From Chitinophagaceae bacterium (GTDB lineage Bacteria; Bacteroidota; Bacteroidia; Chitinophagales; Chitinophagaceae): a stretch of DNA of 64,000 bases. Shown here piece by piece: positions 1-64,000 of this stretch. The notes under the pieces were generated by a model. It had not been told where the DNA came from. It searched no databases and saw only the letters and a list, made by a program, of their open reading frames with translations. Numbering within the stretch: the first letter of the stretch is position 1; every line of letters begins with the position of its first letter. The stretch is taken from assembly GCA_947374225.1 (NCBI GenBank), contig CANCAY010000002.1, positions 62,001 through 126,000 of the forward strand, given 5' to 3'. Made by a program: the position numbers and the translations under genes.

Positions 1-573
1 GGGCGTAGGAAGGAACCATTGGCAGAACAAAAAGCATTTGAAGCAAAAGGCATCCCAATACTTGGAGTTATAAAAGCGCCTGGCACACTAGAAGGCGGGG
101 ATGTAGCTTGGTTGGACGATAAAACTTTGGCAGTGGGCCATACGTATAGAACGAACCTTGAGGGGATTCAACAATTGACTGAATTACTTGCACCCATTGG
201 CGTAACAGTGATGTCGGTTCCTATGCCGCATTACAAAGGGCCTTCCGATGTATTTCATTTAATGTCCGTATTAAGTCCTGTTGATAGAAATTTGGCCGTA
301 GTATATTCTCCATTAATTCCTATTGTATTTAGAAACGAATTATTAAATAGAGGTTTTGAATTAGTAGAAGTGCCAGAGGAAGAATTTGACAGTATGGGAT
401 GTAATGTATTGGCTTTGGCACCAAGAGTCTGCTTAATGGTTAAGGGAAATCCTAAGACTAAGGCAGCTTTGGAAAAAGCAGGTTGTAAAGTAATTGAATA
501 TCAAGGGGCGGAAATAAGTGTTAAGGGTGGTGGTGGACCCACTTGTTTGACAAGACCCATTGAACGTTTATAA
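1..573 (+). CDS. dimethylarginine dimethylaminohydrolase / arginine deiminase-family hydrolase, C-terminal part
   Basis: The frame is open from the first base, so the N-terminus lies outside the window and 190 codons are visible. The product belongs to the guanidino-group-modifying superfamily, which hydrolyses or transfers amidino groups of arginine derivatives through a Cys-His-acid site. Visible motifs are EGGDV (substrate carboxylate/guanidino binding), a His in FHLMS (candidate catalytic His), and GGGGPTCLTRPI near the C-terminus, whose Cys is the expected nucleophile. Length and motif spacing fit the 250-300 residue DDAH-like group. The substrate (methylarginine, arginine or another amidine) cannot be told from this fragment. 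A TTG at 19 is an in-frame codon, not a credible start, because the homologous fold needs the missing N-terminal part. Confidence 0.8.
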   Translation, partial: GRRKEPLAEQKAFEAKGIPILGVIKAPGTLEGGDVAWLDDKTLAVGHTYRTNLEGIQQLTELLAPIGVTVMSVPMPHYKGPSDVFHLMSVLSPVDRNLAVVYSPLIPIVFRNELLNRGFELVEVPEEEFDSMGCNVLALAPRVCLMVKGNPKTKAALEKAGCKVIEYQGAEISVKGGGGPTCLTRPIERL

Positions 574-578
574 TTTTT

Positions 579-616
579 ATACTTTTAAATATTTTGAGAT
601 TTTATTTTAAAAGTAT
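579..616 (+). terminator. weak AT-rich hairpin after the DDAH-like gene
   Basis: Arms at 579-589 and 606-616 can pair over 11 bp (ATACTTTTAAA with TTTAAAAGTAT) around a 16-nt loop, just after the stop codon at 573. Only one G-C pair is present and no clean T-run follows, so this is at best a weak terminator. It faces the convergent DMT permease gene. Confidence 0.3.
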
Positions 617-634
617 TGAGGACTAGAGCAGTAA

Positions 635-1522
635 TTATTTCATTAAAATAATAATAATGGAGCCGCTAATCATAATAGCGGCTCCTATTAGTTTCTGGAT
701 TAAATGCGTTTCTTTAAAAATTCGATTGCCTAATATAACAGTTAATAAAATTGATAATTGAAAGAGGGAGAGTGCGTATCCTACTGGCATATTATTCAAT
801 GTGTAGTTGGTAGAAGCCAACATAATTCCAATACTAATTACCAATACAAAATACTTTCCAATTAAATTATTATTCAATTTTTGAAATTCTTGTTTTAATT
901 TTATTTTTGTAAAGCTTATGAACAATAAGGAGAAAAAGCTTCCAAAAATACTCCATCCGGCAAATGCCATACTTAAATTAGAGTAATGAATTACATTCTT
1001 ATCTAATACTGCTTGAATGCCAGTTAGGACTAATGCAGCTAGTCTAAATTGAATAGCCGGTTGTTTAAGTAATGACCATGAAAATTTTTCATTTGTGGTA
1101 TCTAAAACATAATAACTTCCTATAATAATTAATAATACGCCTAGTAGGCCCCAATAATTGGGTAGCTCATGAATTAATATAAAAGCAAAAATCATTCCAA
1201 CGATAGACTTATAAGCGTTGATAGGGCCTAATACAGAAAGGTCCCCTTTTTCTAATGCTTTTATAATAAAGCCATTCCCCAATGCACCAGCAATGCCACC
1301 CAATAAAGAGTAGATCCAAAATTCACGACTTAATGTTTGAACAGGGTAATCATAAATCAGCACAATACTAAATACACCAAGTGCTAAATAAGTTAATAGG
1401 TTTACAAATAAAGGGTGTTGTCCAAGTCCTGTTATTTGCTTTTGTAAAACATTCGCAATTGGATTGGAAAATATCCTAAAGGTTACTGCTATAATGGTGA
1501 TATTGATTAGAGGAGCTAACAA
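635..1522 (-). CDS. EamA/DMT-superfamily permease
   Basis: A 295-residue, almost wholly hydrophobic protein with about ten predicted transmembrane segments, the usual size of EamA (drug/metabolite transporter) permeases with two five-helix repeats. Gly-rich helices such as GGIAGALGNGF near residue 75 and LIGAAIMISGSIIIIL at the C-terminus are typical. The start is TTG, immediately preceded in frame by a TAA, so no upstream start exists. It is the last gene of a minus-strand run from 5153. Substrate unknown; family members export or import amino acids, nucleosides and other metabolites. Confidence 0.8.
   Translation of the reverse strand: MLAPLINITIIAVTFRIFSNPIANVLQKQITGLGQHPLFVNLLTYLALGVFSIVLIYDYPVQTLSREFWIYSLLGGIAGALGNGFIIKALEKGDLSVLGPINAYKSIVGMIFAFILIHELPNYWGLLGVLLIIIGSYYVLDTTNEKFSWSLLKQPAIQFRLAALVLTGIQAVLDKNVIHYSNLSMAFAGWSIFGSFFSLLFISFTKIKLKQEFQKLNNNLIGKYFVLVISIGIMLASTNYTLNNMPVGYALSLFQLSILLTVILGNRIFKETHLIQKLIGAAIMISGSIIIILMK
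659..685 (-). terminator. hairpin inside the last codons of the DMT permease gene
   Basis: A perfect 10-bp inverted repeat (GGAGCCGCTA at 659-668, TAGCGGCTCC at 676-685, 7-nt loop) lies within the last 17 codons of the minus-strand permease gene. On the minus strand it is followed by a T-rich but interrupted tract (ATTATTATTATTTTAATG). It could terminate transcription while still encoding the C-terminal helix. The poor T-run lowers confidence. Confidence 0.35.
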
Positions 1523-1599
1523 TTATATTTCTTTAGTTTAATTATTTTTCATGCATTTTGAACATTTTTCCGCGCTTTGATTATTCTAATTCACGTAGA

Positions 1600-3042
1600 T
1601 TATTTCAATCCACTTATTACTGTCGCCAAATTTGATAATATTAAATCCAAATCTTTTTTATCATAATATTTGCCTTGGCGAATAATTCCCGCTATTTTTT
1701 CTGTATTCTGAATAGCCAATAATGGGTTTCCGTTTAATAATAATAATTCAGCTTTTTTACCTTTTGCAACCGATCCAAATTGCGCACTCAAATTAAAAAA
1801 TGCAGGACCATTGATAATAGAACTTGCTAAAGCTTGTTGAGGACTTAATCCATATTTTACCATAATAGCTAATTCGTCATGCATTCCTTTCCCAGGGTAA
1901 TTAAATGAGTTTAAATAGCCAGCATCTGTGCCCGCTAAAATGGTGATACCGGCTTTATACAGCAAAGGCAATAAACTAGCGCTGGCTTCGAAATTTTTGT
2001 GCCTAAACTGTATCCCCGCTGCGTCGTCATTAGCAGCTCTTTGCACTCTCCAATTATAAGTTCTTTTTAATGCTGGTCCTAGGTATTTTAGGTAATCGTC
2101 TTGCTTGTGGTCATTAATATCTAAGTAGGTAGTAACGTAGCTCCCGTTAATAGTAGGAACCACTGCCGTACCATTCAATGCTAATTGCTTGAATTTTTCC
2201 ATGGCAATAGTACTGTCAAAACTATTTAAATATAATGCGGTAGCTTCTTTACTTGAAATTTTTCCGTCGGCTTTTAGTTTAGTGATCTCTTCTTCTTTAT
2301 CGGAAGCAGACCTGCTTAAATATCCAATATGTTCAATGGCAGAGAGTCCATTTTTTGAAAATGTTTCAATAGTCATTGTAGCAGGAGCATGCCCAGTTAC
2401 TTTCCAGCCTCTTTTTCTAGCTGCTATTATACTTTTTAAGAATAATTCTGGGTCTAAAGTATTGTCAGTGATTTTTACAAAGTCAACTTTTAATTTTTGT
2501 AAAGAGTCAAGCGCTATTTTCAATTCTGCTTCATTCGCGATTTCTAAATCTCCTGGCCAGATGGACTTAGGCCCTTCCAATTTTGGCCCAGATGTAAAAA
2601 TAGTTGGTCCAAATAATTGCTGCTTATTAATTGAGTCTTTCCAATTCAAAACGTCCAAACTTATATCCCCTGCACAGTCTCTTACATGACTTACGCCCAT
2701 TGCGATATACAATGGCAATAACATTTTGTTTTCGGCAACCAGAGTGTCTCCGCCAAAATGTACATGCATGTCCCATAAAGAAGGCATGATGTACTTTCCA
2801 GTTCCGTTAATTATATTAGTTGCTTTATACTTTTGCTGTATGGCAGCATTGCCAACTGCTATAATATTGTCTTTAACAATTGCAATAGTTTGATGTTCGT
2901 GAATTGTATTGTGCTCAACGTCAACAACATTAATATTTTTAATGAGTATATCAATATTCTTCGTAGAATTAATGGATGATTTTTGAGCAAACGATGTTAT
3001 AGTAAATAATGTTACTGTAAATGCTAATAATAAATGCTTCAT
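1600..3042 (-). CDS. secreted amidohydrolase-family protein (imidazolonepropionase-like)
   Basis: 480 residues with an N-terminal signal peptide (about 19 residues, ending SFA). Amidohydrolase metal-site signatures appear in order: MHVHFGG near residue 93 (HxH), GHAPATM near 218, EHIGYL near 237, and GTDAGY near 369 (the metal-binding Asp). The C-terminal GSVAKGKKAELLLLNGNPL is the usual beta-sandwich return of prolidase/imidazolonepropionase-like enzymes. The signal peptide points to a periplasmic enzyme, perhaps a dipeptidase or hydrolase of cyclic amides; the substrate cannot be assigned. It starts 18 bp after the GNAT gene and is likely co-transcribed with it. Confidence 0.85.
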   Translation of the reverse strand: MKHLLLAFTVTLFTITSFAQKSSINSTKNIDILIKNINVVDVEHNTIHEHQTIAIVKDNIIAVGNAAIQQKYKATNIINGTGKYIMPSLWDMHVHFGGDTLVAENKMLLPLYIAMGVSHVRDCAGDISLDVLNWKDSINKQQLFGPTIFTSGPKLEGPKSIWPGDLEIANEAELKIALDSLQKLKVDFVKITDNTLDPELFLKSIIAARKRGWKVTGHAPATMTIETFSKNGLSAIEHIGYLSRSASDKEEEITKLKADGKISSKEATALYLNSFDSTIAMEKFKQLALNGTAVVPTINGSYVTTYLDINDHKQDDYLKYLGPALKRTYNWRVQRAANDDAAGIQFRHKNFEASASLLPLLYKAGITILAGTDAGYLNSFNYPGKGMHDELAIMVKYGLSPQQALASSIINGPAFFNLSAQFGSVAKGKKAELLLLNGNPLLAIQNTEKIAGIIRQGKYYDKKDLDLILSNLATVISGLK

Positions 3043-3060
3043 GAAATGCTAAGTTTATAT

Positions 3061-3615
3061 TTATTTATTCCAATCCCAAAGAACAATATCCCATCTTACA
3101 CCACCATAGTCAATACTATGTATCACTTGAAAGCCTGATTTGATATGCGCTTTCAAGGACCTTGGATTATTGTCGGCCACGTCTGTAATTAAGTAATCGA
3201 ATTGAGTATGATAACATTCTTTAAAGTAGTTATACATTTGTTGAACTAGCCCAATCCCTCTATAACCCTTTCCTACGCATAGTTGTCCCACTAAAACATA
3301 AGGAGACTCCTTTAATTGCTTACCCTCAAAATTTAGCTTATTCAACACATTGAATAAGTCGTCTAGTAATTCATGTTGACCATAAATTTCTTTTGTTGTT
3401 ACTAATGCGTAACCCACAACCGTATCTCCGTCTTTGGCAATTATAGAAGCGCCTAACGCATGCATTGCTTTTAATAATTCTAAACTATATTCTGCAGTTA
3501 CAAATCCTTCTTTAGCAGCTTCGGCTTCGCCAATAATTCTTTTTAAATTTGCTGTTTGTAATGCTTGAATGCCAATTAAATCTGCTTCACTACTTGCTCT
3601 TGTAACTTGCACCAT
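3061..3615 (-). CDS. GNAT-family N-acetyltransferase
   Basis: 184 residues. The acetyl-CoA-binding motif A is visible as QLCVGKGYRGIGLVQQMYNYF near residue 110 (R-x-x-G-x-[GA]-type pyrophosphate loop), with the later motif NPRSLKAHIKSGFQVIHS typical of GNAT motif B. The N-terminal half carries the substrate side and gives no clear identity. It lies 23 bp after the ClC gene in the same direction. Acceptor substrate unknown. Confidence 0.8.
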   Translation of the reverse strand: MVQVTRASSEADLIGIQALQTANLKRIIGEAEAAKEGFVTAEYSLELLKAMHALGASIIAKDGDTVVGYALVTTKEIYGQHELLDDLFNVLNKLNFEGKQLKESPYVLVGQLCVGKGYRGIGLVQQMYNYFKECYHTQFDYLITDVADNNPRSLKAHIKSGFQVIHSIDYGGVRWDIVLWDWNK

Positions 3616-3638
3616 TGTGTTTTATTATTTGAATTCCA

Positions 3639-4889
3639 TTATAAAGAAAAAACCTTCTTGATATAGTTATACATTTCATATTTGGTTCCTGGTTTTTCTT
3701 GTGCACTGTATATACCTTCTATACCAGACGAAAAATAAGCAAAAATACTTGCCACGCCAACATACCATCCAGCTTGCAGTCCAAATAATTCAATACCCAT
3801 CACAATGGAAGCAATTATACAATGAGTTGCGCCTGCAAATACTGCCACGAATCCCATTGCCGCTAAAATTGCTAAAGGCAATGGCACAAACACTATTAAG
3901 GCGCTACCTAAACTTGCGCCAATGAAAAACAATGGAGTCACTTCACCACCTTTGAATCCTGCATTTAAAGTCAATGTGGTCAATACTAATTTTATTAAAA
4001 AGTCATAAGGACCTGCTTGAATTGTAAAAGTAGCAATTATGCTTGGAACTCCTAGTCCTATAAATTTTTGTGAGCCCAATAATAAAATTGCTACAATTAA
4101 TAATAGACCTCCGAAAAATGGTCTCAATGGAGCGTATTTAATGAATTCAAATAATTGCTTCCATCTCTTCCCGATCCAAGTAAATGATAATGCAGTTATT
4201 CCAAAAATGATTCCTGCGAAACTTGCCCATGCAATGCTTTTAATTTCAAAAGTATTGATAACTGTTAGTGTATAGTTTGTGTGTTCAATATGCCAAGCTA
4301 AACAGGTATAGTGTGCAATATAAGCTGCTGCAAAACTTGGAATTATAGAACGTAAATGAATTTGTCGAAAACTCATTATCTCTAAAGCAAAAATGGCGCC
4401 TGCCAAAGGGGTTCCAAAAACAGCAGCAAACCCTGCACTAATGCCAATTATAACAATTGTTTTTCGCTGACTGTCATTTAACTTAAACCATTTAGTAAAC
4501 TGGTCTGCAATGGCGCCACCCATTTGAACTGCAGTACCTTCTCGTCCTGCAGAGCCTCCCGCTAAATGTGTTAATAGGGTTGTTATAAAAACCAAAGGAG
4601 CCATTAAAAATGGAATAGGCCTATTAGGGGATTGATGTGTTTCAAGTAATAAATTATTGCCTTTGACAGATTCTTTACCTAAATAATAATAAGTAAACCC
4701 AATTAATAAACCTGCTAAAGGCAAACTAAAAATGATCCAGGGATGCTGTTCTCTGAATAAAGTAACGGCATCTAAACTGCTTAAAAATAATGCAGTAGTT
4801 GATCCAATGCTCATTCCAACTATACCACACAATAATGTCCATTTAATGAAATTATTAATTGCAGTAACATAAGGATGACTATTGGGCAT
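3639..4889 (-). CDS. ClC-family chloride channel or H+/Cl- (or fluoride) antiporter
   Basis: 416 residues with about ten membrane segments. The ClC selectivity-filter motifs are present: GSAGREGTAVQMGGAIA near residue 112 (the canonical GREGP has T in place of P, and the gating Glu is retained), FGTPLAGAIFALE near 158, and KGGEVTPLFFIGASLG near 314. No cytoplasmic CBS domains follow, so this is the short bacterial form. The start ATG is 3 bp after the stop of the small membrane protein upstream, implying coupled translation. Whether it moves chloride or another anion cannot be decided from sequence. Confidence 0.9.
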   Translation of the reverse strand: MPNSHPYVTAINNFIKWTLLCGIVGMSIGSTTALFLSSLDAVTLFREQHPWIIFSLPLAGLLIGFTYYYLGKESVKGNNLLLETHQSPNRPIPFLMAPLVFITTLLTHLAGGSAGREGTAVQMGGAIADQFTKWFKLNDSQRKTIVIIGISAGFAAVFGTPLAGAIFALEIMSFRQIHLRSIIPSFAAAYIAHYTCLAWHIEHTNYTLTVINTFEIKSIAWASFAGIIFGITALSFTWIGKRWKQLFEFIKYAPLRPFFGGLLLIVAILLLGSQKFIGLGVPSIIATFTIQAGPYDFLIKLVLTTLTLNAGFKGGEVTPLFFIGASLGSALIVFVPLPLAILAAMGFVAVFAGATHCIIASIVMGIELFGLQAGWYVGVASIFAYFSSGIEGIYSAQEKPGTKYEMYNYIKKVFSL

Positions 4890-4892
4890 GCG

Positions 4893-5153
4893 CTATTTAG
4901 TAGTTTTAGTGAATAAAGGTTTACATAATAAGCCGATTGCAATAATTACCCATACAATGTTCACCATCATGGAAGGATATGCATGATGATAATAAGTATT
5001 AACAACAAAAAATAAGCCTCCCACTATATTAGCCCAAACATAGGGTTTGCTATTTGCATGAATTTTACCCCATATATTAAGCGCATAAGAGCCAACTATT
5101 AAAACAGAGGCAGTCCATCCCATTATTTCAACTACTATTTCTAAATTATTCAT
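4893..5153 (-). CDS. small membrane protein, CBU_0592-like family
   Basis: 86 residues with three hydrophobic segments (about residues 8-26, 38-54 and 60-77), separated by YALNIWGKIHANSKPYVWAN, the kind of loop seen in CBU_0592-like small membrane proteins. Function unknown for the family. It heads the minus-strand run and sits 3 bp upstream of the ClC gene, so it may be a partner of that transporter; this is context only. Confidence 0.65.
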   Translation of the reverse strand: MNNLEIVVEIMGWTASVLIVGSYALNIWGKIHANSKPYVWANIVGGLFFVVNTYYHHAYPSMMVNIVWVIIAIGLLCKPLFTKTTK

Positions 5154-5228
5154 ATTTTTCTTTTATCGTAAATATCTTATTACCAGCTTTGTACGAAAAT
5201 AAGCATTAATAAATATATTCGTGCCTCA

Positions 5229-5549
5229 ATGAAACAGAACTTAATCGCTTTTTTTATTGCTGCTATTATGTTTGTGCAGATTTTCCCTGTAGCTAGTTTA
5301 ATGCTATTGACAAAATCATTGGACGCGGACTTTGCTACTGAAAATGAAATTGCCTTATCTGTTTCTTTACAACAAATTGAAGAAGACACAGTAGACGTTA
5401 GCAAGGTATTAGTGGAACATTTAGACTGGCATTCTATTGCCATTTTCCATAATGATAAAGACGCTAAAGCTCATTTTGTTCAAAATGACAATAATTCTCA
5501 TAAAGGGCATGTTTCAATCTTGATTCCGCCGCCTAATTTCAAGGCTTAG
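5229..5549 (+). CDS. small exported His-rich hypothetical protein
   Basis: 106 residues, not recognised. Residues 1-30 form a signal peptide or single membrane anchor (IAFFIAAIMFVQIFPVASLMLL). The rest is polar, with six His in the last 45 residues (HLDWHS, FHNDKD, AHF, SHKGHV) and a proline stretch before the end (ILIPPPNFKA). His-rich exported tails of this sort often bind divalent metals, but no metal transporter is adjacent. It is divergent from the ClC operon and 97 bp upstream of the SulP gene. A homolog search is needed to know if it is conserved; start chosen at the only ATG before the hydrophobic segment. Confidence 0.6.
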   Translation: MKQNLIAFFIAAIMFVQIFPVASLMLLTKSLDADFATENEIALSVSLQQIEEDTVDVSKVLVEHLDWHSIAIFHNDKDAKAHFVQNDNNSHKGHVSILIPPPNFKA

Positions 5550-5646
5550 TTCAGTACATCGACATTTAATACATTTTCCGTATCAAATAATGGTATAGCC
5601 CTTGTTTAAAGGGGCTTAGTCTTATTATTTAAAGTAACTTTAATTT

Positions 5647-7158
5647 ATGAAATCAGTTATGCCCTCTCATGGGTTTAGTTTAAAATATTTAAAAGACGAT
5701 TTGCCAGCTGGGTTGGTCGTTTTCTTAGTGGCATTGCCTTTATGTTTGGGCATTGCTTTGGCGTCTGGAGCGCCCTTGTTTTCGGGTATAATTGCAGGTA
5801 TTGTAGGAGGTATAGTGGTTGCATCTATTAGTGGTTCTGCGCTAAGTGTAACTGGTCCTGCGGCTGGTTTAACAGTTATCGTTTTAAATGGAATTACACA
5901 GTTAGGAAGTTTTGACATTTTTTTAGTAGCAGTGATGATTGCTGGAGTTTTGCAAATTGGCCTTGGCTATTTAAAAGCAGGTCTTATTGCACATTATTTT
6001 CCTTCTAGTGTAATTAAAGGTATGCTAGCTGCAATTGGTATTATTTTAATATTAAAGCAATTGCCAATTGCAATTGGTTATAACGAAGCAAGTAATCTTC
6101 CTTACCATTATGGTGCTATTATAATTGGAGTTAGTTCTATTGCTGTTATTTTAATTTGCGACATTTCTTCACTTAAGAAATATATGTTTTTCAAGTGGGT
6201 GCCGGGTGCTTTAATAGCAGTATTTATTGGAGTCGCTTTGAATGAGGTATTTAAAATATATAAACCTGAGTGGACATTGCCATTGGACCATATGGTAAAA
6301 TTGCCTGTAGCTAACACTTCAACACAATTTTTTCAACAATTTACAATGCCTAATTTTTCTGCACTTTCCAATTACAATGTGTATGTGTTAGGGGTAACCA
6401 TCGCAATTGTAGCTAGTTTAGAAAGTTTATTAAGCACAGAAGCTGCCGACAAATTAGATCCAAATAAACGAGTAACTCCAACTAATAGAGAGTTAGTAGC
6501 ACAAGGGTTTGGTAATTTAATTTCTGGATTCATTGGCGGATTGCCTGTAACTGCGGTTATTGTAAGAACCTCTGCGAATGCGAATGCAGGAGCTAAAACA
6601 AAAATGTCTGCGATTTTTCATGGCTTATTATTAATTGTAAGTGTTATTGCATTTGCTGAAATATTAAATAAAATTCCATTAGCTTGTTTGGCTGCTGTAT
6701 TACTTGTGGTAGGATATAAATTAGCTAAAGTCTCCTTGTTTAAGGAAATGTATAAATTAGGATGGGAGCAGTTTATGCCATTTATTATCACTATAGTTGT
6801 TATTCAGTTTACAGACTTATTAAAAGGAATTGCGATTGGAATGCTAGTTGCTATTTTTTATATTCTAAGAACCAATTTTAGAAGAGACTATCATATCCAT
6901 CAGGATAGCAAAGCGGAGGGGGGTGCAATTAAGATCACACTTTCCGACCATGTTACTTTTATTAATAAGGGAAGTATTGCAAAAAAATTAGCTGAAATTC
7001 CTAACGAGTCATCTGTTCAAATTGATGCATCTAAATCGCATTTTATAGACTTGGACGTCCTGGAAATATTGTACGATTTTAAGGCACAGGCAGCATTAAA
7101 AAATATTAAAGTTGAATTTATTCAAGTACCTGATCGAATCAAAGTATCAGGTCATTAA
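5647..7158 (+). CDS. SulP-family anion transporter with STAS domain, probably bicarbonate
   Basis: 503 residues. The N-terminal SLC26/SulP transport domain (about residues 12-400) shows the family sequence DDLPAGLVVFLVALPLCLGIALASGAPL in the first helices and the later SLLSTEAADKLDP and NRELVAQGFGNLISGFIGGLP motifs. A C-terminal STAS domain (about 415-500) follows, with IDASKSHFIDLDVLEIL. SulP proteins carry sulfate, bicarbonate or dicarboxylates. The carbonic anhydrase gene begins 10 bp downstream, a linkage known for the BicA-like and SulP-CA fusion proteins, so bicarbonate (or HCO3-/Na+) is the best guess. Confidence 0.9.
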   Translation: MKSVMPSHGFSLKYLKDDLPAGLVVFLVALPLCLGIALASGAPLFSGIIAGIVGGIVVASISGSALSVTGPAAGLTVIVLNGITQLGSFDIFLVAVMIAGVLQIGLGYLKAGLIAHYFPSSVIKGMLAAIGIILILKQLPIAIGYNEASNLPYHYGAIIIGVSSIAVILICDISSLKKYMFFKWVPGALIAVFIGVALNEVFKIYKPEWTLPLDHMVKLPVANTSTQFFQQFTMPNFSALSNYNVYVLGVTIAIVASLESLLSTEAADKLDPNKRVTPTNRELVAQGFGNLISGFIGGLPVTAVIVRTSANANAGAKTKMSAIFHGLLLIVSVIAFAEILNKIPLACLAAVLLVVGYKLAKVSLFKEMYKLGWEQFMPFIITIVVIQFTDLLKGIAIGMLVAIFYILRTNFRRDYHIHQDSKAEGGAIKITLSDHVTFINKGSIAKKLAEIPNESSVQIDASKSHFIDLDVLEILYDFKAQAALKNIKVEFIQVPDRIKVSGH

Positions 7159-7168
7159 AAAAAATATC

Positions 7169-7801
7169 ATGGAACAATCATACAAAAAATTATTAGAAAA
7201 TAACAAAGCATGGGTGAAGGAGCAATTAGAATTAGACCCTAAATATTTCTCAAAATTGGCGAATGGACAGAATCCAGAATATTTGTGGATTGGATGTTCA
7301 GACAGTCGCGTTCCTGCAAATCAAATTACAGGAACCAATCCCGGGGAAGTTTTTGTGCATAGAAATATCGCAAATATGGTAGTGCATAGTGATATGAATA
7401 TGCTAAGTGTTTTGTCCTATGCCGTGGAAGTTTTAAAAGTAAAACATATTATTGTTTGTGGACATTACGGATGTGGTGGTGTAATGGCTGCAATGGAAAA
7501 TCAGCAATTTGGCTTGATTGATAATTGGCTAAGACATATAAAAGACGTTTACCGTTACCATCATGAAGAATTGGATGCTATAGAGGACAAAACCCTAAGA
7601 GCAAGAAGATTTGTAGAGGTAAATGTGGTAGAACAAGTTCATGATTTAGGTAAAACGTCTATTGTTCAAAATGCTTGGAAAAGAGAACAACCCTTGCATA
7701 TACATGGCTGGGCTTATGACATTAATGATGGTATCATTAAAGACCTAGAGGTTACTTTTAAGAGTACAAAAGACTTGCATAAGGTTTATCATTTAGATTA
7801 A
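7169..7801 (+). CDS. can: beta-class carbonic anhydrase
   Basis: Catalyses CO2 + H2O to bicarbonate + H+. The zinc ligands of the beta class are Cys43 (in GCSDSRVP), His99 and Cys102 (in CGHYGCGGV), with the Asp45-Arg47 dyad intact. The 210-residue length matches the family. I start it at the ATG at 7169, ten bases after the SulP stop; an upstream in-frame ATG at 7112 lies inside the SulP gene and would add 19 unlike residues. The two genes form a unit closed by a strong terminator at 7829. Confidence 0.95.
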   Translation: MEQSYKKLLENNKAWVKEQLELDPKYFSKLANGQNPEYLWIGCSDSRVPANQITGTNPGEVFVHRNIANMVVHSDMNMLSVLSYAVEVLKVKHIIVCGHYGCGGVMAAMENQQFGLIDNWLRHIKDVYRYHHEELDAIEDKTLRARRFVEVNVVEQVHDLGKTSIVQNAWKREQPLHIHGWAYDINDGIIKDLEVTFKSTKDLHKVYHLD

Positions 7802-7828
7802 GCAAGTATTTAGTTATTGACTATGTTA

Positions 7829-7856
7829 TGGCGGCCCAAAAGGGCCGCCATTTTTG
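7829..7856 (+). terminator. rho-independent terminator after sulP-carbonic anhydrase
   Basis: A 9-bp GC-rich perfect stem (TGGCGGCCC at 7829-7837, GGGCCGCCA at 7842-7850) with an AAAA loop is followed by TTTTTGTTTTT. This is the clearest terminator in the window. Confidence 0.92.
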
Positions 7857-7885
7857 TTTTTAAAATTGTATATTTAATATGCTTA

Positions 7886-7914
7886 ACGATTAAATAAAAA
7901 GTTGTACGATTAAA
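7886..7914 (+). repeat. direct repeat ACGATTAAA upstream of the fucosidase gene
   Basis: The 9-mer ACGATTAAA occurs at 7886-7894 and 7906-7914, 20 bp apart (two helical turns), directly upstream of the fucosidase ATG at 7923. The spacing suits an operator, but AT-rich chance repeats are common here and no regulator gene is near. Confidence 0.3.
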
Positions 7915-7922
7915 ATTTTAAT

Positions 7923-9242
7923 ATGAAAAATTGCCTACTTACATTATTGTCTTTCCTATTTTTTGGATTAGTAAATGCACAGACTTATCAACCTACTGCC
8001 GCTAATTTAAAATCAAGAACCGATTTTCAAGACCGTAAATTTGGAATGTTTATACACTGGGGTGCATCAAGTGTATTAGGAGACGGCGAGTGGGTAATGG
8101 AAAACAAAGGAATTAACAAAGACGATTATAAAAAACTTTTAAAAGTATTCAACCCAATTGACTTTGATGCTGCTAAATGGGTGAGCACAGCGAAAAATGC
8201 GGGCATGAAGTATATTGTATTTATTACTAGGCATCATGATGGTTTTTCAAATTGGGATACCAAATTTTCTGACTGGAAAATCACCAATACACATTATAAA
8301 CAAGATCCATTAAAGCAATTAGCTGCTGAATGTAAAAAACAAGGAATACAATTAGGACTCTATTATTCCACACTAGACTGGAGTAGAGAGGACTATCCTT
8401 TTGTGTCAGGAAGAACTGGCCAAAAGTCAGGTAGAACAAGCAAAGGCGACTATGCGTCTTATTTGAAATTTATGAAAAACCAGTTAACTGAGTTGTTAAC
8501 TAATTACGGCCCTATTTCTTGTATTTGGTTTGACGGTCATTGGGATCAGACCAACCCGGAAGGTTCTGCAGACAGAACTTCTAGAATAGACTGGAAATAT
8601 GATGAGATTTATGGCTTGATACATAAATTACAGCCCGCTACTATGATTGGGAACAATCATCATATGGATCCAATTAAAGGAGAGGATTTTCAAATGTTTG
8701 AACAGGATTTGCCTGGGAATAATTCTGCTGGTCTGAATTTTCAATCTGCTTCCGTGTTGCCATTGGAATCATGTATTACCATGAATGATTCTTGGGGTTT
8801 TAGAATTACCGACCATAAGTATAAAACCTTCAACGAAATTATTAGAACCTTAGTGGGCGCCGCTGGCCGCAATAGCAATTTATTATTAAATGTGGGTCCC
8901 ATGCCTAATGGTGAAATTCAAAAAGAATTTACAGATACTTTAGCTGCAGTAGGGAAATGGACAAAACAAAATGGGCATACTATTTACGGAACGCGTGGTG
9001 GTCCAATGCAACCAGAAAAATGGGGTGTTACTACACAGGACGATAAATATGTATACTTGCATTTGTTTGAAAAGCCTGAAAATGGAATCGTGTTAATACC
9101 TGGAAAATTCAAGCAAATCCATCTTATTAATAAAAATCTGCCTGTTGCCAATGAATTTAAAGATCAGGTTACAAGTATCATAGTAAAGCATATAGAATTG
9201 ACTGGTCCAGATACGATTTTCATACTTGAAAAATATAAGTAG
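7923..9242 (+). CDS. secreted GH29 alpha-L-fucosidase
   Basis: 439 residues with a signal peptide of about 20 residues (ending NAQ). GH29 hallmarks are present: KFGMFIHWGASSV near residue 40, the double-His motif ITRHHDGFSNW near 102, and CIWFDGHWDQ near 201, where Asp204 is the expected nucleophile. A short C-terminal beta domain follows. It would release L-fucose from glycans in the periplasm or outside the cell. It stands alone between a terminator and the phosphorus region; no fucose catabolic genes are beside it. Confidence 0.9.
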   Translation: MKNCLLTLLSFLFFGLVNAQTYQPTAANLKSRTDFQDRKFGMFIHWGASSVLGDGEWVMENKGINKDDYKKLLKVFNPIDFDAAKWVSTAKNAGMKYIVFITRHHDGFSNWDTKFSDWKITNTHYKQDPLKQLAAECKKQGIQLGLYYSTLDWSREDYPFVSGRTGQKSGRTSKGDYASYLKFMKNQLTELLTNYGPISCIWFDGHWDQTNPEGSADRTSRIDWKYDEIYGLIHKLQPATMIGNNHHMDPIKGEDFQMFEQDLPGNNSAGLNFQSASVLPLESCITMNDSWGFRITDHKYKTFNEIIRTLVGAAGRNSNLLLNVGPMPNGEIQKEFTDTLAAVGKWTKQNGHTIYGTRGGPMQPEKWGVTTQDDKYVYLHLFEKPENGIVLIPGKFKQIHLINKNLPVANEFKDQVTSIIVKHIELTGPDTIFILEKYK

Positions 9243-9309
9243 TTGATTTTCAAAATATTATCAAATCATAGACTTAATTCAAACTTTAATTATTTAACTT
9301 AATATTAAG

Positions 9310-9337
9310 TTCACATTGGCGTAACAATTTGGTAACA
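9310..9337 (+). promoter_or_regulatory. Pho-box-like element A (three hexamers, 11-bp period)
   Basis: Hexamers TTCACA (9310), GTAACA (9321) and GTAACA (9332) repeat at exactly 11 bp, the period of PhoB/PhoP boxes. The 17-mer GTAACAATTTGGTAACA also shares its spacer with elements B, C and D elsewhere in the window. A -7-like element starts 8 nt downstream at 9346, the geometry of a class II activator that replaces the -33 region. It faces the TonB receptor gene. Confidence 0.7.
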
Positions 9338-9345
9338 TTAGAATC

Positions 9346-9354
9346 TAATCTTTG
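9346..9354 (+). promoter_or_regulatory. -7-like promoter element of the TonB receptor gene
   Basis: TAATCTTTG, one base longer than the Bacteroidota consensus TAnnTTTG, lies 8 nt after the Pho-box-like element A. It would give a leader of about 14 nt before the GTG start at 9376. No TTTG -33 element is seen, consistent with an activator-dependent promoter. Confidence 0.5.
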
Positions 9355-9375
9355 CGGTATAAATAAAAACATATC

Positions 9376-12135
9376 GTGAAAAGGATATCATTACTAATAA
9401 TCGTCATTTTTTCTGCAGTCTTTGCTCAAGCTCAAAAAGCTAAATTATCGGGCAAGATAACTAATAATAAAAACGAGTCTTTAATTGGCGTTTCTATCAT
9501 ATTGAAATCAGACAGAAGTCAGGCAACAAAATCAGATATCGAAGGTCGTTATAGCTTCAATATAGATGTAAATAAGGAATACACTATTACTGCAACATAT
9601 GTGGGCTATAAGGAAAGAATAATTGCAAAAATCATTGCAACAAAAGCAGGCGAAGAAATAAACAATGATATCTTATTAGAAGAAGCCGGCAAAAAATTAA
9701 CGGATGTAGTTGTTTCTGCTTCTCGTAGTTCTAATAAAGGAGAATCAGTAAATGCCTTAATTGCATACCAAAAAAATACAAATACAGTAGCTTCAGTAAT
9801 TTCATCAGAAGCCATTAAAAGAAGTCCAGATAGAAATACAGCAGAAATTTTAAAAAGAACGCCTGGTGCATCTATCCAAGAAGGAAAATATATTGTAGTT
9901 AGAGGTTTAGCCGATAGATACAATCAAGCTATGTTGAATGGTATTTTATTAACAAGCACTGAGCCGGATAGAAAGACATTCTCATTCGATTTATTCCCTG
10001 CTCAAATTATTGACAATATTATTATAAACAAAGCATTCGTTCCTGAATTGCCAGGTGAGTGGGCAGGAGGATTGATTCAAGTAAATACAAAAGACATTCC
10101 TAATAAAAATTTCTTTAACGTTCAAGTTTCAACAAGCTATAATACCATTTCTACAGGAAAAGATTTTTATAAAGACAAGGGTGGAAAAACAGATTGGTTA
10201 GGAATTGATGATGGTGCAAGATCTTTACCAGCAGGATATACTACTAAATCAAATTTTGATACTTCTAGTATTGCAATGAAAACTGCTTTAGGTAAAAAAA
10301 TGTCTAATAACTGGACTCCTGCAAAGACAACTGCTTCTCCTAATTATGCGGTACAAATGAATGGTGGTTTTTCGGGTTTATTATTTGGGAAGAAAATTGG
10401 CGGTATGTTAGGCGCTAACTTTGCAAAAAATCAACGTTTCCAAGACAACCTAAATCAACAAAATACATTAGAGAATAATAAGTTTTCTACTATATATAAG
10501 TATGCTGACGAAAAGTATATTCAAGACATTAACATGGGCGCTATTGCAGGTTTGTCTATGTATTTAAATCCATTGAATAAGATAAGTTATAAAGCTATTT
10601 TGAATGTTAAATCTAACAATTCTTATACTTCAAGAACTGGTAATGAATATTCAAGAGGTGACTTAATGAAGGCAAACGAATTTACATTTGCTCAAAATAC
10701 TTTCTTCACGAATCAATTAAGTGGAGAGCATGGGTTAACAAAAGCATTGAAGTTCAATTGGTATGGCGCTTTCAATATTTTAGACAGTTATAGTCCAGAC
10801 CAAAGGAGAATTCTTTATACTAAGAGTGCTACAGGAACAGATCCTTATGTACTAAATATCTCAAACTCTTTATCTCAACAATCAGGTAGTAGAATTTATC
10901 AAAACTTAAGTGATTATATCTATACGGCTGGTGGTGACTTGACTTTCAAAATAAAGCAACAAACTATCAAAGCGGGTTATATATTACAAATTAAGGATCG
11001 TTTATACGACGCGAAATTATTTGCGAATTTCTTACCAAAGGACAATGTTGCTTTAAGATCATTAACTCCTGACGTTGTGTTTGCTCCTGAAAATTTCGGA
11101 AACGGAACAGACAATAAATTTGGATTTGATGCTATTAAAGGTAGAAACTTTAGATACTTAGCTAATACTATTTTAAATGCTGGGTATATTCAGTTTGATA
11201 ATAAAGTATCTGAAAAATTAAGAGCAGTTTGGGGTCTACGTGTTGAGGACTATGACCAATTAGTAGGTAGTGTGAAAAAATGGGATCCAAGATTCACAAA
11301 TACAAGAGTTACTGACTTCTTGCCAGGTGTAAATACTACTTATAAAGTTAACCAAACAAGTAACTTAAGAGTTACTGCGTCTCAAACTGTAATCAGACCA
11401 GAATTAAGAGAATTGTCTTTCTTAAATATATTTGACTTTGAATTAAATGCGTCTGTTCAAGGTAATCCAACTTTGAAGAGAACTAAGATTACGAATACTG
11501 ATATTAGATATGAAATTTATCCAAGCTCTGGTGAAGTATTCACTGCAGGAGTATTCTATAAAGATTTCGTAAATCCAATCGAGCAAATATTTAGCGAAGG
11601 GTCTGGTGGTTCTAGTACTTTTTCTTTCCAAAATGCTAAAAAAGCAATCACTTATGGATTAGAATTAGAGGCAAGAAAAAAATTAAATAAATATTTCACT
11701 TTCCAGGCAAATGCTTCTTTAATTAATAGTAAGATAAAGGATGACAATTTGAAGTTAAACAGACAATTACAAGGTCAATCCCCTTACTTAGTGAACTTAG
11801 GACTTTTATATGATGTTGCTGAAAAAGGTTTTAATGCAACATTATTGTTCAACCAAATTGGAGAAAGAATTTACTTAGTGGGTGATATGCAAGCTGGATC
11901 TGCTTCCCCAGATATTTATGAAGCTCCAAGGTCATTAATTGACTTCCAAATGAGTAAAAAAATAATGAAAAATAAGGCAGAAATCAAATTAACAATTGCT
12001 GACTTATTAAACAAAGAACAAACTTTCTACCAGAATTTAACAACCAATCCTAAATACGAGAAAGGTGTTGACGTGGTTCGTTTTGCAAGAAAATTCGGGT
12101 CTACATTTGGAGTGTCATTCAACTATTCTTTATAA
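9376..12135 (+). CDS. TonB-dependent outer-membrane receptor with CarboxypepD-like N-terminal domain
   Basis: 919 residues, GTG start followed by a signal peptide (about 20 residues, ending AQA). A CarboxypepD_reg beta-sandwich occupies about 22-105 (SGKITNNKNESLIGVSI), a plug domain about 130-240 (EILKRTPGASIQEGKYIVVRG), and a beta-barrel the rest, ending in FGVSFNYSL with a terminal hydrophobic residue. It transports a substrate across the outer membrane using TonB energy. The beta-helix lipoprotein gene starts 41 bp downstream, likely a surface partner. The Pho-box-like element A and the phosphonate operon that follows suggest a phosphorus compound; that is inference. Confidence 0.88.
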   Translation: MKRISLLIIVIFSAVFAQAQKAKLSGKITNNKNESLIGVSIILKSDRSQATKSDIEGRYSFNIDVNKEYTITATYVGYKERIIAKIIATKAGEEINNDILLEEAGKKLTDVVVSASRSSNKGESVNALIAYQKNTNTVASVISSEAIKRSPDRNTAEILKRTPGASIQEGKYIVVRGLADRYNQAMLNGILLTSTEPDRKTFSFDLFPAQIIDNIIINKAFVPELPGEWAGGLIQVNTKDIPNKNFFNVQVSTSYNTISTGKDFYKDKGGKTDWLGIDDGARSLPAGYTTKSNFDTSSIAMKTALGKKMSNNWTPAKTTASPNYAVQMNGGFSGLLFGKKIGGMLGANFAKNQRFQDNLNQQNTLENNKFSTIYKYADEKYIQDINMGAIAGLSMYLNPLNKISYKAILNVKSNNSYTSRTGNEYSRGDLMKANEFTFAQNTFFTNQLSGEHGLTKALKFNWYGAFNILDSYSPDQRRILYTKSATGTDPYVLNISNSLSQQSGSRIYQNLSDYIYTAGGDLTFKIKQQTIKAGYILQIKDRLYDAKLFANFLPKDNVALRSLTPDVVFAPENFGNGTDNKFGFDAIKGRNFRYLANTILNAGYIQFDNKVSEKLRAVWGLRVEDYDQLVGSVKKWDPRFTNTRVTDFLPGVNTTYKVNQTSNLRVTASQTVIRPELRELSFLNIFDFELNASVQGNPTLKRTKITNTDIRYEIYPSSGEVFTAGVFYKDFVNPIEQIFSEGSGGSSTFSFQNAKKAITYGLELEARKKLNKYFTFQANASLINSKIKDDNLKLNRQLQGQSPYLVNLGLLYDVAEKGFNATLLFNQIGERIYLVGDMQAGSASPDIYEAPRSLIDFQMSKKIMKNKAEIKLTIADLLNKEQTFYQNLTTNPKYEKGVDVVRFARKFGSTFGVSFNYSL

Positions 12136-12176
12136 TCCTTAATCAATAAATTAAACTTTTTTTAAATACAAAAACA

Positions 12177-13682
12177 ATGAAACAATTATTTATTTTATCG
12201 TTAGCTTTTTTAGCCGTAACCGGTTGTAGAAAGATTGAAACCGATGGCCAAAAAGAAATCGTAATAGTAAACCAACCAGTTATCCCAACAGGACCAACTG
12301 CAAATACTATCACATTATCAGGTAGAATTACAAAGGATACTACTTTGTATGCAAAAGATTACAACTACTTGTCTGGATTAGTTTATATCACTAAGGGTGT
12401 AACATTAACAGTTGAAGCGGGTGCTAAAGTAATGGGTAAGTACTCAGGATCGGATGTTTCTGCTTTGATAGTTTGTAGAGGTGCTAAAATAATTGCAAAA
12501 GGTACAGTTGATAATCCTATTGTTTTTACTTCAGCATCTGCTAACCCACAATCAGGTGACTGGGGTGGAATCGTACTTTGCGGTATAGCTCCAATTAATA
12601 CAAGTTTTACTGTGAATGGCGCTGCTGTTCAAGGTTTATACCAAGTAGAAGGTGGTGTTGATAATGCAAATGGTGACGGTTTAGCTGGTGCAGGTGATGC
12701 AGCTTTCCCAACTGTAAATGCAGCAGACAATTCAGGTATCATTTCTTATGTAAGAATTGAGTATGCTGGATATGCTTACCAACCAGATAAAGAAATCAAT
12801 AGTTTAACAATGGCTGCTGTAGGTAGCGGTACACAAATCGACCACGTAGAAGCTGCGTTTGGAAAAGATGATAGTTTTGAGTGGTTTGGTGGTACTGTAA
12901 ACTGTAAATATATCATTGCATATAAAGGTCAAGATGATGACTTTGATACAGACAATGGATATAGTGGTTTTGTTCAGTTTGGTATTGGATTACGTGATTC
13001 TTTAATTGCTGACATTTCTAAGTCAGAAGCATTTGAATCAGATAATAACGCAACAGGTACAACTGCAACTCCAAAAACTACAGCTGTGTTCTCTAACATG
13101 ACAGCAATTGGACCAAGAGCTACATTAGCAAACGTGGGTAATAGCTTATTTTTAGCTGGCGCTCAAATTAGAAGAAACTCTGGAATATCTATCGAAAACT
13201 CAGTATTCATGGGATGGCCTACAGGTTTATTAATTGATGCTGGTTTAGGTTCACCAACCGACAAAAATATTGATGACAGTACAATCCGTTTTAAGAACAA
13301 TACTTTTGCAGGTAATACTGTAAATACTAAATATACTGCAAGTACAAGTGCTGCAACTGGAGCTAATGATGCAAGTATCTTAGCTTGGGTTTCTACTGCA
13401 GCTTTTGGCAACACAGCTACAGTAAATGCAGTCGATGCTAAATTGATCCAACCATTTAACTATACTTCATTTGACCCAACTCCATACGCTGGTACAGCTT
13501 CTCCTTTAGCTGCTAACTTAACTTTTGGAGTAGCTGCAAACTACAACTATGCAAGTAATGGTTCATTCACAGATTCTAAATTACAGAACGCTTTTATTAA
13601 GCCTGTAACATTTAGAGGTGCAATTGGATTGAATGGCGAAGACGCTACATGGTGGAAAGGATGGACAAGATGGAATTACTAG
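12177..13682 (+). CDS. surface lipoprotein with right-handed beta-helix-like body
   Basis: 501 residues. Residues 1-17 are a lipoprotein signal with lipobox LAVTGC (Cys17). The body has repeated Gly/Asn/Thr-rich strands such as GVTLTVEAGAKVMG, GAKIIAKGTVDNPIVFTS and GDWGGIVLCG, a pattern seen in parallel beta-helix surface proteins of Bacteroidota. The C-terminus (GEDATWWKGWTRWNY) is aromatic. It probably caps or feeds the adjacent TonB receptor as an alternative to SusD; no enzyme active site is evident. A perfect palindromic terminator ends the two-gene unit. Confidence 0.7.
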   Translation: MKQLFILSLAFLAVTGCRKIETDGQKEIVIVNQPVIPTGPTANTITLSGRITKDTTLYAKDYNYLSGLVYITKGVTLTVEAGAKVMGKYSGSDVSALIVCRGAKIIAKGTVDNPIVFTSASANPQSGDWGGIVLCGIAPINTSFTVNGAAVQGLYQVEGGVDNANGDGLAGAGDAAFPTVNAADNSGIISYVRIEYAGYAYQPDKEINSLTMAAVGSGTQIDHVEAAFGKDDSFEWFGGTVNCKYIIAYKGQDDDFDTDNGYSGFVQFGIGLRDSLIADISKSEAFESDNNATGTTATPKTTAVFSNMTAIGPRATLANVGNSLFLAGAQIRRNSGISIENSVFMGWPTGLLIDAGLGSPTDKNIDDSTIRFKNNTFAGNTVNTKYTASTSAATGANDASILAWVSTAAFGNTATVNAVDAKLIQPFNYTSFDPTPYAGTASPLAANLTFGVAANYNYASNGSFTDSKLQNAFIKPVTFRGAIGLNGEDATWWKGWTRWNY

Positions 13683-13702
13683 TCTAATTAAGATATAATG
13701 AT

Positions 13703-13731
13703 AAAACGTCCCGAAATTTCGGGACGTTTTT
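13703..13731. terminator. palindromic terminator after the beta-helix lipoprotein
   Basis: A perfect 28-bp palindrome (AAAACGTCCCGAAA at 13703-13716 and its complement at 13717-13730) forms a GC-core stem flanked by A- and T-runs, so it could work on both strands. It separates the receptor/lipoprotein pair from the cytochrome lipoprotein gene, so that gene needs its own promoter or read-through. Confidence 0.85.
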
Positions 13732-13748
13732 GGTAAAATTATAATTGT

Positions 13749-14105
13749 ATGAAATTTATAGAAAGTAACATTTTAAAATTTTGCTGTTTAGCAATCTTTG
13801 GAACTATACTTATTGCAAGTTGTTCTAAACAATCAAGTGCAACAATTCCTGCATCAAGTACTTGTGACCCCAATATTAGTTTTATAAATACTGTAAAACC
13901 AATTTTAGATAGAGATTGCAATAATGCTGGTTGTCATGATGATAAAGTAATTACAGCTTTAAATATTTATCAAACAGTTCATGACGGGGCAGCGCAAATA
14001 AGATTGTCTATTTCAACTGGCAAAATGCCTAAAAATGGAACTATTTCTGTTGCAGATAAAAATGCAATTTTTTGTTGGATTGATAATGGAGCAAAAAACA
14101 ATTAA
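13749..14105 (+). CDS. small c-type cytochrome lipoprotein (CX4CH heme motif)
   Basis: 118 residues. A lipoprotein signal ends at Cys25 (LIASC). Cys57, Cys62 and His63 form a CX4CH motif in DCNNAGCHDD, an expanded heme-c site found in many planctomycete/Bacteroidota-type single-heme domains. Met93 in TGKMPKNG is the likely second axial ligand. It would be a periplasm-facing or surface-anchored electron carrier. Its position between the phosphonate uptake genes and the oxidative phosphonate operon is notable, but no redox partner is identified. An ATG lies 18 bp after the terminator palindrome; promoter not recognised. Confidence 0.75.
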   Translation: MKFIESNILKFCCLAIFGTILIASCSKQSSATIPASSTCDPNISFINTVKPILDRDCNNAGCHDDKVITALNIYQTVHDGAAQIRLSISTGKMPKNGTISVADKNAIFCWIDNGAKNN

Positions 14106-14116
14106 AATACTAGCAC

Positions 14117-14144
14117 TTAACTATTTGGTTACAATTAGGTAACT
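14117..14144 (+). promoter_or_regulatory. Pho-box-like element B upstream of the phosphonate operon
   Basis: Hexamers TTAACT (14117), GTTACA (14128) and GTAACT (14139) repeat at 11 bp; the 17-mer GTTACAATTAGGTAACT matches elements A, C and D. Eleven bases downstream is TCGTTTTG (14156-14163), one mismatch from TAnnTTTG, which lies in the left arm of the terminator at 14153. Transcripts starting here would lack an intact hairpin. Confidence 0.68.
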
Positions 14145-14152
14145 ATTTCATC

Positions 14153-14185
14153 ATGTCGTTTTGCTATTAGTAAAACGACATTTTT
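14153..14185 (+). terminator. terminator between cytochrome gene and phosphonate operon
   Basis: A 10-bp stem (ATGTCGTTTT at 14153-14162, AAAACGACAT at 14172-14181) with a 9-nt loop is followed by TTTTG. It lies between the cytochrome gene stop at 14105 and the DUF5690 start at 14238, and its left arm overlaps the presumed -7 element driven by element B. Confidence 0.75.
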
Positions 14186-14237
14186 GTAGGTTTGACTTAC
14201 AAATATTTATTAGTATTTAATAGTATTTGTATTCAAA

Positions 14238-15512
14238 ATGATTCCAGTTAATTATAATTATAAGAGCGTATTAACCTCTATCTATACTGCATTAATCTGT
14301 TTTTTAACTTATGCTTGCGTTTATGCATTTAGGAAACCATTTACCATTGGACTATATTCAAATCAGCCATTATTTTTAGGAGTTGATTTCAAAAACTGCC
14401 TAGTAATTAGTCAAGTGCTTGGCTATACGTTTAGTAAGTTTTATGGTGTTAAATATATTTCAGAACTAAAAAAAATAGGCAGGGGAAAAGCTATTATTAT
14501 TTTGCTTTTTTTGTCCTGGATACCACTGTTTCTGTTTCCTTTAATTCCGGCGCCGCTTAACATTTTTTGTTTATTTTTAAATGGTTTGCCATTAGGTATT
14601 ATTTGGGGCATTGTTTTTTCATTTGCCGAAGGACGAAGAGGTACGGATTTTATTGGTGCTACATTAGCTGTTAGCTTTATTGTATCGTCAGGATTTGTTA
14701 AATCCGTGGCAAAATGGTTGCAGTTGAGTTTTCAATTAAATGAAATGTGGTTGCCTTTTTACACTGGTCTTTTATTCATTTTACCAGTAATATGCTTGGT
14801 TTTTTTATTAGATAGAATAGCACCTCCAAATAAGGATGAAGTTGAATTAAAATCTATAAGACTTCCTATGACAGGAATGGAAAGGAAATCATTTTTCATC
14901 AGGTTTAAATTTGGACTTATTGCTTTCATTTTTATTTATACTATTCTGACCTTGTTCAGAGATATTAGAGATAATTTTGCTGCTGATATTTGGAAAGACT
15001 TGGGATTTGTAAATAATGCCTCCATTTTTACTAGTACAGAACTTACAATTGCAGTAATTGTATTAATACTTATTGCAAGTATGATTTTTATCAAAAACAA
15101 TAACACTGTATTTATTATTAGCCAATGTTTAATTATTCTTGGATTTATATTGGCAGGTGTTTGTACCTATTTGTTTCAACAACATTTTATATCAGGTTTT
15201 AACTGGATGTTACTTGTTGGCTTAGGGCTATATATGGGGTATATTCCATATAATTCAATATTGTTCGATAGAATGATTGCAACTTTTAGATTAAAGGGGA
15301 ATGTTGGTTACTTTATGTATATGATGGATTCATTTGGGTATTTAGCTTCTGTATTAGTGATTAGTTTTAAGGGTGCATCGCATATTAAAATGAATTGGCT
15401 TTCGTTTTATGGGAATGGTGTTTTATTGTTTTCCATTTTCGGCGCTATATTATCAATCATTACTTTGATATATTTTATTAATAAAAGCAAACAAATTGTA
15501 ATTTATGAGTAG
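14238..15512 (+). CDS. DUF5690-family MFS-like permease, candidate phosphonate/organophosphate importer
   Basis: 424 residues, about twelve membrane segments. The N-terminal LTYACVYAFRKPFTIGLY resembles the start of organophosphate:phosphate antiporters (GlpT/UhpT/UhpC type), and FNGLPLGIIWGIVFSFAEGRRGTDFIG (near residue 115-140) fits a conserved MFS cytoplasmic loop. I recognise it as the Bacteroidota DUF5690 family, uncharacterised. Its stop overlaps the oxidase start by 8 bp, so it is the first gene of the tight five-gene operon. No PhnCDE ABC importer is present, making it the best inner-membrane entry candidate for aminophosphonates; this is inference from context. Confidence 0.75.
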   Translation: MIPVNYNYKSVLTSIYTALICFLTYACVYAFRKPFTIGLYSNQPLFLGVDFKNCLVISQVLGYTFSKFYGVKYISELKKIGRGKAIIILLFLSWIPLFLFPLIPAPLNIFCLFLNGLPLGIIWGIVFSFAEGRRGTDFIGATLAVSFIVSSGFVKSVAKWLQLSFQLNEMWLPFYTGLLFILPVICLVFLLDRIAPPNKDEVELKSIRLPMTGMERKSFFIRFKFGLIAFIFIYTILTLFRDIRDNFAADIWKDLGFVNNASIFTSTELTIAVIVLILIASMIFIKNNNTVFIISQCLIILGFILAGVCTYLFQQHFISGFNWMLLVGLGLYMGYIPYNSILFDRMIATFRLKGNVGYFMYMMDSFGYLASVLVISFKGASHIKMNWLSFYGNGVLLFSIFGAILSIITLIYFINKSKQIVIYE

Positions 15513-16632
15513 TAAAACTGCAATAGTAGTTGGTGCTGGAATCCTTGGCATGGCTACTGCAAGGGCATTAGCTTTGAAAGGATATAAGGTTACAGTATTT
15601 GAACGCTCTTTACAGTCCGTTGGGGCATCAATAAGAAATTTTGGGATGATCTGGCCAATAGGGCAGCCAGATGGTAAATTATATGAAAGAGCAATTAAGT
15701 CAAGAGAGGTCTGGAAAGAATTTCTTACTGCGTCTAAGATTGGCTTTGATACTTGCGGTAGCGTTCATTTGGCATATAATGTTGAGGAACAAAATGTTAT
15801 AGAGGAGTTATATGAGCATTTTTTAAAAAATAATAGGCCCGTAAGTATTTTAGGCGCAAGTGAGATTCAGGCTAAGTACAATGGCATCGTAAATGAAAAT
15901 TTAATTGGGGGCTTGTATAGTAATGACGAAGTAATTATTGATCCTAGAGAAGGGATTAAAAATTTACCAGCCTATTTGAATACTTATTATAATGTAGATT
16001 TCAAATGGGGTACCGCTATTACTAATGTATGTACCAATACTGTTTGGTCTTTTAAAACTAAATACAATGCAGATATTGTTTGTATTTGTAGTGGAGCAGA
16101 TTTCGAACATTTATATCCATATATATTTAAAGAACAGCCTATTATAAAAACCAAGCTACAAATGATGCGATTTACATCAAATAATCCTCATTATAGAATC
16201 GGAACATCAATCTGTGGAGGTTTGTCACTATTGCATTACAAAAGTTTCACTGCATCTAAGTCTTTAGACATTTTAAAAGCCAAGATAGAAAGTGAAATGC
16301 CTGAATATATAAAGCATGGTATACATGTAATGGTTTCACAAAATAACAAAGGGGAATTAACAATTGGTGATACGCACGAATATGCACTTGACTTTGATCC
16401 TTTCGACAACATGGATCTAAATAAATTGGTACTTGATTACCTTAAAAAAATGATGCATATTGAAGACTGGACAATGCAGCAAAGCTGGAATGGAGTATAT
16501 CCTAAAATGACTAATGGAGCAACAGATTTATTTTTAAAAGTAGAACCTGGAGTATATATTATTAATGGAATTGGCGGCAATGGCATGACTTTGTCTTTTG
16601 GATTTGCCGAAGAAGCCGTAGAAAAAATTTAA
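15505..16632 (+). CDS. FAD-dependent aminophosphonate oxidase, TIGR03364 type
   Basis: 375 residues of the DAO/glycine-oxidase fold. A Rossmann FAD motif (GAGILGMATARALALKG) starts at residue 9, and GASIRNFGMIWPIGQPDG near residue 40 is the hallmark I associate with TIGR03364. Members cluster with phosphonatase-like hydrolases, and related flavoenzymes of such clusters (Pbf type) oxidatively deaminate 2-aminoethylphosphonate or its N-alkyl derivatives to phosphonoacetaldehyde. Here the HAD partner is two genes downstream. The C-terminal GIGGNGMTLSFGFAEEA closes the FAD site. Gap to the next gene is 3 bp. Exact substrate is not decidable by eye. Confidence 0.85.
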   Translation: MSSKTAIVVGAGILGMATARALALKGYKVTVFERSLQSVGASIRNFGMIWPIGQPDGKLYERAIKSREVWKEFLTASKIGFDTCGSVHLAYNVEEQNVIEELYEHFLKNNRPVSILGASEIQAKYNGIVNENLIGGLYSNDEVIIDPREGIKNLPAYLNTYYNVDFKWGTAITNVCTNTVWSFKTKYNADIVCICSGADFEHLYPYIFKEQPIIKTKLQMMRFTSNNPHYRIGTSICGGLSLLHYKSFTASKSLDILKAKIESEMPEYIKHGIHVMVSQNNKGELTIGDTHEYALDFDPFDNMDLNKLVLDYLKKMMHIEDWTMQQSWNGVYPKMTNGATDLFLKVEPGVYIINGIGGNGMTLSFGFAEEAVEKI

Positions 16633-16635
16633 ATT

Positions 16636-17190
16636 ATGGAAAACAATATTGTTAAAACTATTATTGATTTATTTAATAATAAAGGGGGTGACTTATATGG
16701 TGGAGAAGCGGTAACGCAATTAGAACATGGCCTTCAAGCGGCCCATTTTGCAGTATTAGAAAATGCATCAGATGCACTTGTTGCTGCTGCACTTTTACAT
16801 GATATTGGACACTTACTTCATGACTTGCCAGACGACGCAACGGATAAAGGAATAGACGATTTACACGAAGCATTAGGGGCACAATTTTTAGAAAAATATT
16901 TTATAAATGAAGTTGCCGAACCTGTAAAATTACATGTTAATGCAAAAAGATATTTATGTTTAATTGAAGCAGGGTATTATAGTACTTTATCGCCAGCTTC
17001 TCAAGCTAGTTTAATATTGCAAGGTGGAATTATGTCAAGCCTGGAAAAGGGAGATTTCGAAAAAAATGAATTTTATATGGAAGCAGTAATGCTGAGAAGA
17101 TGGGATGATTTAGCAAAAGATCCAGAATTAAAAACTGAGCCAATTGAGTGTTACACGAATATTTTAACAGCTGCTTTAAAAAATAACTAA
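16636..17190 (+). CDS. phnZ: PhnZ-type HD-domain diiron oxygenase (C-P bond cleavage)
   Basis: 184 residues. PhnZ cleaves (R)-1-hydroxy-2-aminoethylphosphonate to glycine and phosphate using a mixed-valent diiron site. All the expected residues are visible: the Tyr21/Glu24 lid pair (YGGE), His31, His55-Asp56 in LLHDIGH, His77, His100, Lys104 and a late Asp in RRWDD, with spacing equal or nearly equal to characterised PhnZ. It belongs to the phosphonate-associated HDIG group (TIGR03276). The usual partner PhnY, which makes the hydroxylated substrate, is not in the window, so OH-AEP may be imported directly or made elsewhere. Confidence 0.85.
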   Translation: MENNIVKTIIDLFNNKGGDLYGGEAVTQLEHGLQAAHFAVLENASDALVAAALLHDIGHLLHDLPDDATDKGIDDLHEALGAQFLEKYFINEVAEPVKLHVNAKRYLCLIEAGYYSTLSPASQASLILQGGIMSSLEKGDFEKNEFYMEAVMLRRWDDLAKDPELKTEPIECYTNILTAALKNN

Positions 17191-17192
17191 TT

Positions 17193-17879
17193 ATGAAAAT
17201 TTCAATGATCGTTTTTGATATGGCAGGTACCACAATTAACGAGGATAATATTGTCTATAAGACACTTTGTAGTGCTATTCAAGCAGAGGGAGTTAAAGTA
17301 ACTTTAGAGGATGTATTAACTTATGGTGCAGGGAAAGAAAAATTGAATGCCATTCAAGATATTGTTAATTTTTTCGGTACTAAAGAACAAGAATCCTTAG
17401 CAAATAAAATATTTGAATCCTTCTTGATAAACTTAAAACTAGCATATTCAATTGCAGATATTAAAGGAATGCAGCATGCAGAAGAGGTTCTTGTGAGTTT
17501 AAGAAGTCAAAACATACTTGTTGTCTTAAATACAGGTTATGATAGAGTTACTGCAAATTCACTCTTAGATAAAATTGGGTGGAAGCAAACCTATCATTAT
17601 GATTTATTAGTTACAGCAACTGATGTAACTAATAGTAGGCCGGCTCCTGACATGATTACACATGCCATGAATTTATTTTCTATTGATAATCCTAAATTAG
17701 TAATCAAAGTGGGAGATTCTAAAATAGATATAGAAGAAGGTAGAAACGCAAAATGTTTATATAGTATTGGTGTCACAACTGGCGCGCACACTACTAGTCA
17801 ATTGTCAGAAGCAAATCCCGATTTTGTTATTAACAGCTTAGCAGAATTATTGCCAATAATTAAGAATATTAAAAATTAA
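17193..17879 (+). CDS. phosphonatase-like HAD hydrolase (PhnX-like, TIGR03351 type)
   Basis: 228 residues. The first HAD motif reads DMAGTT (Asp9), the DxAGT form special to phosphonatases. A cap-domain lysine (Lys50 in GAGKEKLNAI) is the candidate Schiff-base residue, Arg replaces the usual Lys in NSRPAPDM, and VGDSKIDIEEG is the metal-binding motif. Phosphonatase splits phosphonoacetaldehyde into acetaldehyde and phosphate. TIGR03351 members occur with FAD oxidases rather than the PhnW transaminase, exactly as here. The start is 2 bp after the phnZ stop. Confidence 0.87.
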   Translation: MKISMIVFDMAGTTINEDNIVYKTLCSAIQAEGVKVTLEDVLTYGAGKEKLNAIQDIVNFFGTKEQESLANKIFESFLINLKLAYSIADIKGMQHAEEVLVSLRSQNILVVLNTGYDRVTANSLLDKIGWKQTYHYDLLVTATDVTNSRPAPDMITHAMNLFSIDNPKLVIKVGDSKIDIEEGRNAKCLYSIGVTTGAHTTSQLSEANPDFVINSLAELLPIIKNIKN

Positions 17880-17883
17880 CAAG

Positions 17884-18321
17884 ATGAGTGATTATATTAT
17901 TCGAAACGCTACAGAAGGAGATGTAAACTATTTTTTCGAATCCATACAGCTTACTTATAATACAAAATTAGATAGTGTTGTATTTTATGAAAAATATAAA
18001 ACTCTTCTAAAAAATAAAAATTCATTAATTTTTGTAGCAACTAATAACCTTCAAAATATAGTAGGTAGTATTATTTGTGAGAAAAAATATAATTTAGTAG
18101 ACGATAGTGGTTGCATTTTGATTAAAGAATTTTACATAACCCCTAAGTATAGAAAATTAAACATCGCAGACAAGCTTTATGAGTCATTAGAAAAAAAAGC
18201 TACTAGTTTGTCTATTTATAAATTTGAAGTGTTGTGTAATATAAATGCTACTACAACACAAGGTTTTTATATGAGAAAAAAATTTAAATCGGAAAAGAAA
18301 TTGTATGCTAAAATATTTTAG
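17884..18321 (+). CDS. GNAT acetyltransferase, PhnO-like
   Basis: 145 residues, last gene of the phosphonate operon (4 bp gap). The core IKEFYITPKYRKLNIADKL (about residues 79-97) and FYMRKKF (about 129-135) are GNAT motifs A and B and line up without gaps with my recollection of E. coli PhnO, the 144-residue aminoalkylphosphonate N-acetyltransferase. PhnO acetylates aminophosphonates for detoxification or downstream use. Context strongly favours that role; sequence similarity alone is modest, and some other amine could be the acceptor. Confidence 0.65.
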   Translation: MSDYIIRNATEGDVNYFFESIQLTYNTKLDSVVFYEKYKTLLKNKNSLIFVATNNLQNIVGSIICEKKYNLVDDSGCILIKEFYITPKYRKLNIADKLYESLEKKATSLSIYKFEVLCNINATTTQGFYMRKKFKSEKKLYAKIF

Positions 18322-18330
18322 CGTATAATT

Positions 18331-19212
18331 TTAGGCATTTTGGATTTGATCATATAAGTGATGTATTAATCCGTCTGCAAGACCAATTCTTGGCACATTA
18401 ATTTCATTTATATTTCCCCATTTAAGAATGCTATTGTATATAGCAAGTGCGGGAATAATTACTTCAGCCCTATCCTTCTTTATTTTATATTTATTCATTC
18501 TTTCCTCAACGGATAAAGGTTGCATTTCCTTATACAATTCTTTTATAGCATCAAATGCCAATGATTCACCATTTTTTACACCTATTAAAGAGAATATTTT
18601 ATTAATATTACCACCAGATCCAATGCCAATTAAATGATCGTATTTTTTAGCAATATCTTTTAATGCTTCCTTCATTTCATCCCAGCTATCATTCTTAACT
18701 TTACTCGTTAACATTCTAACCGTACCAATATTGAATGACTTTTGAAGTACAACTTCAGATTTATGATATAAAGTCAATTCTGTACTACCGCCCCCTACGT
18801 CAATATATAAATAACTATTATCGGTATCTAGTAATTCTGCAATATGGTTTTCGTAAATTATTTCTGCTTCTAATTCTCCTGTTATTACTTCTATTTCTAT
18901 GTCTGCTTCTATTTCAATTTCTTTGATTATTTCTTTAGCATTTTCTGCATCCCTCATAGCACTTGTCGCACAGGCCATATAATGCTCAACGTCATATACT
19001 TTCATTAGATGCTTAAAAGCCTTAATGGTATCAACTAACATTTTACGTTTCTTGGTGCCAATAAATCCTTTCTCAAATACGTCGAAACCTAGCCTTAAAG
19101 GAATACGAACAAGATTTAAGCGATTAAACTCCGTCTCTTTTCCTTTTTTCTCTACTTCACAAATCAAAAGTCTTGCTGCGTTACTTCCAATATCTATTGC
19201 TGCTAGTATCAA
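18331..19212 (-). CDS. ppx: Ppx/GppA-family exopolyphosphatase
   Basis: 293 residues, ASKHA fold. The phosphate-1 loop AAIDIGSNAARLLI is at the N-terminus, IDVGGGSTEL near residue 138 is the second nucleotide/polyphosphate loop, and GIGSGGNINKI near 196 follows. The family releases phosphate from polyphosphate ends or hydrolyses pppGpp. It lies 7 bp downstream of ppk1 in the same direction, giving a polyphosphate synthesis/breakdown pair. It is shorter than E. coli Ppx (about 500 residues), matching the N-terminal-domain-only form common in Bacteroidota. Converges with the phosphonate operon, 9 bp apart. Confidence 0.88.
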   Translation of the reverse strand: MILAAIDIGSNAARLLICEVEKKGKETEFNRLNLVRIPLRLGFDVFEKGFIGTKKRKMLVDTIKAFKHLMKVYDVEHYMACATSAMRDAENAKEIIKEIEIEADIEIEVITGELEAEIIYENHIAELLDTDNSYLYIDVGGGSTELTLYHKSEVVLQKSFNIGTVRMLTSKVKNDSWDEMKEALKDIAKKYDHLIGIGSGGNINKIFSLIGVKNGESLAFDAIKELYKEMQPLSVEERMNKYKIKKDRAEVIIPALAIYNSILKWGNINEINVPRIGLADGLIHHLYDQIQNA

Positions 19213-19219
19213 TTTAAAA

Positions 19220-21292
19220 TTATTTTTTTCCTTTTAGATAGTTATAAGTTTCTTCTTGAGACTTATATTTCTTCCCAACTAAAGGTACATATTTATTGAC
19301 TAATTCACTGTCCAATATTCTAGCTTTTTGATTGTCTTTTAATTGAATATTTACAATATCAATTAATTCTTTTTTAATTGTTGGGTCTAGAATTGGCGTT
19401 GCTACTTCAATTCTGTGATCTAGGTTTCGAACCATCCAGTCTGCACTTGAAATATATACTTTCTCATTTCCATTATTATGGAAAACCATAATTCTTGCAT
19501 GCTCCAAATATTGATCTACAATACTTATTGCGTTCAACTTTTGATTTATTTTTTCACTTCCATGCTTTAGTGTTAATATCCCTCTAATAATTAAATGAAC
19601 TTCTACACCGGCTTTTGCAGCTTTATATAAATGCTCTAGTAATATGTGATCAGTCAAGGAATTTAATTTTACTATAATTTTTGCAGTCTTTCCCTGTTTA
19701 GCATGTTTAATTTCATTTTCAATTAATAGGATAATTGAATTCCGCATATTAATAGGGGAGATAAGCAAATTGGTCATCTTTACAATGGGTTTATCACCTT
19801 GCTGCCAATGCTCTAAATAGTTAAATATTCTATTTGACTCATTCATTAATGGAACTGATGCAGTTAGTAGGCAATGATCCGCATAAATACGTGCAGTTTT
19901 TTCATTCAAATTCCCTGTACTAATAAAACCATATTTTACTAATTTACCTTTAACTCTTTTTTGAATAACACAAAGTTTAGCATGTACTTTTTTATTAGGA
20001 ACGCCAACCAATACTTTTATACCTTCTTCTTCCATCACCGACTTCCATTCTATATTCGCTTCCTCGTCAAATCTTGCTTTTAATTCAAGAAATACGGTTA
20101 CGGCTTTTCCATTTCTGGCTGCATTAATCAATGCATTTATTACCTTAGAATTTGACGCAAGACGATAGGCTGTAATTTTAATACTAATTACACTGTCATC
20201 CATTGCAGCTTCTCTTAAAAGGTCTATAATTGGGTCATACGCGTGGTAAGGAAAATGCAACATGATATCCTTTTGCATTATAATATCTGATACTAATTCC
20301 TTCTTTTTAAAAGCAGGATGTACCAATGGACTTGGTCTTTTAGTCTTTTCTGGTATTACATTGGGAAAATCCATAAAATGTCTAAAATTATGAATATGCC
20401 CGCCAGGTATAATGCTACTTTTTCTAGTTAATTGCAATTTTTTTATAAGGAACTCAAGCATCTCAGCATTCATCTCTTTTTCATATACGAATCTAACTGG
20501 CTTGCCCTTTCTTCTATTTTTAATCCCCTTCGAAATCTTTTCAATAAAATTAATTCCAATTTCTTGGTCTAAATCAATTTCCGCATCTTTTGTGATTTTA
20601 AATACATGCGCTTCGAACTTATTAAATTTGAAATGAGAGAAAATGATTGGCAAATTGAATCTAATTAAGTCTTCTAGTAAAATAATACTAGAAGTGCCGG
20701 CTTTAGATGGTAGTTGAATGAATCTACCAACAGACCTTGAAGGTATTTCAATTAACGAAAATTTCTGATTGTAAGCGTCCGTCTTATTTCCCATTACAAT
20801 GGCTAAGTACAAGCTTTTGTCTCTTAGGTAAGGTAACTCTGGAACGTTTTCTATCATTAAAGGAATGATATACGGTCGAACTATTTCATCAAAATAGGTC
20901 TTAACAAATGCTTTTTGTTCAATGGATAATTTTTTATCATCAACTAAATAAACTTTATTTAGTTTTAATTCTTTATTCAAATTCAGCCAGATTCTATTGA
21001 ACTCGTTTTGCTGTCTTAGCACAATACTTTGGATCTCGTCTAATATAATTTGTGGCGACTCCACTATATCTATATTATTTACATGACCTTTTTTGTCAAT
21101 AAACTCTACCATTCTTTTTAATGTAGCCACCCTTACTCTAAAAAACTCATCAAGGTTATTTGAAAAAATTCCTAGAAAACGAATACGTTCGTTTAATGGA
21201 ACGGAAGTATCGTTTGCCTCCTGAAGCACTCTTCCATTAAAACTAAGCCAGCTAATATCTCTTGGGATAAATTTATTCTTCATATAAATCAT
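19220..21292 (-). CDS. ppk1: polyphosphate kinase 1
   Basis: 690 residues, the usual PPK1 length. Domains in order: N-terminal helical domain (RDISWLSFNGRVLQEA at residue 8), PHP-like head domain, and two PLD-like C-terminal domains. KVHAKLCVIQKR near residue 440 contains the autophosphorylated His, and ISTGNLNEKTARIYAD follows as in characterised enzymes. PPK1 makes polyphosphate from ATP reversibly. ATG at 21292 is used; the ATG at 21283 is an equal alternative. The divergent Pho-box-like element C lies in the 129-bp gap upstream, pointed at the opposite gene. Confidence 0.93.
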   Translation of the reverse strand: MIYMKNKFIPRDISWLSFNGRVLQEANDTSVPLNERIRFLGIFSNNLDEFFRVRVATLKRMVEFIDKKGHVNNIDIVESPQIILDEIQSIVLRQQNEFNRIWLNLNKELKLNKVYLVDDKKLSIEQKAFVKTYFDEIVRPYIIPLMIENVPELPYLRDKSLYLAIVMGNKTDAYNQKFSLIEIPSRSVGRFIQLPSKAGTSSIILLEDLIRFNLPIIFSHFKFNKFEAHVFKITKDAEIDLDQEIGINFIEKISKGIKNRRKGKPVRFVYEKEMNAEMLEFLIKKLQLTRKSSIIPGGHIHNFRHFMDFPNVIPEKTKRPSPLVHPAFKKKELVSDIIMQKDIMLHFPYHAYDPIIDLLREAAMDDSVISIKITAYRLASNSKVINALINAARNGKAVTVFLELKARFDEEANIEWKSVMEEEGIKVLVGVPNKKVHAKLCVIQKRVKGKLVKYGFISTGNLNEKTARIYADHCLLTASVPLMNESNRIFNYLEHWQQGDKPIVKMTNLLISPINMRNSIILLIENEIKHAKQGKTAKIIVKLNSLTDHILLEHLYKAAKAGVEVHLIIRGILTLKHGSEKINQKLNAISIVDQYLEHARIMVFHNNGNEKVYISSADWMVRNLDHRIEVATPILDPTIKKELIDIVNIQLKDNQKARILDSELVNKYVPLVGKKYKSQEETYNYLKGKK

Positions 21293-21338
21293 TAATTATC
21301 AGCACTAAATTAACTTTTTCAAGGTATTAAAAATTTAA

Positions 21339-21377
21339 GTAATAATATGTTAATAATTCGATAACAATGAGGTAATA
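21339..21377 (+). promoter_or_regulatory. Pho-box-like element C (four hexamers, 11-bp period)
   Basis: Hexamers GTAATA (21339), TTAATA (21350), ATAACA (21361) and GTAATA (21372) repeat exactly every 11 bp, the longest array in the window. The 17-mer ATAACAATGAGGTAATA matches elements A, B and D. A degenerate -7 element TAATCTTCT starts 15 nt downstream at 21393. Its orientation points to the metallophosphatase at 21422, though the divergent ppk1 could share the site. Confidence 0.68.
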
Positions 21378-21421
21378 CAGTAGTCGAGAAAATAATCTTC
21401 TTTTACTTAAAATCTAACCCC

Positions 21422-22264
21422 ATGGAAAAGCGCAAAATGGAAATTTGTGTTATTAGTGACATTCATTTAGGAACTTTCGGATGTCATGCTAAAGAGGTAC
21501 TAAATTATTTAAGAAGTATTAATCCTACTACGTTAATTCTAAATGGGGATATCATTGATATTTGGCAATTTAGCAAACGATTTTTCCCGGCTAGCCATAT
21601 GGCAGTTATCAAGGAGATTTTTAACATGGCAAGTAAGGGTACAAAAGTTATTTATATCACTGGGAATCACGACGAAGCTATGCGCAAGTATGCTGACTTT
21701 GAGATGGGTAATATATTTTTAACAGATAAAATTGTTTTTGAAATAAATGGGGAGAAAAACTGGGTATTCCACGGGGATGTATTTGATAGAACAACAAAAG
21801 GAAGTGCTAAGATTTTGGCTAAATTGGGTGGATATGGCTATGACTTATTAATCTTATTGAATAGTTTATCTAATTGGATTAGAAAATTAATGGGTAAAGA
21901 AAAGATGAGCTTCAGCAAAAAAGTGAAAAATGGGGTTAAAAAAGCAGTTTCTTGGATTGGAGACTTTGAGCAAACAGCAGCAGAATTGGCCATTGAAAAT
22001 GGATACCAGTATGTGATTTGTGGTCATATACATCAACCACAACAAAGAGTAGTTACAACAGAAAAAGGAAGTGTTACTTATTTAAATAGCGGTGATTGGA
22101 TAGAAAATCTTACAGCCTTAGAATATGTTAATCATGCGTGGCATTTATACCAATATGATGCTAAAAATTTCGAACATGTTTCATCAGAAAAAATTAAAAT
22201 TGTTCATTTAAACAATGAATTGAATGTTTTAACTGACGCTGTTGCATTTCAAGTTTCTTTTTAA
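21422..22264 (+). CDS. PlcP-like / UDP-2,3-diacylglucosamine pyrophosphatase-family metallophosphatase
   Basis: 280 residues. Calcineurin-like dimetal motifs are complete: SDIHLG (Asp13, His15), NGDIIDIW (Asp43), GNHDE (Asn82, His83), FHGD (His117) and CGHIHQP (His202, His204). The order SDIHLGTFGCHAKE, then GDIIDIWQ, then a long helix pair (about 125-180) resembles PlcP, the phospholipase C that strips phosphate head groups from phospholipids during phosphorus starvation in other bacteria; LpxH-like enzymes share the fold. The Pho-box-like element and the glycosyltransferase overlapping its stop by one base favour the PlcP role. Substrate not proven. Confidence 0.7.
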   Translation: MEKRKMEICVISDIHLGTFGCHAKEVLNYLRSINPTTLILNGDIIDIWQFSKRFFPASHMAVIKEIFNMASKGTKVIYITGNHDEAMRKYADFEMGNIFLTDKIVFEINGEKNWVFHGDVFDRTTKGSAKILAKLGGYGYDLLILLNSLSNWIRKLMGKEKMSFSKKVKNGVKKAVSWIGDFEQTAAELAIENGYQYVICGHIHQPQQRVVTTEKGSVTYLNSGDWIENLTALEYVNHAWHLYQYDAKNFEHVSSEKIKIVHLNNELNVLTDAVAFQVSF

Positions 22265-23250
22265 TGAAAATATTTTACGCAATTCAAGGTACCGGTAATG
22301 GCCATTTAAGTAGGGCTGTACAGCTGTATCCATATTTACAAAAATATGGAACGGTTGATTTTTTCTTGAGTGGCTCGAACTCCCAACTTAATAATTCAAT
22401 ACCAATAAAGTTTAAAAGCAAGGGGGTAAGTTTATTCTATAAGCAAACTGGGGGGTTGGATTATATGAAAATTCTTAAATCCTTGTCTTTAAATTTATAC
22501 AAAGAGGCGAAGAATTTGCCAGTTGAGAATTACGACTTGGTGATTAACGATTTTGAATTCGTTTCTTCATTAGCATGTTCAATAAAAAAAGTGCCCTGTG
22601 TTCAATTTGGACATCAAGCAAGTTTTCAAAGCAAGCATACCCCAAGATCAAAATCTTTAAATCCAATTGGGAATTTAATTTTAGAAAATTTTGTAAAAAG
22701 CGAATCCTATTTAGGACTTCATTTTAATGCGTATGATACTAATATCTATAATCCTATTATTAAAGATGAAATTATAGCTGCTCAACCCATTAATGACGGG
22801 CATGTGACCGTGTATTTACCACAGTACTCAATACATTTTTTAGAACCTTATTTATTAGCAAAAAGAATTTTTCACTTTGAGGTTTTCACTAAAGAGGTTA
22901 ATAGAATTATTTGTAAAAACAATATCACTTATTACCCTATAAATAACAACCAGTTTTCGAACAGTATGGTTAGGTCATATGGAATAATTACCGCAGGTGG
23001 CTTTGAAACACCAGCAGAAGCTATGTATATGAATAAGAAAGTGCTTAGCATTCCAATAAAAAATCATTTTGAGCAAGCCTGCAATGCGTTTGCTTTAGAG
23101 CAGCTTGGCATCAAAGTATTGAAAAATATAGACAAAGACTTTAGTGCGCATTTCGATAATTGGGTAAATAGCTATAATGCAATTAAACTTGACTTAAAAC
23201 ATTCGACAGCAGAAATAGTTGAAATACTAATGAAACAAACAAAAAAATAA
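22264..23250 (+). CDS. GT-B glycosyltransferase (Glyco_trans_1_3/MurG-like), candidate diacylglycerol glycosyltransferase
   Basis: 328 residues, GT-B fold. The N-terminal loop QGTGNGHLSRAVQL fits the MurG/UgtP-type GxGxxH acceptor-binding loop, and the C-terminal IITAGGFETPAEAMYMNKKVLSIP near residue 240 is the sugar-nucleotide-binding motif (GG-x-T/S-x2-E). No signal peptide or membrane span. The ATG overlaps the metallophosphatase stop, so translation is coupled. Together the two could turn phospholipid into diacylglycerol and then a glycolipid; this reading is inference from family fold, order and the upstream element. Confidence 0.7.
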   Translation: MKIFYAIQGTGNGHLSRAVQLYPYLQKYGTVDFFLSGSNSQLNNSIPIKFKSKGVSLFYKQTGGLDYMKILKSLSLNLYKEAKNLPVENYDLVINDFEFVSSLACSIKKVPCVQFGHQASFQSKHTPRSKSLNPIGNLILENFVKSESYLGLHFNAYDTNIYNPIIKDEIIAAQPINDGHVTVYLPQYSIHFLEPYLLAKRIFHFEVFTKEVNRIICKNNITYYPINNNQFSNSMVRSYGIITAGGFETPAEAMYMNKKVLSIPIKNHFEQACNAFALEQLGIKVLKNIDKDFSAHFDNWVNSYNAIKLDLKHSTAEIVEILMKQTKK

Positions 23251-23254
23251 ACCA

Positions 23255-23599
23255 ATGTACACGATTTTAAATGAGAAGGGAGATGAGATTGCTTATATCC
23301 AAAATATGATGATATTAGATATTAAGTTAGAGGGTGTTTTAGGAATATTGATTGGCGACTGTTTTTTTGGTAAACAAAATAAGGTAATTGGAAAAATATT
23401 TAATAATACTGTGTATTTAGTGAATGGTGAAATTGTAGGTAAAATCCAAAATAATAAAGAGTATAAAAATATTAATCTTAAGAAGGCACATATGATGGAA
23501 GCCTGGGATTTATTGTCAAATATTAAAGAGCATACAAGTGAATGGATAGTAGAAACAAAAAAGTGGTCTAAAAAAAGCTTATCAGACAGTCTTTCATAA
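23255..23599 (+). CDS. conserved-looking hypothetical protein in the PlcP-like operon
   Basis: 114 residues, not recognised. No signal peptide or membrane helix. The first 75 residues look like short beta strands with two similar hairpins (NKVIGKIFNNTVYLVNGE and VGKIQNN), and the C-terminal third is helical and charged. It starts 4 bp after the glycosyltransferase stop, so it is likely co-transcribed and may assist the two enzymes. Function unknown. Confidence 0.6.
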   Translation: MYTILNEKGDEIAYIQNMMILDIKLEGVLGILIGDCFFGKQNKVIGKIFNNTVYLVNGEIVGKIQNNKEYKNINLKKAHMMEAWDLLSNIKEHTSEWIVETKKWSKKSLSDSLS

Positions 23600-23626
23600 A
23601 ACTTTCACCTTCTTATTTCACCATAT

Positions 23627-24616
23627 CTATTTTTTATTTAAAATAATAGAATCAATTATTTTATTAGCGTGAACCCTAGAGTTTTCAATAAATAATCTAT
23701 GCGTATCCATTCCTCCACAAATTACACCTGCCAGGTAAATACCATCAATATTAGATTCCTGAGTTAATTCGTTATAAGTTGGCTTTTTGATTGCGTCTTC
23801 GGATAGCTGAATACCCATTTCCTCTAAGAATTTTAGATTAGGCTGGTAACCAGTAGTGGCAATTACCCAATCATTTTCAATTTGATGCAAAACATCATCT
23901 TTTTGAATAATAACTTCATTTTCTTTTACCTCAACTAATTTGGCATTATATATTGCCTTTATGGATCCTTCTTCAATTCTATTGATAATGTCTGGCCTTG
24001 CCCAATATTTAACCCTTTTGCCTATTTCGTCTTCTCTTATAAGCATGGTTACTGCTGCTCCTTTACGCCATGTTTCTAATGCAGCGTCTACTGCAGAATT
24101 ATTTGCGCCTACTATTAATACTTTCTGAAATGCATAAAAATGAGGGTCCTTGTAGTAATGTGTGACTTTTGGTAAGTTTTCACCCGGCACATTTAATAAG
24201 TATGGAATGTCATGAAAGCCGGTAGCTATAATAATATTTTTTGTGCAATAAGTAGATTTGGAACTAATAATTTCAAATTGTGGGGAATCTGCTTTAATTG
24301 GGTTGACTTTAATTACTTCTTCAAACAACTGAATTTTTAGTGAAGCAACATCCGCTACTCTCCTATAGTATTCAAGTGCTTCATTTCTATTTGGTTTAGG
24401 GTTTACGCAAACAAAAGGAATTTGACCAACCTCGAGCTTTTCGGAGGTAGAAAAAAACGTCATATGTTGAGGGTAGTGATATATAGAGTTCACTAAACAC
24501 CCCTTTTCTATAATAGTATATTTAAGCCCATTAGCCTTACATGCTAAAGCACAAGCTAGGCCAATTGGTCCAGCACCAATAATTATTACATCAAAAATAG
24601 AACGCTCTTTTTGCAT
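23627..24616 (-). CDS. ypdA: YpdA-family bacillithiol disulfide reductase (putative)
   Basis: 329 residues from ATG 24616. FAD motif IIIGAGPIGLACALACKANG at the N-terminus, NAD(P)H motif LIVGANNSAVDAALETWRKG near residue 165, and ATTGYQPN near 255, the order of YpdA/Bdr flavoproteins. There is no CxxC active site, as expected for this family, which reduces bacillithiol disulfide. A longer GTG start at 24646 would be upstream of a TAAATTTG promoter element, so the ATG is preferred. The gene stands alone, convergent with the lipid operon. Confidence 0.82.
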   Translation of the reverse strand: MQKERSIFDVIIIGAGPIGLACALACKANGLKYTIIEKGCLVNSIYHYPQHMTFFSTSEKLEVGQIPFVCVNPKPNRNEALEYYRRVADVASLKIQLFEEVIKVNPIKADSPQFEIISSKSTYCTKNIIIATGFHDIPYLLNVPGENLPKVTHYYKDPHFYAFQKVLIVGANNSAVDAALETWRKGAAVTMLIREDEIGKRVKYWARPDIINRIEEGSIKAIYNAKLVEVKENEVIIQKDDVLHQIENDWVIATTGYQPNLKFLEEMGIQLSEDAIKKPTYNELTQESNIDGIYLAGVICGGMDTHRLFIENSRVHANKIIDSIILNKK

Positions 24617-24633
24617 TATACACTGTTTGAGTT

Positions 24634-24641
24634 CAAATTTA
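24634..24641 (-). promoter_or_regulatory. -7 element of the ypdA gene
   Basis: On the minus strand TAAATTTG matches TAnnTTTG exactly and would start transcription about 10 nt before the ATG at 24616. It argues against the GTG start at 24646. No clear -33 TTTG is visible. Confidence 0.5.
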
Positions 24642-24685
24642 CGCACTTAAATTTTCATATTAGAACTGATATAAAATCATTTTAT

Positions 24686-24693
24686 TAACTTTG
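24686..24693 (+). promoter_or_regulatory. -7 element of the serine hydrolase-nadCAB unit
   Basis: TAACTTTG matches TAnnTTTG exactly, 15 nt before the ATG at 24709. Because nadC begins 1 bp after the hydrolase stop, this may drive the NAD biosynthesis genes too. Confidence 0.55.
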
Positions 24694-24708
24694 TGAAACT
24701 TATAAGAC

Positions 24709-25947
24709 ATGGCAAAACGCATTTTAGTAGTATTAATTTTCTCATATTTATTACAATCAAATAGTTACGGACAAAATTTTGCTCCCATAGATAGCACTAT
24801 AAGTGCAGAAATTACAAATAAAAATATAACAGGGGGAGTGGCTTTAATATTGCATAATGGCAAAATTGTATATGACAAGGCTTTTGGATTTGCAGATATT
24901 AGTTTGCAAAAGTCAATGACTACCGAATCTGTTTTTAGAATTGCATCACAAACCAAAGCGATTGTTTCTATTGCATTTCTACAACTGGTTCAACAAGGTA
25001 AAATTAGCCTAGACGATCCTATTGAAAAATATATCCCAGCTTTTAAAAATCAACAAGTCGCTCAGTATGTAGGGGATTCAATAATTTTTGCCGCTAAAAA
25101 TAGATCAATAACGCCAAGAGATTTGTTATCTCATCAATCTGGAATATCATCTGCAGACGAATATCCAAAATTTAGTAAGTTGTTCATGCAATACAAATTG
25201 AACAAATCTTTAAACAGTGAATTTGAGAACTTGGAAGCCGAGGTTGAGCAAATAGCAAAAATGCCTTTAGTACACCAACCTGGTGAAAGATTTAGTTATG
25301 GTTTAAGTACCAATGTGATTGGGAGATTAATAGAAATACTTTCAAAACAGCCTTTAGATAAATACTTACGGGCGAACATTTTTAAGCCATTAAAAATGAC
25401 TGATACATATTTTTATTTGCCCAAAGAAAAACAAAACAGATTAGTAAAAGTATATATGAGATCAGGGAAGGATAGTTTAACAGAAGTAAACACGAATCTA
25501 TATTCTGTCGACTATCCATTAAAAGAAAAAAGCACTTATTTTTCTGCAATAGGTGGCTTAGTTTCTACAACACATGACTATCTACGTTTTTTAAATTGTC
25601 TATTAAATAACGGAGCATACGCAAATGGAAAGCATTTAATAAATAAGTCTATTTTAGAAATGTTTTGGACAAATCAGTTAGGTGATAAAACATTTATTTT
25701 TGGCGGTATAAAATCACAAAATAATTTTGGCTTAGGAGTTGGGTTAACAACTAAGGAGGGTACTAAAATAAACAACGCTTCTATTGGCTCTTTCTTCTGG
25801 GGAGGTGCTTTTAATACAGCTTATATGGTTGACAAAAATCGAAAATTAATTACCTTATTTTATTTTCAACGGACTCCATTTGTTTTACCTCCATTGCTAT
25901 CTAAGCTAGAAAAAATGACTATTAATATCATAGATAAACAAAATTAA
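24709..25947 (+). CDS. serine beta-lactamase-like hydrolase (class C / DD-peptidase family)
   Basis: 412 residues with a signal peptide of about 21 residues. The SxxK nucleophile motif is SQTK in RIASQTKAIVS near residue 79. A Tyr in RFSYGLSTNVIG near 203 is the likely YxN-type general base, and GGLVSTTHDYLRFLN near 285 is typical of beta-lactamase-related periplasmic hydrolases (PF00144). Substrate may be a peptide, ester or D-amino acid compound; most family members are not beta-lactamases. It precedes nadC by one base, an unusual but probably incidental pairing. Confidence 0.85.
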   Translation: MAKRILVVLIFSYLLQSNSYGQNFAPIDSTISAEITNKNITGGVALILHNGKIVYDKAFGFADISLQKSMTTESVFRIASQTKAIVSIAFLQLVQQGKISLDDPIEKYIPAFKNQQVAQYVGDSIIFAAKNRSITPRDLLSHQSGISSADEYPKFSKLFMQYKLNKSLNSEFENLEAEVEQIAKMPLVHQPGERFSYGLSTNVIGRLIEILSKQPLDKYLRANIFKPLKMTDTYFYLPKEKQNRLVKVYMRSGKDSLTEVNTNLYSVDYPLKEKSTYFSAIGGLVSTTHDYLRFLNCLLNNGAYANGKHLINKSILEMFWTNQLGDKTFIFGGIKSQNNFGLGVGLTTKEGTKINNASIGSFFWGGAFNTAYMVDKNRKLITLFYFQRTPFVLPPLLSKLEKMTINIIDKQN

Positions 25948-25948
25948 A

Positions 25949-26785
25949 TTGCAAACAATACAACAATTTATACAGCTTGCGTTAGCCGAAGATATTGATA
26001 CAGGCGACATTACTACACTAGCGACTATACATCCAGATCAAATGGGTACAGCTTATTGTATTGTTAAGCAAGATTGTATAATAGCTGGCATTGAATTGGC
26101 TAGTTTAATATGCAATGAAATAAGTAACCAAATAATTTGCAAGTTTGAGTGTAAAGACGGAGATTTTATTAAAGCCAATCAAACAATTGGTATTATTACA
26201 GGCCCAATTCATGCAATACTTAAGGGAGAAAGGTTATTATTAAACTGCATGCAAAGAATGAGTGCTATAGCAACTAAAACTAATTTTTTTGTAAATCTAG
26301 TGAAGGAAGACAAAGTTCAAATCTTAGATACTAGAAAAACTACTCCAAATTTCAGGGTTTGTGAAAAATGGGCAGTTAAAATTGGAGGCGGAACAAATCA
26401 CAGGTTTGGTTTGTATGACGCCATATTAATTAAAGACAATCATATTGAAGCCGCTGGCGGTATTGATAATGCTTTAATTAAATGCGAGCAGTATATTAAA
26501 GCTAATGCTTTAAAAGTACCAGTAATTGTAGAAGTGAAAAATTTAGAAGAGTTTAAGATAGCAGTTGAGTTTGAAGTTGTAGATCGAATTTTAATTGATA
26601 ATTTTTTACCAGAAGATATTCATGAAATTATCAGTTGTAATATCGGAAGAAAAAAAATAGAAGCTTCTGGCGGCATAAACGCTTCAAATATTAAAGAATA
26701 CGCATCCACGGGTATTGATTTTATTTCAATGGGAGATTTAACACATCATGTTTTATCCATTGACATTTCATTAAAAATTAAGTAA
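25949..26785 (+). CDS. nadC: nicotinate-nucleotide diphosphorylase (carboxylating)
   Basis: 278 residues. Converts quinolinate and PRPP to nicotinate mononucleotide. Motifs: ALAEDIDTGDITT at the N-terminus, RKTTPNFRVCEKWAVKIGGGTNHRFGLYDAILIKDNH near residues 129-165 (PRPP and quinolinate binding), and EASGGI near 231. The start is TTG, one base after the previous stop; no ATG gives a full N-terminus, so translation is probably re-initiated by the preceding gene. Followed by nadA after 1 bp. Confidence 0.93.
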   Translation: MQTIQQFIQLALAEDIDTGDITTLATIHPDQMGTAYCIVKQDCIIAGIELASLICNEISNQIICKFECKDGDFIKANQTIGIITGPIHAILKGERLLLNCMQRMSAIATKTNFFVNLVKEDKVQILDTRKTTPNFRVCEKWAVKIGGGTNHRFGLYDAILIKDNHIEAAGGIDNALIKCEQYIKANALKVPVIVEVKNLEEFKIAVEFEVVDRILIDNFLPEDIHEIISCNIGRKKIEASGGINASNIKEYASTGIDFISMGDLTHHVLSIDISLKIK

Positions 26786-26786
26786 T

Positions 26787-27767
26787 ATGTTGTTTGATAA
26801 AGAAGTAGAAAAAGTGGGATATTTAAGTAGATCCATACCTGAGGGGATAGATCTAAAAGCCGAAATTCTACGATTAAAGAAAGAAAAGAATGCTGTTATT
26901 TTGGCACATTACTATGTTAGTGACGAAATACAATCAATAGCAGATTTTGTTGGAGATAGTTTGGCATTAGCACAAGCATCAAAATCCCAGAAATCAGATA
27001 TTATAGTTTTTTGTGGAGTACATTTCATGGCAGAAACTGCAAAAATTTTGAATCCTGCTGCAAAGGTTTTACTACCTGACTTAAATGCTGGATGCTCTTT
27101 GGCAGATTCTGCACCGGGGCCAGCATTTGAAGCTTTTAAAGCGCAATATCCAGATGCAGTTGTTGTGAGTTATATCAACTGTAGTTCGGAGGTTAAAGCA
27201 TTAAGTGATTATATATGCACTTCTTCGAACGCTGTTGAAGTAGTTAATGCCATTCCTAAAAACAAGCGCATCATATTTGCCCCCGATAAGAATTTGGGAA
27301 TGTATGTTCAGAAAGTTACAGGAAGAGAATTGATTTTATGGGAGGGTGCTTGTATTGTTCATGTTAATATTTCTATTGAGAAATTAGAAAAATTAAAATT
27401 AATGCATCCTGATGCTGAACTAATTGCACATCCAGAATGTTTACCAATTATATTAGATAGTGCTTCGTTTATTGGTTCCACGAAAGCACTTTTGGATTAT
27501 GTTCAAAAGTCGACAACGCAGAAATTCATTGTTGCTACAGAAGCTGGTATTCTATATCAAATGAAACAAGTTGCGCCTAATAAAATTATAATACCCGCTC
27601 CTGCCTTGGAGTCAAATTCATGCGCATGTTCGGAGTGCCCTTATATGAAAATGAATACTTTGGAAAAATTATATAATGCATTGTATTATGAAATGCCTGA
27701 AATCAAAGTCAATGCAAAAACTCAGGAAGGTGCTTTAAAGGCTTTAAATAATATGCTGTCAATTTAA
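26787..27767 (+). CDS. nadA: quinolinate synthase
   Basis: 326 residues. Condenses iminoaspartate with dihydroxyacetone phosphate to quinolinate on a [4Fe-4S] cluster. The three cluster cysteines fall in NAGCSLADSAPG, WEGACIVH and CACSECPYM (the second C of this run is the usual ligand). AHYYVSDEIQ is a substrate-binding motif. Tight nadC-nadA-nadB order makes a complete de novo quinolinate/NaMN set. Confidence 0.95.
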   Translation: MLFDKEVEKVGYLSRSIPEGIDLKAEILRLKKEKNAVILAHYYVSDEIQSIADFVGDSLALAQASKSQKSDIIVFCGVHFMAETAKILNPAAKVLLPDLNAGCSLADSAPGPAFEAFKAQYPDAVVVSYINCSSEVKALSDYICTSSNAVEVVNAIPKNKRIIFAPDKNLGMYVQKVTGRELILWEGACIVHVNISIEKLEKLKLMHPDAELIAHPECLPIILDSASFIGSTKALLDYVQKSTTQKFIVATEAGILYQMKQVAPNKIIIPAPALESNSCACSECPYMKMNTLEKLYNALYYEMPEIKVNAKTQEGALKALNNMLSI

Positions 27768-27771
27768 ATTA

Positions 27772-29295
27772 ATGAGTAAGCATTTTGATATTATTATAGT
27801 GGGATCTGGTGTCGCCGGTTTGTCAACTTTATTATATCTAACAGCAACTGAACAATATAAAAAAGGAACACTTAGTATTGCCCTCATTGCTAAAGGTGAA
27901 TTAGATCAAACAAATACAGACTGGGCGCAGGGTGGAATTGCTGCAGTTAATGCAGTACAAGATAATTTTGAAAAACATATTCAGGACACTATGGTTGCAG
28001 GTGGCCATGTCAATAATATTAATATTGTTAAAAAAGTAATTAATGCGGCTCCTGCTTTAATGCAAGATTTAATAAAATGGGGAATTCGTTTGGATAAGAA
28101 AATCGATGGTTCATTTGATTTAGTTAAAGAAGGAGGGCATTCAGAAGCTAGAATCTGGCATTATCAAGACACTACAGGACATGCATTACAAGAGACACTA
28201 GTTAAGGAAACAAAATTGGTTGAAAAATTAGTTATTAAAACCAATAATATTGTTCTTAATGTTGTGAAAGATGATAACGATTTATTTCATTTATTAAGTT
28301 TTGATAAAATAGCTAAGATAACCGAAAATCTTTCTTGTAGTCAATTAGTTTTAGCCACAGGGGGTGTAGGATCATTGTTTGAAAAAACTACAAATCAGTC
28401 TATAGCTACGGGGGACGGTATTTATTTTGCACAAAAGCTTGGTGCTAAAATTAAAAATTTAAGTTTCATTCAATTTCATCCGACTGGCTTATATAGTGAT
28501 GGTTCCATTTCTTTTTTAATTTCTGAAGCAATTAGAGGTGCTGGCGCAATTTTAGTAAACAATAAGAAGGAGCCATTTATGGAGTTATACGATCCAAGAG
28601 GGTCACTTGCACCAAGAGATGTTGTTTCTAGGGCCATCTTAAGTGAAATGCAGAAAACAAATAGCAAACATGTGTACTTAGATGCTACTCAGATTGACCC
28701 AGTTTATTTGAAAACTCATTTTCCTAATATTATAAAGAACTGTTTTGAGATAGTAGGCTTAGACTTATTTAGAGATTTAATCCCTGTAATTCCTACACAA
28801 CATTATGCTTGTGGCGGCATTGAAGTAAATGAATTTGGAGAAACTAATATACCAGGACTATTCGCTATTGGGGAATGTGCAGAGACAGGCTTACATGGTG
28901 CAAATAGGCTAGCATCAAATTCCTTGTTAGAAGCAATTGCATTTGCAAAATTTGCAGTGCCTCTTTTACTTGACAATATAAATCGGTTAAATAGTTCGAT
29001 ATATTTATATACTCATCAATTACCTGCTCTAAAGATAATAGATAGAAGCGAAGTGCAAAGAATCATAAGTGAAACTGCTGGGGTTACTAGAACTAATGAG
29101 GGGTTGATTAATGGTTTACACTTGTTACGTCAAATACAGAAAAATGCCCCAACCATGGAAACGAGATCGGATGACGAAAACTTTATTGCTAACTGGGAAA
29201 ACAATGTAATTCTAGCTATTGGCATGTTGCTTTTAGAAGACGCAGCTTCTAAAGATAAAAACATTGGGGTGCACTATAATTTAGACTTGGTTTAA
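27772..29295 (+). CDS. nadB: L-aspartate oxidase
   Basis: 507 residues. FAD-dependent oxidation of L-aspartate to iminoaspartate. FAD motif IIVGSGVAGLSTLLYL at the N-terminus, WAQGGIAAV near 46, QFHPTG near 235, and GLHGANRLASNSLLE near 375 mark the succinate dehydrogenase/fumarate reductase-like flavoprotein fold. Shorter than the common 530-550 residues, with a trimmed C-terminal helical domain. Its 3' end overlaps the ribD 3' end by 4 bp (convergent). Confidence 0.94.
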   Translation: MSKHFDIIIVGSGVAGLSTLLYLTATEQYKKGTLSIALIAKGELDQTNTDWAQGGIAAVNAVQDNFEKHIQDTMVAGGHVNNINIVKKVINAAPALMQDLIKWGIRLDKKIDGSFDLVKEGGHSEARIWHYQDTTGHALQETLVKETKLVEKLVIKTNNIVLNVVKDDNDLFHLLSFDKIAKITENLSCSQLVLATGGVGSLFEKTTNQSIATGDGIYFAQKLGAKIKNLSFIQFHPTGLYSDGSISFLISEAIRGAGAILVNNKKEPFMELYDPRGSLAPRDVVSRAILSEMQKTNSKHVYLDATQIDPVYLKTHFPNIIKNCFEIVGLDLFRDLIPVIPTQHYACGGIEVNEFGETNIPGLFAIGECAETGLHGANRLASNSLLEAIAFAKFAVPLLLDNINRLNSSIYLYTHQLPALKIIDRSEVQRIISETAGVTRTNEGLINGLHLLRQIQKNAPTMETRSDDENFIANWENNVILAIGMLLLEDAASKDKNIGVHYNLDLV

Positions 29296-30401
29296 TTTTT
29301 ATAAACTAATAATACATCTTCTTCTATTTTTTTTACTTTGTGTAATTGCATCTTTTTTCCATCAAGCAAGCTTTGGTAATGTTCATTTTCAAATATTCCA
29401 ATTGCTTGATTGTCATTTATGATTTTTGGTGTTACAAATAAATATAGCTCATCAATGCAATTTGCCTCTAAAAAGCTACTATTTAATTTCCCTCCAGCTT
29501 CAATTAATACTTGATATATATTAATTTCAATTAATTTTTTGTTTAAAATTGTTATATCTAATTTGCCTTCATTAAATGGCACTTGTAAAATTTCAATTGG
29601 GTATTCTTTCAGCGCTGGACAAATAGTTTGATTACTTAATGGTGTTACTAAGTAAATTTTTGAATTCGCTCTTGGATAAAACAATGCCAAGCCAGCATTT
29701 TCATTTTTTAACAAATCTAAATTAGGATCAATTACTACTACGCTAAGCTCTTTGCTGATTTCATTCGCCAGTCTGATATTTAATTTTGCGTTGTCTTTTA
29801 TAATAGTTTTAGCAGTAGTTAAAATACAATCAGCATTGTCCCTTAATGTTTCATGAACAAATTTCCTACTTTGACTATTACTTAGCCATTTGCTAACTCC
29901 ATTTCTGTCCGCTATTTTTCCATTTAAAGTAGAAGCTACTTTTAATTGGTAAAATGGCCTATGATTAAGCTGGTTGATAAAAAAGACTTTATTAAGCTCA
30001 TTAATTTCAGGTAATTGTAATTCTATAACTAATACGCCATTTTCTTTTAAAATGGCCATGCCGGAAACTTTCGGGTTGGGATCTAAAGAGCCAATAACTA
30101 CTTTTTTAATATTATGTGCTAAAATTAGATTCGTACATGGGGGTGTTTTGCCATAATGCGAGCAAGGCTCTAAAGTGACATATAATGTGCAATTTGACAA
30201 GTCGGATTCCTTTTTTAATGCTTCTTGAATGGCAATAACTTCTGCATGTGCCCCGCCAAGCAATTTGTGGAAGCCTTCCCCAATAATTTCTCCATTTTCG
30301 TTGACAATAATTGCTCCAACATAAGGATTTGGTCTAATATCTTTAATATTAGCTTTTGTCGAAAGTAGAAATGCTTTATGTAAATAGTCTTCTTGAGTCA
30401 T
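29292..30401 (-). CDS. ribD: riboflavin biosynthesis protein RibD (deaminase/reductase)
   Basis: 369 residues, two domains. N-terminal CMP/dCMP-deaminase fold with zinc motifs HAEV (near 51) and PCSHYGKTPPC (near 76-86); C-terminal reductase domain from about 150 (STLNGKIAD, IEAGGKL). It performs the second and third steps of riboflavin synthesis from the GTP branch. It is divergent from ribE-ribBA-ribH with only 44 bp between, so both directions share a promoter region. Confidence 0.95.
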   Translation of the reverse strand: MTQEDYLHKAFLLSTKANIKDIRPNPYVGAIIVNENGEIIGEGFHKLLGGAHAEVIAIQEALKKESDLSNCTLYVTLEPCSHYGKTPPCTNLILAHNIKKVVIGSLDPNPKVSGMAILKENGVLVIELQLPEINELNKVFFINQLNHRPFYQLKVASTLNGKIADRNGVSKWLSNSQSRKFVHETLRDNADCILTTAKTIIKDNAKLNIRLANEISKELSVVVIDPNLDLLKNENAGLALFYPRANSKIYLVTPLSNQTICPALKEYPIEILQVPFNEGKLDITILNKKLIEINIYQVLIEAGGKLNSSFLEANCIDELYLFVTPKIINDNQAIGIFENEHYQSLLDGKKMQLHKVKKIEEDVLLVYKN

Positions 30402-30409
30402 TTATAATT

Positions 30410-30417
30410 TAACTTTG
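30410..30417 (+). promoter_or_regulatory. -7 element of the ribE-ribBA-ribH operon
   Basis: TAACTTTG matches TAnnTTTG, giving a leader of about 20 nt before the ribE ATG at 30446. That leaves no room for an FMN riboswitch. The element lies 8 nt outside the divergent ribD start codon. Confidence 0.55.
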
Positions 30418-30445
30418 CATTTCAAAATTACTTACTTAGAAGCAT

Positions 30446-31048
30446 ATGTTTACAGGAATTGTTGGATCTGCAAAAATAAATAGAATAAATCCAGGGGCTA
30501 CTGGATGGGAACTAATTGTTGAGTCAAGTGAAGTAGCTGCTTGTGTAAACTTAGGAGCTAGTGTAGCTATAGACGGTGCTTGCTTATCTGTAACAAAAAT
30601 AGAAGGGACTTTGTTACATTTCTTTGTTTCATTAGAAAGCATTGACAAAACTATCATTAAGAATTACAAAGCTGGCTCATTGGTAAACATTGAATTACCT
30701 ATGCAGCCTTCTGGTTATTTGGGAGGTCATTATGTGTTGGGGCATGTTGATGCCAATGCTGTTGTCTCCAATATAAAAAAGGAAGAGCAAGCTTGGTTTT
30801 TAGAAATTTTAGTCCCAAGCCCATTTGAAAAATATGTAGTTTATAAGGGATCTATTGCGATTAATGGAGTGAGTTTGACAATTAACGAAGTGAATGGGAA
30901 TTACATTGAATTATGTATCATACCTGTTACACTTGCAAAGACTAATATAGGTTCACTTGAAATTGGAGATGCAGTAAATATAGAGTTTGATATTTTAGCT
31001 AAATACACAGAAAAATTATTAATAAAAAGGGAGACAAATCATGTTTAA
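30446..31048 (+). CDS. ribE: riboflavin synthase, alpha subunit
   Basis: 200 residues with the two lumazine-binding repeats of the trimeric enzyme: MFTGIVG and later NGVSLTINEVNG (about 134-146), with GGHYVLGHVDA near 90. It dismutates two 6,7-dimethyl-8-ribityllumazine molecules to riboflavin. First gene of the operon; its stop overlaps the ribBA start by 8 bp. Confidence 0.95.
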   Translation: MFTGIVGSAKINRINPGATGWELIVESSEVAACVNLGASVAIDGACLSVTKIEGTLLHFFVSLESIDKTIIKNYKAGSLVNIELPMQPSGYLGGHYVLGHVDANAVVSNIKKEEQAWFLEILVPSPFEKYVVYKGSIAINGVSLTINEVNGNYIELCIIPVTLAKTNIGSLEIGDAVNIEFDILAKYTEKLLIKRETNHV

Positions 31049-32246
31049 TAAAATTGAGGAGGCATTAGCATCTTTTAAAAATGGAAATCCTATTGTAGTA
31101 GTAGATGATGAAAGTAGAGAAAATGAAGGCGACATTATTTTTCCTGCAGATATGGCTACACAAGAAAGATTAAATTTTTGTGCAGTAGAAGCAAGGGGCT
31201 TGGTTTGTATTGCAATAGATAAAAGTACTGCCATTAGACTGGATTTACGCCCAATGAATAGCAATCATAAAGACAATTTTCACACTGCTTTTTATGATTC
31301 AATTGACGCTACTCAACAGTGGGGAATTAGCACTGGCATTTCTGCTAAAGAGAGAGCTATCACAGCTAAACATATTTCTTCTAAAAATAGTAAACCAACT
31401 GACTTCATAAAACCTGGACATTTATTCCCCATTGTAGCTAAAGAGAATGGCGTTTTAGTTAGGTCGGGTCATACTGAAGCAGCTGTTGATTTATGTATTT
31501 TAACAGAACATGAACCAGCAGCTATTATTTGTGAAATAATGAATGAGCAGGGGGATATGATGAGAAGAGATGGTTTATTTGTATTTGCAAAAAAACACGA
31601 ACTCAATATAATCACAATTCAACAAATTATAGATTATCGTAACGCAAATGAGAATCATATTGAGCTTGTGTCAACAGCGTCATTGCCAACAGAATTCGGA
31701 GTGTTTACTATAAAAGCTTTTCGAAATACATTGACAAAAATAGAGCATGTCGCAGTATTTAAAAACACGAATACTTCTGTAAAACCTTTTGTTCGTATTC
31801 ATAGCGAGTGCTTGACAGGAGATATTTTTGGAAGTCAAAGATGTGATTGCCAAAATCAATTACATACTGCTTTATCAAAAATATCAGAAATTGAACATGG
31901 CTATTTAATCTACTTAAAAGGTCAAGAAGGAAGAGGAATTGGGATCGCTAATAAAATTGCGGCATATCAATTACAAGAAACAGGCATTGACACCTATCAG
32001 GCCAATACAAATTTAGGCCTACCTAAAGATAATCGTGTATATCAGGATGCAATCTGGATCTTGAAGAATATGGGTGTGGACAATTTTGATTTAATGACAA
32101 ATAATCCAAAAAAAATCGAAGCTTTACGATTCTCGAATTTTACCTTTAACGTTGTTTCTTTACCAGCAAATCCCACCCCGCATAATTTAAAATACTTACA
32201 GGATAAAATATCTATTGCTCAACATACCATTAAAATGCCATCATGA
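31041..32246 (+). CDS. ribBA: bifunctional 3,4-dihydroxy-2-butanone-4-phosphate synthase / GTP cyclohydrolase II
   Basis: 401 residues. RibB domain about 1-200 with VVDDESRENEGDII and RSGHTEAAVDL; RibA domain about 205-395 with HSECLTGDIFGSQRCDCQ (zinc cysteines) and LKGQEGRGIGIANKI (catalytic loop). Supplies both precursors of riboflavin. Overlaps ribH by 4 bp (ATGA-type coupling). Confidence 0.95.
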   Translation: MFNKIEEALASFKNGNPIVVVDDESRENEGDIIFPADMATQERLNFCAVEARGLVCIAIDKSTAIRLDLRPMNSNHKDNFHTAFYDSIDATQQWGISTGISAKERAITAKHISSKNSKPTDFIKPGHLFPIVAKENGVLVRSGHTEAAVDLCILTEHEPAAIICEIMNEQGDMMRRDGLFVFAKKHELNIITIQQIIDYRNANENHIELVSTASLPTEFGVFTIKAFRNTLTKIEHVAVFKNTNTSVKPFVRIHSECLTGDIFGSQRCDCQNQLHTALSKISEIEHGYLIYLKGQEGRGIGIANKIAAYQLQETGIDTYQANTNLGLPKDNRVYQDAIWILKNMGVDNFDLMTNNPKKIEALRFSNFTFNVVSLPANPTPHNLKYLQDKISIAQHTIKMPS

Positions 32247-32656
32247 TTGCCATAGTAAAAGCCACATTTAACAGCCATATCACAGACTTATTAGAAGCTA
32301 GCTGTGTTGACTATCTATTAGAACAAAATAGTCAATTTCAGGTTTTTGAGTGCCCTGGTGCTATTGAAACAGTTGTTTATAGCAAAAATTTATTAATGAC
32401 TAATAAGTATAAGTCAATTATAGTTATAGGAGCGATTATAAAAGGAGACACAGATCATTATGAATACGTATGTCAATATGTAACGCAGGGTATAAGTTAT
32501 TTATCTGCTACAAATACTACACCTATTATATTTGGAGTACTTACAACGCAAAATGAAGAACTAGCTTACGAAAGAGCTGCTATAGACAGAATGAATAAAG
32601 GTAAAGAATTTGCGGAAACTGCGTTATTTATGATAAATGCAATAAGTAATTTATAA
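32243..32656 (+). CDS. ribH: 6,7-dimethyl-8-ribityllumazine synthase
   Basis: 137 residues, a little short for the family (about 150). FNSHITDLLEAS at the N-terminus and VIGAIIKGDTDHYEYV near 73 (substrate-binding His) fit lumazine synthase. Completes the ribE-ribBA-ribH operon, so with ribD the whole pathway is in 3.4 kb. The 3' end overlaps the convergent TonB receptor gene by 6 bp. Confidence 0.93.
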   Translation: MIAIVKATFNSHITDLLEASCVDYLLEQNSQFQVFECPGAIETVVYSKNLLMTNKYKSIIVIGAIIKGDTDHYEYVCQYVTQGISYLSATNTTPIIFGVLTTQNEELAYERAAIDRMNKGKEFAETALFMINAISNL

Positions 32657-34687
32657 GTTAATCTTAGTGCTTAAATAGAAGGACTGACCCATGCCATAAA
32701 TTCCAGATCCATGTGTTTTATATTTTTCGTTAAATATATTTAGCATACCTAGATTTAACTTGATTTTTTTATATTGGTAACCATTCATTAAATTAAACAC
32801 ATTCCAAGAGGGAGTACCTGGCTTCCCAATTCTATTGTCATCTTTATCTCCTTGACTAAGTCTATCTTGCTTACCTGCAAACTGATGAGAAATTAGTACT
32901 TCAAATTTCCCTTTTGACCATTCAATATTTGATTGCCCAAATAATGGTGGTATCCTCCTCATAGGCTCTTTTTTAGTAAGGTTTTGGCCATAAGTATAAG
33001 TAACATTGGAATTGAATCGGAAATGATTATTTATTTCATAACTAACTGAAAATTCTGAACCCTTAATATAGGCGGATTCTATATTTTGTTTTGTATATAC
33101 AGTATAACCATCAATAATTTGTCCCTCTAATTTTACTCTTGCAATAATATCTTTCAAAGACAAATAGAAGAACGAAACATTTACATTTAATTTCCTACTT
33201 ATATATTTATAGCCTAATTCAGTATGTATTGACTTTTCGGGTTTTAAATTACTTGCAGGTAATTCGTATCTAAAATCAACTATACCTAAACTGCCAAGGT
33301 CGTCAATATTGGGGGCTCTATATCCCGAAGAAACGGAACTATACAAATATTGTTTTTTTGATAATGCATAATTCAATCCCAAATTTCCAACTAATGCAGA
33401 CGGCTTTAAATTGACAATTCCTAGTAGCTCGTCTTTTAATTGTATGGACAAAAAATTATATCTAATTCCAGTTTCTAATTGAATATTGTTTAGTTTAATT
33501 CTATGAATTTGAAACAAAGAACTATTTTTATATACGGAGTTATCTGGGTATAAACCTCTTTTTGCAGCTATACTATTCCATGCTGGGTTTGATTCATTTG
33601 CTATACTATTTACACCGTCTTGATAATAATCAAACCCGGTATTGATATTCCAATTTGGGAAAGGTTTTGAAATGATTTCTGCACTAATTCCAATTGTTTT
33701 TACTGTATCGGCTTCTTTCCTGTAGGTTGCGCTATTATTTTTTTGATTACTTCTTTGTTCAATAGATCTTTGCAAAGAACCTGTTATCAATAGCTCCGAT
33801 AATATATTATTTTTGAATTCTTTTTTATACCTCAAATATTGCATCCCTCTTTCTTGTAAATCAACTTGATTTATTTTATAGTTTTCTAAAATAATTTTAT
33901 GATAAATTGGAACGTCATTTTGCCTTAGTAATTGGCTCGCAAATAGAATACTACTTTTTTCACTGGTTTTTATTTTAGCTTTAATGTCATAACTTTTCTC
34001 TTGGTATCCAGAAGGCGATTGTTTTCCAACTCCATTGCCTCCAATAAGGTCGCCAAAATTTCTAAAACTAGCTCCACCAATAATCGCAAAATTTTTATCT
34101 GAATAATTTATTTCAGAACGGCTAGACTGTTCCATTCCAGACGAGATAAGTCTAATCTCAGAATTGAAGTGTATTTTTTTTATTTGGCTAAACTGAGCTT
34201 CTTTAGTTAGCAAATTAATAATACCTCCAATAGCATCAGAGCCATGTTCAACCGACCCTATACCTTTTGCAACTTCAATTTTATCAATACTAAAAACGTC
34301 AATAGTATTTAAGTATTGATTTGGCCCATATCTAAATGTGGAATTATTCATGCGAATACCGTCAACTAGAATTAAAGTTTCATTCCCAGTTAATCCGCTA
34401 ATAAAAGCGGACCCGCCACCGTGATTTGTTTTTTGAATAAATACACCACTAGCTCCCATTAATGCTTCAGGAGTTGTCCTAGCCTCAGCTAATTCAATAT
34501 ACTTCTCGTTTATACGGCTTAAAGTATACGGAGTGCTACTGTCATTTGATTTTATATTTCTACTAATTACAGTAATAGACTCCAGTGTTTTAAAGTTAGA
34601 GTCTATATTTTGAGATTGTGCTTCAGAATTAACACCTAATACGAATGCAAGTATATATATACCTTTAATTCTAAAATTTGCTTTCAT
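32651..34687 (-). CDS. TonB-dependent receptor (BtuB/CirA-like, no CarboxypepD domain)
   Basis: 678 residues with a signal peptide (about 25 residues, ending AQS). Plug domain about 35-160 contains TTPEALMGASGVFIQK, GLTGNETLILVDGIRMNNSTF and GSDAIGGIINLL; a beta-barrel follows, ending GMGQSFYLSTKINL. It lies 77 bp downstream of the phosphoesterase gene and in the same direction, so it probably takes up a product of that enzyme. The likely cargo (a phosphorylated compound, a metal chelate or a vitamin) cannot be read from sequence. Confidence 0.87.
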   Translation of the reverse strand: MKANFRIKGIYILAFVLGVNSEAQSQNIDSNFKTLESITVISRNIKSNDSSTPYTLSRINEKYIELAEARTTPEALMGASGVFIQKTNHGGGSAFISGLTGNETLILVDGIRMNNSTFRYGPNQYLNTIDVFSIDKIEVAKGIGSVEHGSDAIGGIINLLTKEAQFSQIKKIHFNSEIRLISSGMEQSSRSEINYSDKNFAIIGGASFRNFGDLIGGNGVGKQSPSGYQEKSYDIKAKIKTSEKSSILFASQLLRQNDVPIYHKIILENYKINQVDLQERGMQYLRYKKEFKNNILSELLITGSLQRSIEQRSNQKNNSATYRKEADTVKTIGISAEIISKPFPNWNINTGFDYYQDGVNSIANESNPAWNSIAAKRGLYPDNSVYKNSSLFQIHRIKLNNIQLETGIRYNFLSIQLKDELLGIVNLKPSALVGNLGLNYALSKKQYLYSSVSSGYRAPNIDDLGSLGIVDFRYELPASNLKPEKSIHTELGYKYISRKLNVNVSFFYLSLKDIIARVKLEGQIIDGYTVYTKQNIESAYIKGSEFSVSYEINNHFRFNSNVTYTYGQNLTKKEPMRRIPPLFGQSNIEWSKGKFEVLISHQFAGKQDRLSQGDKDDNRIGKPGTPSWNVFNLMNGYQYKKIKLNLGMLNIFNEKYKTHGSGIYGMGQSFYLSTKINL

Positions 34688-34764
34688 TTATATCTTTACT
34701 TTCATTAATATTCCGCCAATAATATCGTCGCTAATAATATTGTAGTATATAGGGTAGTTGGATT

Positions 34765-37488
34765 TTATTGTCCTTTGTTTTTATAATGCTTTTCTTTTTG
34801 ATCCTCTTCGTCGTCCATTTTAGGTCCCTGCTTTACCTTTCTCCAATCAATATTATAATTATATTTCTTCATGGCTTTACCCCAGTCAAAAACTGATTTG
34901 TCGGGGAATACAAAATCGTATTTAGAAAAATCAGGCTTATTGGTGAAAAAATCGGTTAATAAGGAAGCAGTTTGGTCATATTGATTTACATAAGGAATAC
35001 CTAAAATGTTATACATCACTTTAAGAATAGAACCAAAATTGGCATGCGTGTTTGAAACGTAGTCTTTTTTTACATAAGGACCTGCCATCATTAAAATACT
35101 TCTATGTGCGTCTATATGGTCAACGCCACCTTGTGGATCGTCTTCGGTAACAATCACTAACATGTCTTTCCAGTATGGAGTTCTACTTAAAAAATGCAAC
35201 ATTCTGCCAAGTGCTAAATCATTGTCTGCCATATAAGAATGTCGGAAGGGATAACCGTCCTCTGGTCTTGTGTCTGCACCATGGTCATTGGGTAGCATTA
35301 CTGTTAATAATTGCGGTAAACTATCTTTGCCGTTCAGCCATTTTTGTGTGAACTCTTGTTCAAATTGTTTCATTCTATATTGATCAGGAATATTGGTATT
35401 AAATCCTGCATAATTATGTGAAGTGTTTGACCACACTGCTTTTTGCATTGGAACCATTACAATATGACTAGCGCCTGTAGCAGTATCCATCCACTCTTCT
35501 CTTACATGTGCTGTTTCGTTGGCTTGTCCAAAATTATAAAAGGAGATATTATTTCTTTCTAATGCCTCCCAAAGTCCACCAGTTTCTGCATAATCTTCTG
35601 GGTCCATACTACCTGTGGAGCCGGGGAACCTTCTACCAGGGGCTGTTGAAAAGTAGTCTGCTGTTTTACCAACACTTGAATTGGCTTCTACCCATTCGTT
35701 TGGAATTACGCCCATCATCCAGTGGTGGCCATGAATAGAAGCGTCACTATCGCAATAAAAATTATCACTTAATGAAAACTGCTTAGCAATTTTATGATGA
35801 TTTGGACTCACATTGACGTTTTTCAAGGATGTGGTTTTATTGGAAACATTTACACCAATTCCAAATCTTGCCAATCCTGAATCTCCTTTAAGATTTGTTT
35901 TTTGACCAAAGACTTCATCAAATGTTCTATTCTCTTTTGAAATAAAAACTATATGTTTAATTGGAGTTGAAATGCTTTTAGGTAAGATAGGCATAGGTAA
36001 ACTATCCTGATCTTTAATTTCAATTTTAGTATAGGTATTCGTAATTGACTGTGATGTGAATTGAGCTAACTCATTACTAGTTGGCATTTTTACTTTCTGA
36101 AAAGTAGCCAATTGTATATCTCCAATATAAGTGCCTTGAATTGGAATCCTAAAATTCTTTCCGCCATTAGGACCAGCACCATAGCCTCTGCAAGAAGTTA
36201 TATAAATTTCTGTTTCATCTTTTGAAAGTGCTACTCTTGTTGGCCCCCAGCCTGCTGGCAATAGTCCTATTGTTTTGTCAGTGTTTAAATCAATAATAGC
36301 GACGGCGTTAAAACCTAGTAATGCAATGTATAATTTTTTCTCATCTTTACTTAATGTGATACCAAAAGGTAGTAGGCCTCTTAGTTTATCTAAAGCTGCG
36401 TCTACTTTAATAGGTATAGTTTTAATTATTTTGCCTGCTTTATAATCTATTACAGAAACATTATCATTTGTAGCATTAGTAACATAAGCGAACTCAGAAC
36501 CAATGGCAATAGAGTTTGGACTTGAGCCTCCAACAACTTCCATATCCTCTATCATTTCACCCAGTTTCAAGCCAGTTTTTAATTTAGAAATTACTTGATT
36601 TGTTTTTAAGTCAATGGCAAACACACTCATTGATTCATCAGCATTAGGACTACCTAATCCGGGTATTACTTTTCCTTCTACAATACTACCATTAATTGAT
36701 TCTTTTGTATTGTTACCATAAGGATGCCATGGTATATATTGTGATTGTATATTTTCTTTTGTAGTTCCAGCTACTAATGGATAATCATACATGCCAACAT
36801 TGGCAACTAACACTGTGCCATGGTCCGGAGAAATAGCTAGGCCAAAAGGTTGACGGCCTGTTGGAATTGATGCTTTAATTTTTTTAGAAGCAAGGTCAAT
36901 TCTTACTAACCTAAAATTGCCTCTATCTAAAACTAGTAATTCATTTTCAGCTTCGTTGAATAATAAATCACTTGTAAAGCTACCTTCAAACAATTGGTTA
37001 TTAAATTTTCCATCTAATGATATTTTTTCAATAGTTTTTAAATTTACATAATCGTAAACTATTACGGTACCATTGTCGCCTCCACTTAAGAAAACATAAT
37101 TTAAACTAGGATGGAAAGCCACTCCTAAAAATGAACCGTCTTTTAATGGCGATTCAATTTTCTTTTGATAGTCAGGAACTCGAACGGTACCTAAATCATT
37201 CAAATGTATAATTGTAAATACACCATTATGTAATGTGATAGCTACTTTACCATTTGGCGAAATAGCCAATCCAAAAGGATCGTTTGTTATTTTTACAGTT
37301 TGGCCTATCGGAGTCACATATCGTCCACTTGGCAAAACAGAAATACCTGAAGTATTGATGGTTGCATATTGATCATAACCAGGCACTGACAAGTAGCTTT
37401 TATTTTGCTGAGAAAATATCGGGCTACTTAAAGTCAGCATAATTATTGACATTAACGAAATCGACTTATTTAATAAACTAGGTTTCAT
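34765..37488 (-). CDS. bifunctional YncE-type beta-propeller / phosphoesterase (alkaline phosphatase-like) protein
   Basis: 907 residues, exported (signal peptide about 26, ending FSQ). Residues 50-470 carry repeated YVTN/YncE-like blades (GLAISPNGKVAITLHNG, FGLAISPDHGTVLVANVG, PTRVALSKDETEIYITS). Residues 510-880 form a phosphoesterase domain of the PF04185 type: SKENRTFDEVFGQ near 517, DASIHGHHWMMG near 583, MLPNDHGAD near 737, and TEDDPQGGVDHIDAHRS near 785, holding the metal and phosphate ligands. It should release phosphate or hydrolyse phospholipid-like substrates outside the inner membrane. A TACGTTTG promoter element lies 20 bp upstream. Confidence 0.88.
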   Translation of the reverse strand: MKPSLLNKSISLMSIIMLTLSSPIFSQQNKSYLSVPGYDQYATINTSGISVLPSGRYVTPIGQTVKITNDPFGLAISPNGKVAITLHNGVFTIIHLNDLGTVRVPDYQKKIESPLKDGSFLGVAFHPSLNYVFLSGGDNGTVIVYDYVNLKTIEKISLDGKFNNQLFEGSFTSDLLFNEAENELLVLDRGNFRLVRIDLASKKIKASIPTGRQPFGLAISPDHGTVLVANVGMYDYPLVAGTTKENIQSQYIPWHPYGNNTKESINGSIVEGKVIPGLGSPNADESMSVFAIDLKTNQVISKLKTGLKLGEMIEDMEVVGGSSPNSIAIGSEFAYVTNATNDNVSVIDYKAGKIIKTIPIKVDAALDKLRGLLPFGITLSKDEKKLYIALLGFNAVAIIDLNTDKTIGLLPAGWGPTRVALSKDETEIYITSCRGYGAGPNGGKNFRIPIQGTYIGDIQLATFQKVKMPTSNELAQFTSQSITNTYTKIEIKDQDSLPMPILPKSISTPIKHIVFISKENRTFDEVFGQKTNLKGDSGLARFGIGVNVSNKTTSLKNVNVSPNHHKIAKQFSLSDNFYCDSDASIHGHHWMMGVIPNEWVEANSSVGKTADYFSTAPGRRFPGSTGSMDPEDYAETGGLWEALERNNISFYNFGQANETAHVREEWMDTATGASHIVMVPMQKAVWSNTSHNYAGFNTNIPDQYRMKQFEQEFTQKWLNGKDSLPQLLTVMLPNDHGADTRPEDGYPFRHSYMADNDLALGRMLHFLSRTPYWKDMLVIVTEDDPQGGVDHIDAHRSILMMAGPYVKKDYVSNTHANFGSILKVMYNILGIPYVNQYDQTASLLTDFFTNKPDFSKYDFVFPDKSVFDWGKAMKKYNYNIDWRKVKQGPKMDDEEDQKEKHYKNKGQ

Positions 37489-37507
37489 ATTGGTTGAAAT
37501 TGAACTA

Positions 37508-37515
37508 CAAACGTA
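37508..37515 (-). promoter_or_regulatory. -7 element of the phosphoesterase-TonB receptor unit
   Basis: On the minus strand TACGTTTG matches TAnnTTTG exactly, about 20 nt before the ATG at 37488. A degenerate relative of the Pho-box-like motif (shared core CAATGAGG, 37531-37547 minus strand) lies 15 nt upstream of it. Confidence 0.5.
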
Positions 37516-37622
37516 TCATTAGCAGTCTATATAGTCCTCATTGCAGAATTATCTAAATGTTAATTTTGCCGCTAACTAAGTAATTATAAATATTATCAAA
37601 TAATTTCCAAATAAATTAGAAA

Positions 37623-38447
37623 ATGAATCTTTATATCCGAATCTGTGTTTTATTGCTCACATTTAGCATTAATGGGTTATTCGCTCAGTCTAGTTTAATA
37701 AACAGACTGGAAAATAAATTTGTTATAATTGCTCATAGAGGCGATCATACAGAAGCTCCTGAAAACACCATTGCTGCTTATCGAAATGCAATTCTGGCTG
37801 GGGTTGATTTTGTCGAAATTGATCTAAGAACCACTAAAGACAGTCAATTGGTAATAATGCATGATGCCAATTTAAATAATATGGCGGGTATTAATGCAAA
37901 AATTTCAGATCTTAATTACGATTCCTTGCGAAACATTAAAATTTTTGCTAAAAACCACTTAGAGTGGGGGTTTTATAGTATTCCAACTTTTGACGAAGTA
38001 CTTTCATTATGTAAGAATAAAATTAATATTTACTTAGATTTTAAAAATGCATCAGCAAAACAAGCTTATAATTTAATTACTAAATATGGAATGGAACAAA
38101 ATGTAGTTGTTTATATTAATTCTCCTCAACAATTAGTTGAATGGAAAAGTGTTGCTCCCAATATGCCATTAATGATTAGTTTGCCTAAGAAAATATCAAC
38201 AGGAATGGAGCTAGAAGTGTTGGTTTCTCAATTTAAGATGGATATTTTAGACGGTGATTATAATGAGTATAATGAAGAAATAGTAATTGCTGCTAAAAAA
38301 ATGCATATCCCAATTTGGGCTGACATTCAAAGCAATGAAGAAGGACCTGTACAATGGGATAAAGCAATTAAGGTTGGCCTACGCGGTCTACAAACGGATC
38401 ATCCCAAAGCAATTATCGATTATTTGAAATTAAATGGTTTAAAGTAA
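37623..38447 (+). CDS. secreted glycerophosphodiester phosphodiesterase
   Basis: 274 residues with a signal peptide of about 21 residues. GDPD motifs: IIAHRGDHTEAPENTIAAY (about 34-52, catalytic His and metal ligands), FVEIDLRTTKDSQLVIMHD (about 64-82, Glu/Asp ligands and second His). It hydrolyses deacylated phospholipid head groups to glycerol-3-phosphate and an alcohol. It is divergent from the phosphoesterase and just upstream of the Pho-box-like element D, which fits a role in organic phosphorus scavenging. Confidence 0.9.
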   Translation: MNLYIRICVLLLTFSINGLFAQSSLINRLENKFVIIAHRGDHTEAPENTIAAYRNAILAGVDFVEIDLRTTKDSQLVIMHDANLNNMAGINAKISDLNYDSLRNIKIFAKNHLEWGFYSIPTFDEVLSLCKNKINIYLDFKNASAKQAYNLITKYGMEQNVVVYINSPQQLVEWKSVAPNMPLMISLPKKISTGMELEVLVSQFKMDILDGDYNEYNEEIVIAAKKMHIPIWADIQSNEEGPVQWDKAIKVGLRGLQTDHPKAIIDYLKLNGLK

Positions 38448-38467
38448 TAGTTTAATTTTAAGGTTTG

Positions 38468-38495
38468 TTAACAATTAGGAAACAATTACATAATA
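38468..38495 (+). promoter_or_regulatory. Pho-box-like element D upstream of susC/susD
   Basis: TTAACA (38468), GAAACA (38479) and the weaker ATAATA (38490) repeat at 11 bp. The 17-mer TTAACAATTAGGAAACA shares the CAATTAGG core with element B. A -7-like TAATACTTTG starts at 38491, 6 nt after the second hexamer, and would give a leader of about 57 nt. Confidence 0.62.
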
Positions 38496-38537
38496 CTTTG
38501 TTCATTGTGTTAAAAAGTACTTGAGCATTTTAACAAA

Positions 38538-38545
38538 TAGATTTG
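38538..38545 (+). promoter_or_regulatory. exact TAnnTTTG element before susC
   Basis: TAGATTTG matches the -7 consensus and lies 18 bp before the susC ATG. It may be a second, constitutive promoter or the real one; the Pho-box-like element D sits 53 bp upstream, farther than at the other sites. Confidence 0.45.
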
Positions 38546-38563
38546 CGTCTTAAATAAACATCT

Positions 38564-41500
38564 ATGTTGTTAAAACAAATTTTAAACAAAAGTTTACTTG
38601 CTGTTTTGGTATTAGGTTTGACTTTCGTTCAAGCTAATGCGCAAAATATACAAGTAAAAGGTAAAGTGGTCGATGCAGAGACAAAGCTAGGACTAGAATC
38701 TGCAACAGTTTTAGTAAAAGGTACATCAAGTGCTACTAAAACTAATAAAGACGGTGAGTTTGTATTATCCATTGCTAAAGCAGGTAATGTGCAAATTTCT
38801 TATGTAGGATTTACTACAAAGTCTATTGCAATAAACTCAAGTGTAAATGATTTATTCGTTGTCTTACAAAAACAAGAGCAATCTTTAAGTGAAGTAGTAG
38901 TAACTGGATTGGGTGTTAAAAAAGAAACTAAGAAATTAGGTTACTCAGTTCAAGAAGTTAAAGGAAGTGATTTGGTGAAAGCTAGAGAGCCAAATCCAAT
39001 TAACGGATTGGTTGGTAAAGTAGCTGGTTTGGATGTTGCTATTAATCGTGAGATGTTAGCTTCTCCAAACGTATCATTACGTGGTGGTAATATCTCATTA
39101 TATGTAGTGGATGGTATTCCAGTAACTTCAGATACTTGGAATTTAAGTCCAGACGATATTGATACTTACACTGTATTGAAAGGTTTAGCAGCAACTGCTA
39201 TTTATGGTAGTCGTGCTCAAAACGGTGCGATTTTAATTACTACAAAGAAGGCAAAGAAAAACGACAAAGGGTATACTATTGAATTTAACTCTTCTACTCA
39301 AGTAGACAAAGGTTTTATTGCATTGCCAAAGACACAAGCTTTATATGGTGGTGGTGATTATTCTCAATACTCTTTTGGTGATGGTAAAGGTGGTGGAATC
39401 AACGATGGTGATTATGATGTATGGGGACCAGCTTTAAATGGCCAATTAATTCCTCAATGGAATAGCCCAATTGATCCTTTAACTGGAAAGCGTCAAGCAA
39501 CTCCATATTTACCAGTAGGAGTAGATAACTTGAAGCGTTTCATTAGAGCAGGTGTATTGACTACAAATAACTTAAGTTTCTCGTCTGCAACTGATCGTTC
39601 AAGTGTTCGTATGTCTTTAAGTCATACTAACCAACAAGGGATTATTCCAAATACGAAGCTGAATACTATTAACTTCAATATGAATGCTAGCTATAAATTA
39701 AGTAGCAAGTTTACTATTGACGGTAATTTGAATTACAACCGTCAATTTTCTCCAAATATTCCAGACGTTTCTTATGGACCTAATAGCGTTATTTATTCAA
39801 TGACTATTTGGACTGGAGCTGACTGGAATGTAGATGATATGAAGAACTACTGGCAGGCGGGCAAAGAAGGTGTTCAATCAAAATTTGCTGAATACCAACG
39901 TTACCACAATCCTTATTTTATGAGTTATGAGTGGTTACGTGGTCATACGAAAAATGATATCACTGCAAATGCATCTTTATCATATAAGGCAAGCAATGAC
40001 TTAGAAGCTATCTTAAGAACAAATATTAGCACTAATGATGTTTTAAGAACTGAAAAAATGCCTTATTCTGCTCACCCTTATGGAAGAGAATTGAATCGTG
40101 GTGATTACAGAGAAGACAGTCGTTCATTATTTGATAATAACGTTGAAGCATTAGTAAAGTACAATCATAAATTAAATAATGGTATTGCTTTTGATGCGAT
40201 CGGTGGATTGAATGCTAGAAATTTCGCATACAGATCTAGCTTCACAACAACTGATTACTTAAACGTGCCAGGTTTATATTCTTTCTCAAATTCATTAAAT
40301 CCAATACGTGCATATAGCTATAATTCAAATATGTTAGTATTATCTGCTTATTATACAGCAGGAGTAGAGTTCGGAAAATATTTGAATGTAACAACTACAG
40401 GTAGAGTCGATAAAAGTTCAACATTGTTAATTAATAACAATACTTACTTCTATCCTTCAGTTTCTGCAGCTTCTGTAATTTCAGATTATGTAAAATTACC
40501 AAGCTTAATTAGTTTCTTAAAAGTAAGAGCTAGTTATGCAGAAGCAAAATCTCCTAATACTTCTGCATACGCAGGACCAGCTGGTTATCCAGTTGGATAT
40601 GGTGATCCTTATGTAAGTGTATATGGTGGACCAAGTTATTCTTTGTCTAATCCAGCTTATTCAATTGGAACAGTGTACAATGGTCAAACAGGTGCAAGTG
40701 CTCCTTTGAATGCAATTGATTCTAATATTAAATCTTCTGTTTTAACAAGTTCTGAATTAGGTTTAGACGTTAAATTCTTACGTAATCGTTTAGGATTCTC
40801 AGCTACCTTCTTTAATAACATTAACGGACCAGGTATTCGTAATTTCCCAATTTCTCAAACTACTGGAATTACTGGATTCACTACCAATGCAATTAAAACT
40901 CAGATCAGAGGTGCTGAATTGTCTTTAACAGGTTCTCCTATTAGAAACGAAAAAGGACTTAACTGGGATGTAATGGTTAACTGGTCAACCTTTAAAGAAA
41001 CATATAAGGAATTGCCTTCGAATTTCGAAAGTTATCAGTTTCATCAAGGTGATCGTGTAGATAAAATTTTTGCAGGTGTGACCGCTAAAACTGCAGAAGG
41101 TCAAGTGATTAACAATAGTGCTGGTTATCCAGTGTATTTACCAAAAGCACAATATGTAGGTAATTCAGATGCTGATTGGAGCTGGTCAATTTATAACAAG
41201 TTTAATTACAAAGCATTTAGCTTTTCTTTCCAATTTGATGGAAAAGTGGGTGGCAGAATTCAAGACCGTGTAATGAGAAAAGGTATAGAAGGTGGTTCTA
41301 ACATTTTCACTGCAACTGGTGCTGTTGGTGCTGCTAGAGCTTATGAAGCTGCGCATTATAACGATGCTAACTTTAAAGGAACATATGTTGGAGAAGGTGT
41401 TCAAATTTCTAACGGTAAAGCAATTCAATATGACCCAACTACAGGTGTTATTACTAACTTAAAAGATTTACAGTTTACAAATAACACAGGTGTTGCAAAA

Positions 41501-41815
41501 TACATTCAAGATTATGTAAGCAGTTTCTTTAATGACTTTGAACACACTTCAGTGTCAAAGACATACGGGAAATTACGTGAAGTAGTTTTGACTTATTCTT
41601 TACCTAAAGAATTGATTGGTAAAAAATCATTTATTTCTAAAGTTGATATTTCATTAGTAGGACGTAATTTATTATACTTCTTCCCTGAGCGCTTCAAGGA
41701 CATGGACATTGACCAATATTCTGGCCGTGATTACAATAGCTCAAACAGTAAGGAGTATAACTTACAAACCCCTACTACTCGTAGTTATGGATTTAACTTA
41801 AACATTGTTTTTTAA
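38564..41815 (+). CDS. SusC/RagA-family TonB-linked outer-membrane protein
   Basis: 1083 residues. Signal peptide about 26 (ending ANA), CarboxypepD_reg domain about 30-112 (VKGKVVDAETKLGLESATV), a TonB-box-like SEVVVTGLGV near 117, plug about 125-230 containing GNISLYVVDGIPV and IYGSRAQNGAILITTKK, then a long barrel ending YGFNLNIVF. It pairs with the SusD-like lipoprotein 40 bp downstream as a pedal-bin importer. There are no glycoside hydrolases beside it; neighbours are phosphoesterases and its promoter has a Pho-box-like element, so a phosphorus-containing cargo is inferred. Confidence 0.92.
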   Translation: MLLKQILNKSLLAVLVLGLTFVQANAQNIQVKGKVVDAETKLGLESATVLVKGTSSATKTNKDGEFVLSIAKAGNVQISYVGFTTKSIAINSSVNDLFVVLQKQEQSLSEVVVTGLGVKKETKKLGYSVQEVKGSDLVKAREPNPINGLVGKVAGLDVAINREMLASPNVSLRGGNISLYVVDGIPVTSDTWNLSPDDIDTYTVLKGLAATAIYGSRAQNGAILITTKKAKKNDKGYTIEFNSSTQVDKGFIALPKTQALYGGGDYSQYSFGDGKGGGINDGDYDVWGPALNGQLIPQWNSPIDPLTGKRQATPYLPVGVDNLKRFIRAGVLTTNNLSFSSATDRSSVRMSLSHTNQQGIIPNTKLNTINFNMNASYKLSSKFTIDGNLNYNRQFSPNIPDVSYGPNSVIYSMTIWTGADWNVDDMKNYWQAGKEGVQSKFAEYQRYHNPYFMSYEWLRGHTKNDITANASLSYKASNDLEAILRTNISTNDVLRTEKMPYSAHPYGRELNRGDYREDSRSLFDNNVEALVKYNHKLNNGIAFDAIGGLNARNFAYRSSFTTTDYLNVPGLYSFSNSLNPIRAYSYNSNMLVLSAYYTAGVEFGKYLNVTTTGRVDKSSTLLINNNTYFYPSVSAASVISDYVKLPSLISFLKVRASYAEAKSPNTSAYAGPAGYPVGYGDPYVSVYGGPSYSLSNPAYSIGTVYNGQTGASAPLNAIDSNIKSSVLTSSELGLDVKFLRNRLGFSATFFNNINGPGIRNFPISQTTGITGFTTNAIKTQIRGAELSLTGSPIRNEKGLNWDVMVNWSTFKETYKELPSNFESYQFHQGDRVDKIFAGVTAKTAEGQVINNSAGYPVYLPKAQYVGNSDADWSWSIYNKFNYKAFSFSFQFDGKVGGRIQDRVMRKGIEGGSNIFTATGAVGAARAYEAAHYNDANFKGTYVGEGVQISNGKAIQYDPTTGVITNLKDLQFTNNTGVAKYIQDYVSSFFNDFEHTSVSKTYGKLREVVLTYSLPKELIGKKSFISKVDISLVGRNLLYFFPERFKDMDIDQYSGRDYNSSNSKEYNLQTPTTRSYGFNLNIVF

Positions 41816-41855
41816 ATTATAAACATAATAATTTAAAACATTAAATAAATAGAAA

Positions 41856-43442
41856 ATGAAAACAAATAAAATTTTAGGACTACTTATATTAGTGACGGCT
41901 ATCACTGCAAGTAGTTGTACTAAGACTTTCGAAAAATATACTGAGAATCCAAATAAGCCAACCTCGGTACCTGCTTATTTACTATTAAGACAAATTGAAA
42001 ATAACTTAATGGTATTCCCAGGTGGAGACGAAGACAAGTTTAGCCAATATACATTGTCTACCTATACTTATTACGGAACCAACGAGTATTGGTCAGGAAG
42101 TACTAATTTAGATTATAACACTTTGCAAAATATTTCAGCTTTAGAAAAAGAAGCTGCAAAAGCATCTGCAAACGCAACAGATCTAAATCCATATGGCGCA
42201 TTAGCGAAATTCTTCAAAGCTTATACATTCATTAATATGAGTATGAAAGTGGGAGATTTGCCAATGTCAGACGCTATGAAAGGTTTAGCAACACCTAAGC
42301 CTAAGTATGACACACAAAAGCAAGTGTTTATTCAGTCTTTACAGTTATTAGAAGAAGCTAATACGCAATTAACTTCAATAATCGCATCTGCAAATACTTC
42401 TTTATTAGGTGACTTCTATTTCCAAGATAAAATCTCGGGAGGAGTTGATCCACTTACTGCTTTGAAAAAATGGCAGAAAGTTGTTAATACTTATAAATTA
42501 CGTGTATTAATTAACTTAAGTAAAAAAGACACTGACGCGGATTTAAATGTTAAACAAAAATTTGCTGACGTAATTAATAATCCTACTAAGTATCCTACCA
42601 TGTTAGACATGTCTGACAACTGGGAATACGTTTACAATGATGCTTACAACCAATATCCTAATAATAAAGGCAACTATGGTAATGACGCATTACGTTTATG
42701 CGTTGCTTCAACTTGGTTGAATACTTTGAGTTCTTTAAAAGATTTAAGAGCAATGAAAGTAGCAGACCCTGCTCGTGGTTTAGGTTTTTCTGATACTTCT
42801 TACAAATCATTTGTAGGTGGTGGAGCAGGAGATGACATGAGTTTGTTAGGTGGAAATATTGTTGCATTAAAAATTTCACCAATCGGACGTAAGCGTTATT
42901 ATGACACCTATAAAGGCGAGAACACTTTCTTAGTGGGTTATCCTGAAATGTGTTTAAATATTGCAGAAGCGATTAATCGTGGATGGGTAAGTGGTTCAGC
43001 TGATACTTGGTATCAAAAAGGAACTAAAGCAATGTTAGGATTCTATGGTGTAGTAGACGGAGCAAATACAGTTTCATTCTTAAAAGGAACGGCTCCTGGA
43101 GATTATGTAAACTATAATGTAAACTTCAGTTTTGCTGACTATTTTAATCAAACAGCTGTTAAGTATGCAGGTGATAATGCAACTGGCTTGAATCAAATTT
43201 TGACTCAACGTTATTTAGCACTAGCTCGTAACTCAGGTTATGAAGGTTATTACCAATGGAGAAGAACAGGAGTTCCTGCATTTAGTGCAGGTGCCGGAAC
43301 TGGGAACAGTGGAATTATTCCTTTACGTTTCCAATACCCTGCGTCTGAATTATCTACTAATAAAGATAATTACAATGCAGCGGTTACCGCTCAATACGGT
43401 GGCAAGGATGACATTAATGCTAAAATGTGGATCATAAAATAG
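41856..43442 (+). CDS. SusD/RagB-family nutrient-binding outer-membrane lipoprotein
   Basis: 528 residues. Lipobox ASSC with Cys21, then an alpha-helical TPR-rich body of the SusD-like_2 type (YTENPNKPTSVPAYLLLRQIE near residue 28; YPEMCLNIAEAINRGWV near 366, a conserved family segment; YYQWRRTGVP near 467). It forms the lid of the SusC channel and captures substrate at the surface. The unit ends in a terminator at 43472. Confidence 0.92.
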   Translation: MKTNKILGLLILVTAITASSCTKTFEKYTENPNKPTSVPAYLLLRQIENNLMVFPGGDEDKFSQYTLSTYTYYGTNEYWSGSTNLDYNTLQNISALEKEAAKASANATDLNPYGALAKFFKAYTFINMSMKVGDLPMSDAMKGLATPKPKYDTQKQVFIQSLQLLEEANTQLTSIIASANTSLLGDFYFQDKISGGVDPLTALKKWQKVVNTYKLRVLINLSKKDTDADLNVKQKFADVINNPTKYPTMLDMSDNWEYVYNDAYNQYPNNKGNYGNDALRLCVASTWLNTLSSLKDLRAMKVADPARGLGFSDTSYKSFVGGGAGDDMSLLGGNIVALKISPIGRKRYYDTYKGENTFLVGYPEMCLNIAEAINRGWVSGSADTWYQKGTKAMLGFYGVVDGANTVSFLKGTAPGDYVNYNVNFSFADYFNQTAVKYAGDNATGLNQILTQRYLALARNSGYEGYYQWRRTGVPAFSAGAGTGNSGIIPLRFQYPASELSTNKDNYNAAVTAQYGGKDDINAKMWIIK

Positions 43443-43471
43443 TTGTTTTGAATTGAGATTAGTTTTAGTTT

Positions 43472-43500
43472 ATAGAGCCCCAATAATATGGGGCTCTATT
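43472..43500 (+). terminator. terminator after susD-like gene
   Basis: Perfect 11-bp stem (ATAGAGCCCCA at 43472-43482, TGGGGCTCTAT at 43489-43499) with a 6-nt loop. The following bases TGCGTTTTGGG are only moderately T-rich. Confidence 0.7.
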
Positions 43501-43558
43501 GCGTTTTGGGAATCGCTATTCAATTTTTATATAATTAAATTTTCATATTAATTCCAAT

Positions 43559-43594
43559 AAAAAAAAGGCCTAGTCTTTTGAACTAGGCCCTTTT
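43559..43594 (-). terminator. terminator of the alanine dehydrogenase gene
   Basis: Stem GGCCTAGT (43567-43574) / ACTAGGCC (43582-43589), 7-nt loop. On the minus strand it is followed by eight T residues, right after the ald stop. On the plus strand CTTTT follows, so weak bidirectional action is possible. Confidence 0.85.
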
Positions 43595-43612
43595 ACTATA
43601 ATGGAATTATAA

Positions 43613-44698
43613 TTATCCGTTAAATGCTTCTGATACACCCTTGTGTAAAATTTTCCCTGCTCTAATATTTAATCCTTTAGCTAATGCTGGGTTTTCAGCA
43701 CATGCAATTTCCCATCCTTTATTGGCAATGGCTATTGCATATGGAATAGTAGCTTGTGTTAATGCACGAGTTGAAGTTTGAGGTACTGCACCTGGCATAT
43801 TAGCTACGCAGTAATGAATAACATTATCAATTGTGTATACTGGATTTTCGTGTGTAGTTGGTTTGCATGTTTCAATACAACCTCCTTGGTCTACTGCAAC
43901 GTCCACTACTACAGAACCTGGCTCCATAGTTGCTAAGTCTGCTTTCATTACTAAATGCGGTGCTTTTGCACCATGTAATAAAACTGCTCCAATTACTAAA
44001 TCTGCGGTTGGTAATTTTTCTTTAATTGCAAGAATGGTAGAATATTGAGTAACCACATTAGCAGGCATCACGTCCGATAAATATCTTAATCTAGTTAAGT
44101 TGGTATCCATAATAGTCACATTCGCTCCAAGTCCTGCAGCCATTTTAGCCGCCTGAGTACCTACAATACCACCACCTATTACTAACACTTCAGCTGGCTT
44201 CACTCCAGGAACACCACCTAATAATTTTCCTTTTCCGCCGAATGGTTTACCTAAATAATAAGCACCAACATTAACTGCCATTCTTCCTGCCACTTCAGAC
44301 ATTGGAACCAATAAAGGCAATGAGCCGTCTGCTAATTCAACAGTCTCGTAAGCGATACATACTGCATGTGTTTTCATCATCGCTTCTGTCAATTCCTTTG
44401 AAGCTGCAAAGTGGAAATAAGTAAATAGAATTTGTCCTGCTTTAATTAATGGGAATTCTGCAGCCAATGGTTCTTTCACCTTGATAATCATTTCTGCTAT
44501 CTCATAAACTTCCTTAGCTGAAGGTAGAATTTCAGCACCTACTTTAGTGTAAGCGTCATCATTAAAACCCGAACCTGCACCTGCATGGGTTTCTATATAT
44601 ACTTTATGACCCTGTCTTACTAAACTATCAGCACCTTCTGGAGTCAAGCCTACTCTGTATTCTTGAATCTTAATTTCTTTAGGACAACCTATTATCAT
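43613..44698 (-). CDS. ald: alanine dehydrogenase
   Basis: 361 residues. NAD-dependent interconversion of L-alanine with pyruvate and ammonia. Motifs: MIIGCPKEIKIQEYRVGLTP at the start, KVKEPLAAEFPL near 73 (catalytic Lys), FTYFHFAAS near 92 (His96-type residue), and VLVIGGGIVGTQAAKMAAGLGA near 170 (NAD Rossmann loop). Length matches the family. It is divergent from an Lrp/AsnC regulator, and the 169-bp gap holds operator-like repeats, as in other bacteria where an Lrp-type protein controls ald. Confidence 0.95.
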   Translation of the reverse strand: MIIGCPKEIKIQEYRVGLTPEGADSLVRQGHKVYIETHAGAGSGFNDDAYTKVGAEILPSAKEVYEIAEMIIKVKEPLAAEFPLIKAGQILFTYFHFAASKELTEAMMKTHAVCIAYETVELADGSLPLLVPMSEVAGRMAVNVGAYYLGKPFGGKGKLLGGVPGVKPAEVLVIGGGIVGTQAAKMAAGLGANVTIMDTNLTRLRYLSDVMPANVVTQYSTILAIKEKLPTADLVIGAVLLHGAKAPHLVMKADLATMEPGSVVVDVAVDQGGCIETCKPTTHENPVYTIDNVIHYCVANMPGAVPQTSTRALTQATIPYAIAIANKGWEIACAENPALAKGLNIRAGKILHKGVSEAFNG

Positions 44699-44734
44699 GA
44701 TTTTGAATTTATTTCTGTACGAAGGTCATATAAA

Positions 44735-44814
44735 AGAAAATATTTTCTAATGAACCGATAAATACAGTAAATTATTCTTTTATAATAGTAATAACAGTAA
44801 ATTATAGTAAATTA
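44735..44814. promoter_or_regulatory. operator-like cluster between ald and lrp-type gene
   Basis: A 14-bp perfect palindrome AGAAAATATTTTCT (44735-44748) resembles the Lrp box. Downstream, the decamer [CT]AGTAAATTA occurs at 44765, 44795 and 44805, spaced 30 and 10 bp, with a looser TAGTAATAAC at 44786. This face-of-helix phasing suits an octameric Lrp protein wrapping DNA. The likely regulator is the Lrp-family gene at 44868. Confidence 0.6.
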
Positions 44815-44867
44815 GTGTCCAAAATAGCCCTTGAGCAGAAATTATTCCTCTTTTAAAGTTTTGAACT

Positions 44868-45326
44868 ATGAGTTTAGATAAAATCGACCTTTCCATTTTA
44901 CGCATTCTACAGAAAAATGCCTTGGCTAAATTAAAGGATATTAGCAATGCCATTAATCTTTCAGTAAGTCCTACGCATGACAGAATTAAGCGGCTGGAAA
45001 CGGAGGGGGTGATTCAAAACTATGTTGCACTCATTGACCGCAAAAAAATTGAATTAGGCTTGGTTGTTTTTTGCCATGTCACATTGGATAAACAAACGAA
45101 AAATAATTTTGCAGAATTTGAACAAATAATTTTACAATTCGACGAGGTAATTTCTTGTAGTTTAGTGTCTGGAAGTTTTGATTATTATTTAAAAGTGGTT
45201 TCAAAAGATGTAGAAACTTATAATAAATTTTACCAAGAAAAACTAGCAGTGCTTCCAATGGTGGCACATATAAATAGTTTGTTTGTGATGGATGAAATTA
45301 AAACCACAACATCTTTACCTTTATAA
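44868..45326 (+). CDS. Lrp/AsnC-family transcriptional regulator
   Basis: 152 residues. N-terminal winged HTH (KIDLSILRILQKNALAKLKDISNAINLSVSPTHDRIKRLE, where the recognition helix is about residues 30-46) and a C-terminal RAM effector-binding domain (about 65-145; VISCSLVSGSFDYYLKVV). Length is typical. Divergent from ald with repeats between; it probably senses alanine or a related amino acid and controls ald and itself. A PaiB-like gene follows after 33 bp. Confidence 0.92.
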   Translation: MSLDKIDLSILRILQKNALAKLKDISNAINLSVSPTHDRIKRLETEGVIQNYVALIDRKKIELGLVVFCHVTLDKQTKNNFAEFEQIILQFDEVISCSLVSGSFDYYLKVVSKDVETYNKFYQEKLAVLPMVAHINSLFVMDEIKTTTSLPL

Positions 45327-45359
45327 TTCGCATCTCATCTTCTAATTATAATTTCTTTT

Positions 45360-45968
45360 ATGTACGATATATCTTATTTCAAAGCCAATGACCATCAAGA
45401 AGTAATTGACTTTATGCAAGCCAATCCTTTTGTAACTATTTGTGGAGTGGATGCTAATGGATTACCAATTGCAGCACAGGTTCCAGTTTTAATTAAAGAA
45501 GTGAATAGTCAAATTGTAATTAGTGGTCATTTTATGCGAAAGCAAGACCATACTAATGCATTTGAAATAAATAAAAACGTGCTCGTTATTTTTTCTGCAC
45601 CTTCTGCTTTTGTGAGTGCTAGCTGGTATATAGAAAAAGAAGGGGCAAGCACTTGGAACTATCAAACAGTTCATGCAGTAGGAAAATTGGAGATGAAAGA
45701 CGAAGCGCATTTATATACTTTATTAGATCAACTTACGCAGCATTTTGAAAAAGACCCTAATGCGCCCACGCAGGTTAAAAATTTATCACCAGAATATATG
45801 CAGCAGAACATGAAAGCAATTGTTTCCTTTGAAATAGAAGTGAAGGAATTGAAAAATGTTTTTAAATTAAGTCAAAACCGCGATGACGCGTCGTTTGCAA
45901 ATATTAAAACAGAATTAGAAAAAGGAAGTCCAGCTTGCAAACACATGGCAGCTGCTATGAAACGATAA
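45360..45968 (+). CDS. FMN-binding negative transcriptional regulator, PaiB family
   Basis: 202 residues of the split-barrel FMN-binding fold. MYDISYFKANDHQEVIDFMQANPFVTI at the N-terminus and SASWYIEKEGASTWNYQTVHAVGKLE near residue 80 match PaiB. PaiB was first described as a repressor of proteases and sporulation in Bacillus, but no DNA-binding domain is visible and the true role of most homologs is unclear. Probably co-transcribed with the Lrp-type gene. Confidence 0.88.
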   Translation: MYDISYFKANDHQEVIDFMQANPFVTICGVDANGLPIAAQVPVLIKEVNSQIVISGHFMRKQDHTNAFEINKNVLVIFSAPSAFVSASWYIEKEGASTWNYQTVHAVGKLEMKDEAHLYTLLDQLTQHFEKDPNAPTQVKNLSPEYMQQNMKAIVSFEIEVKELKNVFKLSQNRDDASFANIKTELEKGSPACKHMAAAMKR

Positions 45969-46006
45969 GTTGGCTATAAGAAATTATAGTATGATAACTT
46001 ATATCA

Positions 46007-46405
46007 TTATTTTTTAATTGGCTCAATCAAGTCCCAAAGATTCCCATATAAGTCTTTAAATACTGCAACAGTGCCATAATCTTCATTGTGTGGTGGAATA
46101 GTAAATTCAATTCCCTTATTAATATAGTCTTGGTAATCTCTGTCAAAATTGTCTGTGTGTAAAAATAAAAATACACGACCGCCTGTTTGGTATCCAATGA
46201 ATTTTTCTTGTTCAGATGTTGCAGCTTTTGCTAATAATAACATGCATCCATTTGCAGGGCCATGTGGCTGCACCATTACCCATCTTTTAGTTTCAGACAA
46301 CACTGTGTCTTCTATTAATTTGAATCCTAATACTTTGGTGTAAAATTGAATGGCTTCGTCATAATCACGAACCACAATACTTATATGGGCTAGACTTTGT
46401 TGCAT
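46007..46405 (-). CDS. VOC-superfamily protein (glyoxalase/dioxygenase-like)
   Basis: 132 residues with two beta-alpha-beta-beta-beta repeats. Metal-ligand positions: His7 in LAHISIVVRD, a central FLHTDN (near residue 92), and a late Glu in YGNLWDLIEP (about 128). Likely binds a divalent metal and acts on a small metabolite; the specific reaction is unknown. Single gene. Confidence 0.85.
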   Translation of the reverse strand: MQQSLAHISIVVRDYDEAIQFYTKVLGFKLIEDTVLSETKRWVMVQPHGPANGCMLLLAKAATSEQEKFIGYQTGGRVFLFLHTDNFDRDYQDYINKGIEFTIPPHNEDYGTVAVFKDLYGNLWDLIEPIKK

Positions 46406-46466
46406 AAATCAAATGTACAAAAAATTAAAAGGTTTATATATCTTCACGAAAGTTAAAGCATACACT

Positions 46467-47090
46467 ATGACCAATACAAAAAATATCATATTCGATTTAG
46501 GCAATGTTTTATATGACATCGATTTCAAGAAAATGTATGCAACATTCGAGTCTTTAGGAATCCCTGATTTCGGAAGTCATTTTACCCTAAACAAATCTGA
46601 CCCATTATTCTTTGACTTAGAAAAAGGTTTTATTGACGAACTCGCTTTTTGTGAGGGTTTTAAAAAGCTTTCAAGTATTCCTTTGACCAACGAGCAAATT
46701 ATAAAAGGTTGGAATTCATTATTAATTGGATTTAGAAAACCAAGTATTGACTGGGTGAAAGCACATAATGAACAATATGACACTTTCTTATATTCCAATA
46801 CAAATCAAATACATTACGATTACTTTATACCTCAATTTGAAAAAGAAGTAGCCAATTATCCCTTTGAAACCTTGTTTAAGAAGCCTTATTACTCACACGA
46901 AATGGGGCAGCGTAAGCCAGACCCTGCTTCTTTTCAATATATTTTGGATAAAGAAGGCCTCGTTGCAAACGAGACGCTATTTGTGGACGACAATGAGCCT
47001 AATATTATTGCAGCAGCGTCTGTAGGCCTTAAAGTGCTGTTTCTGGAGCCTGGAATGATGGTAGAAAATGATATTCAGGCTTATTTGTAA
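46467..47090 (+). CDS. HAD-superfamily hydrolase (subfamily IA)
   Basis: 207 residues from ATG 46467; an in-frame ATG 54 bp upstream adds residues unlike the fold. Motifs: IIFDLGNVLYDID (Asp nucleophile; the DxGx form of the YihX-like group), YSNTNQIH near 111 (Thr/Ser motif), KPDPASF near 151 (Lys) and FVDDNEPNIIAA near 173 (acidic motif). Likely a small-molecule phosphatase, perhaps for sugar phosphates or FMN. Converges with the DUF4834 gene, 3 bp apart. Confidence 0.87.
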   Translation: MTNTKNIIFDLGNVLYDIDFKKMYATFESLGIPDFGSHFTLNKSDPLFFDLEKGFIDELAFCEGFKKLSSIPLTNEQIIKGWNSLLIGFRKPSIDWVKAHNEQYDTFLYSNTNQIHYDYFIPQFEKEVANYPFETLFKKPYYSHEMGQRKPDPASFQYILDKEGLVANETLFVDDNEPNIIAAASVGLKVLFLEPGMMVENDIQAYL

Positions 47091-47093
47091 TTA

Positions 47094-47348
47094 CTATTTC
47101 TCCTTAACTTCCTCAAAATCAATGTATTCTGCTTCAACAGGAGCAGCCGTAGGGGCTGTTTGTTGTGTTTTTTTCTGTGCCGTCGCCGTATTTGTTGCAG
47201 CATTTGCTGCTGCAGTTTTAGCAGCTTCCTGCATTTGTTCCATGTTTTGGCGCACAGTTTTAACGCCCTTGCTCACTGGTACTACTATATCAAATATGAC
47301 TTTGTATAGGAAATAGATCACCAAACCGTACATTATTAACTTCATCAT
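47094..47348 (-). CDS. DUF4834-family small membrane protein
   Basis: 84 residues. One N-terminal membrane span (IMYGLVIYFLYKVIFDIVVPV), then an Ala/Thr/Gln-rich low-complexity linker (KTAAANAATNTATAQKK) and a conserved-looking acidic end VEAEYIDFEEVKEK. I recognise the ending as DUF4834, a Bacteroidota family of unknown function often found near translation genes. It lies between the HAD gene and rimP on the other strand. Confidence 0.75.
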   Translation of the reverse strand: MMKLIMYGLVIYFLYKVIFDIVVPVSKGVKTVRQNMEQMQEAAKTAAANAATNTATAQKKTQQTAPTAAPVEAEYIDFEEVKEK

Positions 47349-47431
47349 GATGTAAAAATAAGACTCCTTTCAATAATATTGGGTGATTTCATCCTATTTT
47401 ATTACCTTTGCTACAGTATTAACATACTATT

Positions 47432-47466
47432 GAAGGGAACGAGGTCGTTCCCTTCTTCTTTTTTAG
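47432..47466 (+). terminator. terminator hairpin just upstream of rimP
   Basis: A stem of 9-11 bp (GAAGGGAACGA 47432-47442, TCGTTCCCTTC 47445-47455) is followed by TTCTTTTTT. Its T-run ends 3-4 bases before the rimP ATG at 47469. It could stop read-through from the HAD gene or act as an attenuator for the rimP-nusA-infB operon; a TACTATTG -7-like element (47425-47432) overlaps its left edge. Confidence 0.7.
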
Positions 47467-47468
47467 AT

Positions 47469-47939
47469 ATGGAAGTAAACGAATTAAAGGACAGGGTGCA
47501 CGCTATTTTGGAACCTCTTTTGCAAGAGGATCCTAGCTATTATTTGGTTCACATTAAAGTAAAGCCAGGTCATATTATCAAAGTGTATATTGACGGAGAC
47601 CAAGGTTTGCCCATTAAGCAATGCACTTCCTTCAACAGAAGATTATATAAAGCAATTGAAGAAGCTGCTTGGTTTCCAGAAGGTGATTTTGCATTGGAAG
47701 TTTCTTCTCCAGGGATCGACGAACCTTTGATTTTAAACAGACAGTATGTTAAAAACATTGGCCGTAAAGTAGAAGTGATTTTAAATGACGACACGGTGAA
47801 AGAAGGTACTTTATTGAATGTAACAGAAGCGGATATATTAATAGAGTGGACCGAAGGGAAGGGTAAAAAAGCAACCCAGCAACAACAGCTTATTCCATTT
47901 GAGAATATTAAATCAACCATAGTTCAAATTCAATTTTAA
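47469..47939 (+). CDS. rimP: ribosome maturation factor RimP
   Basis: 156 residues from ATG 47469; a longer frame from 47379 would run through the terminator hairpin and is rejected. N-terminal domain motif VKPGHIIKVYIDGDQGLPIKQCTSFNRRLY and LEVSSPGIDEPLILNRQY (near residue 77) are RimP signatures; a C-terminal SH3-like domain follows. It assists 30S subunit assembly. First gene of rimP-nusA-infB, the order conserved across bacteria. Confidence 0.93.
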   Translation: MEVNELKDRVHAILEPLLQEDPSYYLVHIKVKPGHIIKVYIDGDQGLPIKQCTSFNRRLYKAIEEAAWFPEGDFALEVSSPGIDEPLILNRQYVKNIGRKVEVILNDDTVKEGTLLNVTEADILIEWTEGKGKKATQQQQLIPFENIKSTIVQIQF

Positions 47940-47977
47940 CAAATCATCAAGCGAGGAGCTTGAAAAAAAATTATGTT

Positions 47978-49228
47978 ATGGCAAGTATAAATTTGATTGA
48001 GGCGTTTCAGGAGTTTAAAGACGCAGAAAGCATTGACCGTCCCACGATGATGAAAGTGGTAGAAGACGTTTTCAAAACCTTATTAAGAAAAAAATACGGT
48101 AGCGATGAAAACTTTGACGTAATTGTTAACGCAGAAAAAGGTGACCTTGAAATAATTCGTCGTCGTGAGATTAGACCAGACGATGATGTTGATAATCCAT
48201 TAGAAGAAGTTGCGTATTCTGAAGCTATTAAAATAGAACCCGATTTTGAAATTGGGGAGGAATTATTAGAAGAAGTTAATATTTATGATTTTGGTAGAAG
48301 AGCTATCCTTGCTGCAAAGCAGACTTTAGCTTCTCGTATCAATGACTTAAAGAAAACCGCATTAGTTAAAAAATATTCTGACAGAATTGGTGAAATCATC
48401 AATGCTGAGATTTATCAAGTTTGGAAGAAAGAAGTTTTGTTATTAGATGAAGAAGGCAATGAATTGATTCTTCCTAAAACAGAGCAAATTCCTCAAGACT
48501 TCTTTAAGAAAGGAGAAAACATTAGAGCAGTAATTGCTAGAGTGGACATGAAAAATAATTCACCTGTAATTATTTTATCTAGAACGAATCCATTGTTCTT
48601 AGCTAAATTATTAGAAATAGAAGTTCCGGAAATTTTTGATGGTTTAATTACTATTAAGAAAATCGTACGTGAGCCAGGTGAGCGTGCAAAAGTTGCCGTT
48701 GAATCATTTGACGACCGTATTGATCCAGTAGGTGCTTGTGTGGGTATGAAAGGTTCTCGTATTCATGGTATTGTTCGTGAATTGAAAAATGAAAATATTG
48801 ACGTAATTAATTTTACAACCAATCTTCAATTATTAATTCAACGTTCATTAACGCCAGCTAAAATTAGCTACATGAATATTGACGAAGACCTTAAGCGTGC
48901 AGAAGTTTACTTGCAAGCGGATCAAGTTTCTTTAGCTATTGGTCGTCGTGGTGTGAATATTAAATTAGCTTCTGAATTAACAGGATACGAATTAGACGTT
49001 TACCGTGAGGACGAAGAAATTGTTGACGAATTTGATATTGACTTAGATGAATTTAGCGATGAGATTGAATCATGGATTATTGACGAATTTAAGCGTGTTG
49101 GTTGTGATACAGGAAGAAGTGTATTAAAGCTTAGCGCAGAAGAATTAGAGAAAAGAACAGACTTGGAAATAGAGACTATTGCGGAAGTTCGCCGTGTCTT
49201 GACAGAAGAGTTTGCGAAAGGTGAATAA
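47978..49228 (+). CDS. nusA: transcription termination/antitermination factor NusA
   Basis: 416 residues from ATG 47978; a TTG start at 47960 would add six residues without homologous look. Domains: NusA N-terminal RNA-polymerase-binding domain (1-125), S1 domain (about 130-200, beginning RIGEIINAEIYQVWKKEVLL), two KH domains with DPVGACVGMKGSRIHGIVREL near 248 and VSLAIGRRGVNIKLASELTG near 320. The C-terminal acidic repeats of E. coli are absent. Coupled to rimP and followed by infB. Confidence 0.94.
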   Translation: MASINLIEAFQEFKDAESIDRPTMMKVVEDVFKTLLRKKYGSDENFDVIVNAEKGDLEIIRRREIRPDDDVDNPLEEVAYSEAIKIEPDFEIGEELLEEVNIYDFGRRAILAAKQTLASRINDLKKTALVKKYSDRIGEIINAEIYQVWKKEVLLLDEEGNELILPKTEQIPQDFFKKGENIRAVIARVDMKNNSPVIILSRTNPLFLAKLLEIEVPEIFDGLITIKKIVREPGERAKVAVESFDDRIDPVGACVGMKGSRIHGIVRELKNENIDVINFTTNLQLLIQRSLTPAKISYMNIDEDLKRAEVYLQADQVSLAIGRRGVNIKLASELTGYELDVYREDEEIVDEFDIDLDEFSDEIESWIIDEFKRVGCDTGRSVLKLSAEELEKRTDLEIETIAEVRRVLTEEFAKGE

Positions 49229-49297
49229 CCTTTGAATAAGAAGTATATTTGTATTAGGTGACTCGTTCCGTGATAAATCGGAACAAAAAACAACAGA

Positions 49298-52204
49298 ATG
49301 TCAGAATTGAAACTACCAAGACTGTTAGCAGCTGCTAAGGAATTCAACATTGGTCAAGATACCTTGATTGAATTTCTTGGGAAAAAAGGTTTTCCTAAGG
49401 ACGACCTTAAGCCTACGGCTAAATTAACAGAAGATCAGTACCACGCTTTGCAAGCTGAATTTCAAAGCGATAAAGTAGCAAAAAATAAAGCAGATCACGT
49501 TGAACTGCCTAAGAATGCTGTGTCTAAGCCAGAAGCTGCGAAAGTGGCGGATGTGGCGGCAAAGTCAGCACCAGTAGTTCCTGTTGTGGCTGAACCAGCG
49601 AAAGTGGTTGTAGAAGCACCAGTAGTTCCTGTTGTAGCTGAACCAGCGAAAGTGGTTGTAGAAGCGCCAGTCGCTGTTGCTCCAGTTAAAATCGACGCTC
49701 CAGAAATGGAAGCTCCTAAAGTGATCAATAAAATTGATTTGTCTTTAATTGACTCTTCAACACGTCCTAAGAAGACAGCTAAAAAAGTAGAAGAAGCTGC
49801 TCCAAAAGTAACTTCTCCTAAAGCAACAGAAGCTCCAAAAGCGGCTGCTAAAAAAGCAGAGCCAGCTCCAGCTCCTACACCTGCTCCAAAAGCTGCGCCA
49901 GTAGATCATTCTATTGCACCAGAAAATGTGCATGGTGCTATTACAAATATCCAAGCAGACAAGTTAACAGGTCCGAAAATTTTAGGTAAAATTGAATTAC
50001 CTATTAATAGCGATACACGTCCTAAACCAATGACGCAGGAAGAGAAGCGTATACGTAAACGTATTCCAGTTCCAGGTCGTCCGAATCTTCCTAACCAAGG
50101 TCCAGGTGGTCAAACACAGGGCGGTGGCGGATATCAAGGCAATCGTCCACAAGGCGGTGGTGGCTATCAAGGCAATCGTCCACAAGGTGGCGGCGGCGGA
50201 TACCAAGGCAACAGACCAAACAATCGTCCAGGTCAAAGTAGTGGTCCTCGCGGAAGAAATATGCCTCAGACAGCTGAGCAAAAAGAAATCGATCAAAAAG
50301 CAATTCAAGATAAGATTAAGGAAACACAAGCGAAATTATCTGGCCAAGGTGGTCGTGGTAAGAGCATGAAGTCCAAATATCGTCGTCAAAGAAGAGAAGA
50401 AGCTGCAGAGAATGATAGCAATGAAGTAAGAGATACTAAATTACAGGTTACAGAGTTTGTAACAGTAAGTGAGTTGTCAAGTTTAATGGATGTAAGTTTC
50501 GCTGATATTATTAGCAAGTGTATGAACTTGGGTATCATGGTTTCTATTAACCAACGTTTAGACGCAGAAGTAATAGAATTAGTAGCGAGCGAATTTGGTT
50601 TTGAAGTAGAATTCGTTGGATTAGAAGATGCAGAAGAATTAGACGAAGACGAAGAAGCAGAAGATTTAGCAAATTTAGTGGAGCGTCCTCCAATTGTAAC
50701 TATCATGGGTCACGTGGATCACGGTAAGACTTCATTATTGGATTATATCCGTAATGCGAATGTGGTTGCAGGTGAGGCCGGCGGTATCACTCAACATATT
50801 GGTGCTTACGAGGTAACATTACCAAACGGAAAAGCAATAACTTTCTTGGATACACCGGGTCACGAAGCCTTTACAGCGATGCGTGCTCGTGGTGCGAAAA
50901 TTACAGATATTGCAATTATTGTGGTTGCTGCAGACGATGCGGTGATGCCTCAAACTAAGGAAGCCATTAGTCACTCGCAAGCAGCGAATGTGCCGATGAT
51001 TTTCGCGGTGAATAAAATTGATAAAGACGGTGCACAACCGCAAAAGATATACGAGCAATTATCTCAAATGAATATCTTAGTGGAAGCCTGGGGAGGTAAA
51101 TTCCAAAACCAAGAATTGTCTGCTAAACAAGGTTTGAATGTAGATGCTTTATTGGAAAAAGTTTTATTAGAATCTGAATTATTAGATTTGAAAGCAAATC
51201 CAAATAGAGAAGCTACCGGTAGTGTAATTGAAGCATCTTTAGATAAAGGTCGTGGATATGTTGCAACTATCTTAGTACAAAACGGAACTTTACGTCAAGG
51301 TGATTTGATTTTATCAGGTCAACATTATGGACGTGTTAAAGCCATGTTCAACGAGCGTAACCAACGTATCGAAGTGGCACCTCCTTCAACACCAGTAGTA
51401 ATATTAGGATTGAATGGTGCACCACAAGCAGGTGAAAAGTTCAAAGTATTTGATGACGAAGCTGAAGCAAAAGAATTAGCAACTAAACGTGCTCAATTAT
51501 TAAGAGAGCAAGGTTTAAGAACTAGAAAACATATTACATTAGACGAGATTGGTCGTCGTTTGGCTTTAGGTAACTTTAAAGAATTAAACATCATTATTAA
51601 AGGTGACGTGGATGGTTCTGTAGAAGCCTTAAGTGATTCATTACAAAAATTATCAACCGAAGAGATTGCCATTAGAGTGGTATTAAAAGGTGTAGGTCAG
51701 ATTTCTGAATCTGATGTATTACTTTCTGCTGCATCTGATGCCATCATCATTGGATTTAACGTAAGACCTTCAATGCAAGCAGGTCGCTTGGCTGAAACAG
51801 AAGGTGTTGAAATTAAATTATACTCTATCATCTACAACGCTATCGACGAACTTAAGAGCGCGATGGAAGGTATGTTGGAGCCGAAAATACAAGAGAAGAT
51901 TGTTGCGAATGTGGAAGTTAGAGAAGTCTATAAATTTGACAAAGCAACTGTCGCAGGTTGTTATGTATTAGATGGTAAACTAAGCAGAAACAGTAAGATC
52001 CGTATTATCCGTGATGGTATTGTTGAGTTCCCAAGAGGGGAAGGTCAGGCCGCTGAGCTTGGTAGTTTAAAGCGTTTCAAAGACGACGTGAAAGAAGTCG
52101 TTTCAAATATGGAATGTGGTTTAACTATCAAAAACTTTATCGACTTGAAACCAGGGGATATTGTTGAGGCATTTGAAGAAGAAGAAGTAAAGCGTACTTT
52201 ATAA
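49298..52204 (+). CDS. infB: translation initiation factor IF-2
   Basis: 968 residues. Long low-complexity N-terminal region (about 60-400) rich in Ala, Pro, Val, Lys with tandem repeats; G domain from about 460 with [14 protein letters not shown] (G1), TPGHEAF (G3), NKIDKDG (G4); domains II, III and C-terminal IF2 beta-barrels follow, ending [10 protein letters not shown]. It places initiator tRNA on the 30S subunit. The N-terminal segment is longer than in E. coli. Two sets of tandem repeats are described separately. Confidence 0.96.
49568..49663 (+). repeat. 48-bp tandem duplication in infB
   Basis: Two adjacent 48-bp units (49568-49615, 49616-49663) differ at one base and encode [16 protein letters not shown] twice in the IF-2 linker. 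A third partial copy begins at 49664. The near identity indicates recent unequal recombination. Confidence 0.9.
50120..50221 (+). repeat. 33-bp Gly-rich triple repeat in infB
   Basis: Three units of about 33 bp (50120, 50153 and 50186) encode [11 protein letters not shown]-like peptides, an RGG/YGG-type unstructured stretch in the IF-2 N-terminal region. Copy number may vary between strains. Confidence 0.85.
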
Positions 52205-52218
52205 AATAATTAAGATTT

Positions 52219-52245
52219 GATAGTTGGGGCCTTGCCCCAGCTATC
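52219..52245 (+). promoter_or_regulatory. strong hairpin between infB and the parvulin gene
   Basis: A 12-bp stem (GATAGTTGGGGC 52219-52230, GCCCCAGCTATC 52234-52245, one T-G pair) with a 3-nt loop. The next bases are GGAACTTTACCC, so it lacks a terminator T-run. It may slow or stabilise the mRNA between the two genes, or mark a processing site. Confidence 0.6.
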
Positions 52246-52273
52246 GGAACTTTACCCATTAATAAAAATATTG

Positions 52274-53662
52274 ATGAAATTACATAGCGTTGTTTTAACT
52301 GTGTTGCTCTTGACTGTTTCTGTTTTATCAGAAGCACAAGTAAAAAAAGTATTAGCGGATAAAATAATTGGAGCTGTTGGCGACAAGTATATTTTAAAGT
52401 CCGACGTAGACAATGCCATTGCAGATTACAAAAGACAGGCGCAGGGTCAAGAAAATGCGGTTATTCCAACACCCTGTCAAATTATAGAAGGTCAATTAAT
52501 TAGAAAGGCCTTAGTATTACAATCCGAAAAAGATTCCATCGTAGTTACAGAAGAAGAAGTGGAGACTGCAATTGACAGCCGTATCAGAAATTTCATGCAA
52601 CAATTTGGCTCTAAAGAGGCATTAGAAGAAGTTGCTGGACGAAGTATATTTCAATTAAAAGAGGATTTTCGTTCTTTAATTAAAGAGCAAAAATTGGCGG
52701 AGCAAATGCAAGAAAAAATCGTTGACAAGATCAAGATTACGCCAAACGAAGTAAGAGCATTTTACAATAAAATCCCTTCCGATAGTTTGCCGCTTTATGA
52801 AAGTGAAGTGCAAATAGCAGAAGTGATTATGCATCCAAAAGCGAATAGAGATATTGAGGAATATGTAATCAAGCAATTGATGGACTATCGTCGTCAAGTG
52901 GAAGCGGGCATTAATAAATTCGATCAATTAATTAAATTATATTCTGAAGATCCTGCTGCAAAGGAGAATCTAGGTTTATATAATTTGAATCGCAACGAAA
53001 AAACTTGGGACCCAGCATTTATGTCTGGTGCATTTAGACTTAAAGAAGGTCAGATTTCAGCACCAGTGAAATCTAAATTCGGATACCATTTAATACAATT
53101 AATTTCAAGATCTGGAGACGACGCAGTGGTAAAACACATATTGCGTATTCCTCCAATTACTGCAGACGAAATTAACGAGACCAAGCATTTCTTGGATAGC
53201 ATAAGAAAGGAAGTACTTGCTGGTAAAATTAACTTTGGAGAAGTAGTGAATAAATACAGCGACGACGACGGAAGTAAATTTAGCGGAGGCGCTATTACAG
53301 GTCGTGACGGGTCTACTTATGTAAATATTGATCAGTTAGACAAGGACATGGTAATTGCAATGAAAAGCATGAAGCCAGGTGATATATCAGCTCCTCAAGT
53401 TTATATGGATGAGCGCGGAAGAAAAACACTTCGTTTAATTTATTTTAAGGAGCGTACTACTCCACATAAAGAAAATTTAAAAGAGGATTACAATCGTGTT
53501 GCTGCAAGAGCATTGGAAGAAAAGAAAGCAAAATCAATGGACAAATGGTTCAAGGAGCATATAACTAATTATTATATTTTTATTGATCCTGAATTTCAAG
53601 CTTGTCAAGAATTAAAAGATTGGACTAAAGTAGCAAATAGAACTAATATCAAACATGAGTGA
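52274..53662 (+). CDS. periplasmic peptidyl-prolyl isomerase, SurA-like
   Basis: 462 residues from ATG 52274 with a signal peptide (MKLHSVVLTVLLLTVSVLSE); an upstream frame from 52217 would include the hairpin and is rejected. SurA-like N-terminal helical chaperone domain (about 25-175), then two parvulin domains (about 180-285 with YNLNRNEKTWDPAFM and LKEGQISAPVKSKFGYHLIQL; about 290-390 with VNKYSDDDGSKFSGGAI). Helps outer-membrane proteins fold, useful given the many TonB receptors. It overlaps the PurF-like gene start by 8 bp. Confidence 0.88.
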   Translation: MKLHSVVLTVLLLTVSVLSEAQVKKVLADKIIGAVGDKYILKSDVDNAIADYKRQAQGQENAVIPTPCQIIEGQLIRKALVLQSEKDSIVVTEEEVETAIDSRIRNFMQQFGSKEALEEVAGRSIFQLKEDFRSLIKEQKLAEQMQEKIVDKIKITPNEVRAFYNKIPSDSLPLYESEVQIAEVIMHPKANRDIEEYVIKQLMDYRRQVEAGINKFDQLIKLYSEDPAAKENLGLYNLNRNEKTWDPAFMSGAFRLKEGQISAPVKSKFGYHLIQLISRSGDDAVVKHILRIPPITADEINETKHFLDSIRKEVLAGKINFGEVVNKYSDDDGSKFSGGAITGRDGSTYVNIDQLDKDMVIAMKSMKPGDISAPQVYMDERGRKTLRLIYFKERTTPHKENLKEDYNRVAARALEEKKAKSMDKWFKEHITNYYIFIDPEFQACQELKDWTKVANRTNIKHE

Positions 53663-55502
53663 TGACATTAAACACGAATGTGGCCTAGCTTACATTCGAC
53701 TACGCAAACCTTTATCGTATTATCTCCAAAAAAAGGGAACGGTAACTTATGGCCTAAATAAGTTGTACCTATTAATGGAGAAGCAACATAATAGAGGTCA
53801 GGATGGCGCTGGTATAGCAACACTTAAATTAAATATAGAACCAGGAAATCCATTCCTGTATCGATTAAGAAGCAGTGCTCCTCAGCCTATTGCAGACTTG
53901 TTTTACAAAATTGGTTTAGAAATTCAAGAGTTGGAAAAATTCCAACCTGATATTGCAAAGCACCCAGGCTTAATGAAAGGGCATTTACCATTTATGGGTG
54001 AAATCCTTTTAGGACATTTACGTTATGGTACACAGGGTAAGAATAATGTAGAGTTTTGCCATCCGTTTATTAAGAGAAATTTAGTTCCAGGTAAAAATAT
54101 TGCACTTGCAGGGAACTTCAACTTGGTAAATACTGACGAACTATTTCAGAAAATTAATTTCGAGCCAGGTCCTTTCGAAAAGCAAAGTGATCTAGCTGCT
54201 ATGATGGAAGTTATTCATCATTATTTAGCAGAGGAAGAATCATTGAATCCAAACAATCCGGATATTGCCAATGTGCTTAAAAAAGCTGCTCCATTATTTG
54301 ATGGAGGCTATACTATTGGTGCATTAATTGGGAACGGTAATAGTTTTATCATGCGCGACGCACATGGTATTAGACCTGCTTATTATTATATAGACGATGA
54401 AGTAATTGTTGCAGCAAGTGAACGCGCCGCAATTAGAACCACTTTTAACGTTGGCGAAAATGAAGTATTAGAGTTAATGCCAGGAACGGCTTTGATAGTA
54501 GATAATGATGGGAAGCCTAGAATTGTAGAAATTATTGCACCACAAGAAAGACGTGCATGTTCTTTTGAAAGAATTTATTTTTCTAGAGGAAGTGATGAGA
54601 AAATTTATAGAGAGCGTATTGCATTAGGTAATCATTTGAGCAAAATAGTATTGGATAGGATTGAGAAAGATTTGAAAAATACCATTTTCTCTTATATACC
54701 AAATACAGCCGAAGTTGCGTTTTATGGCTTAGTGAAGGGAATGGAGCAATACTTGAATAAAATTAAAGTCGAGCGTATCCTTAGCTGGGGCAACCAAGTG
54801 GACCCTGAAAAGTTAGAGGAGATGGTGAACCGCAAAATTAGACAAGAGAAAATTGCGATTAAGGACGTTAAGCTAAGAACTTTTATTACGGAGGATGCGA
54901 ATCGAAATGAAATGGTTCAGCACGTGTATGATATTACTTATGGAACAGTAAGAAGAGACGAAGATACATTGGTGGTGATAGACGACAGTATTGTTAGAGG
55001 TACTACTTTAAAAGAAAGTATCATAAGAATGTTGTCAAGACTAGGTCCTAAAAAAATTATAGTAGTATCTTCTGCTCCACAAATTAGATACCCAGATTGC
55101 TATGGTATTGATATGAGTAAGATGGGTGACTTTATTGCATTCAAAGCAGTCATTGCTTTATTGGAAGAAAGAGGCATGCAAAATATTATTGACGATACGT
55201 ATCAAAAAATAAAGACACTAGACGCGACGAATCAATTGCATACTGAAAACGTAGTAAGACAATTGTACAAACCATTTAGCCCTGAAGAAATTTCGGATAA
55301 AATTGCACAATTAATTACTCCAGATAATATTAAAATTCCTGTGGAAGTAATTTATCAAACCATTGAGGATTTACATCAATGTTGTCCTACCAATACAGGG
55401 GACTGGTACTTTACCGGAAACTACCCAACACCTGGAGGGAACAAAGTTTGTAATAAAGCTTTTGTAAACTATATAGAAGGAAATAACGTACGAGGATATT
55501 AA
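53655..55502 (+). CDS. amidophosphoribosyltransferase-like class II glutamine amidotransferase (long form)
   Basis: 615 residues, against about 470-510 for ordinary PurF. The Cys9 after a short propeptide (DIKHECGLA) is the glutaminase nucleophile. RGQDGAGIATL, LGHLRYGTQG, and DAHGIRPAYYY are PurF-like N-terminal-nucleophile motifs, and LVVIDDSIVRGTTL near 436 is the PRPP-binding loop. It lacks obvious [4Fe-4S] cysteines. An insertion of about 80 residues sits in the N-terminal half. It could be the main PurF of the organism or a paralog with another substrate; NCBI-like annotation is amidophosphoribosyltransferase. Confidence 0.85.
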   Translation: MSDDIKHECGLAYIRLRKPLSYYLQKKGTVTYGLNKLYLLMEKQHNRGQDGAGIATLKLNIEPGNPFLYRLRSSAPQPIADLFYKIGLEIQELEKFQPDIAKHPGLMKGHLPFMGEILLGHLRYGTQGKNNVEFCHPFIKRNLVPGKNIALAGNFNLVNTDELFQKINFEPGPFEKQSDLAAMMEVIHHYLAEEESLNPNNPDIANVLKKAAPLFDGGYTIGALIGNGNSFIMRDAHGIRPAYYYIDDEVIVAASERAAIRTTFNVGENEVLELMPGTALIVDNDGKPRIVEIIAPQERRACSFERIYFSRGSDEKIYRERIALGNHLSKIVLDRIEKDLKNTIFSYIPNTAEVAFYGLVKGMEQYLNKIKVERILSWGNQVDPEKLEEMVNRKIRQEKIAIKDVKLRTFITEDANRNEMVQHVYDITYGTVRRDEDTLVVIDDSIVRGTTLKESIIRMLSRLGPKKIIVVSSAPQIRYPDCYGIDMSKMGDFIAFKAVIALLEERGMQNIIDDTYQKIKTLDATNQLHTENVVRQLYKPFSPEEISDKIAQLITPDNIKIPVEVIYQTIEDLHQCCPTNTGDWYFTGNYPTPGGNKVCNKAFVNYIEGNNVRGY

Positions 55503-55537
55503 TAAAAAAGGAGCCACTGGCTCCTTTTTTATTAATA
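55497..55537. terminator. bidirectional terminator between the PurF-like and ketosynthase genes
   Basis: A 19-bp perfect inverted repeat with a 3-nt ACT loop (GC core GGAGCC/GGCTCC at 55510-55524, flanked by A6 and T6). It includes the PurF-like stop codon and stops both convergent transcripts. Confidence 0.93.
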
Positions 55538-55550
55538 TGGATTTCAAAAT

Positions 55551-56615
55551 TTACATTCTATAACAAATCGCATTGATATTCATTCCAGCTCCAACAGACG
55601 CGAACACAATTACATCGCCCTTATTCAATTGGTGTTGGGGATAATGCCCTCTCTTTACCAAATCAAATAAAGTAGGAATAGTGGCAACAGAACTATTGCC
55701 TAGCCCTTGAATACTCATTGGCATAATGTCTGTAGGAATTTCTCTTGTGCCATATAGCTTAAATAAAGCTTTTATAAAACCTTCATCCATTTTTTCATTA
55801 GCTTGGTGCAAGAAGAATTTTTTTACATCATTTATATCCACCCCCGCTTTTTCTATACAAGCTTTCATGGCGATAGGCACATTCTTGATTGCATACTCGT
55901 ATACTTTACGCCCCTTCATTTTAATATAACGAGTATCCTCGTCTCCGTCTGGGTGAAAAGATTTCCCTAAGTATAAAAAATAAGTCTCGTCATTACAATG
56001 GCTTTGTACACTAGATGCTAGTATACCTTGGTTCGGGTCTTCTGAATGCGTAACAATACAAGCGCCTGCGCCATCACTAAAAATCATACTATCTCTGTCG
56101 TGCTGATCAACTACTCGGCTTAATGTTTCAGCGCCAATTACTAAGCAAGTCTTAGCCATTCCAGATTTAATAAAAGCATCTGCTTGAATGACCCCTTGGA
56201 TCCAGCCTGGACAACCAAATAGCACATCGTAAGCAACACAGTTTGGATTATTAATTCCTAGAATATGCTTTACTCTTGATGCTATTGCTGGTATAGTATC
56301 CGTCTGGATACTTCCATTAATTACGTTTCCAAAATTATGAGCTACAATAATTTGATCAATTGTTTCTGGATCTATACCTGCGTCCTTGATAGCTAATTCA
56401 GCTGCTTTTGCAGCCATGTCTGATGTATTCATATTGGGCTCAGCATAGCGCCTTTCTTCTATTCCAGTGATGTCTTTGAATTTTTCAACAATGACTTCAT
56501 TTGGAGTTTCAATTTTCACTCCGTCTTCTCCATAAAAACTATTATGAACAAAAGAGGCGTTCGTCTTTATAACATTAGGAATATAACTTCCTGTTCCGCT
56601 AATAATTGTTCCCAT
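55551..56615 (-). CDS. 3-oxoacyl-ACP synthase III-family ketosynthase
   Basis: 354 residues of the FabH-like thiolase fold. Catalytic triad: Cys135 in VLFGCPGW, His270 in FFLHQANEK, Asn307 in GLGNSS. FabH starts fatty acid chains, but this group often works in special lipids or natural products. It lies 10 bp after manC in the same direction. Whether it is the housekeeping FabH cannot be decided. Confidence 0.88.
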   Translation of the reverse strand: MGTIISGTGSYIPNVIKTNASFVHNSFYGEDGVKIETPNEVIVEKFKDITGIEERRYAEPNMNTSDMAAKAAELAIKDAGIDPETIDQIIVAHNFGNVINGSIQTDTIPAIASRVKHILGINNPNCVAYDVLFGCPGWIQGVIQADAFIKSGMAKTCLVIGAETLSRVVDQHDRDSMIFSDGAGACIVTHSEDPNQGILASSVQSHCNDETYFLYLGKSFHPDGDEDTRYIKMKGRKVYEYAIKNVPIAMKACIEKAGVDINDVKKFFLHQANEKMDEGFIKALFKLYGTREIPTDIMPMSIQGLGNSSVATIPTLFDLVKRGHYPQHQLNKGDVIVFASVGAGMNINAICYRM

Positions 56616-56625
56616 AATAATTTGT

Positions 56626-57711
56626 TTAAATATATTTATCGCCTTTGTTTCTTTTTACTTCAGCTACATATTCCTTTATAGATTGCTCTTTTTCCTTACT
56701 GCAAATTAGTAATACGTCTTTTGTGTCTACTACAATAAAGTCATCTAAGCCCTGAACTACTACTAATTTATCTTTAGGTGCATTGATCATGCATTTTGTT
56801 GCATCAATAACGATCACATTATCAGACGCCACCGCATTACTAAAATAGTCTTTTTCCATATTATCATAAGCACTATTCCAAGTTCCCAAATCACTCCACC
56901 CAAAAGAAGATGGTATTACGTATACATTATCTGCTTTTTCCATAATAGCAATGTCAATAGAAATATTCACACATTGCGGATATATTTTTTGAATAGCTTG
57001 CTTTTCCTGAGGGGTGTTAAAATGTTGCTTCTCATGGTCAAACAATTCAAACATTTCTGGTTGATGCTTTTCGAAAGCGGCAATTATAGTGGAAGCTTTC
57101 CATGCAAATATTCCAGCGTTCCATAAAAATTCACCACTAGCTAAAAAAGTTTGCGCAATCTCTAAACTCGGCTTCTCTGTAAAAGTTTTTACTTTATAAA
57201 TCCCCTTTGCCACTTCATGTCCTTCATATTGAATATAACCATATCCTGTATTAGGATGCGTAGGCTTGATACCTAAGGTTGCTAATGCTTTTATGTTTTC
57301 TACAAAATCTAATGCCTGCATTGCAGTGGCTTCAAAAGCAGCTTCTTCTAATATAAGGTGATCACTTGGGGCAACAATAAAAGTAGCTTCTGGGTCAATC
57401 TGTGCTAGCTTGAAAGAAATATAGGCAATGCAAGGGGCTGTGTTTTTTCTACTTGGTTCAGCCAAAATATTCTCAATTGGCAAAAGGGGTAATTGCTCTT
57501 TTACAATTTCAACGTACTCCTCTGAGGTAACAATAAAAATATTTTCAGCAGGCATAAATTTAGCATATCTATCATAAGTCCATTGCACTAATGTTTTGCC
57601 AGTATTTAAAACGTCTAGAAATTGTTTAGGGTAAGCCGTTCTACTCATTGGCCAAAATCTACTTCCAATCCCCCCAGCCATAATGGCTACATAATGATGT
57701 TTATTTTTCAT
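56626..57711 (-). CDS. manC: mannose-1-phosphate guanylyltransferase
   Basis: 361 residues. Makes GDP-mannose from mannose-1-phosphate and GTP. MAGGIGSRFWPMSR is the nucleotide-binding loop at residue 12; FIVAPSDHLI near 115 and FTEKPSLE near 174 are the sugar-nucleotidyltransferase motifs; NAGIFAWKAS near 204 follows. No phosphomannose isomerase domain is fused. Probably feeds surface glycan synthesis, like the neighbouring kdsD-like gene. Confidence 0.92.
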   Translation of the reverse strand: MKNKHHYVAIMAGGIGSRFWPMSRTAYPKQFLDVLNTGKTLVQWTYDRYAKFMPAENIFIVTSEEYVEIVKEQLPLLPIENILAEPSRKNTAPCIAYISFKLAQIDPEATFIVAPSDHLILEEAAFEATAMQALDFVENIKALATLGIKPTHPNTGYGYIQYEGHEVAKGIYKVKTFTEKPSLEIAQTFLASGEFLWNAGIFAWKASTIIAAFEKHQPEMFELFDHEKQHFNTPQEKQAIQKIYPQCVNISIDIAIMEKADNVYVIPSSFGWSDLGTWNSAYDNMEKDYFSNAVASDNVIVIDATKCMINAPKDKLVVVQGLDDFIVVDTKDVLLICSKEKEQSIKEYVAEVKRNKGDKYI

Positions 57712-57753
57712 AGAAAATTTAATCTTTTTTCATTTGAAATCAGCAAACTGGTT

Positions 57754-58716
57754 TTATAAAATGCCTTCTTTCATTAAGTCATGTAAATGAATCATACCAA
57801 AATAAGTCCCTTTGTCTGCAACAATTAGCTGACTAATGTCTTTTTGCTGCATCAAGTCTGCCGCTTCTACCGCTAATACATTGGGGGAAATAGTTACTGG
57901 AGCAGCATGATAAATTGATGTTGCTGTTAAATCTTGTATTGTTGAATATTGTTCTAACATTCTTCTTATGTCACCGTCAGTAATAATGCCAAGTACCTGT
58001 TGCTGTTCGTCTATGACTGCGGTAGCACCTAATCTATTTTTAGAAATGGTGGTTATTACTTCTTTCAAATTAGTATTTAATATTACTGCAGGCTTTGTAT
58101 TGGCGTTCGCAATTTGACCTGTAGTCAATGTTAAACGCTTACCTAAATTTCCTCCTGGATGAAATTTAGCAAAATTATTTGCATTAAAACCTCTTAATTC
58201 CATAAGGGCTACTGCAACAATATCACCCATCACCATTTGCGCAGTAGTGGAAGAGGTAGGCGCTAAATTATTTATGCAAGCTTCAATTTCAACAGTGGTA
58301 TTGATAATATACTTTGATGATTTGGCAAGGTAGCTGTCCATATTGCCTACCATTCCAATTATTGGGTTGCCAAATTGATGTATTAATTGAACTAAAACTT
58401 TTATCTCTGGGCTTTCTCCGCTTTTGCTAATTATTAAAACGATATCATTGTCACTAATCATTCCAGAATCACCATGAATGGCATCAGCAGCGTGTAAGTA
58501 TACAGAGGGTGTACCAGTGGAGTTGCAGGTTGCGACAATTTTTTGAGCAATGATTGCGCTTTTGCCAATACCTGTTACGACTAACCTGCCCTTGGTTTTA
58601 AAAATGGCTTCTACGGTGTCTGAAAAACTAGCATCAATAAAAGAATCTAATGCCTGAACTGCTTTTGCTTCTATAGCTAGGGCCTTTTTTGAAATGGACA
58701 GTATGGTATCTCTCAT
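57754..58716 (-). CDS. kdsD: arabinose-5-phosphate isomerase, KdsD type
   Basis: 320 residues. SIS domain (about 35-175; VTGIGKSAIIAQKIVATCNSTGTPSVYLHAADAIHGDSG) then two CBS domains (about 205-260 and 270-318). Converts ribulose-5-phosphate to arabinose-5-phosphate for Kdo in lipopolysaccharide. First gene of a three-gene minus-strand unit with manC (42 bp) and the ketosynthase. A TAACTTTG promoter element lies upstream. Confidence 0.92.
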   Translation of the reverse strand: MRDTILSISKKALAIEAKAVQALDSFIDASFSDTVEAIFKTKGRLVVTGIGKSAIIAQKIVATCNSTGTPSVYLHAADAIHGDSGMISDNDIVLIISKSGESPEIKVLVQLIHQFGNPIIGMVGNMDSYLAKSSKYIINTTVEIEACINNLAPTSSTTAQMVMGDIVAVALMELRGFNANNFAKFHPGGNLGKRLTLTTGQIANANTKPAVILNTNLKEVITTISKNRLGATAVIDEQQQVLGIITDGDIRRMLEQYSTIQDLTATSIYHAAPVTISPNVLAVEAADLMQQKDISQLIVADKGTYFGMIHLHDLMKEGIL

Positions 58717-58748
58717 AGGTTAAATTCGGTTGTTCAAATCTGAACTTG

Positions 58749-58756
58749 CAAAGTTA
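58749..58756 (-). promoter_or_regulatory. -7 element of the kdsD-manC-ketosynthase unit
   Basis: Minus-strand TAACTTTG matches TAnnTTTG exactly, about 33 nt before the kdsD ATG at 58716. No clear -33 element. Confidence 0.55.
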
Positions 58757-58908
58757 ATGGTTAGCTTACTTTATCCCTTCTTTTTAAAAAATCCTTGAAA
58801 AAAGGTTTTTAACAAAAAATGTACAATTTTTAAACAAAAGTTCGATTAAAAATTGTAATTTAATAGATTCATTACTTGCATAAAAGGTTGATTTTAAGAC
58901 AATTACGA

Positions 58909-61167
58909 ATGGCTACAACGAAAAAGACGGTTAAAAAGGCAGTTACTAATCAACAGTTAGGTCCCAATGTGGATAGAGCGTCCTTATTAACGGCCTTAGA
59001 AAAGTATTTTGGGTTTAATGAATTCAAGGGCACTCAGGAGCCTGCGATACTCTCTTTAATGAGCGGCAGGGATACTTTTGTGATTATGCCAACTGGCGGA
59101 GGAAAGAGCTTATGCTATCAATTGCCTGCATTAATGTTGCCTGGATGTGCCATTGTGGTTTCACCTTTGATTGCTTTAATGAAGAATCAGGTAGACTTAG
59201 TGAGAGGGTATAGTGAAAATGACGAAGTAGCTCACTTTTTGAATTCGTCTTTAAATAAGGGGCAAATTAAGATTGTAAAAGAGGATTTGTTGAGTGGTAA
59301 AACAAAACTTTTATATGTTGCACCAGAGACCTTAACTAAACAAGAAAATTTAGATTTTTTCAGTGATTTAAATGTGTCATTTTTTGCAGTAGACGAAGCA
59401 CATTGTATATCAGAATGGGGGCATGATTTTAGACCCGAATATAGAAGGCTAAAAGAGATGATGGAAGAAATTAACCCTAAAGTACCCATCATTGCATTAA
59501 CTGCTACTGCAACTCCAAAAGTGCAAAGTGATATTGTTAAAAATTTATCATTGCGTGACCCAATGGTTTTAATTTCTTCTTTCAATAGATCCAATTTATA
59601 CTACGAGGTTCAACCTAAATTAAAAAAGGAAGTCACCATAAAAAGTATTGTAAAATATATTTCAGGTCATAAAGGGAAGAGCGGAATTATTTATACTTTA
59701 AATAGAAAGACAACAGAAGAGCTAGCAGATTTATTAAAAGCGAATAATATTAAAGCCGTTGCTTATCATGCAGGGTTAGATCAAAAATTAAGAGCAGACA
59801 GACAAGACCAATTTTTAAATGAAGACGTACAAGTAATTGTAGCCACTATTGCATTTGGAATGGGTATTGATAAGCCAGATATTCGATTTGTGATTCATTA
59901 TAATATCCCTAAGTCAATTGAAAATTATTATCAAGAGACTGGCCGCGCAGGTCGTGACGGTTTAGAAGGAAACTGTATTTTATATTATTCTCATGCTGAC
60001 GTTTCTAAATTGGAGCATTTTTTAAGAGATAAGCCGCTAAGTGAAAGAGAAGTGGGTGCTCAATTAATTGACGAGACAGTTGCTTTTGCAGAGAGTGGAG
60101 TATGTAGAAGAAAAAGTTTATTATACTATTTTGGAGAAGCCTGGGAAAATAAAAATTGTGGAAAGTGTGATAACTGCTTAAATCCTAAAGAAAAGATTGA
60201 AGCTAAAACAGAACTAGTACAATTGCTTCAAGTAATCACAGCATTAGATGAACGTTTTGTAGCGGACTATGTAGTTCAAATTGTAACAGGCTCTTATACT
60301 CCTCAAATAGGATTATACCGTCATGAAAAATTAGCACAATTCGGAATTGGAAAACAACATGAGCCATTATTCTGGAATAGCTTAATAAGACAAGCTATGT
60401 TGGAAACCATGATTGAAAAAGATATTGAAGAATATGGTTTATTAAAATTAACCAAGAAAGGACATCAGTTTTTAAAGAAGCCTTCTAGTTTCAAAATTGT
60501 ATTGAACACCGTTTTTGACGACAGCAATGCAGACGACGACGACGAACAAAGTGGTGGCGAAATTGCTCCAGTTACGGACGAGCCATTGTTTGAAATGTTG
60601 AAAAATTTAAGACAAGTAGAGGCTAAAAAAATCAGCTTGCCACCCTTCGTTATTTTCCTAGAAACTTCGCTACAAGACATGGCCACACTATATCCTACTG
60701 ACTTGTCAGAGCTAGAGCGATGCCAGGGAGTAAGTAAGGGTAAGGCAATTAAATACGGAAAGCCTTTTGTGCAAATGATTGCCAAATATGTAGAAGAGAA
60801 TAATATTGAGAAGCCTGATGATTTTGTAATGAAATCGGTAGCGAATAAATCGAATAATAAAATTTACATTATTCAGAATGTCGACAAAAAAATTCCTTTA
60901 GAAACCATTGCAAAAAATAAAGACTTAAGATTAGATAGCTTATTGGAAGAAATGGAAACCATTGCGGCTAGTGGTACTAAATTAAATTTAGACTATGCGA
61001 TTGACGAGTGGTTAGACACTTATGACCAAGAAGAAATTTTAGAATATTTTAAAAATTGTGAAACGTCTTCTTTGCAAATTGCACAAGAGGAATTAAGTGA
61101 AAATGATTACACTTGGGAGCAATTAAAAATAATGCGTATTAAATTTTTAAGCGTAGTTGGAAATTAG
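58909..61167 (+). CDS. recQ: ATP-dependent DNA helicase RecQ
   Basis: 752 residues from ATG 58909; a TTG at 58876 is rejected. Lys-rich tail (1-20), helicase domains with PTGGGKSLCYQLP (Walker A), DEAHCISEWGHDFRPEY (motif II) and QETGRAGRDGLEG (motif VI), a zinc-binding domain (CRRKSLLYYFGEAWENKNCGKCDNC), winged helix, HRDC domain (near 555-640) and a further C-terminal helical domain longer than in E. coli RecQ (about 610). Repairs stalled forks. The 3' end overlaps the DUF3089 gene by 4 bp. Confidence 0.94.
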   Translation: MATTKKTVKKAVTNQQLGPNVDRASLLTALEKYFGFNEFKGTQEPAILSLMSGRDTFVIMPTGGGKSLCYQLPALMLPGCAIVVSPLIALMKNQVDLVRGYSENDEVAHFLNSSLNKGQIKIVKEDLLSGKTKLLYVAPETLTKQENLDFFSDLNVSFFAVDEAHCISEWGHDFRPEYRRLKEMMEEINPKVPIIALTATATPKVQSDIVKNLSLRDPMVLISSFNRSNLYYEVQPKLKKEVTIKSIVKYISGHKGKSGIIYTLNRKTTEELADLLKANNIKAVAYHAGLDQKLRADRQDQFLNEDVQVIVATIAFGMGIDKPDIRFVIHYNIPKSIENYYQETGRAGRDGLEGNCILYYSHADVSKLEHFLRDKPLSEREVGAQLIDETVAFAESGVCRRKSLLYYFGEAWENKNCGKCDNCLNPKEKIEAKTELVQLLQVITALDERFVADYVVQIVTGSYTPQIGLYRHEKLAQFGIGKQHEPLFWNSLIRQAMLETMIEKDIEEYGLLKLTKKGHQFLKKPSSFKIVLNTVFDDSNADDDDEQSGGEIAPVTDEPLFEMLKNLRQVEAKKISLPPFVIFLETSLQDMATLYPTDLSELERCQGVSKGKAIKYGKPFVQMIAKYVEENNIEKPDDFVMKSVANKSNNKIYIIQNVDKKIPLETIAKNKDLRLDSLLEEMETIAASGTKLNLDYAIDEWLDTYDQEEILEYFKNCETSSLQIAQEELSENDYTWEQLKIMRIKFLSVVGN

Positions 61168-62216
61168 TTAGCTATGCTTTTTTCGATTCCCACATAATTT
61201 GACACACGTACAGAAACATTTCGTCTTATACTCATGTAGTAAAAATTATAGTCTGCAATATGGTAATTTTTAGAGTTGAATAAAAAATTACCTAAAAAGC
61301 GCGGCTTCTTTGTCCATAAAACACCGTCGTGATTTATGGCGCCTGCTACATGCGTCTTGATTTTATTGAAGTCATATAAGACAGAGCCATCGTTAGCATA
61401 TCGACTTGTTGAAGTATTCGTATTATTCCAGGTTAGTGGATTTGTCACAATTGATTTAAACTTTTCCTTTTGAACAAAAGGGGGTTCGTAGCCTTCTAAG
61501 AAAGTTCTCCATGCGCAAATACAACCAGTAGCACCAGGTGTTTCACAGGCTTGTAAATTACTATATATTGAAGGATCAATTGCCATACCCACCACATAAG
61601 CGGCTACCAATTTTTTTGCGAGCGGCTTATTGTCAAAATATTCTTTCAATAATCTTATTGCATGTGTCGAGCCTTGACTATGAGATGCGATAATAATAGG
61701 TCTGCCATTATTACAATGCTCCATATAATAATCAAAGGACTTTTTTACATCCTGATAAGCTAATTCAAATGCTGCCAATGCATTGGCAGTATCTACCGCG
61801 TTGCCAGGAGTATAAGATGCTATATGTGCTTGACGATATCTAGGTGCATAAATACGCCCCACTTCATTGAACACGCTTGCTTGATAAAGTATAGAACTAT
61901 AATCGGTGTAAATATTTGTTTTAACATCATTAAGCGAAGCGCTCCAGCCTGTTGGCATTTTAGGGTCTAAATAACTTGTAGGGTATAGGAAGAAAACGTC
62001 TACAACTTGATTGGGATTGTATTCAAATTTAATATCTGCAGGAATACTGTCTGAAGGGTCTTTTTTGTCTGGATGCGCTGCCCAGTATTTTAGTTGTGAA
62101 TAGTCGGGAATCGTATCTAAAGACTCGTTTTTATAACTAGTTTCAAATTTTTCAAAATTTGACTGAGCACAGCTACTTAATAAAATAGCGACAAGAAAAA
62201 AGTAAAAAAAACGCAT
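61164..62216 (-). CDS. DUF3089-family lipoprotein with alpha/beta-hydrolase fold
   Basis: 350 residues from ATG 62216, which gives a proper lipoprotein signal (FFLVAILLSSC, Cys16); an upstream ATG at 62261 would lie upstream of the promoter element and is rejected. The nucleophile elbow IIASHSQGSTHAIRLL near residue 179 marks a serine hydrolase; I recognise the overall sequence as DUF3089. Enzymatic role unknown, likely an esterase or lipase in the periplasm. Confidence 0.82.
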   Translation of the reverse strand: MRFFYFFLVAILLSSCAQSNFEKFETSYKNESLDTIPDYSQLKYWAAHPDKKDPSDSIPADIKFEYNPNQVVDVFFLYPTSYLDPKMPTGWSASLNDVKTNIYTDYSSILYQASVFNEVGRIYAPRYRQAHIASYTPGNAVDTANALAAFELAYQDVKKSFDYYMEHCNNGRPIIIASHSQGSTHAIRLLKEYFDNKPLAKKLVAAYVVGMAIDPSIYSNLQACETPGATGCICAWRTFLEGYEPPFVQKEKFKSIVTNPLTWNNTNTSTSRYANDGSVLYDFNKIKTHVAGAINHDGVLWTKKPRFLGNFLFNSKNYHIADYNFYYMSIRRNVSVRVSNYVGIEKSIAN

Positions 62217-62240
62217 GGTATATAATGATATTGACTTGTA

Positions 62241-62248
62241 CAAAGTTA
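62241..62248 (-). promoter_or_regulatory. -7 element of the DUF3089 gene
   Basis: Minus-strand TAACTTTG matches the consensus, with the ATG about 25 nt downstream at 62216. It supports that start over 62261. Confidence 0.55.
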
Positions 62249-62358
62249 TTAAATAATACAAGAACCTATGTCTAATATTACCTCGTATTATATTTTCTAT
62301 TAAATTCTATGTCAAAAGCTAAACAAAAATAATTATTTTTAATATCTATAAACAAGCT

Positions 62359-63624
62359 TTGTATCCATTTAGACATATCAATTTTTTAAAAGCAGTACTC
62401 TATCATAGTATTACGGCTTTTGGCGGTCCGCAGGTAACTGTTGGGTTAATGCATCATAGATTTGTCGAAACCAGAAAGGACATAACAGAAGAAGAATTGA
62501 TGGAATACAATGCTTTTTGTCAACTATTACCAGGGGCTTCTTCTACACAAACCATTGTCCTAGTGGGCTTTAAGAGGGGTGGTATTCCGTTAGCCTTGTT
62601 AACCTTGCTTGTATGGATAACCCCAGCAGCTACCATAATGGCCTGCTTGGCAATTTTGTTTAGTCATTATAATATTGCTTGGATTTTAAAGTCGTTACTT
62701 TTATTGCAACCCATGTCGATTGGGTTTATTGCTAGCGCAGCTTTATTGTTGTTTAAAAAAGCAGTTAATAATGTAATTACCAGATGGATTTTTGTAACAA
62801 GTTGTGCTTTAACTTTTATCGGATTTAATTCTCCTTGGACCATTCCTATCGTTATTATATTGTCTGGAATTGTGACCAATTTTAGTAAAAAAAGAATTCC
62901 AGAAAGTGGGGAAGCACCTAAGTCTATAAAATGGATCAGCTTAGTGGTGTTTATATTTTTATTTATTGTTGCAGGATTTTTTTCTGAAAAATCTGCAAGT
63001 GAAAATTGGGAGCATAAAAAAGCGTTTAACTTATTTGAGAATAATTATCGATTTGGAAGTTTAGTATTTGGCGGTGGTGATGTGTTGATTCCTATCATGT
63101 ATGAACAATATGTAACGCGCCCACAGTCCGACCGAATTAAGAAATCTAAAAGAGATGTGATTAGTATTTCCAGTGAAACATTTCTTACTGGTTCAGGTTT
63201 AGTAAGAGCGGTGCCTGGTCCTATCTTTTCAATCGCAAGTTATATGGGTGCCACTGCTTTAAAAGATAGCGGAGTTTTTTGGCAATTTGTAGGCGCAGCT
63301 ATTGCCACTGCTGGCATTTTTCTTCCAAGTTTTTTAATCGTGTTATTCTTCTTTCCCATTTGGCAAAAGCTAAAAAAGTACGCTTTGTTTTATAGGTCAT
63401 TAGAAGGCATATATGCAGCAATAGTTGGTGTTATGACTGGCGCTACTTTGTATTTAGCAAAAGACATTACCCTTAAATTGACAGGCGGCAATAGTCTTCA
63501 AATAGGGGCTTATATTATCGTTTTTTTTATAAGTACTTATTTATTGTACAAACATAAATTAGCGCCTCAATGGATTGCGCTTTCCTGCTTATTATTGGGC
63601 GCTTTATTGTCCAACTGGATTTAA
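62359..63624 (+). CDS. chrA: chromate transporter, ChrA family
   Basis: 421 residues, about ten to twelve membrane spans in two homologous CHR halves. First half: ITAFGGPQVTVGLMHHRFVE and AFCQLLPGASSTQTIVLVGFKRGG; second half: FGSLVFGGGDVLIPIMYEQYV and FLTGSGLVRAVPGPIFSIASYMG. CHR proteins efflux chromate or related oxyanions; many homologs have unknown substrate. TTG is the only in-frame start after an upstream stop. Confidence 0.87.
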   Translation: MYPFRHINFLKAVLYHSITAFGGPQVTVGLMHHRFVETRKDITEEELMEYNAFCQLLPGASSTQTIVLVGFKRGGIPLALLTLLVWITPAATIMACLAILFSHYNIAWILKSLLLLQPMSIGFIASAALLLFKKAVNNVITRWIFVTSCALTFIGFNSPWTIPIVIILSGIVTNFSKKRIPESGEAPKSIKWISLVVFIFLFIVAGFFSEKSASENWEHKKAFNLFENNYRFGSLVFGGGDVLIPIMYEQYVTRPQSDRIKKSKRDVISISSETFLTGSGLVRAVPGPIFSIASYMGATALKDSGVFWQFVGAAIATAGIFLPSFLIVLFFFPIWQKLKKYALFYRSLEGIYAAIVGVMTGATLYLAKDITLKLTGGNSLQIGAYIIVFFISTYLLYKHKLAPQWIALSCLLLGALLSNWI

Positions 63625-63708
63625 CTGTAAAATTTAAAAGGTAAAAACCTGTTAAATACAAGGTTCTATAACCATATTAATTTATCCTTGCTTAATATTG
63701 CATGATTC

Positions 63709-64000
63709 ATGAAGCGACGGATATCCTATATTATATTATTCATTTTTTTTACTTCCATTTTGGGAGTCGCTCAATCCATTGTGGTTAGTGGCAATGTGTA
63801 TGATATTTCAGGAAGGCGTCCATTGGAGTCGGTTGTGGTACATACTAATTCCAATCAAGCTATTACTGATTCATTAGGCAGATATATTATAACAGTAAAA
63901 TCGAAAGACTCTATTTGGTTTTCTTTATTTGGGAAGAATACTCAGAAGTACAATATTGACACCATTGAAGATCCTCATAATTTCAATATTATGATTCACG
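63709..64000 (+). CDS. start of a CarboxypepD-repeat exported protein (truncated by window edge)
   Basis: 97 codons from ATG 63709 run off the window end. Residues 1-21 are a signal peptide (FIFFTSILGVAQS), then a CarboxypepD_reg/DUF4480-like beta-sandwich: IVVSGNVYDISGRRPLESVVVHT, then DSLGRYIITVKSKDSIWFS. In Bacteroidota this arrangement begins TonB receptors or small exported proteins. The rest lies outside the window. Confidence 0.7.
   Translation, partial: MKRRISYIILFIFFTSILGVAQSIVVSGNVYDISGRRPLESVVVHTNSNQAITDSLGRYIITVKSKDSIWFSLFGKNTQKYNIDTIEDPHNFNIMIH

Follow-up and report, generated by a model that had tools for sequence, protein, structure and literature searches.

In Escherichia coli, the PHO box consists of two 11-nt direct-repeat units, each with seven conserved and four less conserved positions, on which PhoB sits head-to-tail, and the PHO box of Bacillus subtilis PhoP is likewise formed of direct repeats with similar features (both from the accessible part of PMC4415409). 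The phosphate response of the Bacteroidota differs from that of E. coli in its TonB receptors, its SusCD pairs and the many members without Pst, and in Flavobacterium johnsoniae low phosphate induces PhoB, PlcP and a TonB receptor (accessible part of PMC8115612). In EMSA, the PhoB of Bacteroides fragilis bound that organism's pst promoter (PMC3547664, in part), and Pho boxes have been predicted at plcP clusters, with no consensus found in the accessible text of PMC4796936. No box sequence or consensus for the F. johnsoniae or B. fragilis Pho regulons was found in the accessible parts of PMC8115612 and PMC3547664, nor a Bacteroidota consensus in the open-licence PubMed Central literature; the element described here is of a known kind, for which the open literature yielded no consensus in this phylum.

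The window, a 64,000-nt stretch of a Chitinophagaceae genome, contains four related 17-mers on the forward strand, beginning at 9321, 14128, 21361 and 38468, which a sequence-only reading had proposed to be hexamers spaced every 11 bp. Hexamer scoring bears this out at all four sites, each of which is a head-to-tail array of K-T-A-A-Y-A-like hexamers with an 11-bp period, or one turn of the helix. Box A (9299..9337) has four in-phase units, TTAATA, TTCACA, GTAACA and GTAACA at 9299, 9310, 9321 and 9332, one more than the three first counted. The other earlier counts of in-phase hexamers stand: three in box B (14117..14144; TTAACT, GTTACA and GTAACT at 14117, 14128 and 14139), four in box C (21339..21377; GTAATA, TTAATA, ATAACA and GTAATA at 21339, 21350, 21361 and 21372), and three in box D (38468..38495), where TTAACA and GAAACA at 38468 and 38479 are followed by a weaker ATAATA at 38490. 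The impression that the window holds no further good intergenic copy was also correct: with a matrix built from the same four sites, a three-unit array scored 12 or more in 4 of the 19 intergenic upstream regions, and TAACAATNNGGTAAC, at up to two mismatches, had no match in the window beyond the four sites. The next best array is a weak match at 58809, with a score of 11.2.

All four boxes lie upstream of genes on the same strand. The putative target of box A is a TonB-dependent receptor (9376..12135; PF14905, PF13715 and PF07715), which is followed by a strand-rich 501-aa protein, perhaps a beta-helix (12177..13682), that has no Pfam match and for which 73 of 80 named receptor loci encode a homologue (E<=1e-8). 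Its structure model has a pLDDT of 74 and only weak beta-helix matches, and the protein may perhaps resemble the F-type lipoproteins that belong to the phosphate response of Flavobacterium. Box B is followed by a DUF5690 protein (14238..15512; PF18943, 490 bits) and then by phosphonate-degradation-type genes (15505..18321), comprising an FAD oxidoreductase (TIGR03364, above cut-off), a PhnZ/TmpB-like HD-domain oxygenase, a HAD phosphonatase-like protein and a GNAT protein; TIGR03276 and TIGR03351 score slightly below their cut-offs in this cluster. Downstream of box C lie a metallophosphoesterase (21422..22264; PF12850, PF00149), for which LpxH-type models score below cut-off, and a glycosyltransferase (22264..23250; PF13528, with the MJ1255/VC2487 family model below its cut-off). 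From its neighbourhood and by analogy, we infer that the metallophosphoesterase is a PlcP-like enzyme of lipid remodelling and the putative target of box C. Box D precedes a SusC-like TonB-linked outer membrane protein as its putative target (38564..41815; TIGR04056 above cut-off), followed by a SusD-like lipoprotein (41856..43442; PF12771).

Specificity was assessed in the whole 2.46-Mb genome. The three-unit pattern with its spacers, at up to three mismatches, gave five placements, all at the four window sites, with none elsewhere and none for the control. As the pattern was composed once the sites were known, the independent evidence is its absence elsewhere and its conservation in relatives. 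Looser patterns are poor detectors: the 15-mer alone, at up to two mismatches, is not over-represented (95 matches versus 175 for the reversed control), and three hexamers without spacer letters gave 880 matches versus 1573 at up to three mismatches. Among the 18 non-coding matches of the 15-mer, copies precede phoB, its kinase gene and a phosphate-transport operon, DUF47-PitA, of DUF47 (PF01865) and a PHO4-family transporter (PF01384), the phoB and DUF47 copies having two units; 9 of the 18 are not beside recognised phosphorus genes. The neighbours of these nine include an Hsp20 gene and an MFS gene.

The lack of genome-wide enrichment of the short 15-mer would fit a motif that arose by chance in AT-rich DNA or as a dispersed repeat, its link to phosphorus being accidental, and one genome of the class (G084) does contain a tandem repeat of 11 bp matching the pattern. 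This explanation is scarcely credible against the empty three-unit control, the specificity for an 11-bp period and the conservation of the arrays in diverged promoters. In the relatives, where significance was assigned per promoter by shuffling (p<0.05) and counts are non-independent owing to orthologues and near-duplicate genomes, an array was found in 23 of 24 TonB receptor promoters, 26 of 27 plcP promoters, 8 of 11 SusC promoters (8 of 12 with L199 added), 15 of 29 DUF47 promoters and, as a three-unit array, 9 of 27 phoB promoters. A period test, for which the same sequences served as control, gave mean three-unit scores at 11 bp of 19.2 for the TonB receptor (5.6 at most at other periods), 14.9 for plcP (<=5.6 at 7-10 and 12-16), 12.6 for SusC (5.9 at most), 7.4 for DUF47 (4.7 at most) and 6.8 for phoB (5.3 at most). 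This preference, present in the plcP, receptor, SusC and phoB sets, is absent from the DUF5690 set, where the mean was 2.5 at both 11 and 13 bp. The DUF47 promoters score about equally on the two strands (7.1 reverse, 7.4 forward).

A two-unit box precedes phoB in 27 of 27 relatives, as well as in L157 and L158, although the two-unit pattern there also fits a period of 14 in 7 of 27 and of 8 in 3 of 27. A two-unit box is likewise found upstream of DUF47 in 22 of 29 relatives; in each of the seven without one, phoB is located 1.2-1.5 kb upstream of the DUF47 gene, on the same strand. Conservation of a box directly before DUF5690 was rejected, with an array in just 2 of 28 promoters and none in 26. 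In relatives, boxes precede other genes of the box B cluster, such that site B is conserved by cluster and not by gene; cluster order may explain the absence at DUF5690 in the five cases opened, not in all 28. Overall, the genes with arrays in the relatives are plcP, phoB, those for the TonB receptor, SusC and a phosphate porin, and phosphonate genes; among more distant genomes, pstS or some of the pst operons have one too. The three-unit pattern with spacers gave 79 placements in 37 genus genomes versus 20 for the control. The earlier claim that the spacer CAATnnGG is conserved holds within the genus and fails outside it, where a 28-mer including the spacer gave 5 matches versus 6 for the control in the remaining 23 genomes of the order. 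The spacer was also rejected as a component of a universal box, since positions 7-11 merely lean towards T, T and a final G in 174 units from named promoters.

Beyond the close relatives, named receptor relatives across the Bacteroidota carry an array at p<0.05 in 72 of 79 promoters, with the unit consensus [T/G]TAA[C/T]A. At 11 bp, 58 of the 79 scored at least 12; no other period between 6 and 20 brought more than three of them to that score. F. johnsoniae itself is absent from the 80 named receptor loci. The arrays are mostly in register with TAnnTTTG, which we take to be the Bacteroidota -7 element: the TTTG lies at 13, 24, 35 or 46 nt from the array in 49 of 66 named receptor arrays, and its offset is 2 modulo 11 in 54 of 65 cases. 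In the window, the TTTG of a putative -7 element lies 13 nt after the last unit of box A (9351..9354, forward strand), and that of TAGGTTTG, a TAnnTTTG match at 14187..14194 on the same strand, 46 nt (13+33) after box B. The register fails at box C and is off at box D, where the distance is 12 nt to a TTTG or 57 nt to a TAnnTTTG; it holds in 9 of 26 plcP arrays and in none of four phoB arrays. A sigma-70 scan of 13700-14400 returned two promoter-like sites versus 4.8 in shuffles.

This mostly kept register, together with the several TonB receptors among the targets, would fit a constitutive upstream element of strong outer-membrane-protein promoters as opposed to a regulated operator. We regard that reading as very unlikely, given that the array also stands before genes whose products are cytoplasmic or reside in the inner membrane (phoB, plcP, DUF47-PitA and the phosphonate enzymes), and that just 43 of 476 further intergenic upstream regions at the named loci contain it.

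At the class level, a pattern of three units plus TTTG gave 63 matches in 56 genomes versus 11 for the control, leaving out the repeat-rich G084. Of 27 downstream genes, 14 were run against family libraries and several downstream proteins were read by eye alone. Nine of the 14 are phosphorus- or receptor-type: a PhoB above the NF053854 cut-off, a second OmpR-type regulator, two PstS above the TIGR02136 cut-off, two Porin_O_P (phosphate porins), a PlcP-like protein and two TonB receptors; the other five belong to an unrelated family or to none. Of 30 class-level pst upstream regions, 12 contained an array scoring about 12 or higher, and in 10 one or more of 14 other periods reached 12.

The genome encodes candidates for both partners of a phosphate two-component system. 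The regulator gene at C1:46112 best matches TIGR02154 PhoB, then NF053854, yet both fall below cut-off, and it is followed by a PhoR/PnpS/WalK-type kinase gene, for which the PnpS, WalK and PhoR models are best and all below curated cut-offs. PstC had no match in the genome. OmpR-family regulators generally bind direct repeats of about 11-bp period, and four proteins here carry Trans_reg_C, one of which, at C2:43213, likewise matches the Bacteroides PhoB model best (178.5 bits). The arrays could accordingly be operators of another regulator of this family, such as this second PhoB-like one, with phosphorus genes as just a part of its regulon. This is improbable, as the box is conserved in all 27 relatives at the PhoB-like gene with the adjoining kinase, and the class Bacteroidia arrays include those before the PhoB and the two PstS above cut-off.

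The four sites are, very probably, operators of the phosphate regulator PhoB, judging from their sequence and context. They are tandem direct repeats of at least two units with an 11-bp period; arrays concentrate upstream of phosphate-acquisition genes, with the exception of the nine loose matches elsewhere; genes best matching PhoB and a PhoR/PnpS/WalK-type kinase are present; and a box lies at the phoB promoter, as in autoregulation. The proposal of a lineage Pho box that defines a regulon is supported by the scan of the genome and its relatives, with arrays at phoB, plcP and the receptor. Under phosphate limitation the kinase would phosphorylate PhoB, whose monomers would line up head to tail along one side of the helix across the upstream part of the promoter, each occupying one 11-bp unit. 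There they would attract RNA polymerase, carrying the Bacteroidota sigma factor, to the -7 element. Boxes A, B and D would then direct the import and degradation of organic phosphate and phosphonate, box C phospholipid replacement, the DUF47-PitA box phosphate import in a genome where PstC was undetected, and the phoB box positive feedback on phoB.

We also think it likely, with less assurance, that the Bacteroidota share one phosphate-promoter code, in which at least two [T/G]TAA[C/T]A units recur at 11-bp intervals and the TTTG of the -7 element falls at 13+11n nt. If so, raw sequence would suffice to read the phosphate regulon, with its uncharacterised genes for outer-membrane proteins and lipid remodelling, in a phylum whose members consume organic phosphorus on a large scale in soil, water and plant roots. 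With the layout of operator and promoter defined, regulon predictions can be tested phylum-wide, and the box ties DUF5690, the 501-aa protein and a 104-aa orphan to phosphorus.

Among known systems that resemble this one are the Pho regulons of F. johnsoniae and B. fragilis, which share the phylum and the kinds of target (a TonB receptor plus F-type lipoprotein, PlcP and PhoB; PstSCAB, ppk and ppx), as far as the accessible parts of their descriptions go; the three Pfam domains of the receptor at 9376..12135 are identical to those of the low-phosphate-induced Fjoh_0545 (PMC8115612, in part). With the E. coli PHO box, the arrays share 11-nt direct repeats before phosphorus genes (PMC4415409, in part). 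They differ from it in the unit, [T/G]TAA[C/T]A in two to about five copies as against the core CTGTCAT, and in the promoter, a Bacteroidota-type -7 element (presumably TAnnTTTG) as against the E. coli -10 hexamer. The B. subtilis PhoP unit is TTAACA-like at 11 bp; there the phylum, promoter type and target genes are different, and homology of the sites is not claimed.

The four 17-mers singled out by the sequence-only reading are present in the window where it had placed them, and scoring with a hexamer matrix, built on these same four sites, resolves each into in-phase units at an 11-bp period. There are four units in box A (9299–9337), three in box B (14117–14144), four in box C (21339–21377), and two strong units with one weak in box D (38468–38495); the earlier counts of three, four and three for B, C and D stand, while that of three for A falls short by one. 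The absence of further good copies is also borne out, the 15-mer at ≤2 mismatches matching nowhere else within the window. The four sites are very probably PhoB box arrays, serving as operators.

Box A precedes a TonB-dependent receptor and then a 501-aa protein, the model of which is strand-rich with weak beta-helix matches (best Foldseek E 2.4e-3, low TM-scores), none of the Foldseek matches having an E below 0.001. Box B precedes DUF5690 and genes of phosphonate-degradation type, including an FAD oxidoreductase that exceeds the TIGR03364 cut-off, and an HD-domain oxygenase (TIGR03276) and a HAD phosphonatase-like protein (TIGR03351) slightly below theirs. An intrinsic-terminator-like hairpin of 13 pairs with a T tail (14153–14181) separates box B from TAGGTTTG (14187–14194), and box B may therefore lie at the end of the upstream receptor operon. 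Downstream of box C are a metallophosphoesterase and a glycosyltransferase, surroundings that resemble the PlcP lipid-remodelling gene neighbourhoods described in the accessible text of PMC4796936; by this analogy, the metallophosphoesterase is probably PlcP. Box C occupies the gap shared with a divergent ppk–ppx pair; this pair, ppk and an exopolyphosphatase gene, runs along the minus strand (18331–21292), away from the plcP-like gene. Downstream of box D lies a SusC/SusD pair; immediately upstream is a GDPD gene. Adjoining the latter, also on the minus strand (34765–37488), is a 907-aa beta-propeller and phosphoesterase protein, relatives of which stand beside SusC–DUF5690 clusters in two related genomes, G030 (66% identity) and G010 (31%).

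Elsewhere in the genome, the regulator at C1:46112 (contig 1) has PhoB (TIGR02154) as its best match, below the curated cut-off, and is followed by a kinase with PnpS, WalK and PhoR as best matches, all likewise below curated cut-offs. PstC, present in 138 of 296 class genomes, has no match in this assembly (92% complete), and phosphate uptake may rest on DUF47–PitA.

Across the 2.46-Mb genome, the 15-mer TAACAATNNGGTAAC at ≤2 mismatches has 95 matches against 175 for the reversed pattern; rarer than its control, it is too loose as a stand-alone detector, and all 95 were therefore classed by coding context. Open frames of at least 100 codons contain 77, and nine of the 18 outside fall at seven phosphorus-linked places. 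Sites A–D account for six of these nine placements; further matches lie on contig 17, 72 bp upstream of a DUF47 gene (PF01865) with a PHO4-family transporter gene (PF01384) behind it, and, on contig 1, 58 bp upstream of phoB and between phoB and its kinase gene. The remaining nine comprise one at a GlpR/DeoR-family regulator on contig 26 (a PF00455 match, with the GlpR model below its cut-off), and eight at places with unassigned or unrelated genes, Hsp20 and MFS among them. The contig 26 gene (L397:3746–4522; C26:12708) carries a two-unit box, GTAACA-N5-TTAACA, and has a SusC-like gene downstream of it; a similar-looking regulator in a relative (G014, locus L233) has a three-unit box. With three units and their spacers (≤3 mismatches), only the four window sites are recovered in this genome (control 0). 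The same pattern gives 79 placements against 20 for the control in 37 genus genomes, and, in the order outside the genus (23 genomes), 5 against 6. The conserved CAATnnGG spacer of the sequence-only reading thus holds within the genus, but is at control level beyond it, and is therefore a lineage trait.

Orthologue upstream regions, excluding own-genome loci, were scored for each period between 7 and 16, and array p values were derived from 200 dinucleotide shuffles per promoter (threshold p<0.05), three loci with 0–26 upstream bases (L076, L183, L201) being excluded from the shuffle counts. The 11-bp period prevails at receptor promoters (mean 19.2 against 5.6 at the best other period; significant arrays in 23/24, L229 being too short), plcP promoters (14.9 against ≤5.6; 26/27, or 27/28 with L077 at p=0.010) and SusC promoters (12.6 against 5.9; 8/11, or 8/12 with L199 at p=0.055). 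The excess is smaller for DUF47 (7.4 against 4.7; 15/29) and phoB (6.8 against 5.3; 9/27, or 10/29 including L157 at 0.134 and the 97-base L158 at 0.005). Two-unit boxes are found at 27/27 phoB and 22/29 DUF47 promoters; the two-unit pattern fits none of either at periods 9, 10, 12, 13 and 15, and otherwise fits three phoB promoters at 8, seven at 14 and one at 16, and one DUF47 promoter at 14, two at 16 and one at 17. All seven box-less DUF47 genes have phoB 1.2–1.5 kb upstream in the same orientation, and so may share its promoter.

At DUF5690 promoters the 11-bp period does not stand out among periods 7–16 (significant arrays in 2/28). Five of these clusters were opened for arrays scoring at least 14: these precede a phosphodiesterase-type gene heading phosphonate genes in G015, an HD gene and SusC in G017, and SusC in G011. 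In G030 and G010, DUF5690 is downstream of SusC–SusD, with promoter arrays of 13.8 and 13.2 (p 0.005 and 0.015). Other genus relatives have arrays upstream of a Porin_O_P gene (four units, G009), a PhyH-type dioxygenase gene (G008) and TonB receptors (G034, G025 and G027). An array also lies 38 bp upstream of an orphan protein of 104/105 aa in loci L251 and L256, the former without a Pfam match, and a third genus genome has a like site (G018:C17:2934).

Across the phylum, named genomes were scanned by receptor alignment. Of 552 relatives confirmed, the best 80, to which all figures in this paragraph refer, bear names including Chitinophaga, Sediminibacterium, Pedobacter, Segetibacter and Flavobacterium, with many MAGs and some near-duplicates. 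One lacks upstream sequence; among the other 79 promoters, the array is significant (p<0.05) in 72, and 58 score at least 12 at 11 bp, a score that no other period between 6 and 20 attains in more than three. The unit consensus is [T/G]TAA[C/T]A, after which come a spacer that leans to T and a last G. The receptor loci also encode a PhoB-like regulator (27/80), DUF47 (14/80), PitA (14/80) and PlcP (11/80; tblastn E≤1e-8 throughout). Their other intergenic upstream regions have an 11-bp array in 43 of 476 cases, against at most four at any other period, several of the 43 being positioned upstream of PhoB-like, PlcP-like and 501-aa-type genes.

The −7 element of Bacteroidota promoters is TAnnTTTG. 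Where TTTG follows an array within 60 nt in the best 80 of 552, 54 of 65 are at offset 2 modulo 11, chiefly 24, 13 and 46, and 49 of 66 arrays scoring at least 10 have it at 13, 24, 35 or 46 nt. A PhoB-type activator on one helix face would require such a fixed array–promoter register. Within the genus the register is seen in 21/23 receptor, 6/7 SusC, 3/7 DUF47, 9/26 plcP and 0/4 phoB promoters. In the window, A (13) and B (46, within TAGGTTTG) conform and C does not; at D, measured from GAAACA, TTTG is at 12 and TAnnTTTG at 57.

Three units with TTTG at 13 nt (≤1 mismatch) were sought in 396 class genomes, and matched in 57. One of these, G084, has 37 matches (L434 and others); most of the ten places listed are a tandem repeat with a period of 11 bp, GTAATACGATT/GTAATACGGTT, which recurs on at least two contigs. 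Excluding it leaves 63 matches in 56 genomes, site A among them, against 11 for the control. Thirty loci were fetched and 27 examined, with G084, site A itself and a duplicate set aside; three sites lie within an open frame and three have no downstream frame in the locus. Family libraries assigned, among 14 downstream proteins, a PhoB above the cut-off of the Bacteroides PhoB model (L439), a further regulator of OmpR type (L435), two PstS (exceeding the cut-off), two Porin_O_P, one PlcP-like protein and two TonB receptors; of the other five, one is thioredoxin-like and four have no family. Upstream regions of pst (n=30) average 10.35 at 11 bp against ≤7.2 at periods 6–10 and 12–22; an array of about 12 or more is present in 12/30, and in 10/30 at least one of 14 other periods attains 12.

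Box arrays are ordinary in kind; their consensus and promoter register for Bacteroidota were not found in the open-access literature searched. By definition a PHO box consists of two direct repeats of 11 nt, the core of which differs from species to species (review, accessible text of PMC4415409). In Bacteroides fragilis, EMSA shows PhoB bound to its pst promoter, and pst, ppk and ppx depend on PhoB, the accessible text of PMC3547664 giving no box sequence. In Flavobacterium johnsoniae, according to the accessible text of PMC8115612, the low-phosphate set comprises, among others, PhoB, PlcP, F-type lipoproteins, of which one bears a pectin-lyase-like signature, and a TonB receptor with PF07715, PF13715 and PF14905, the identical three domains carried by the receptor in the window.
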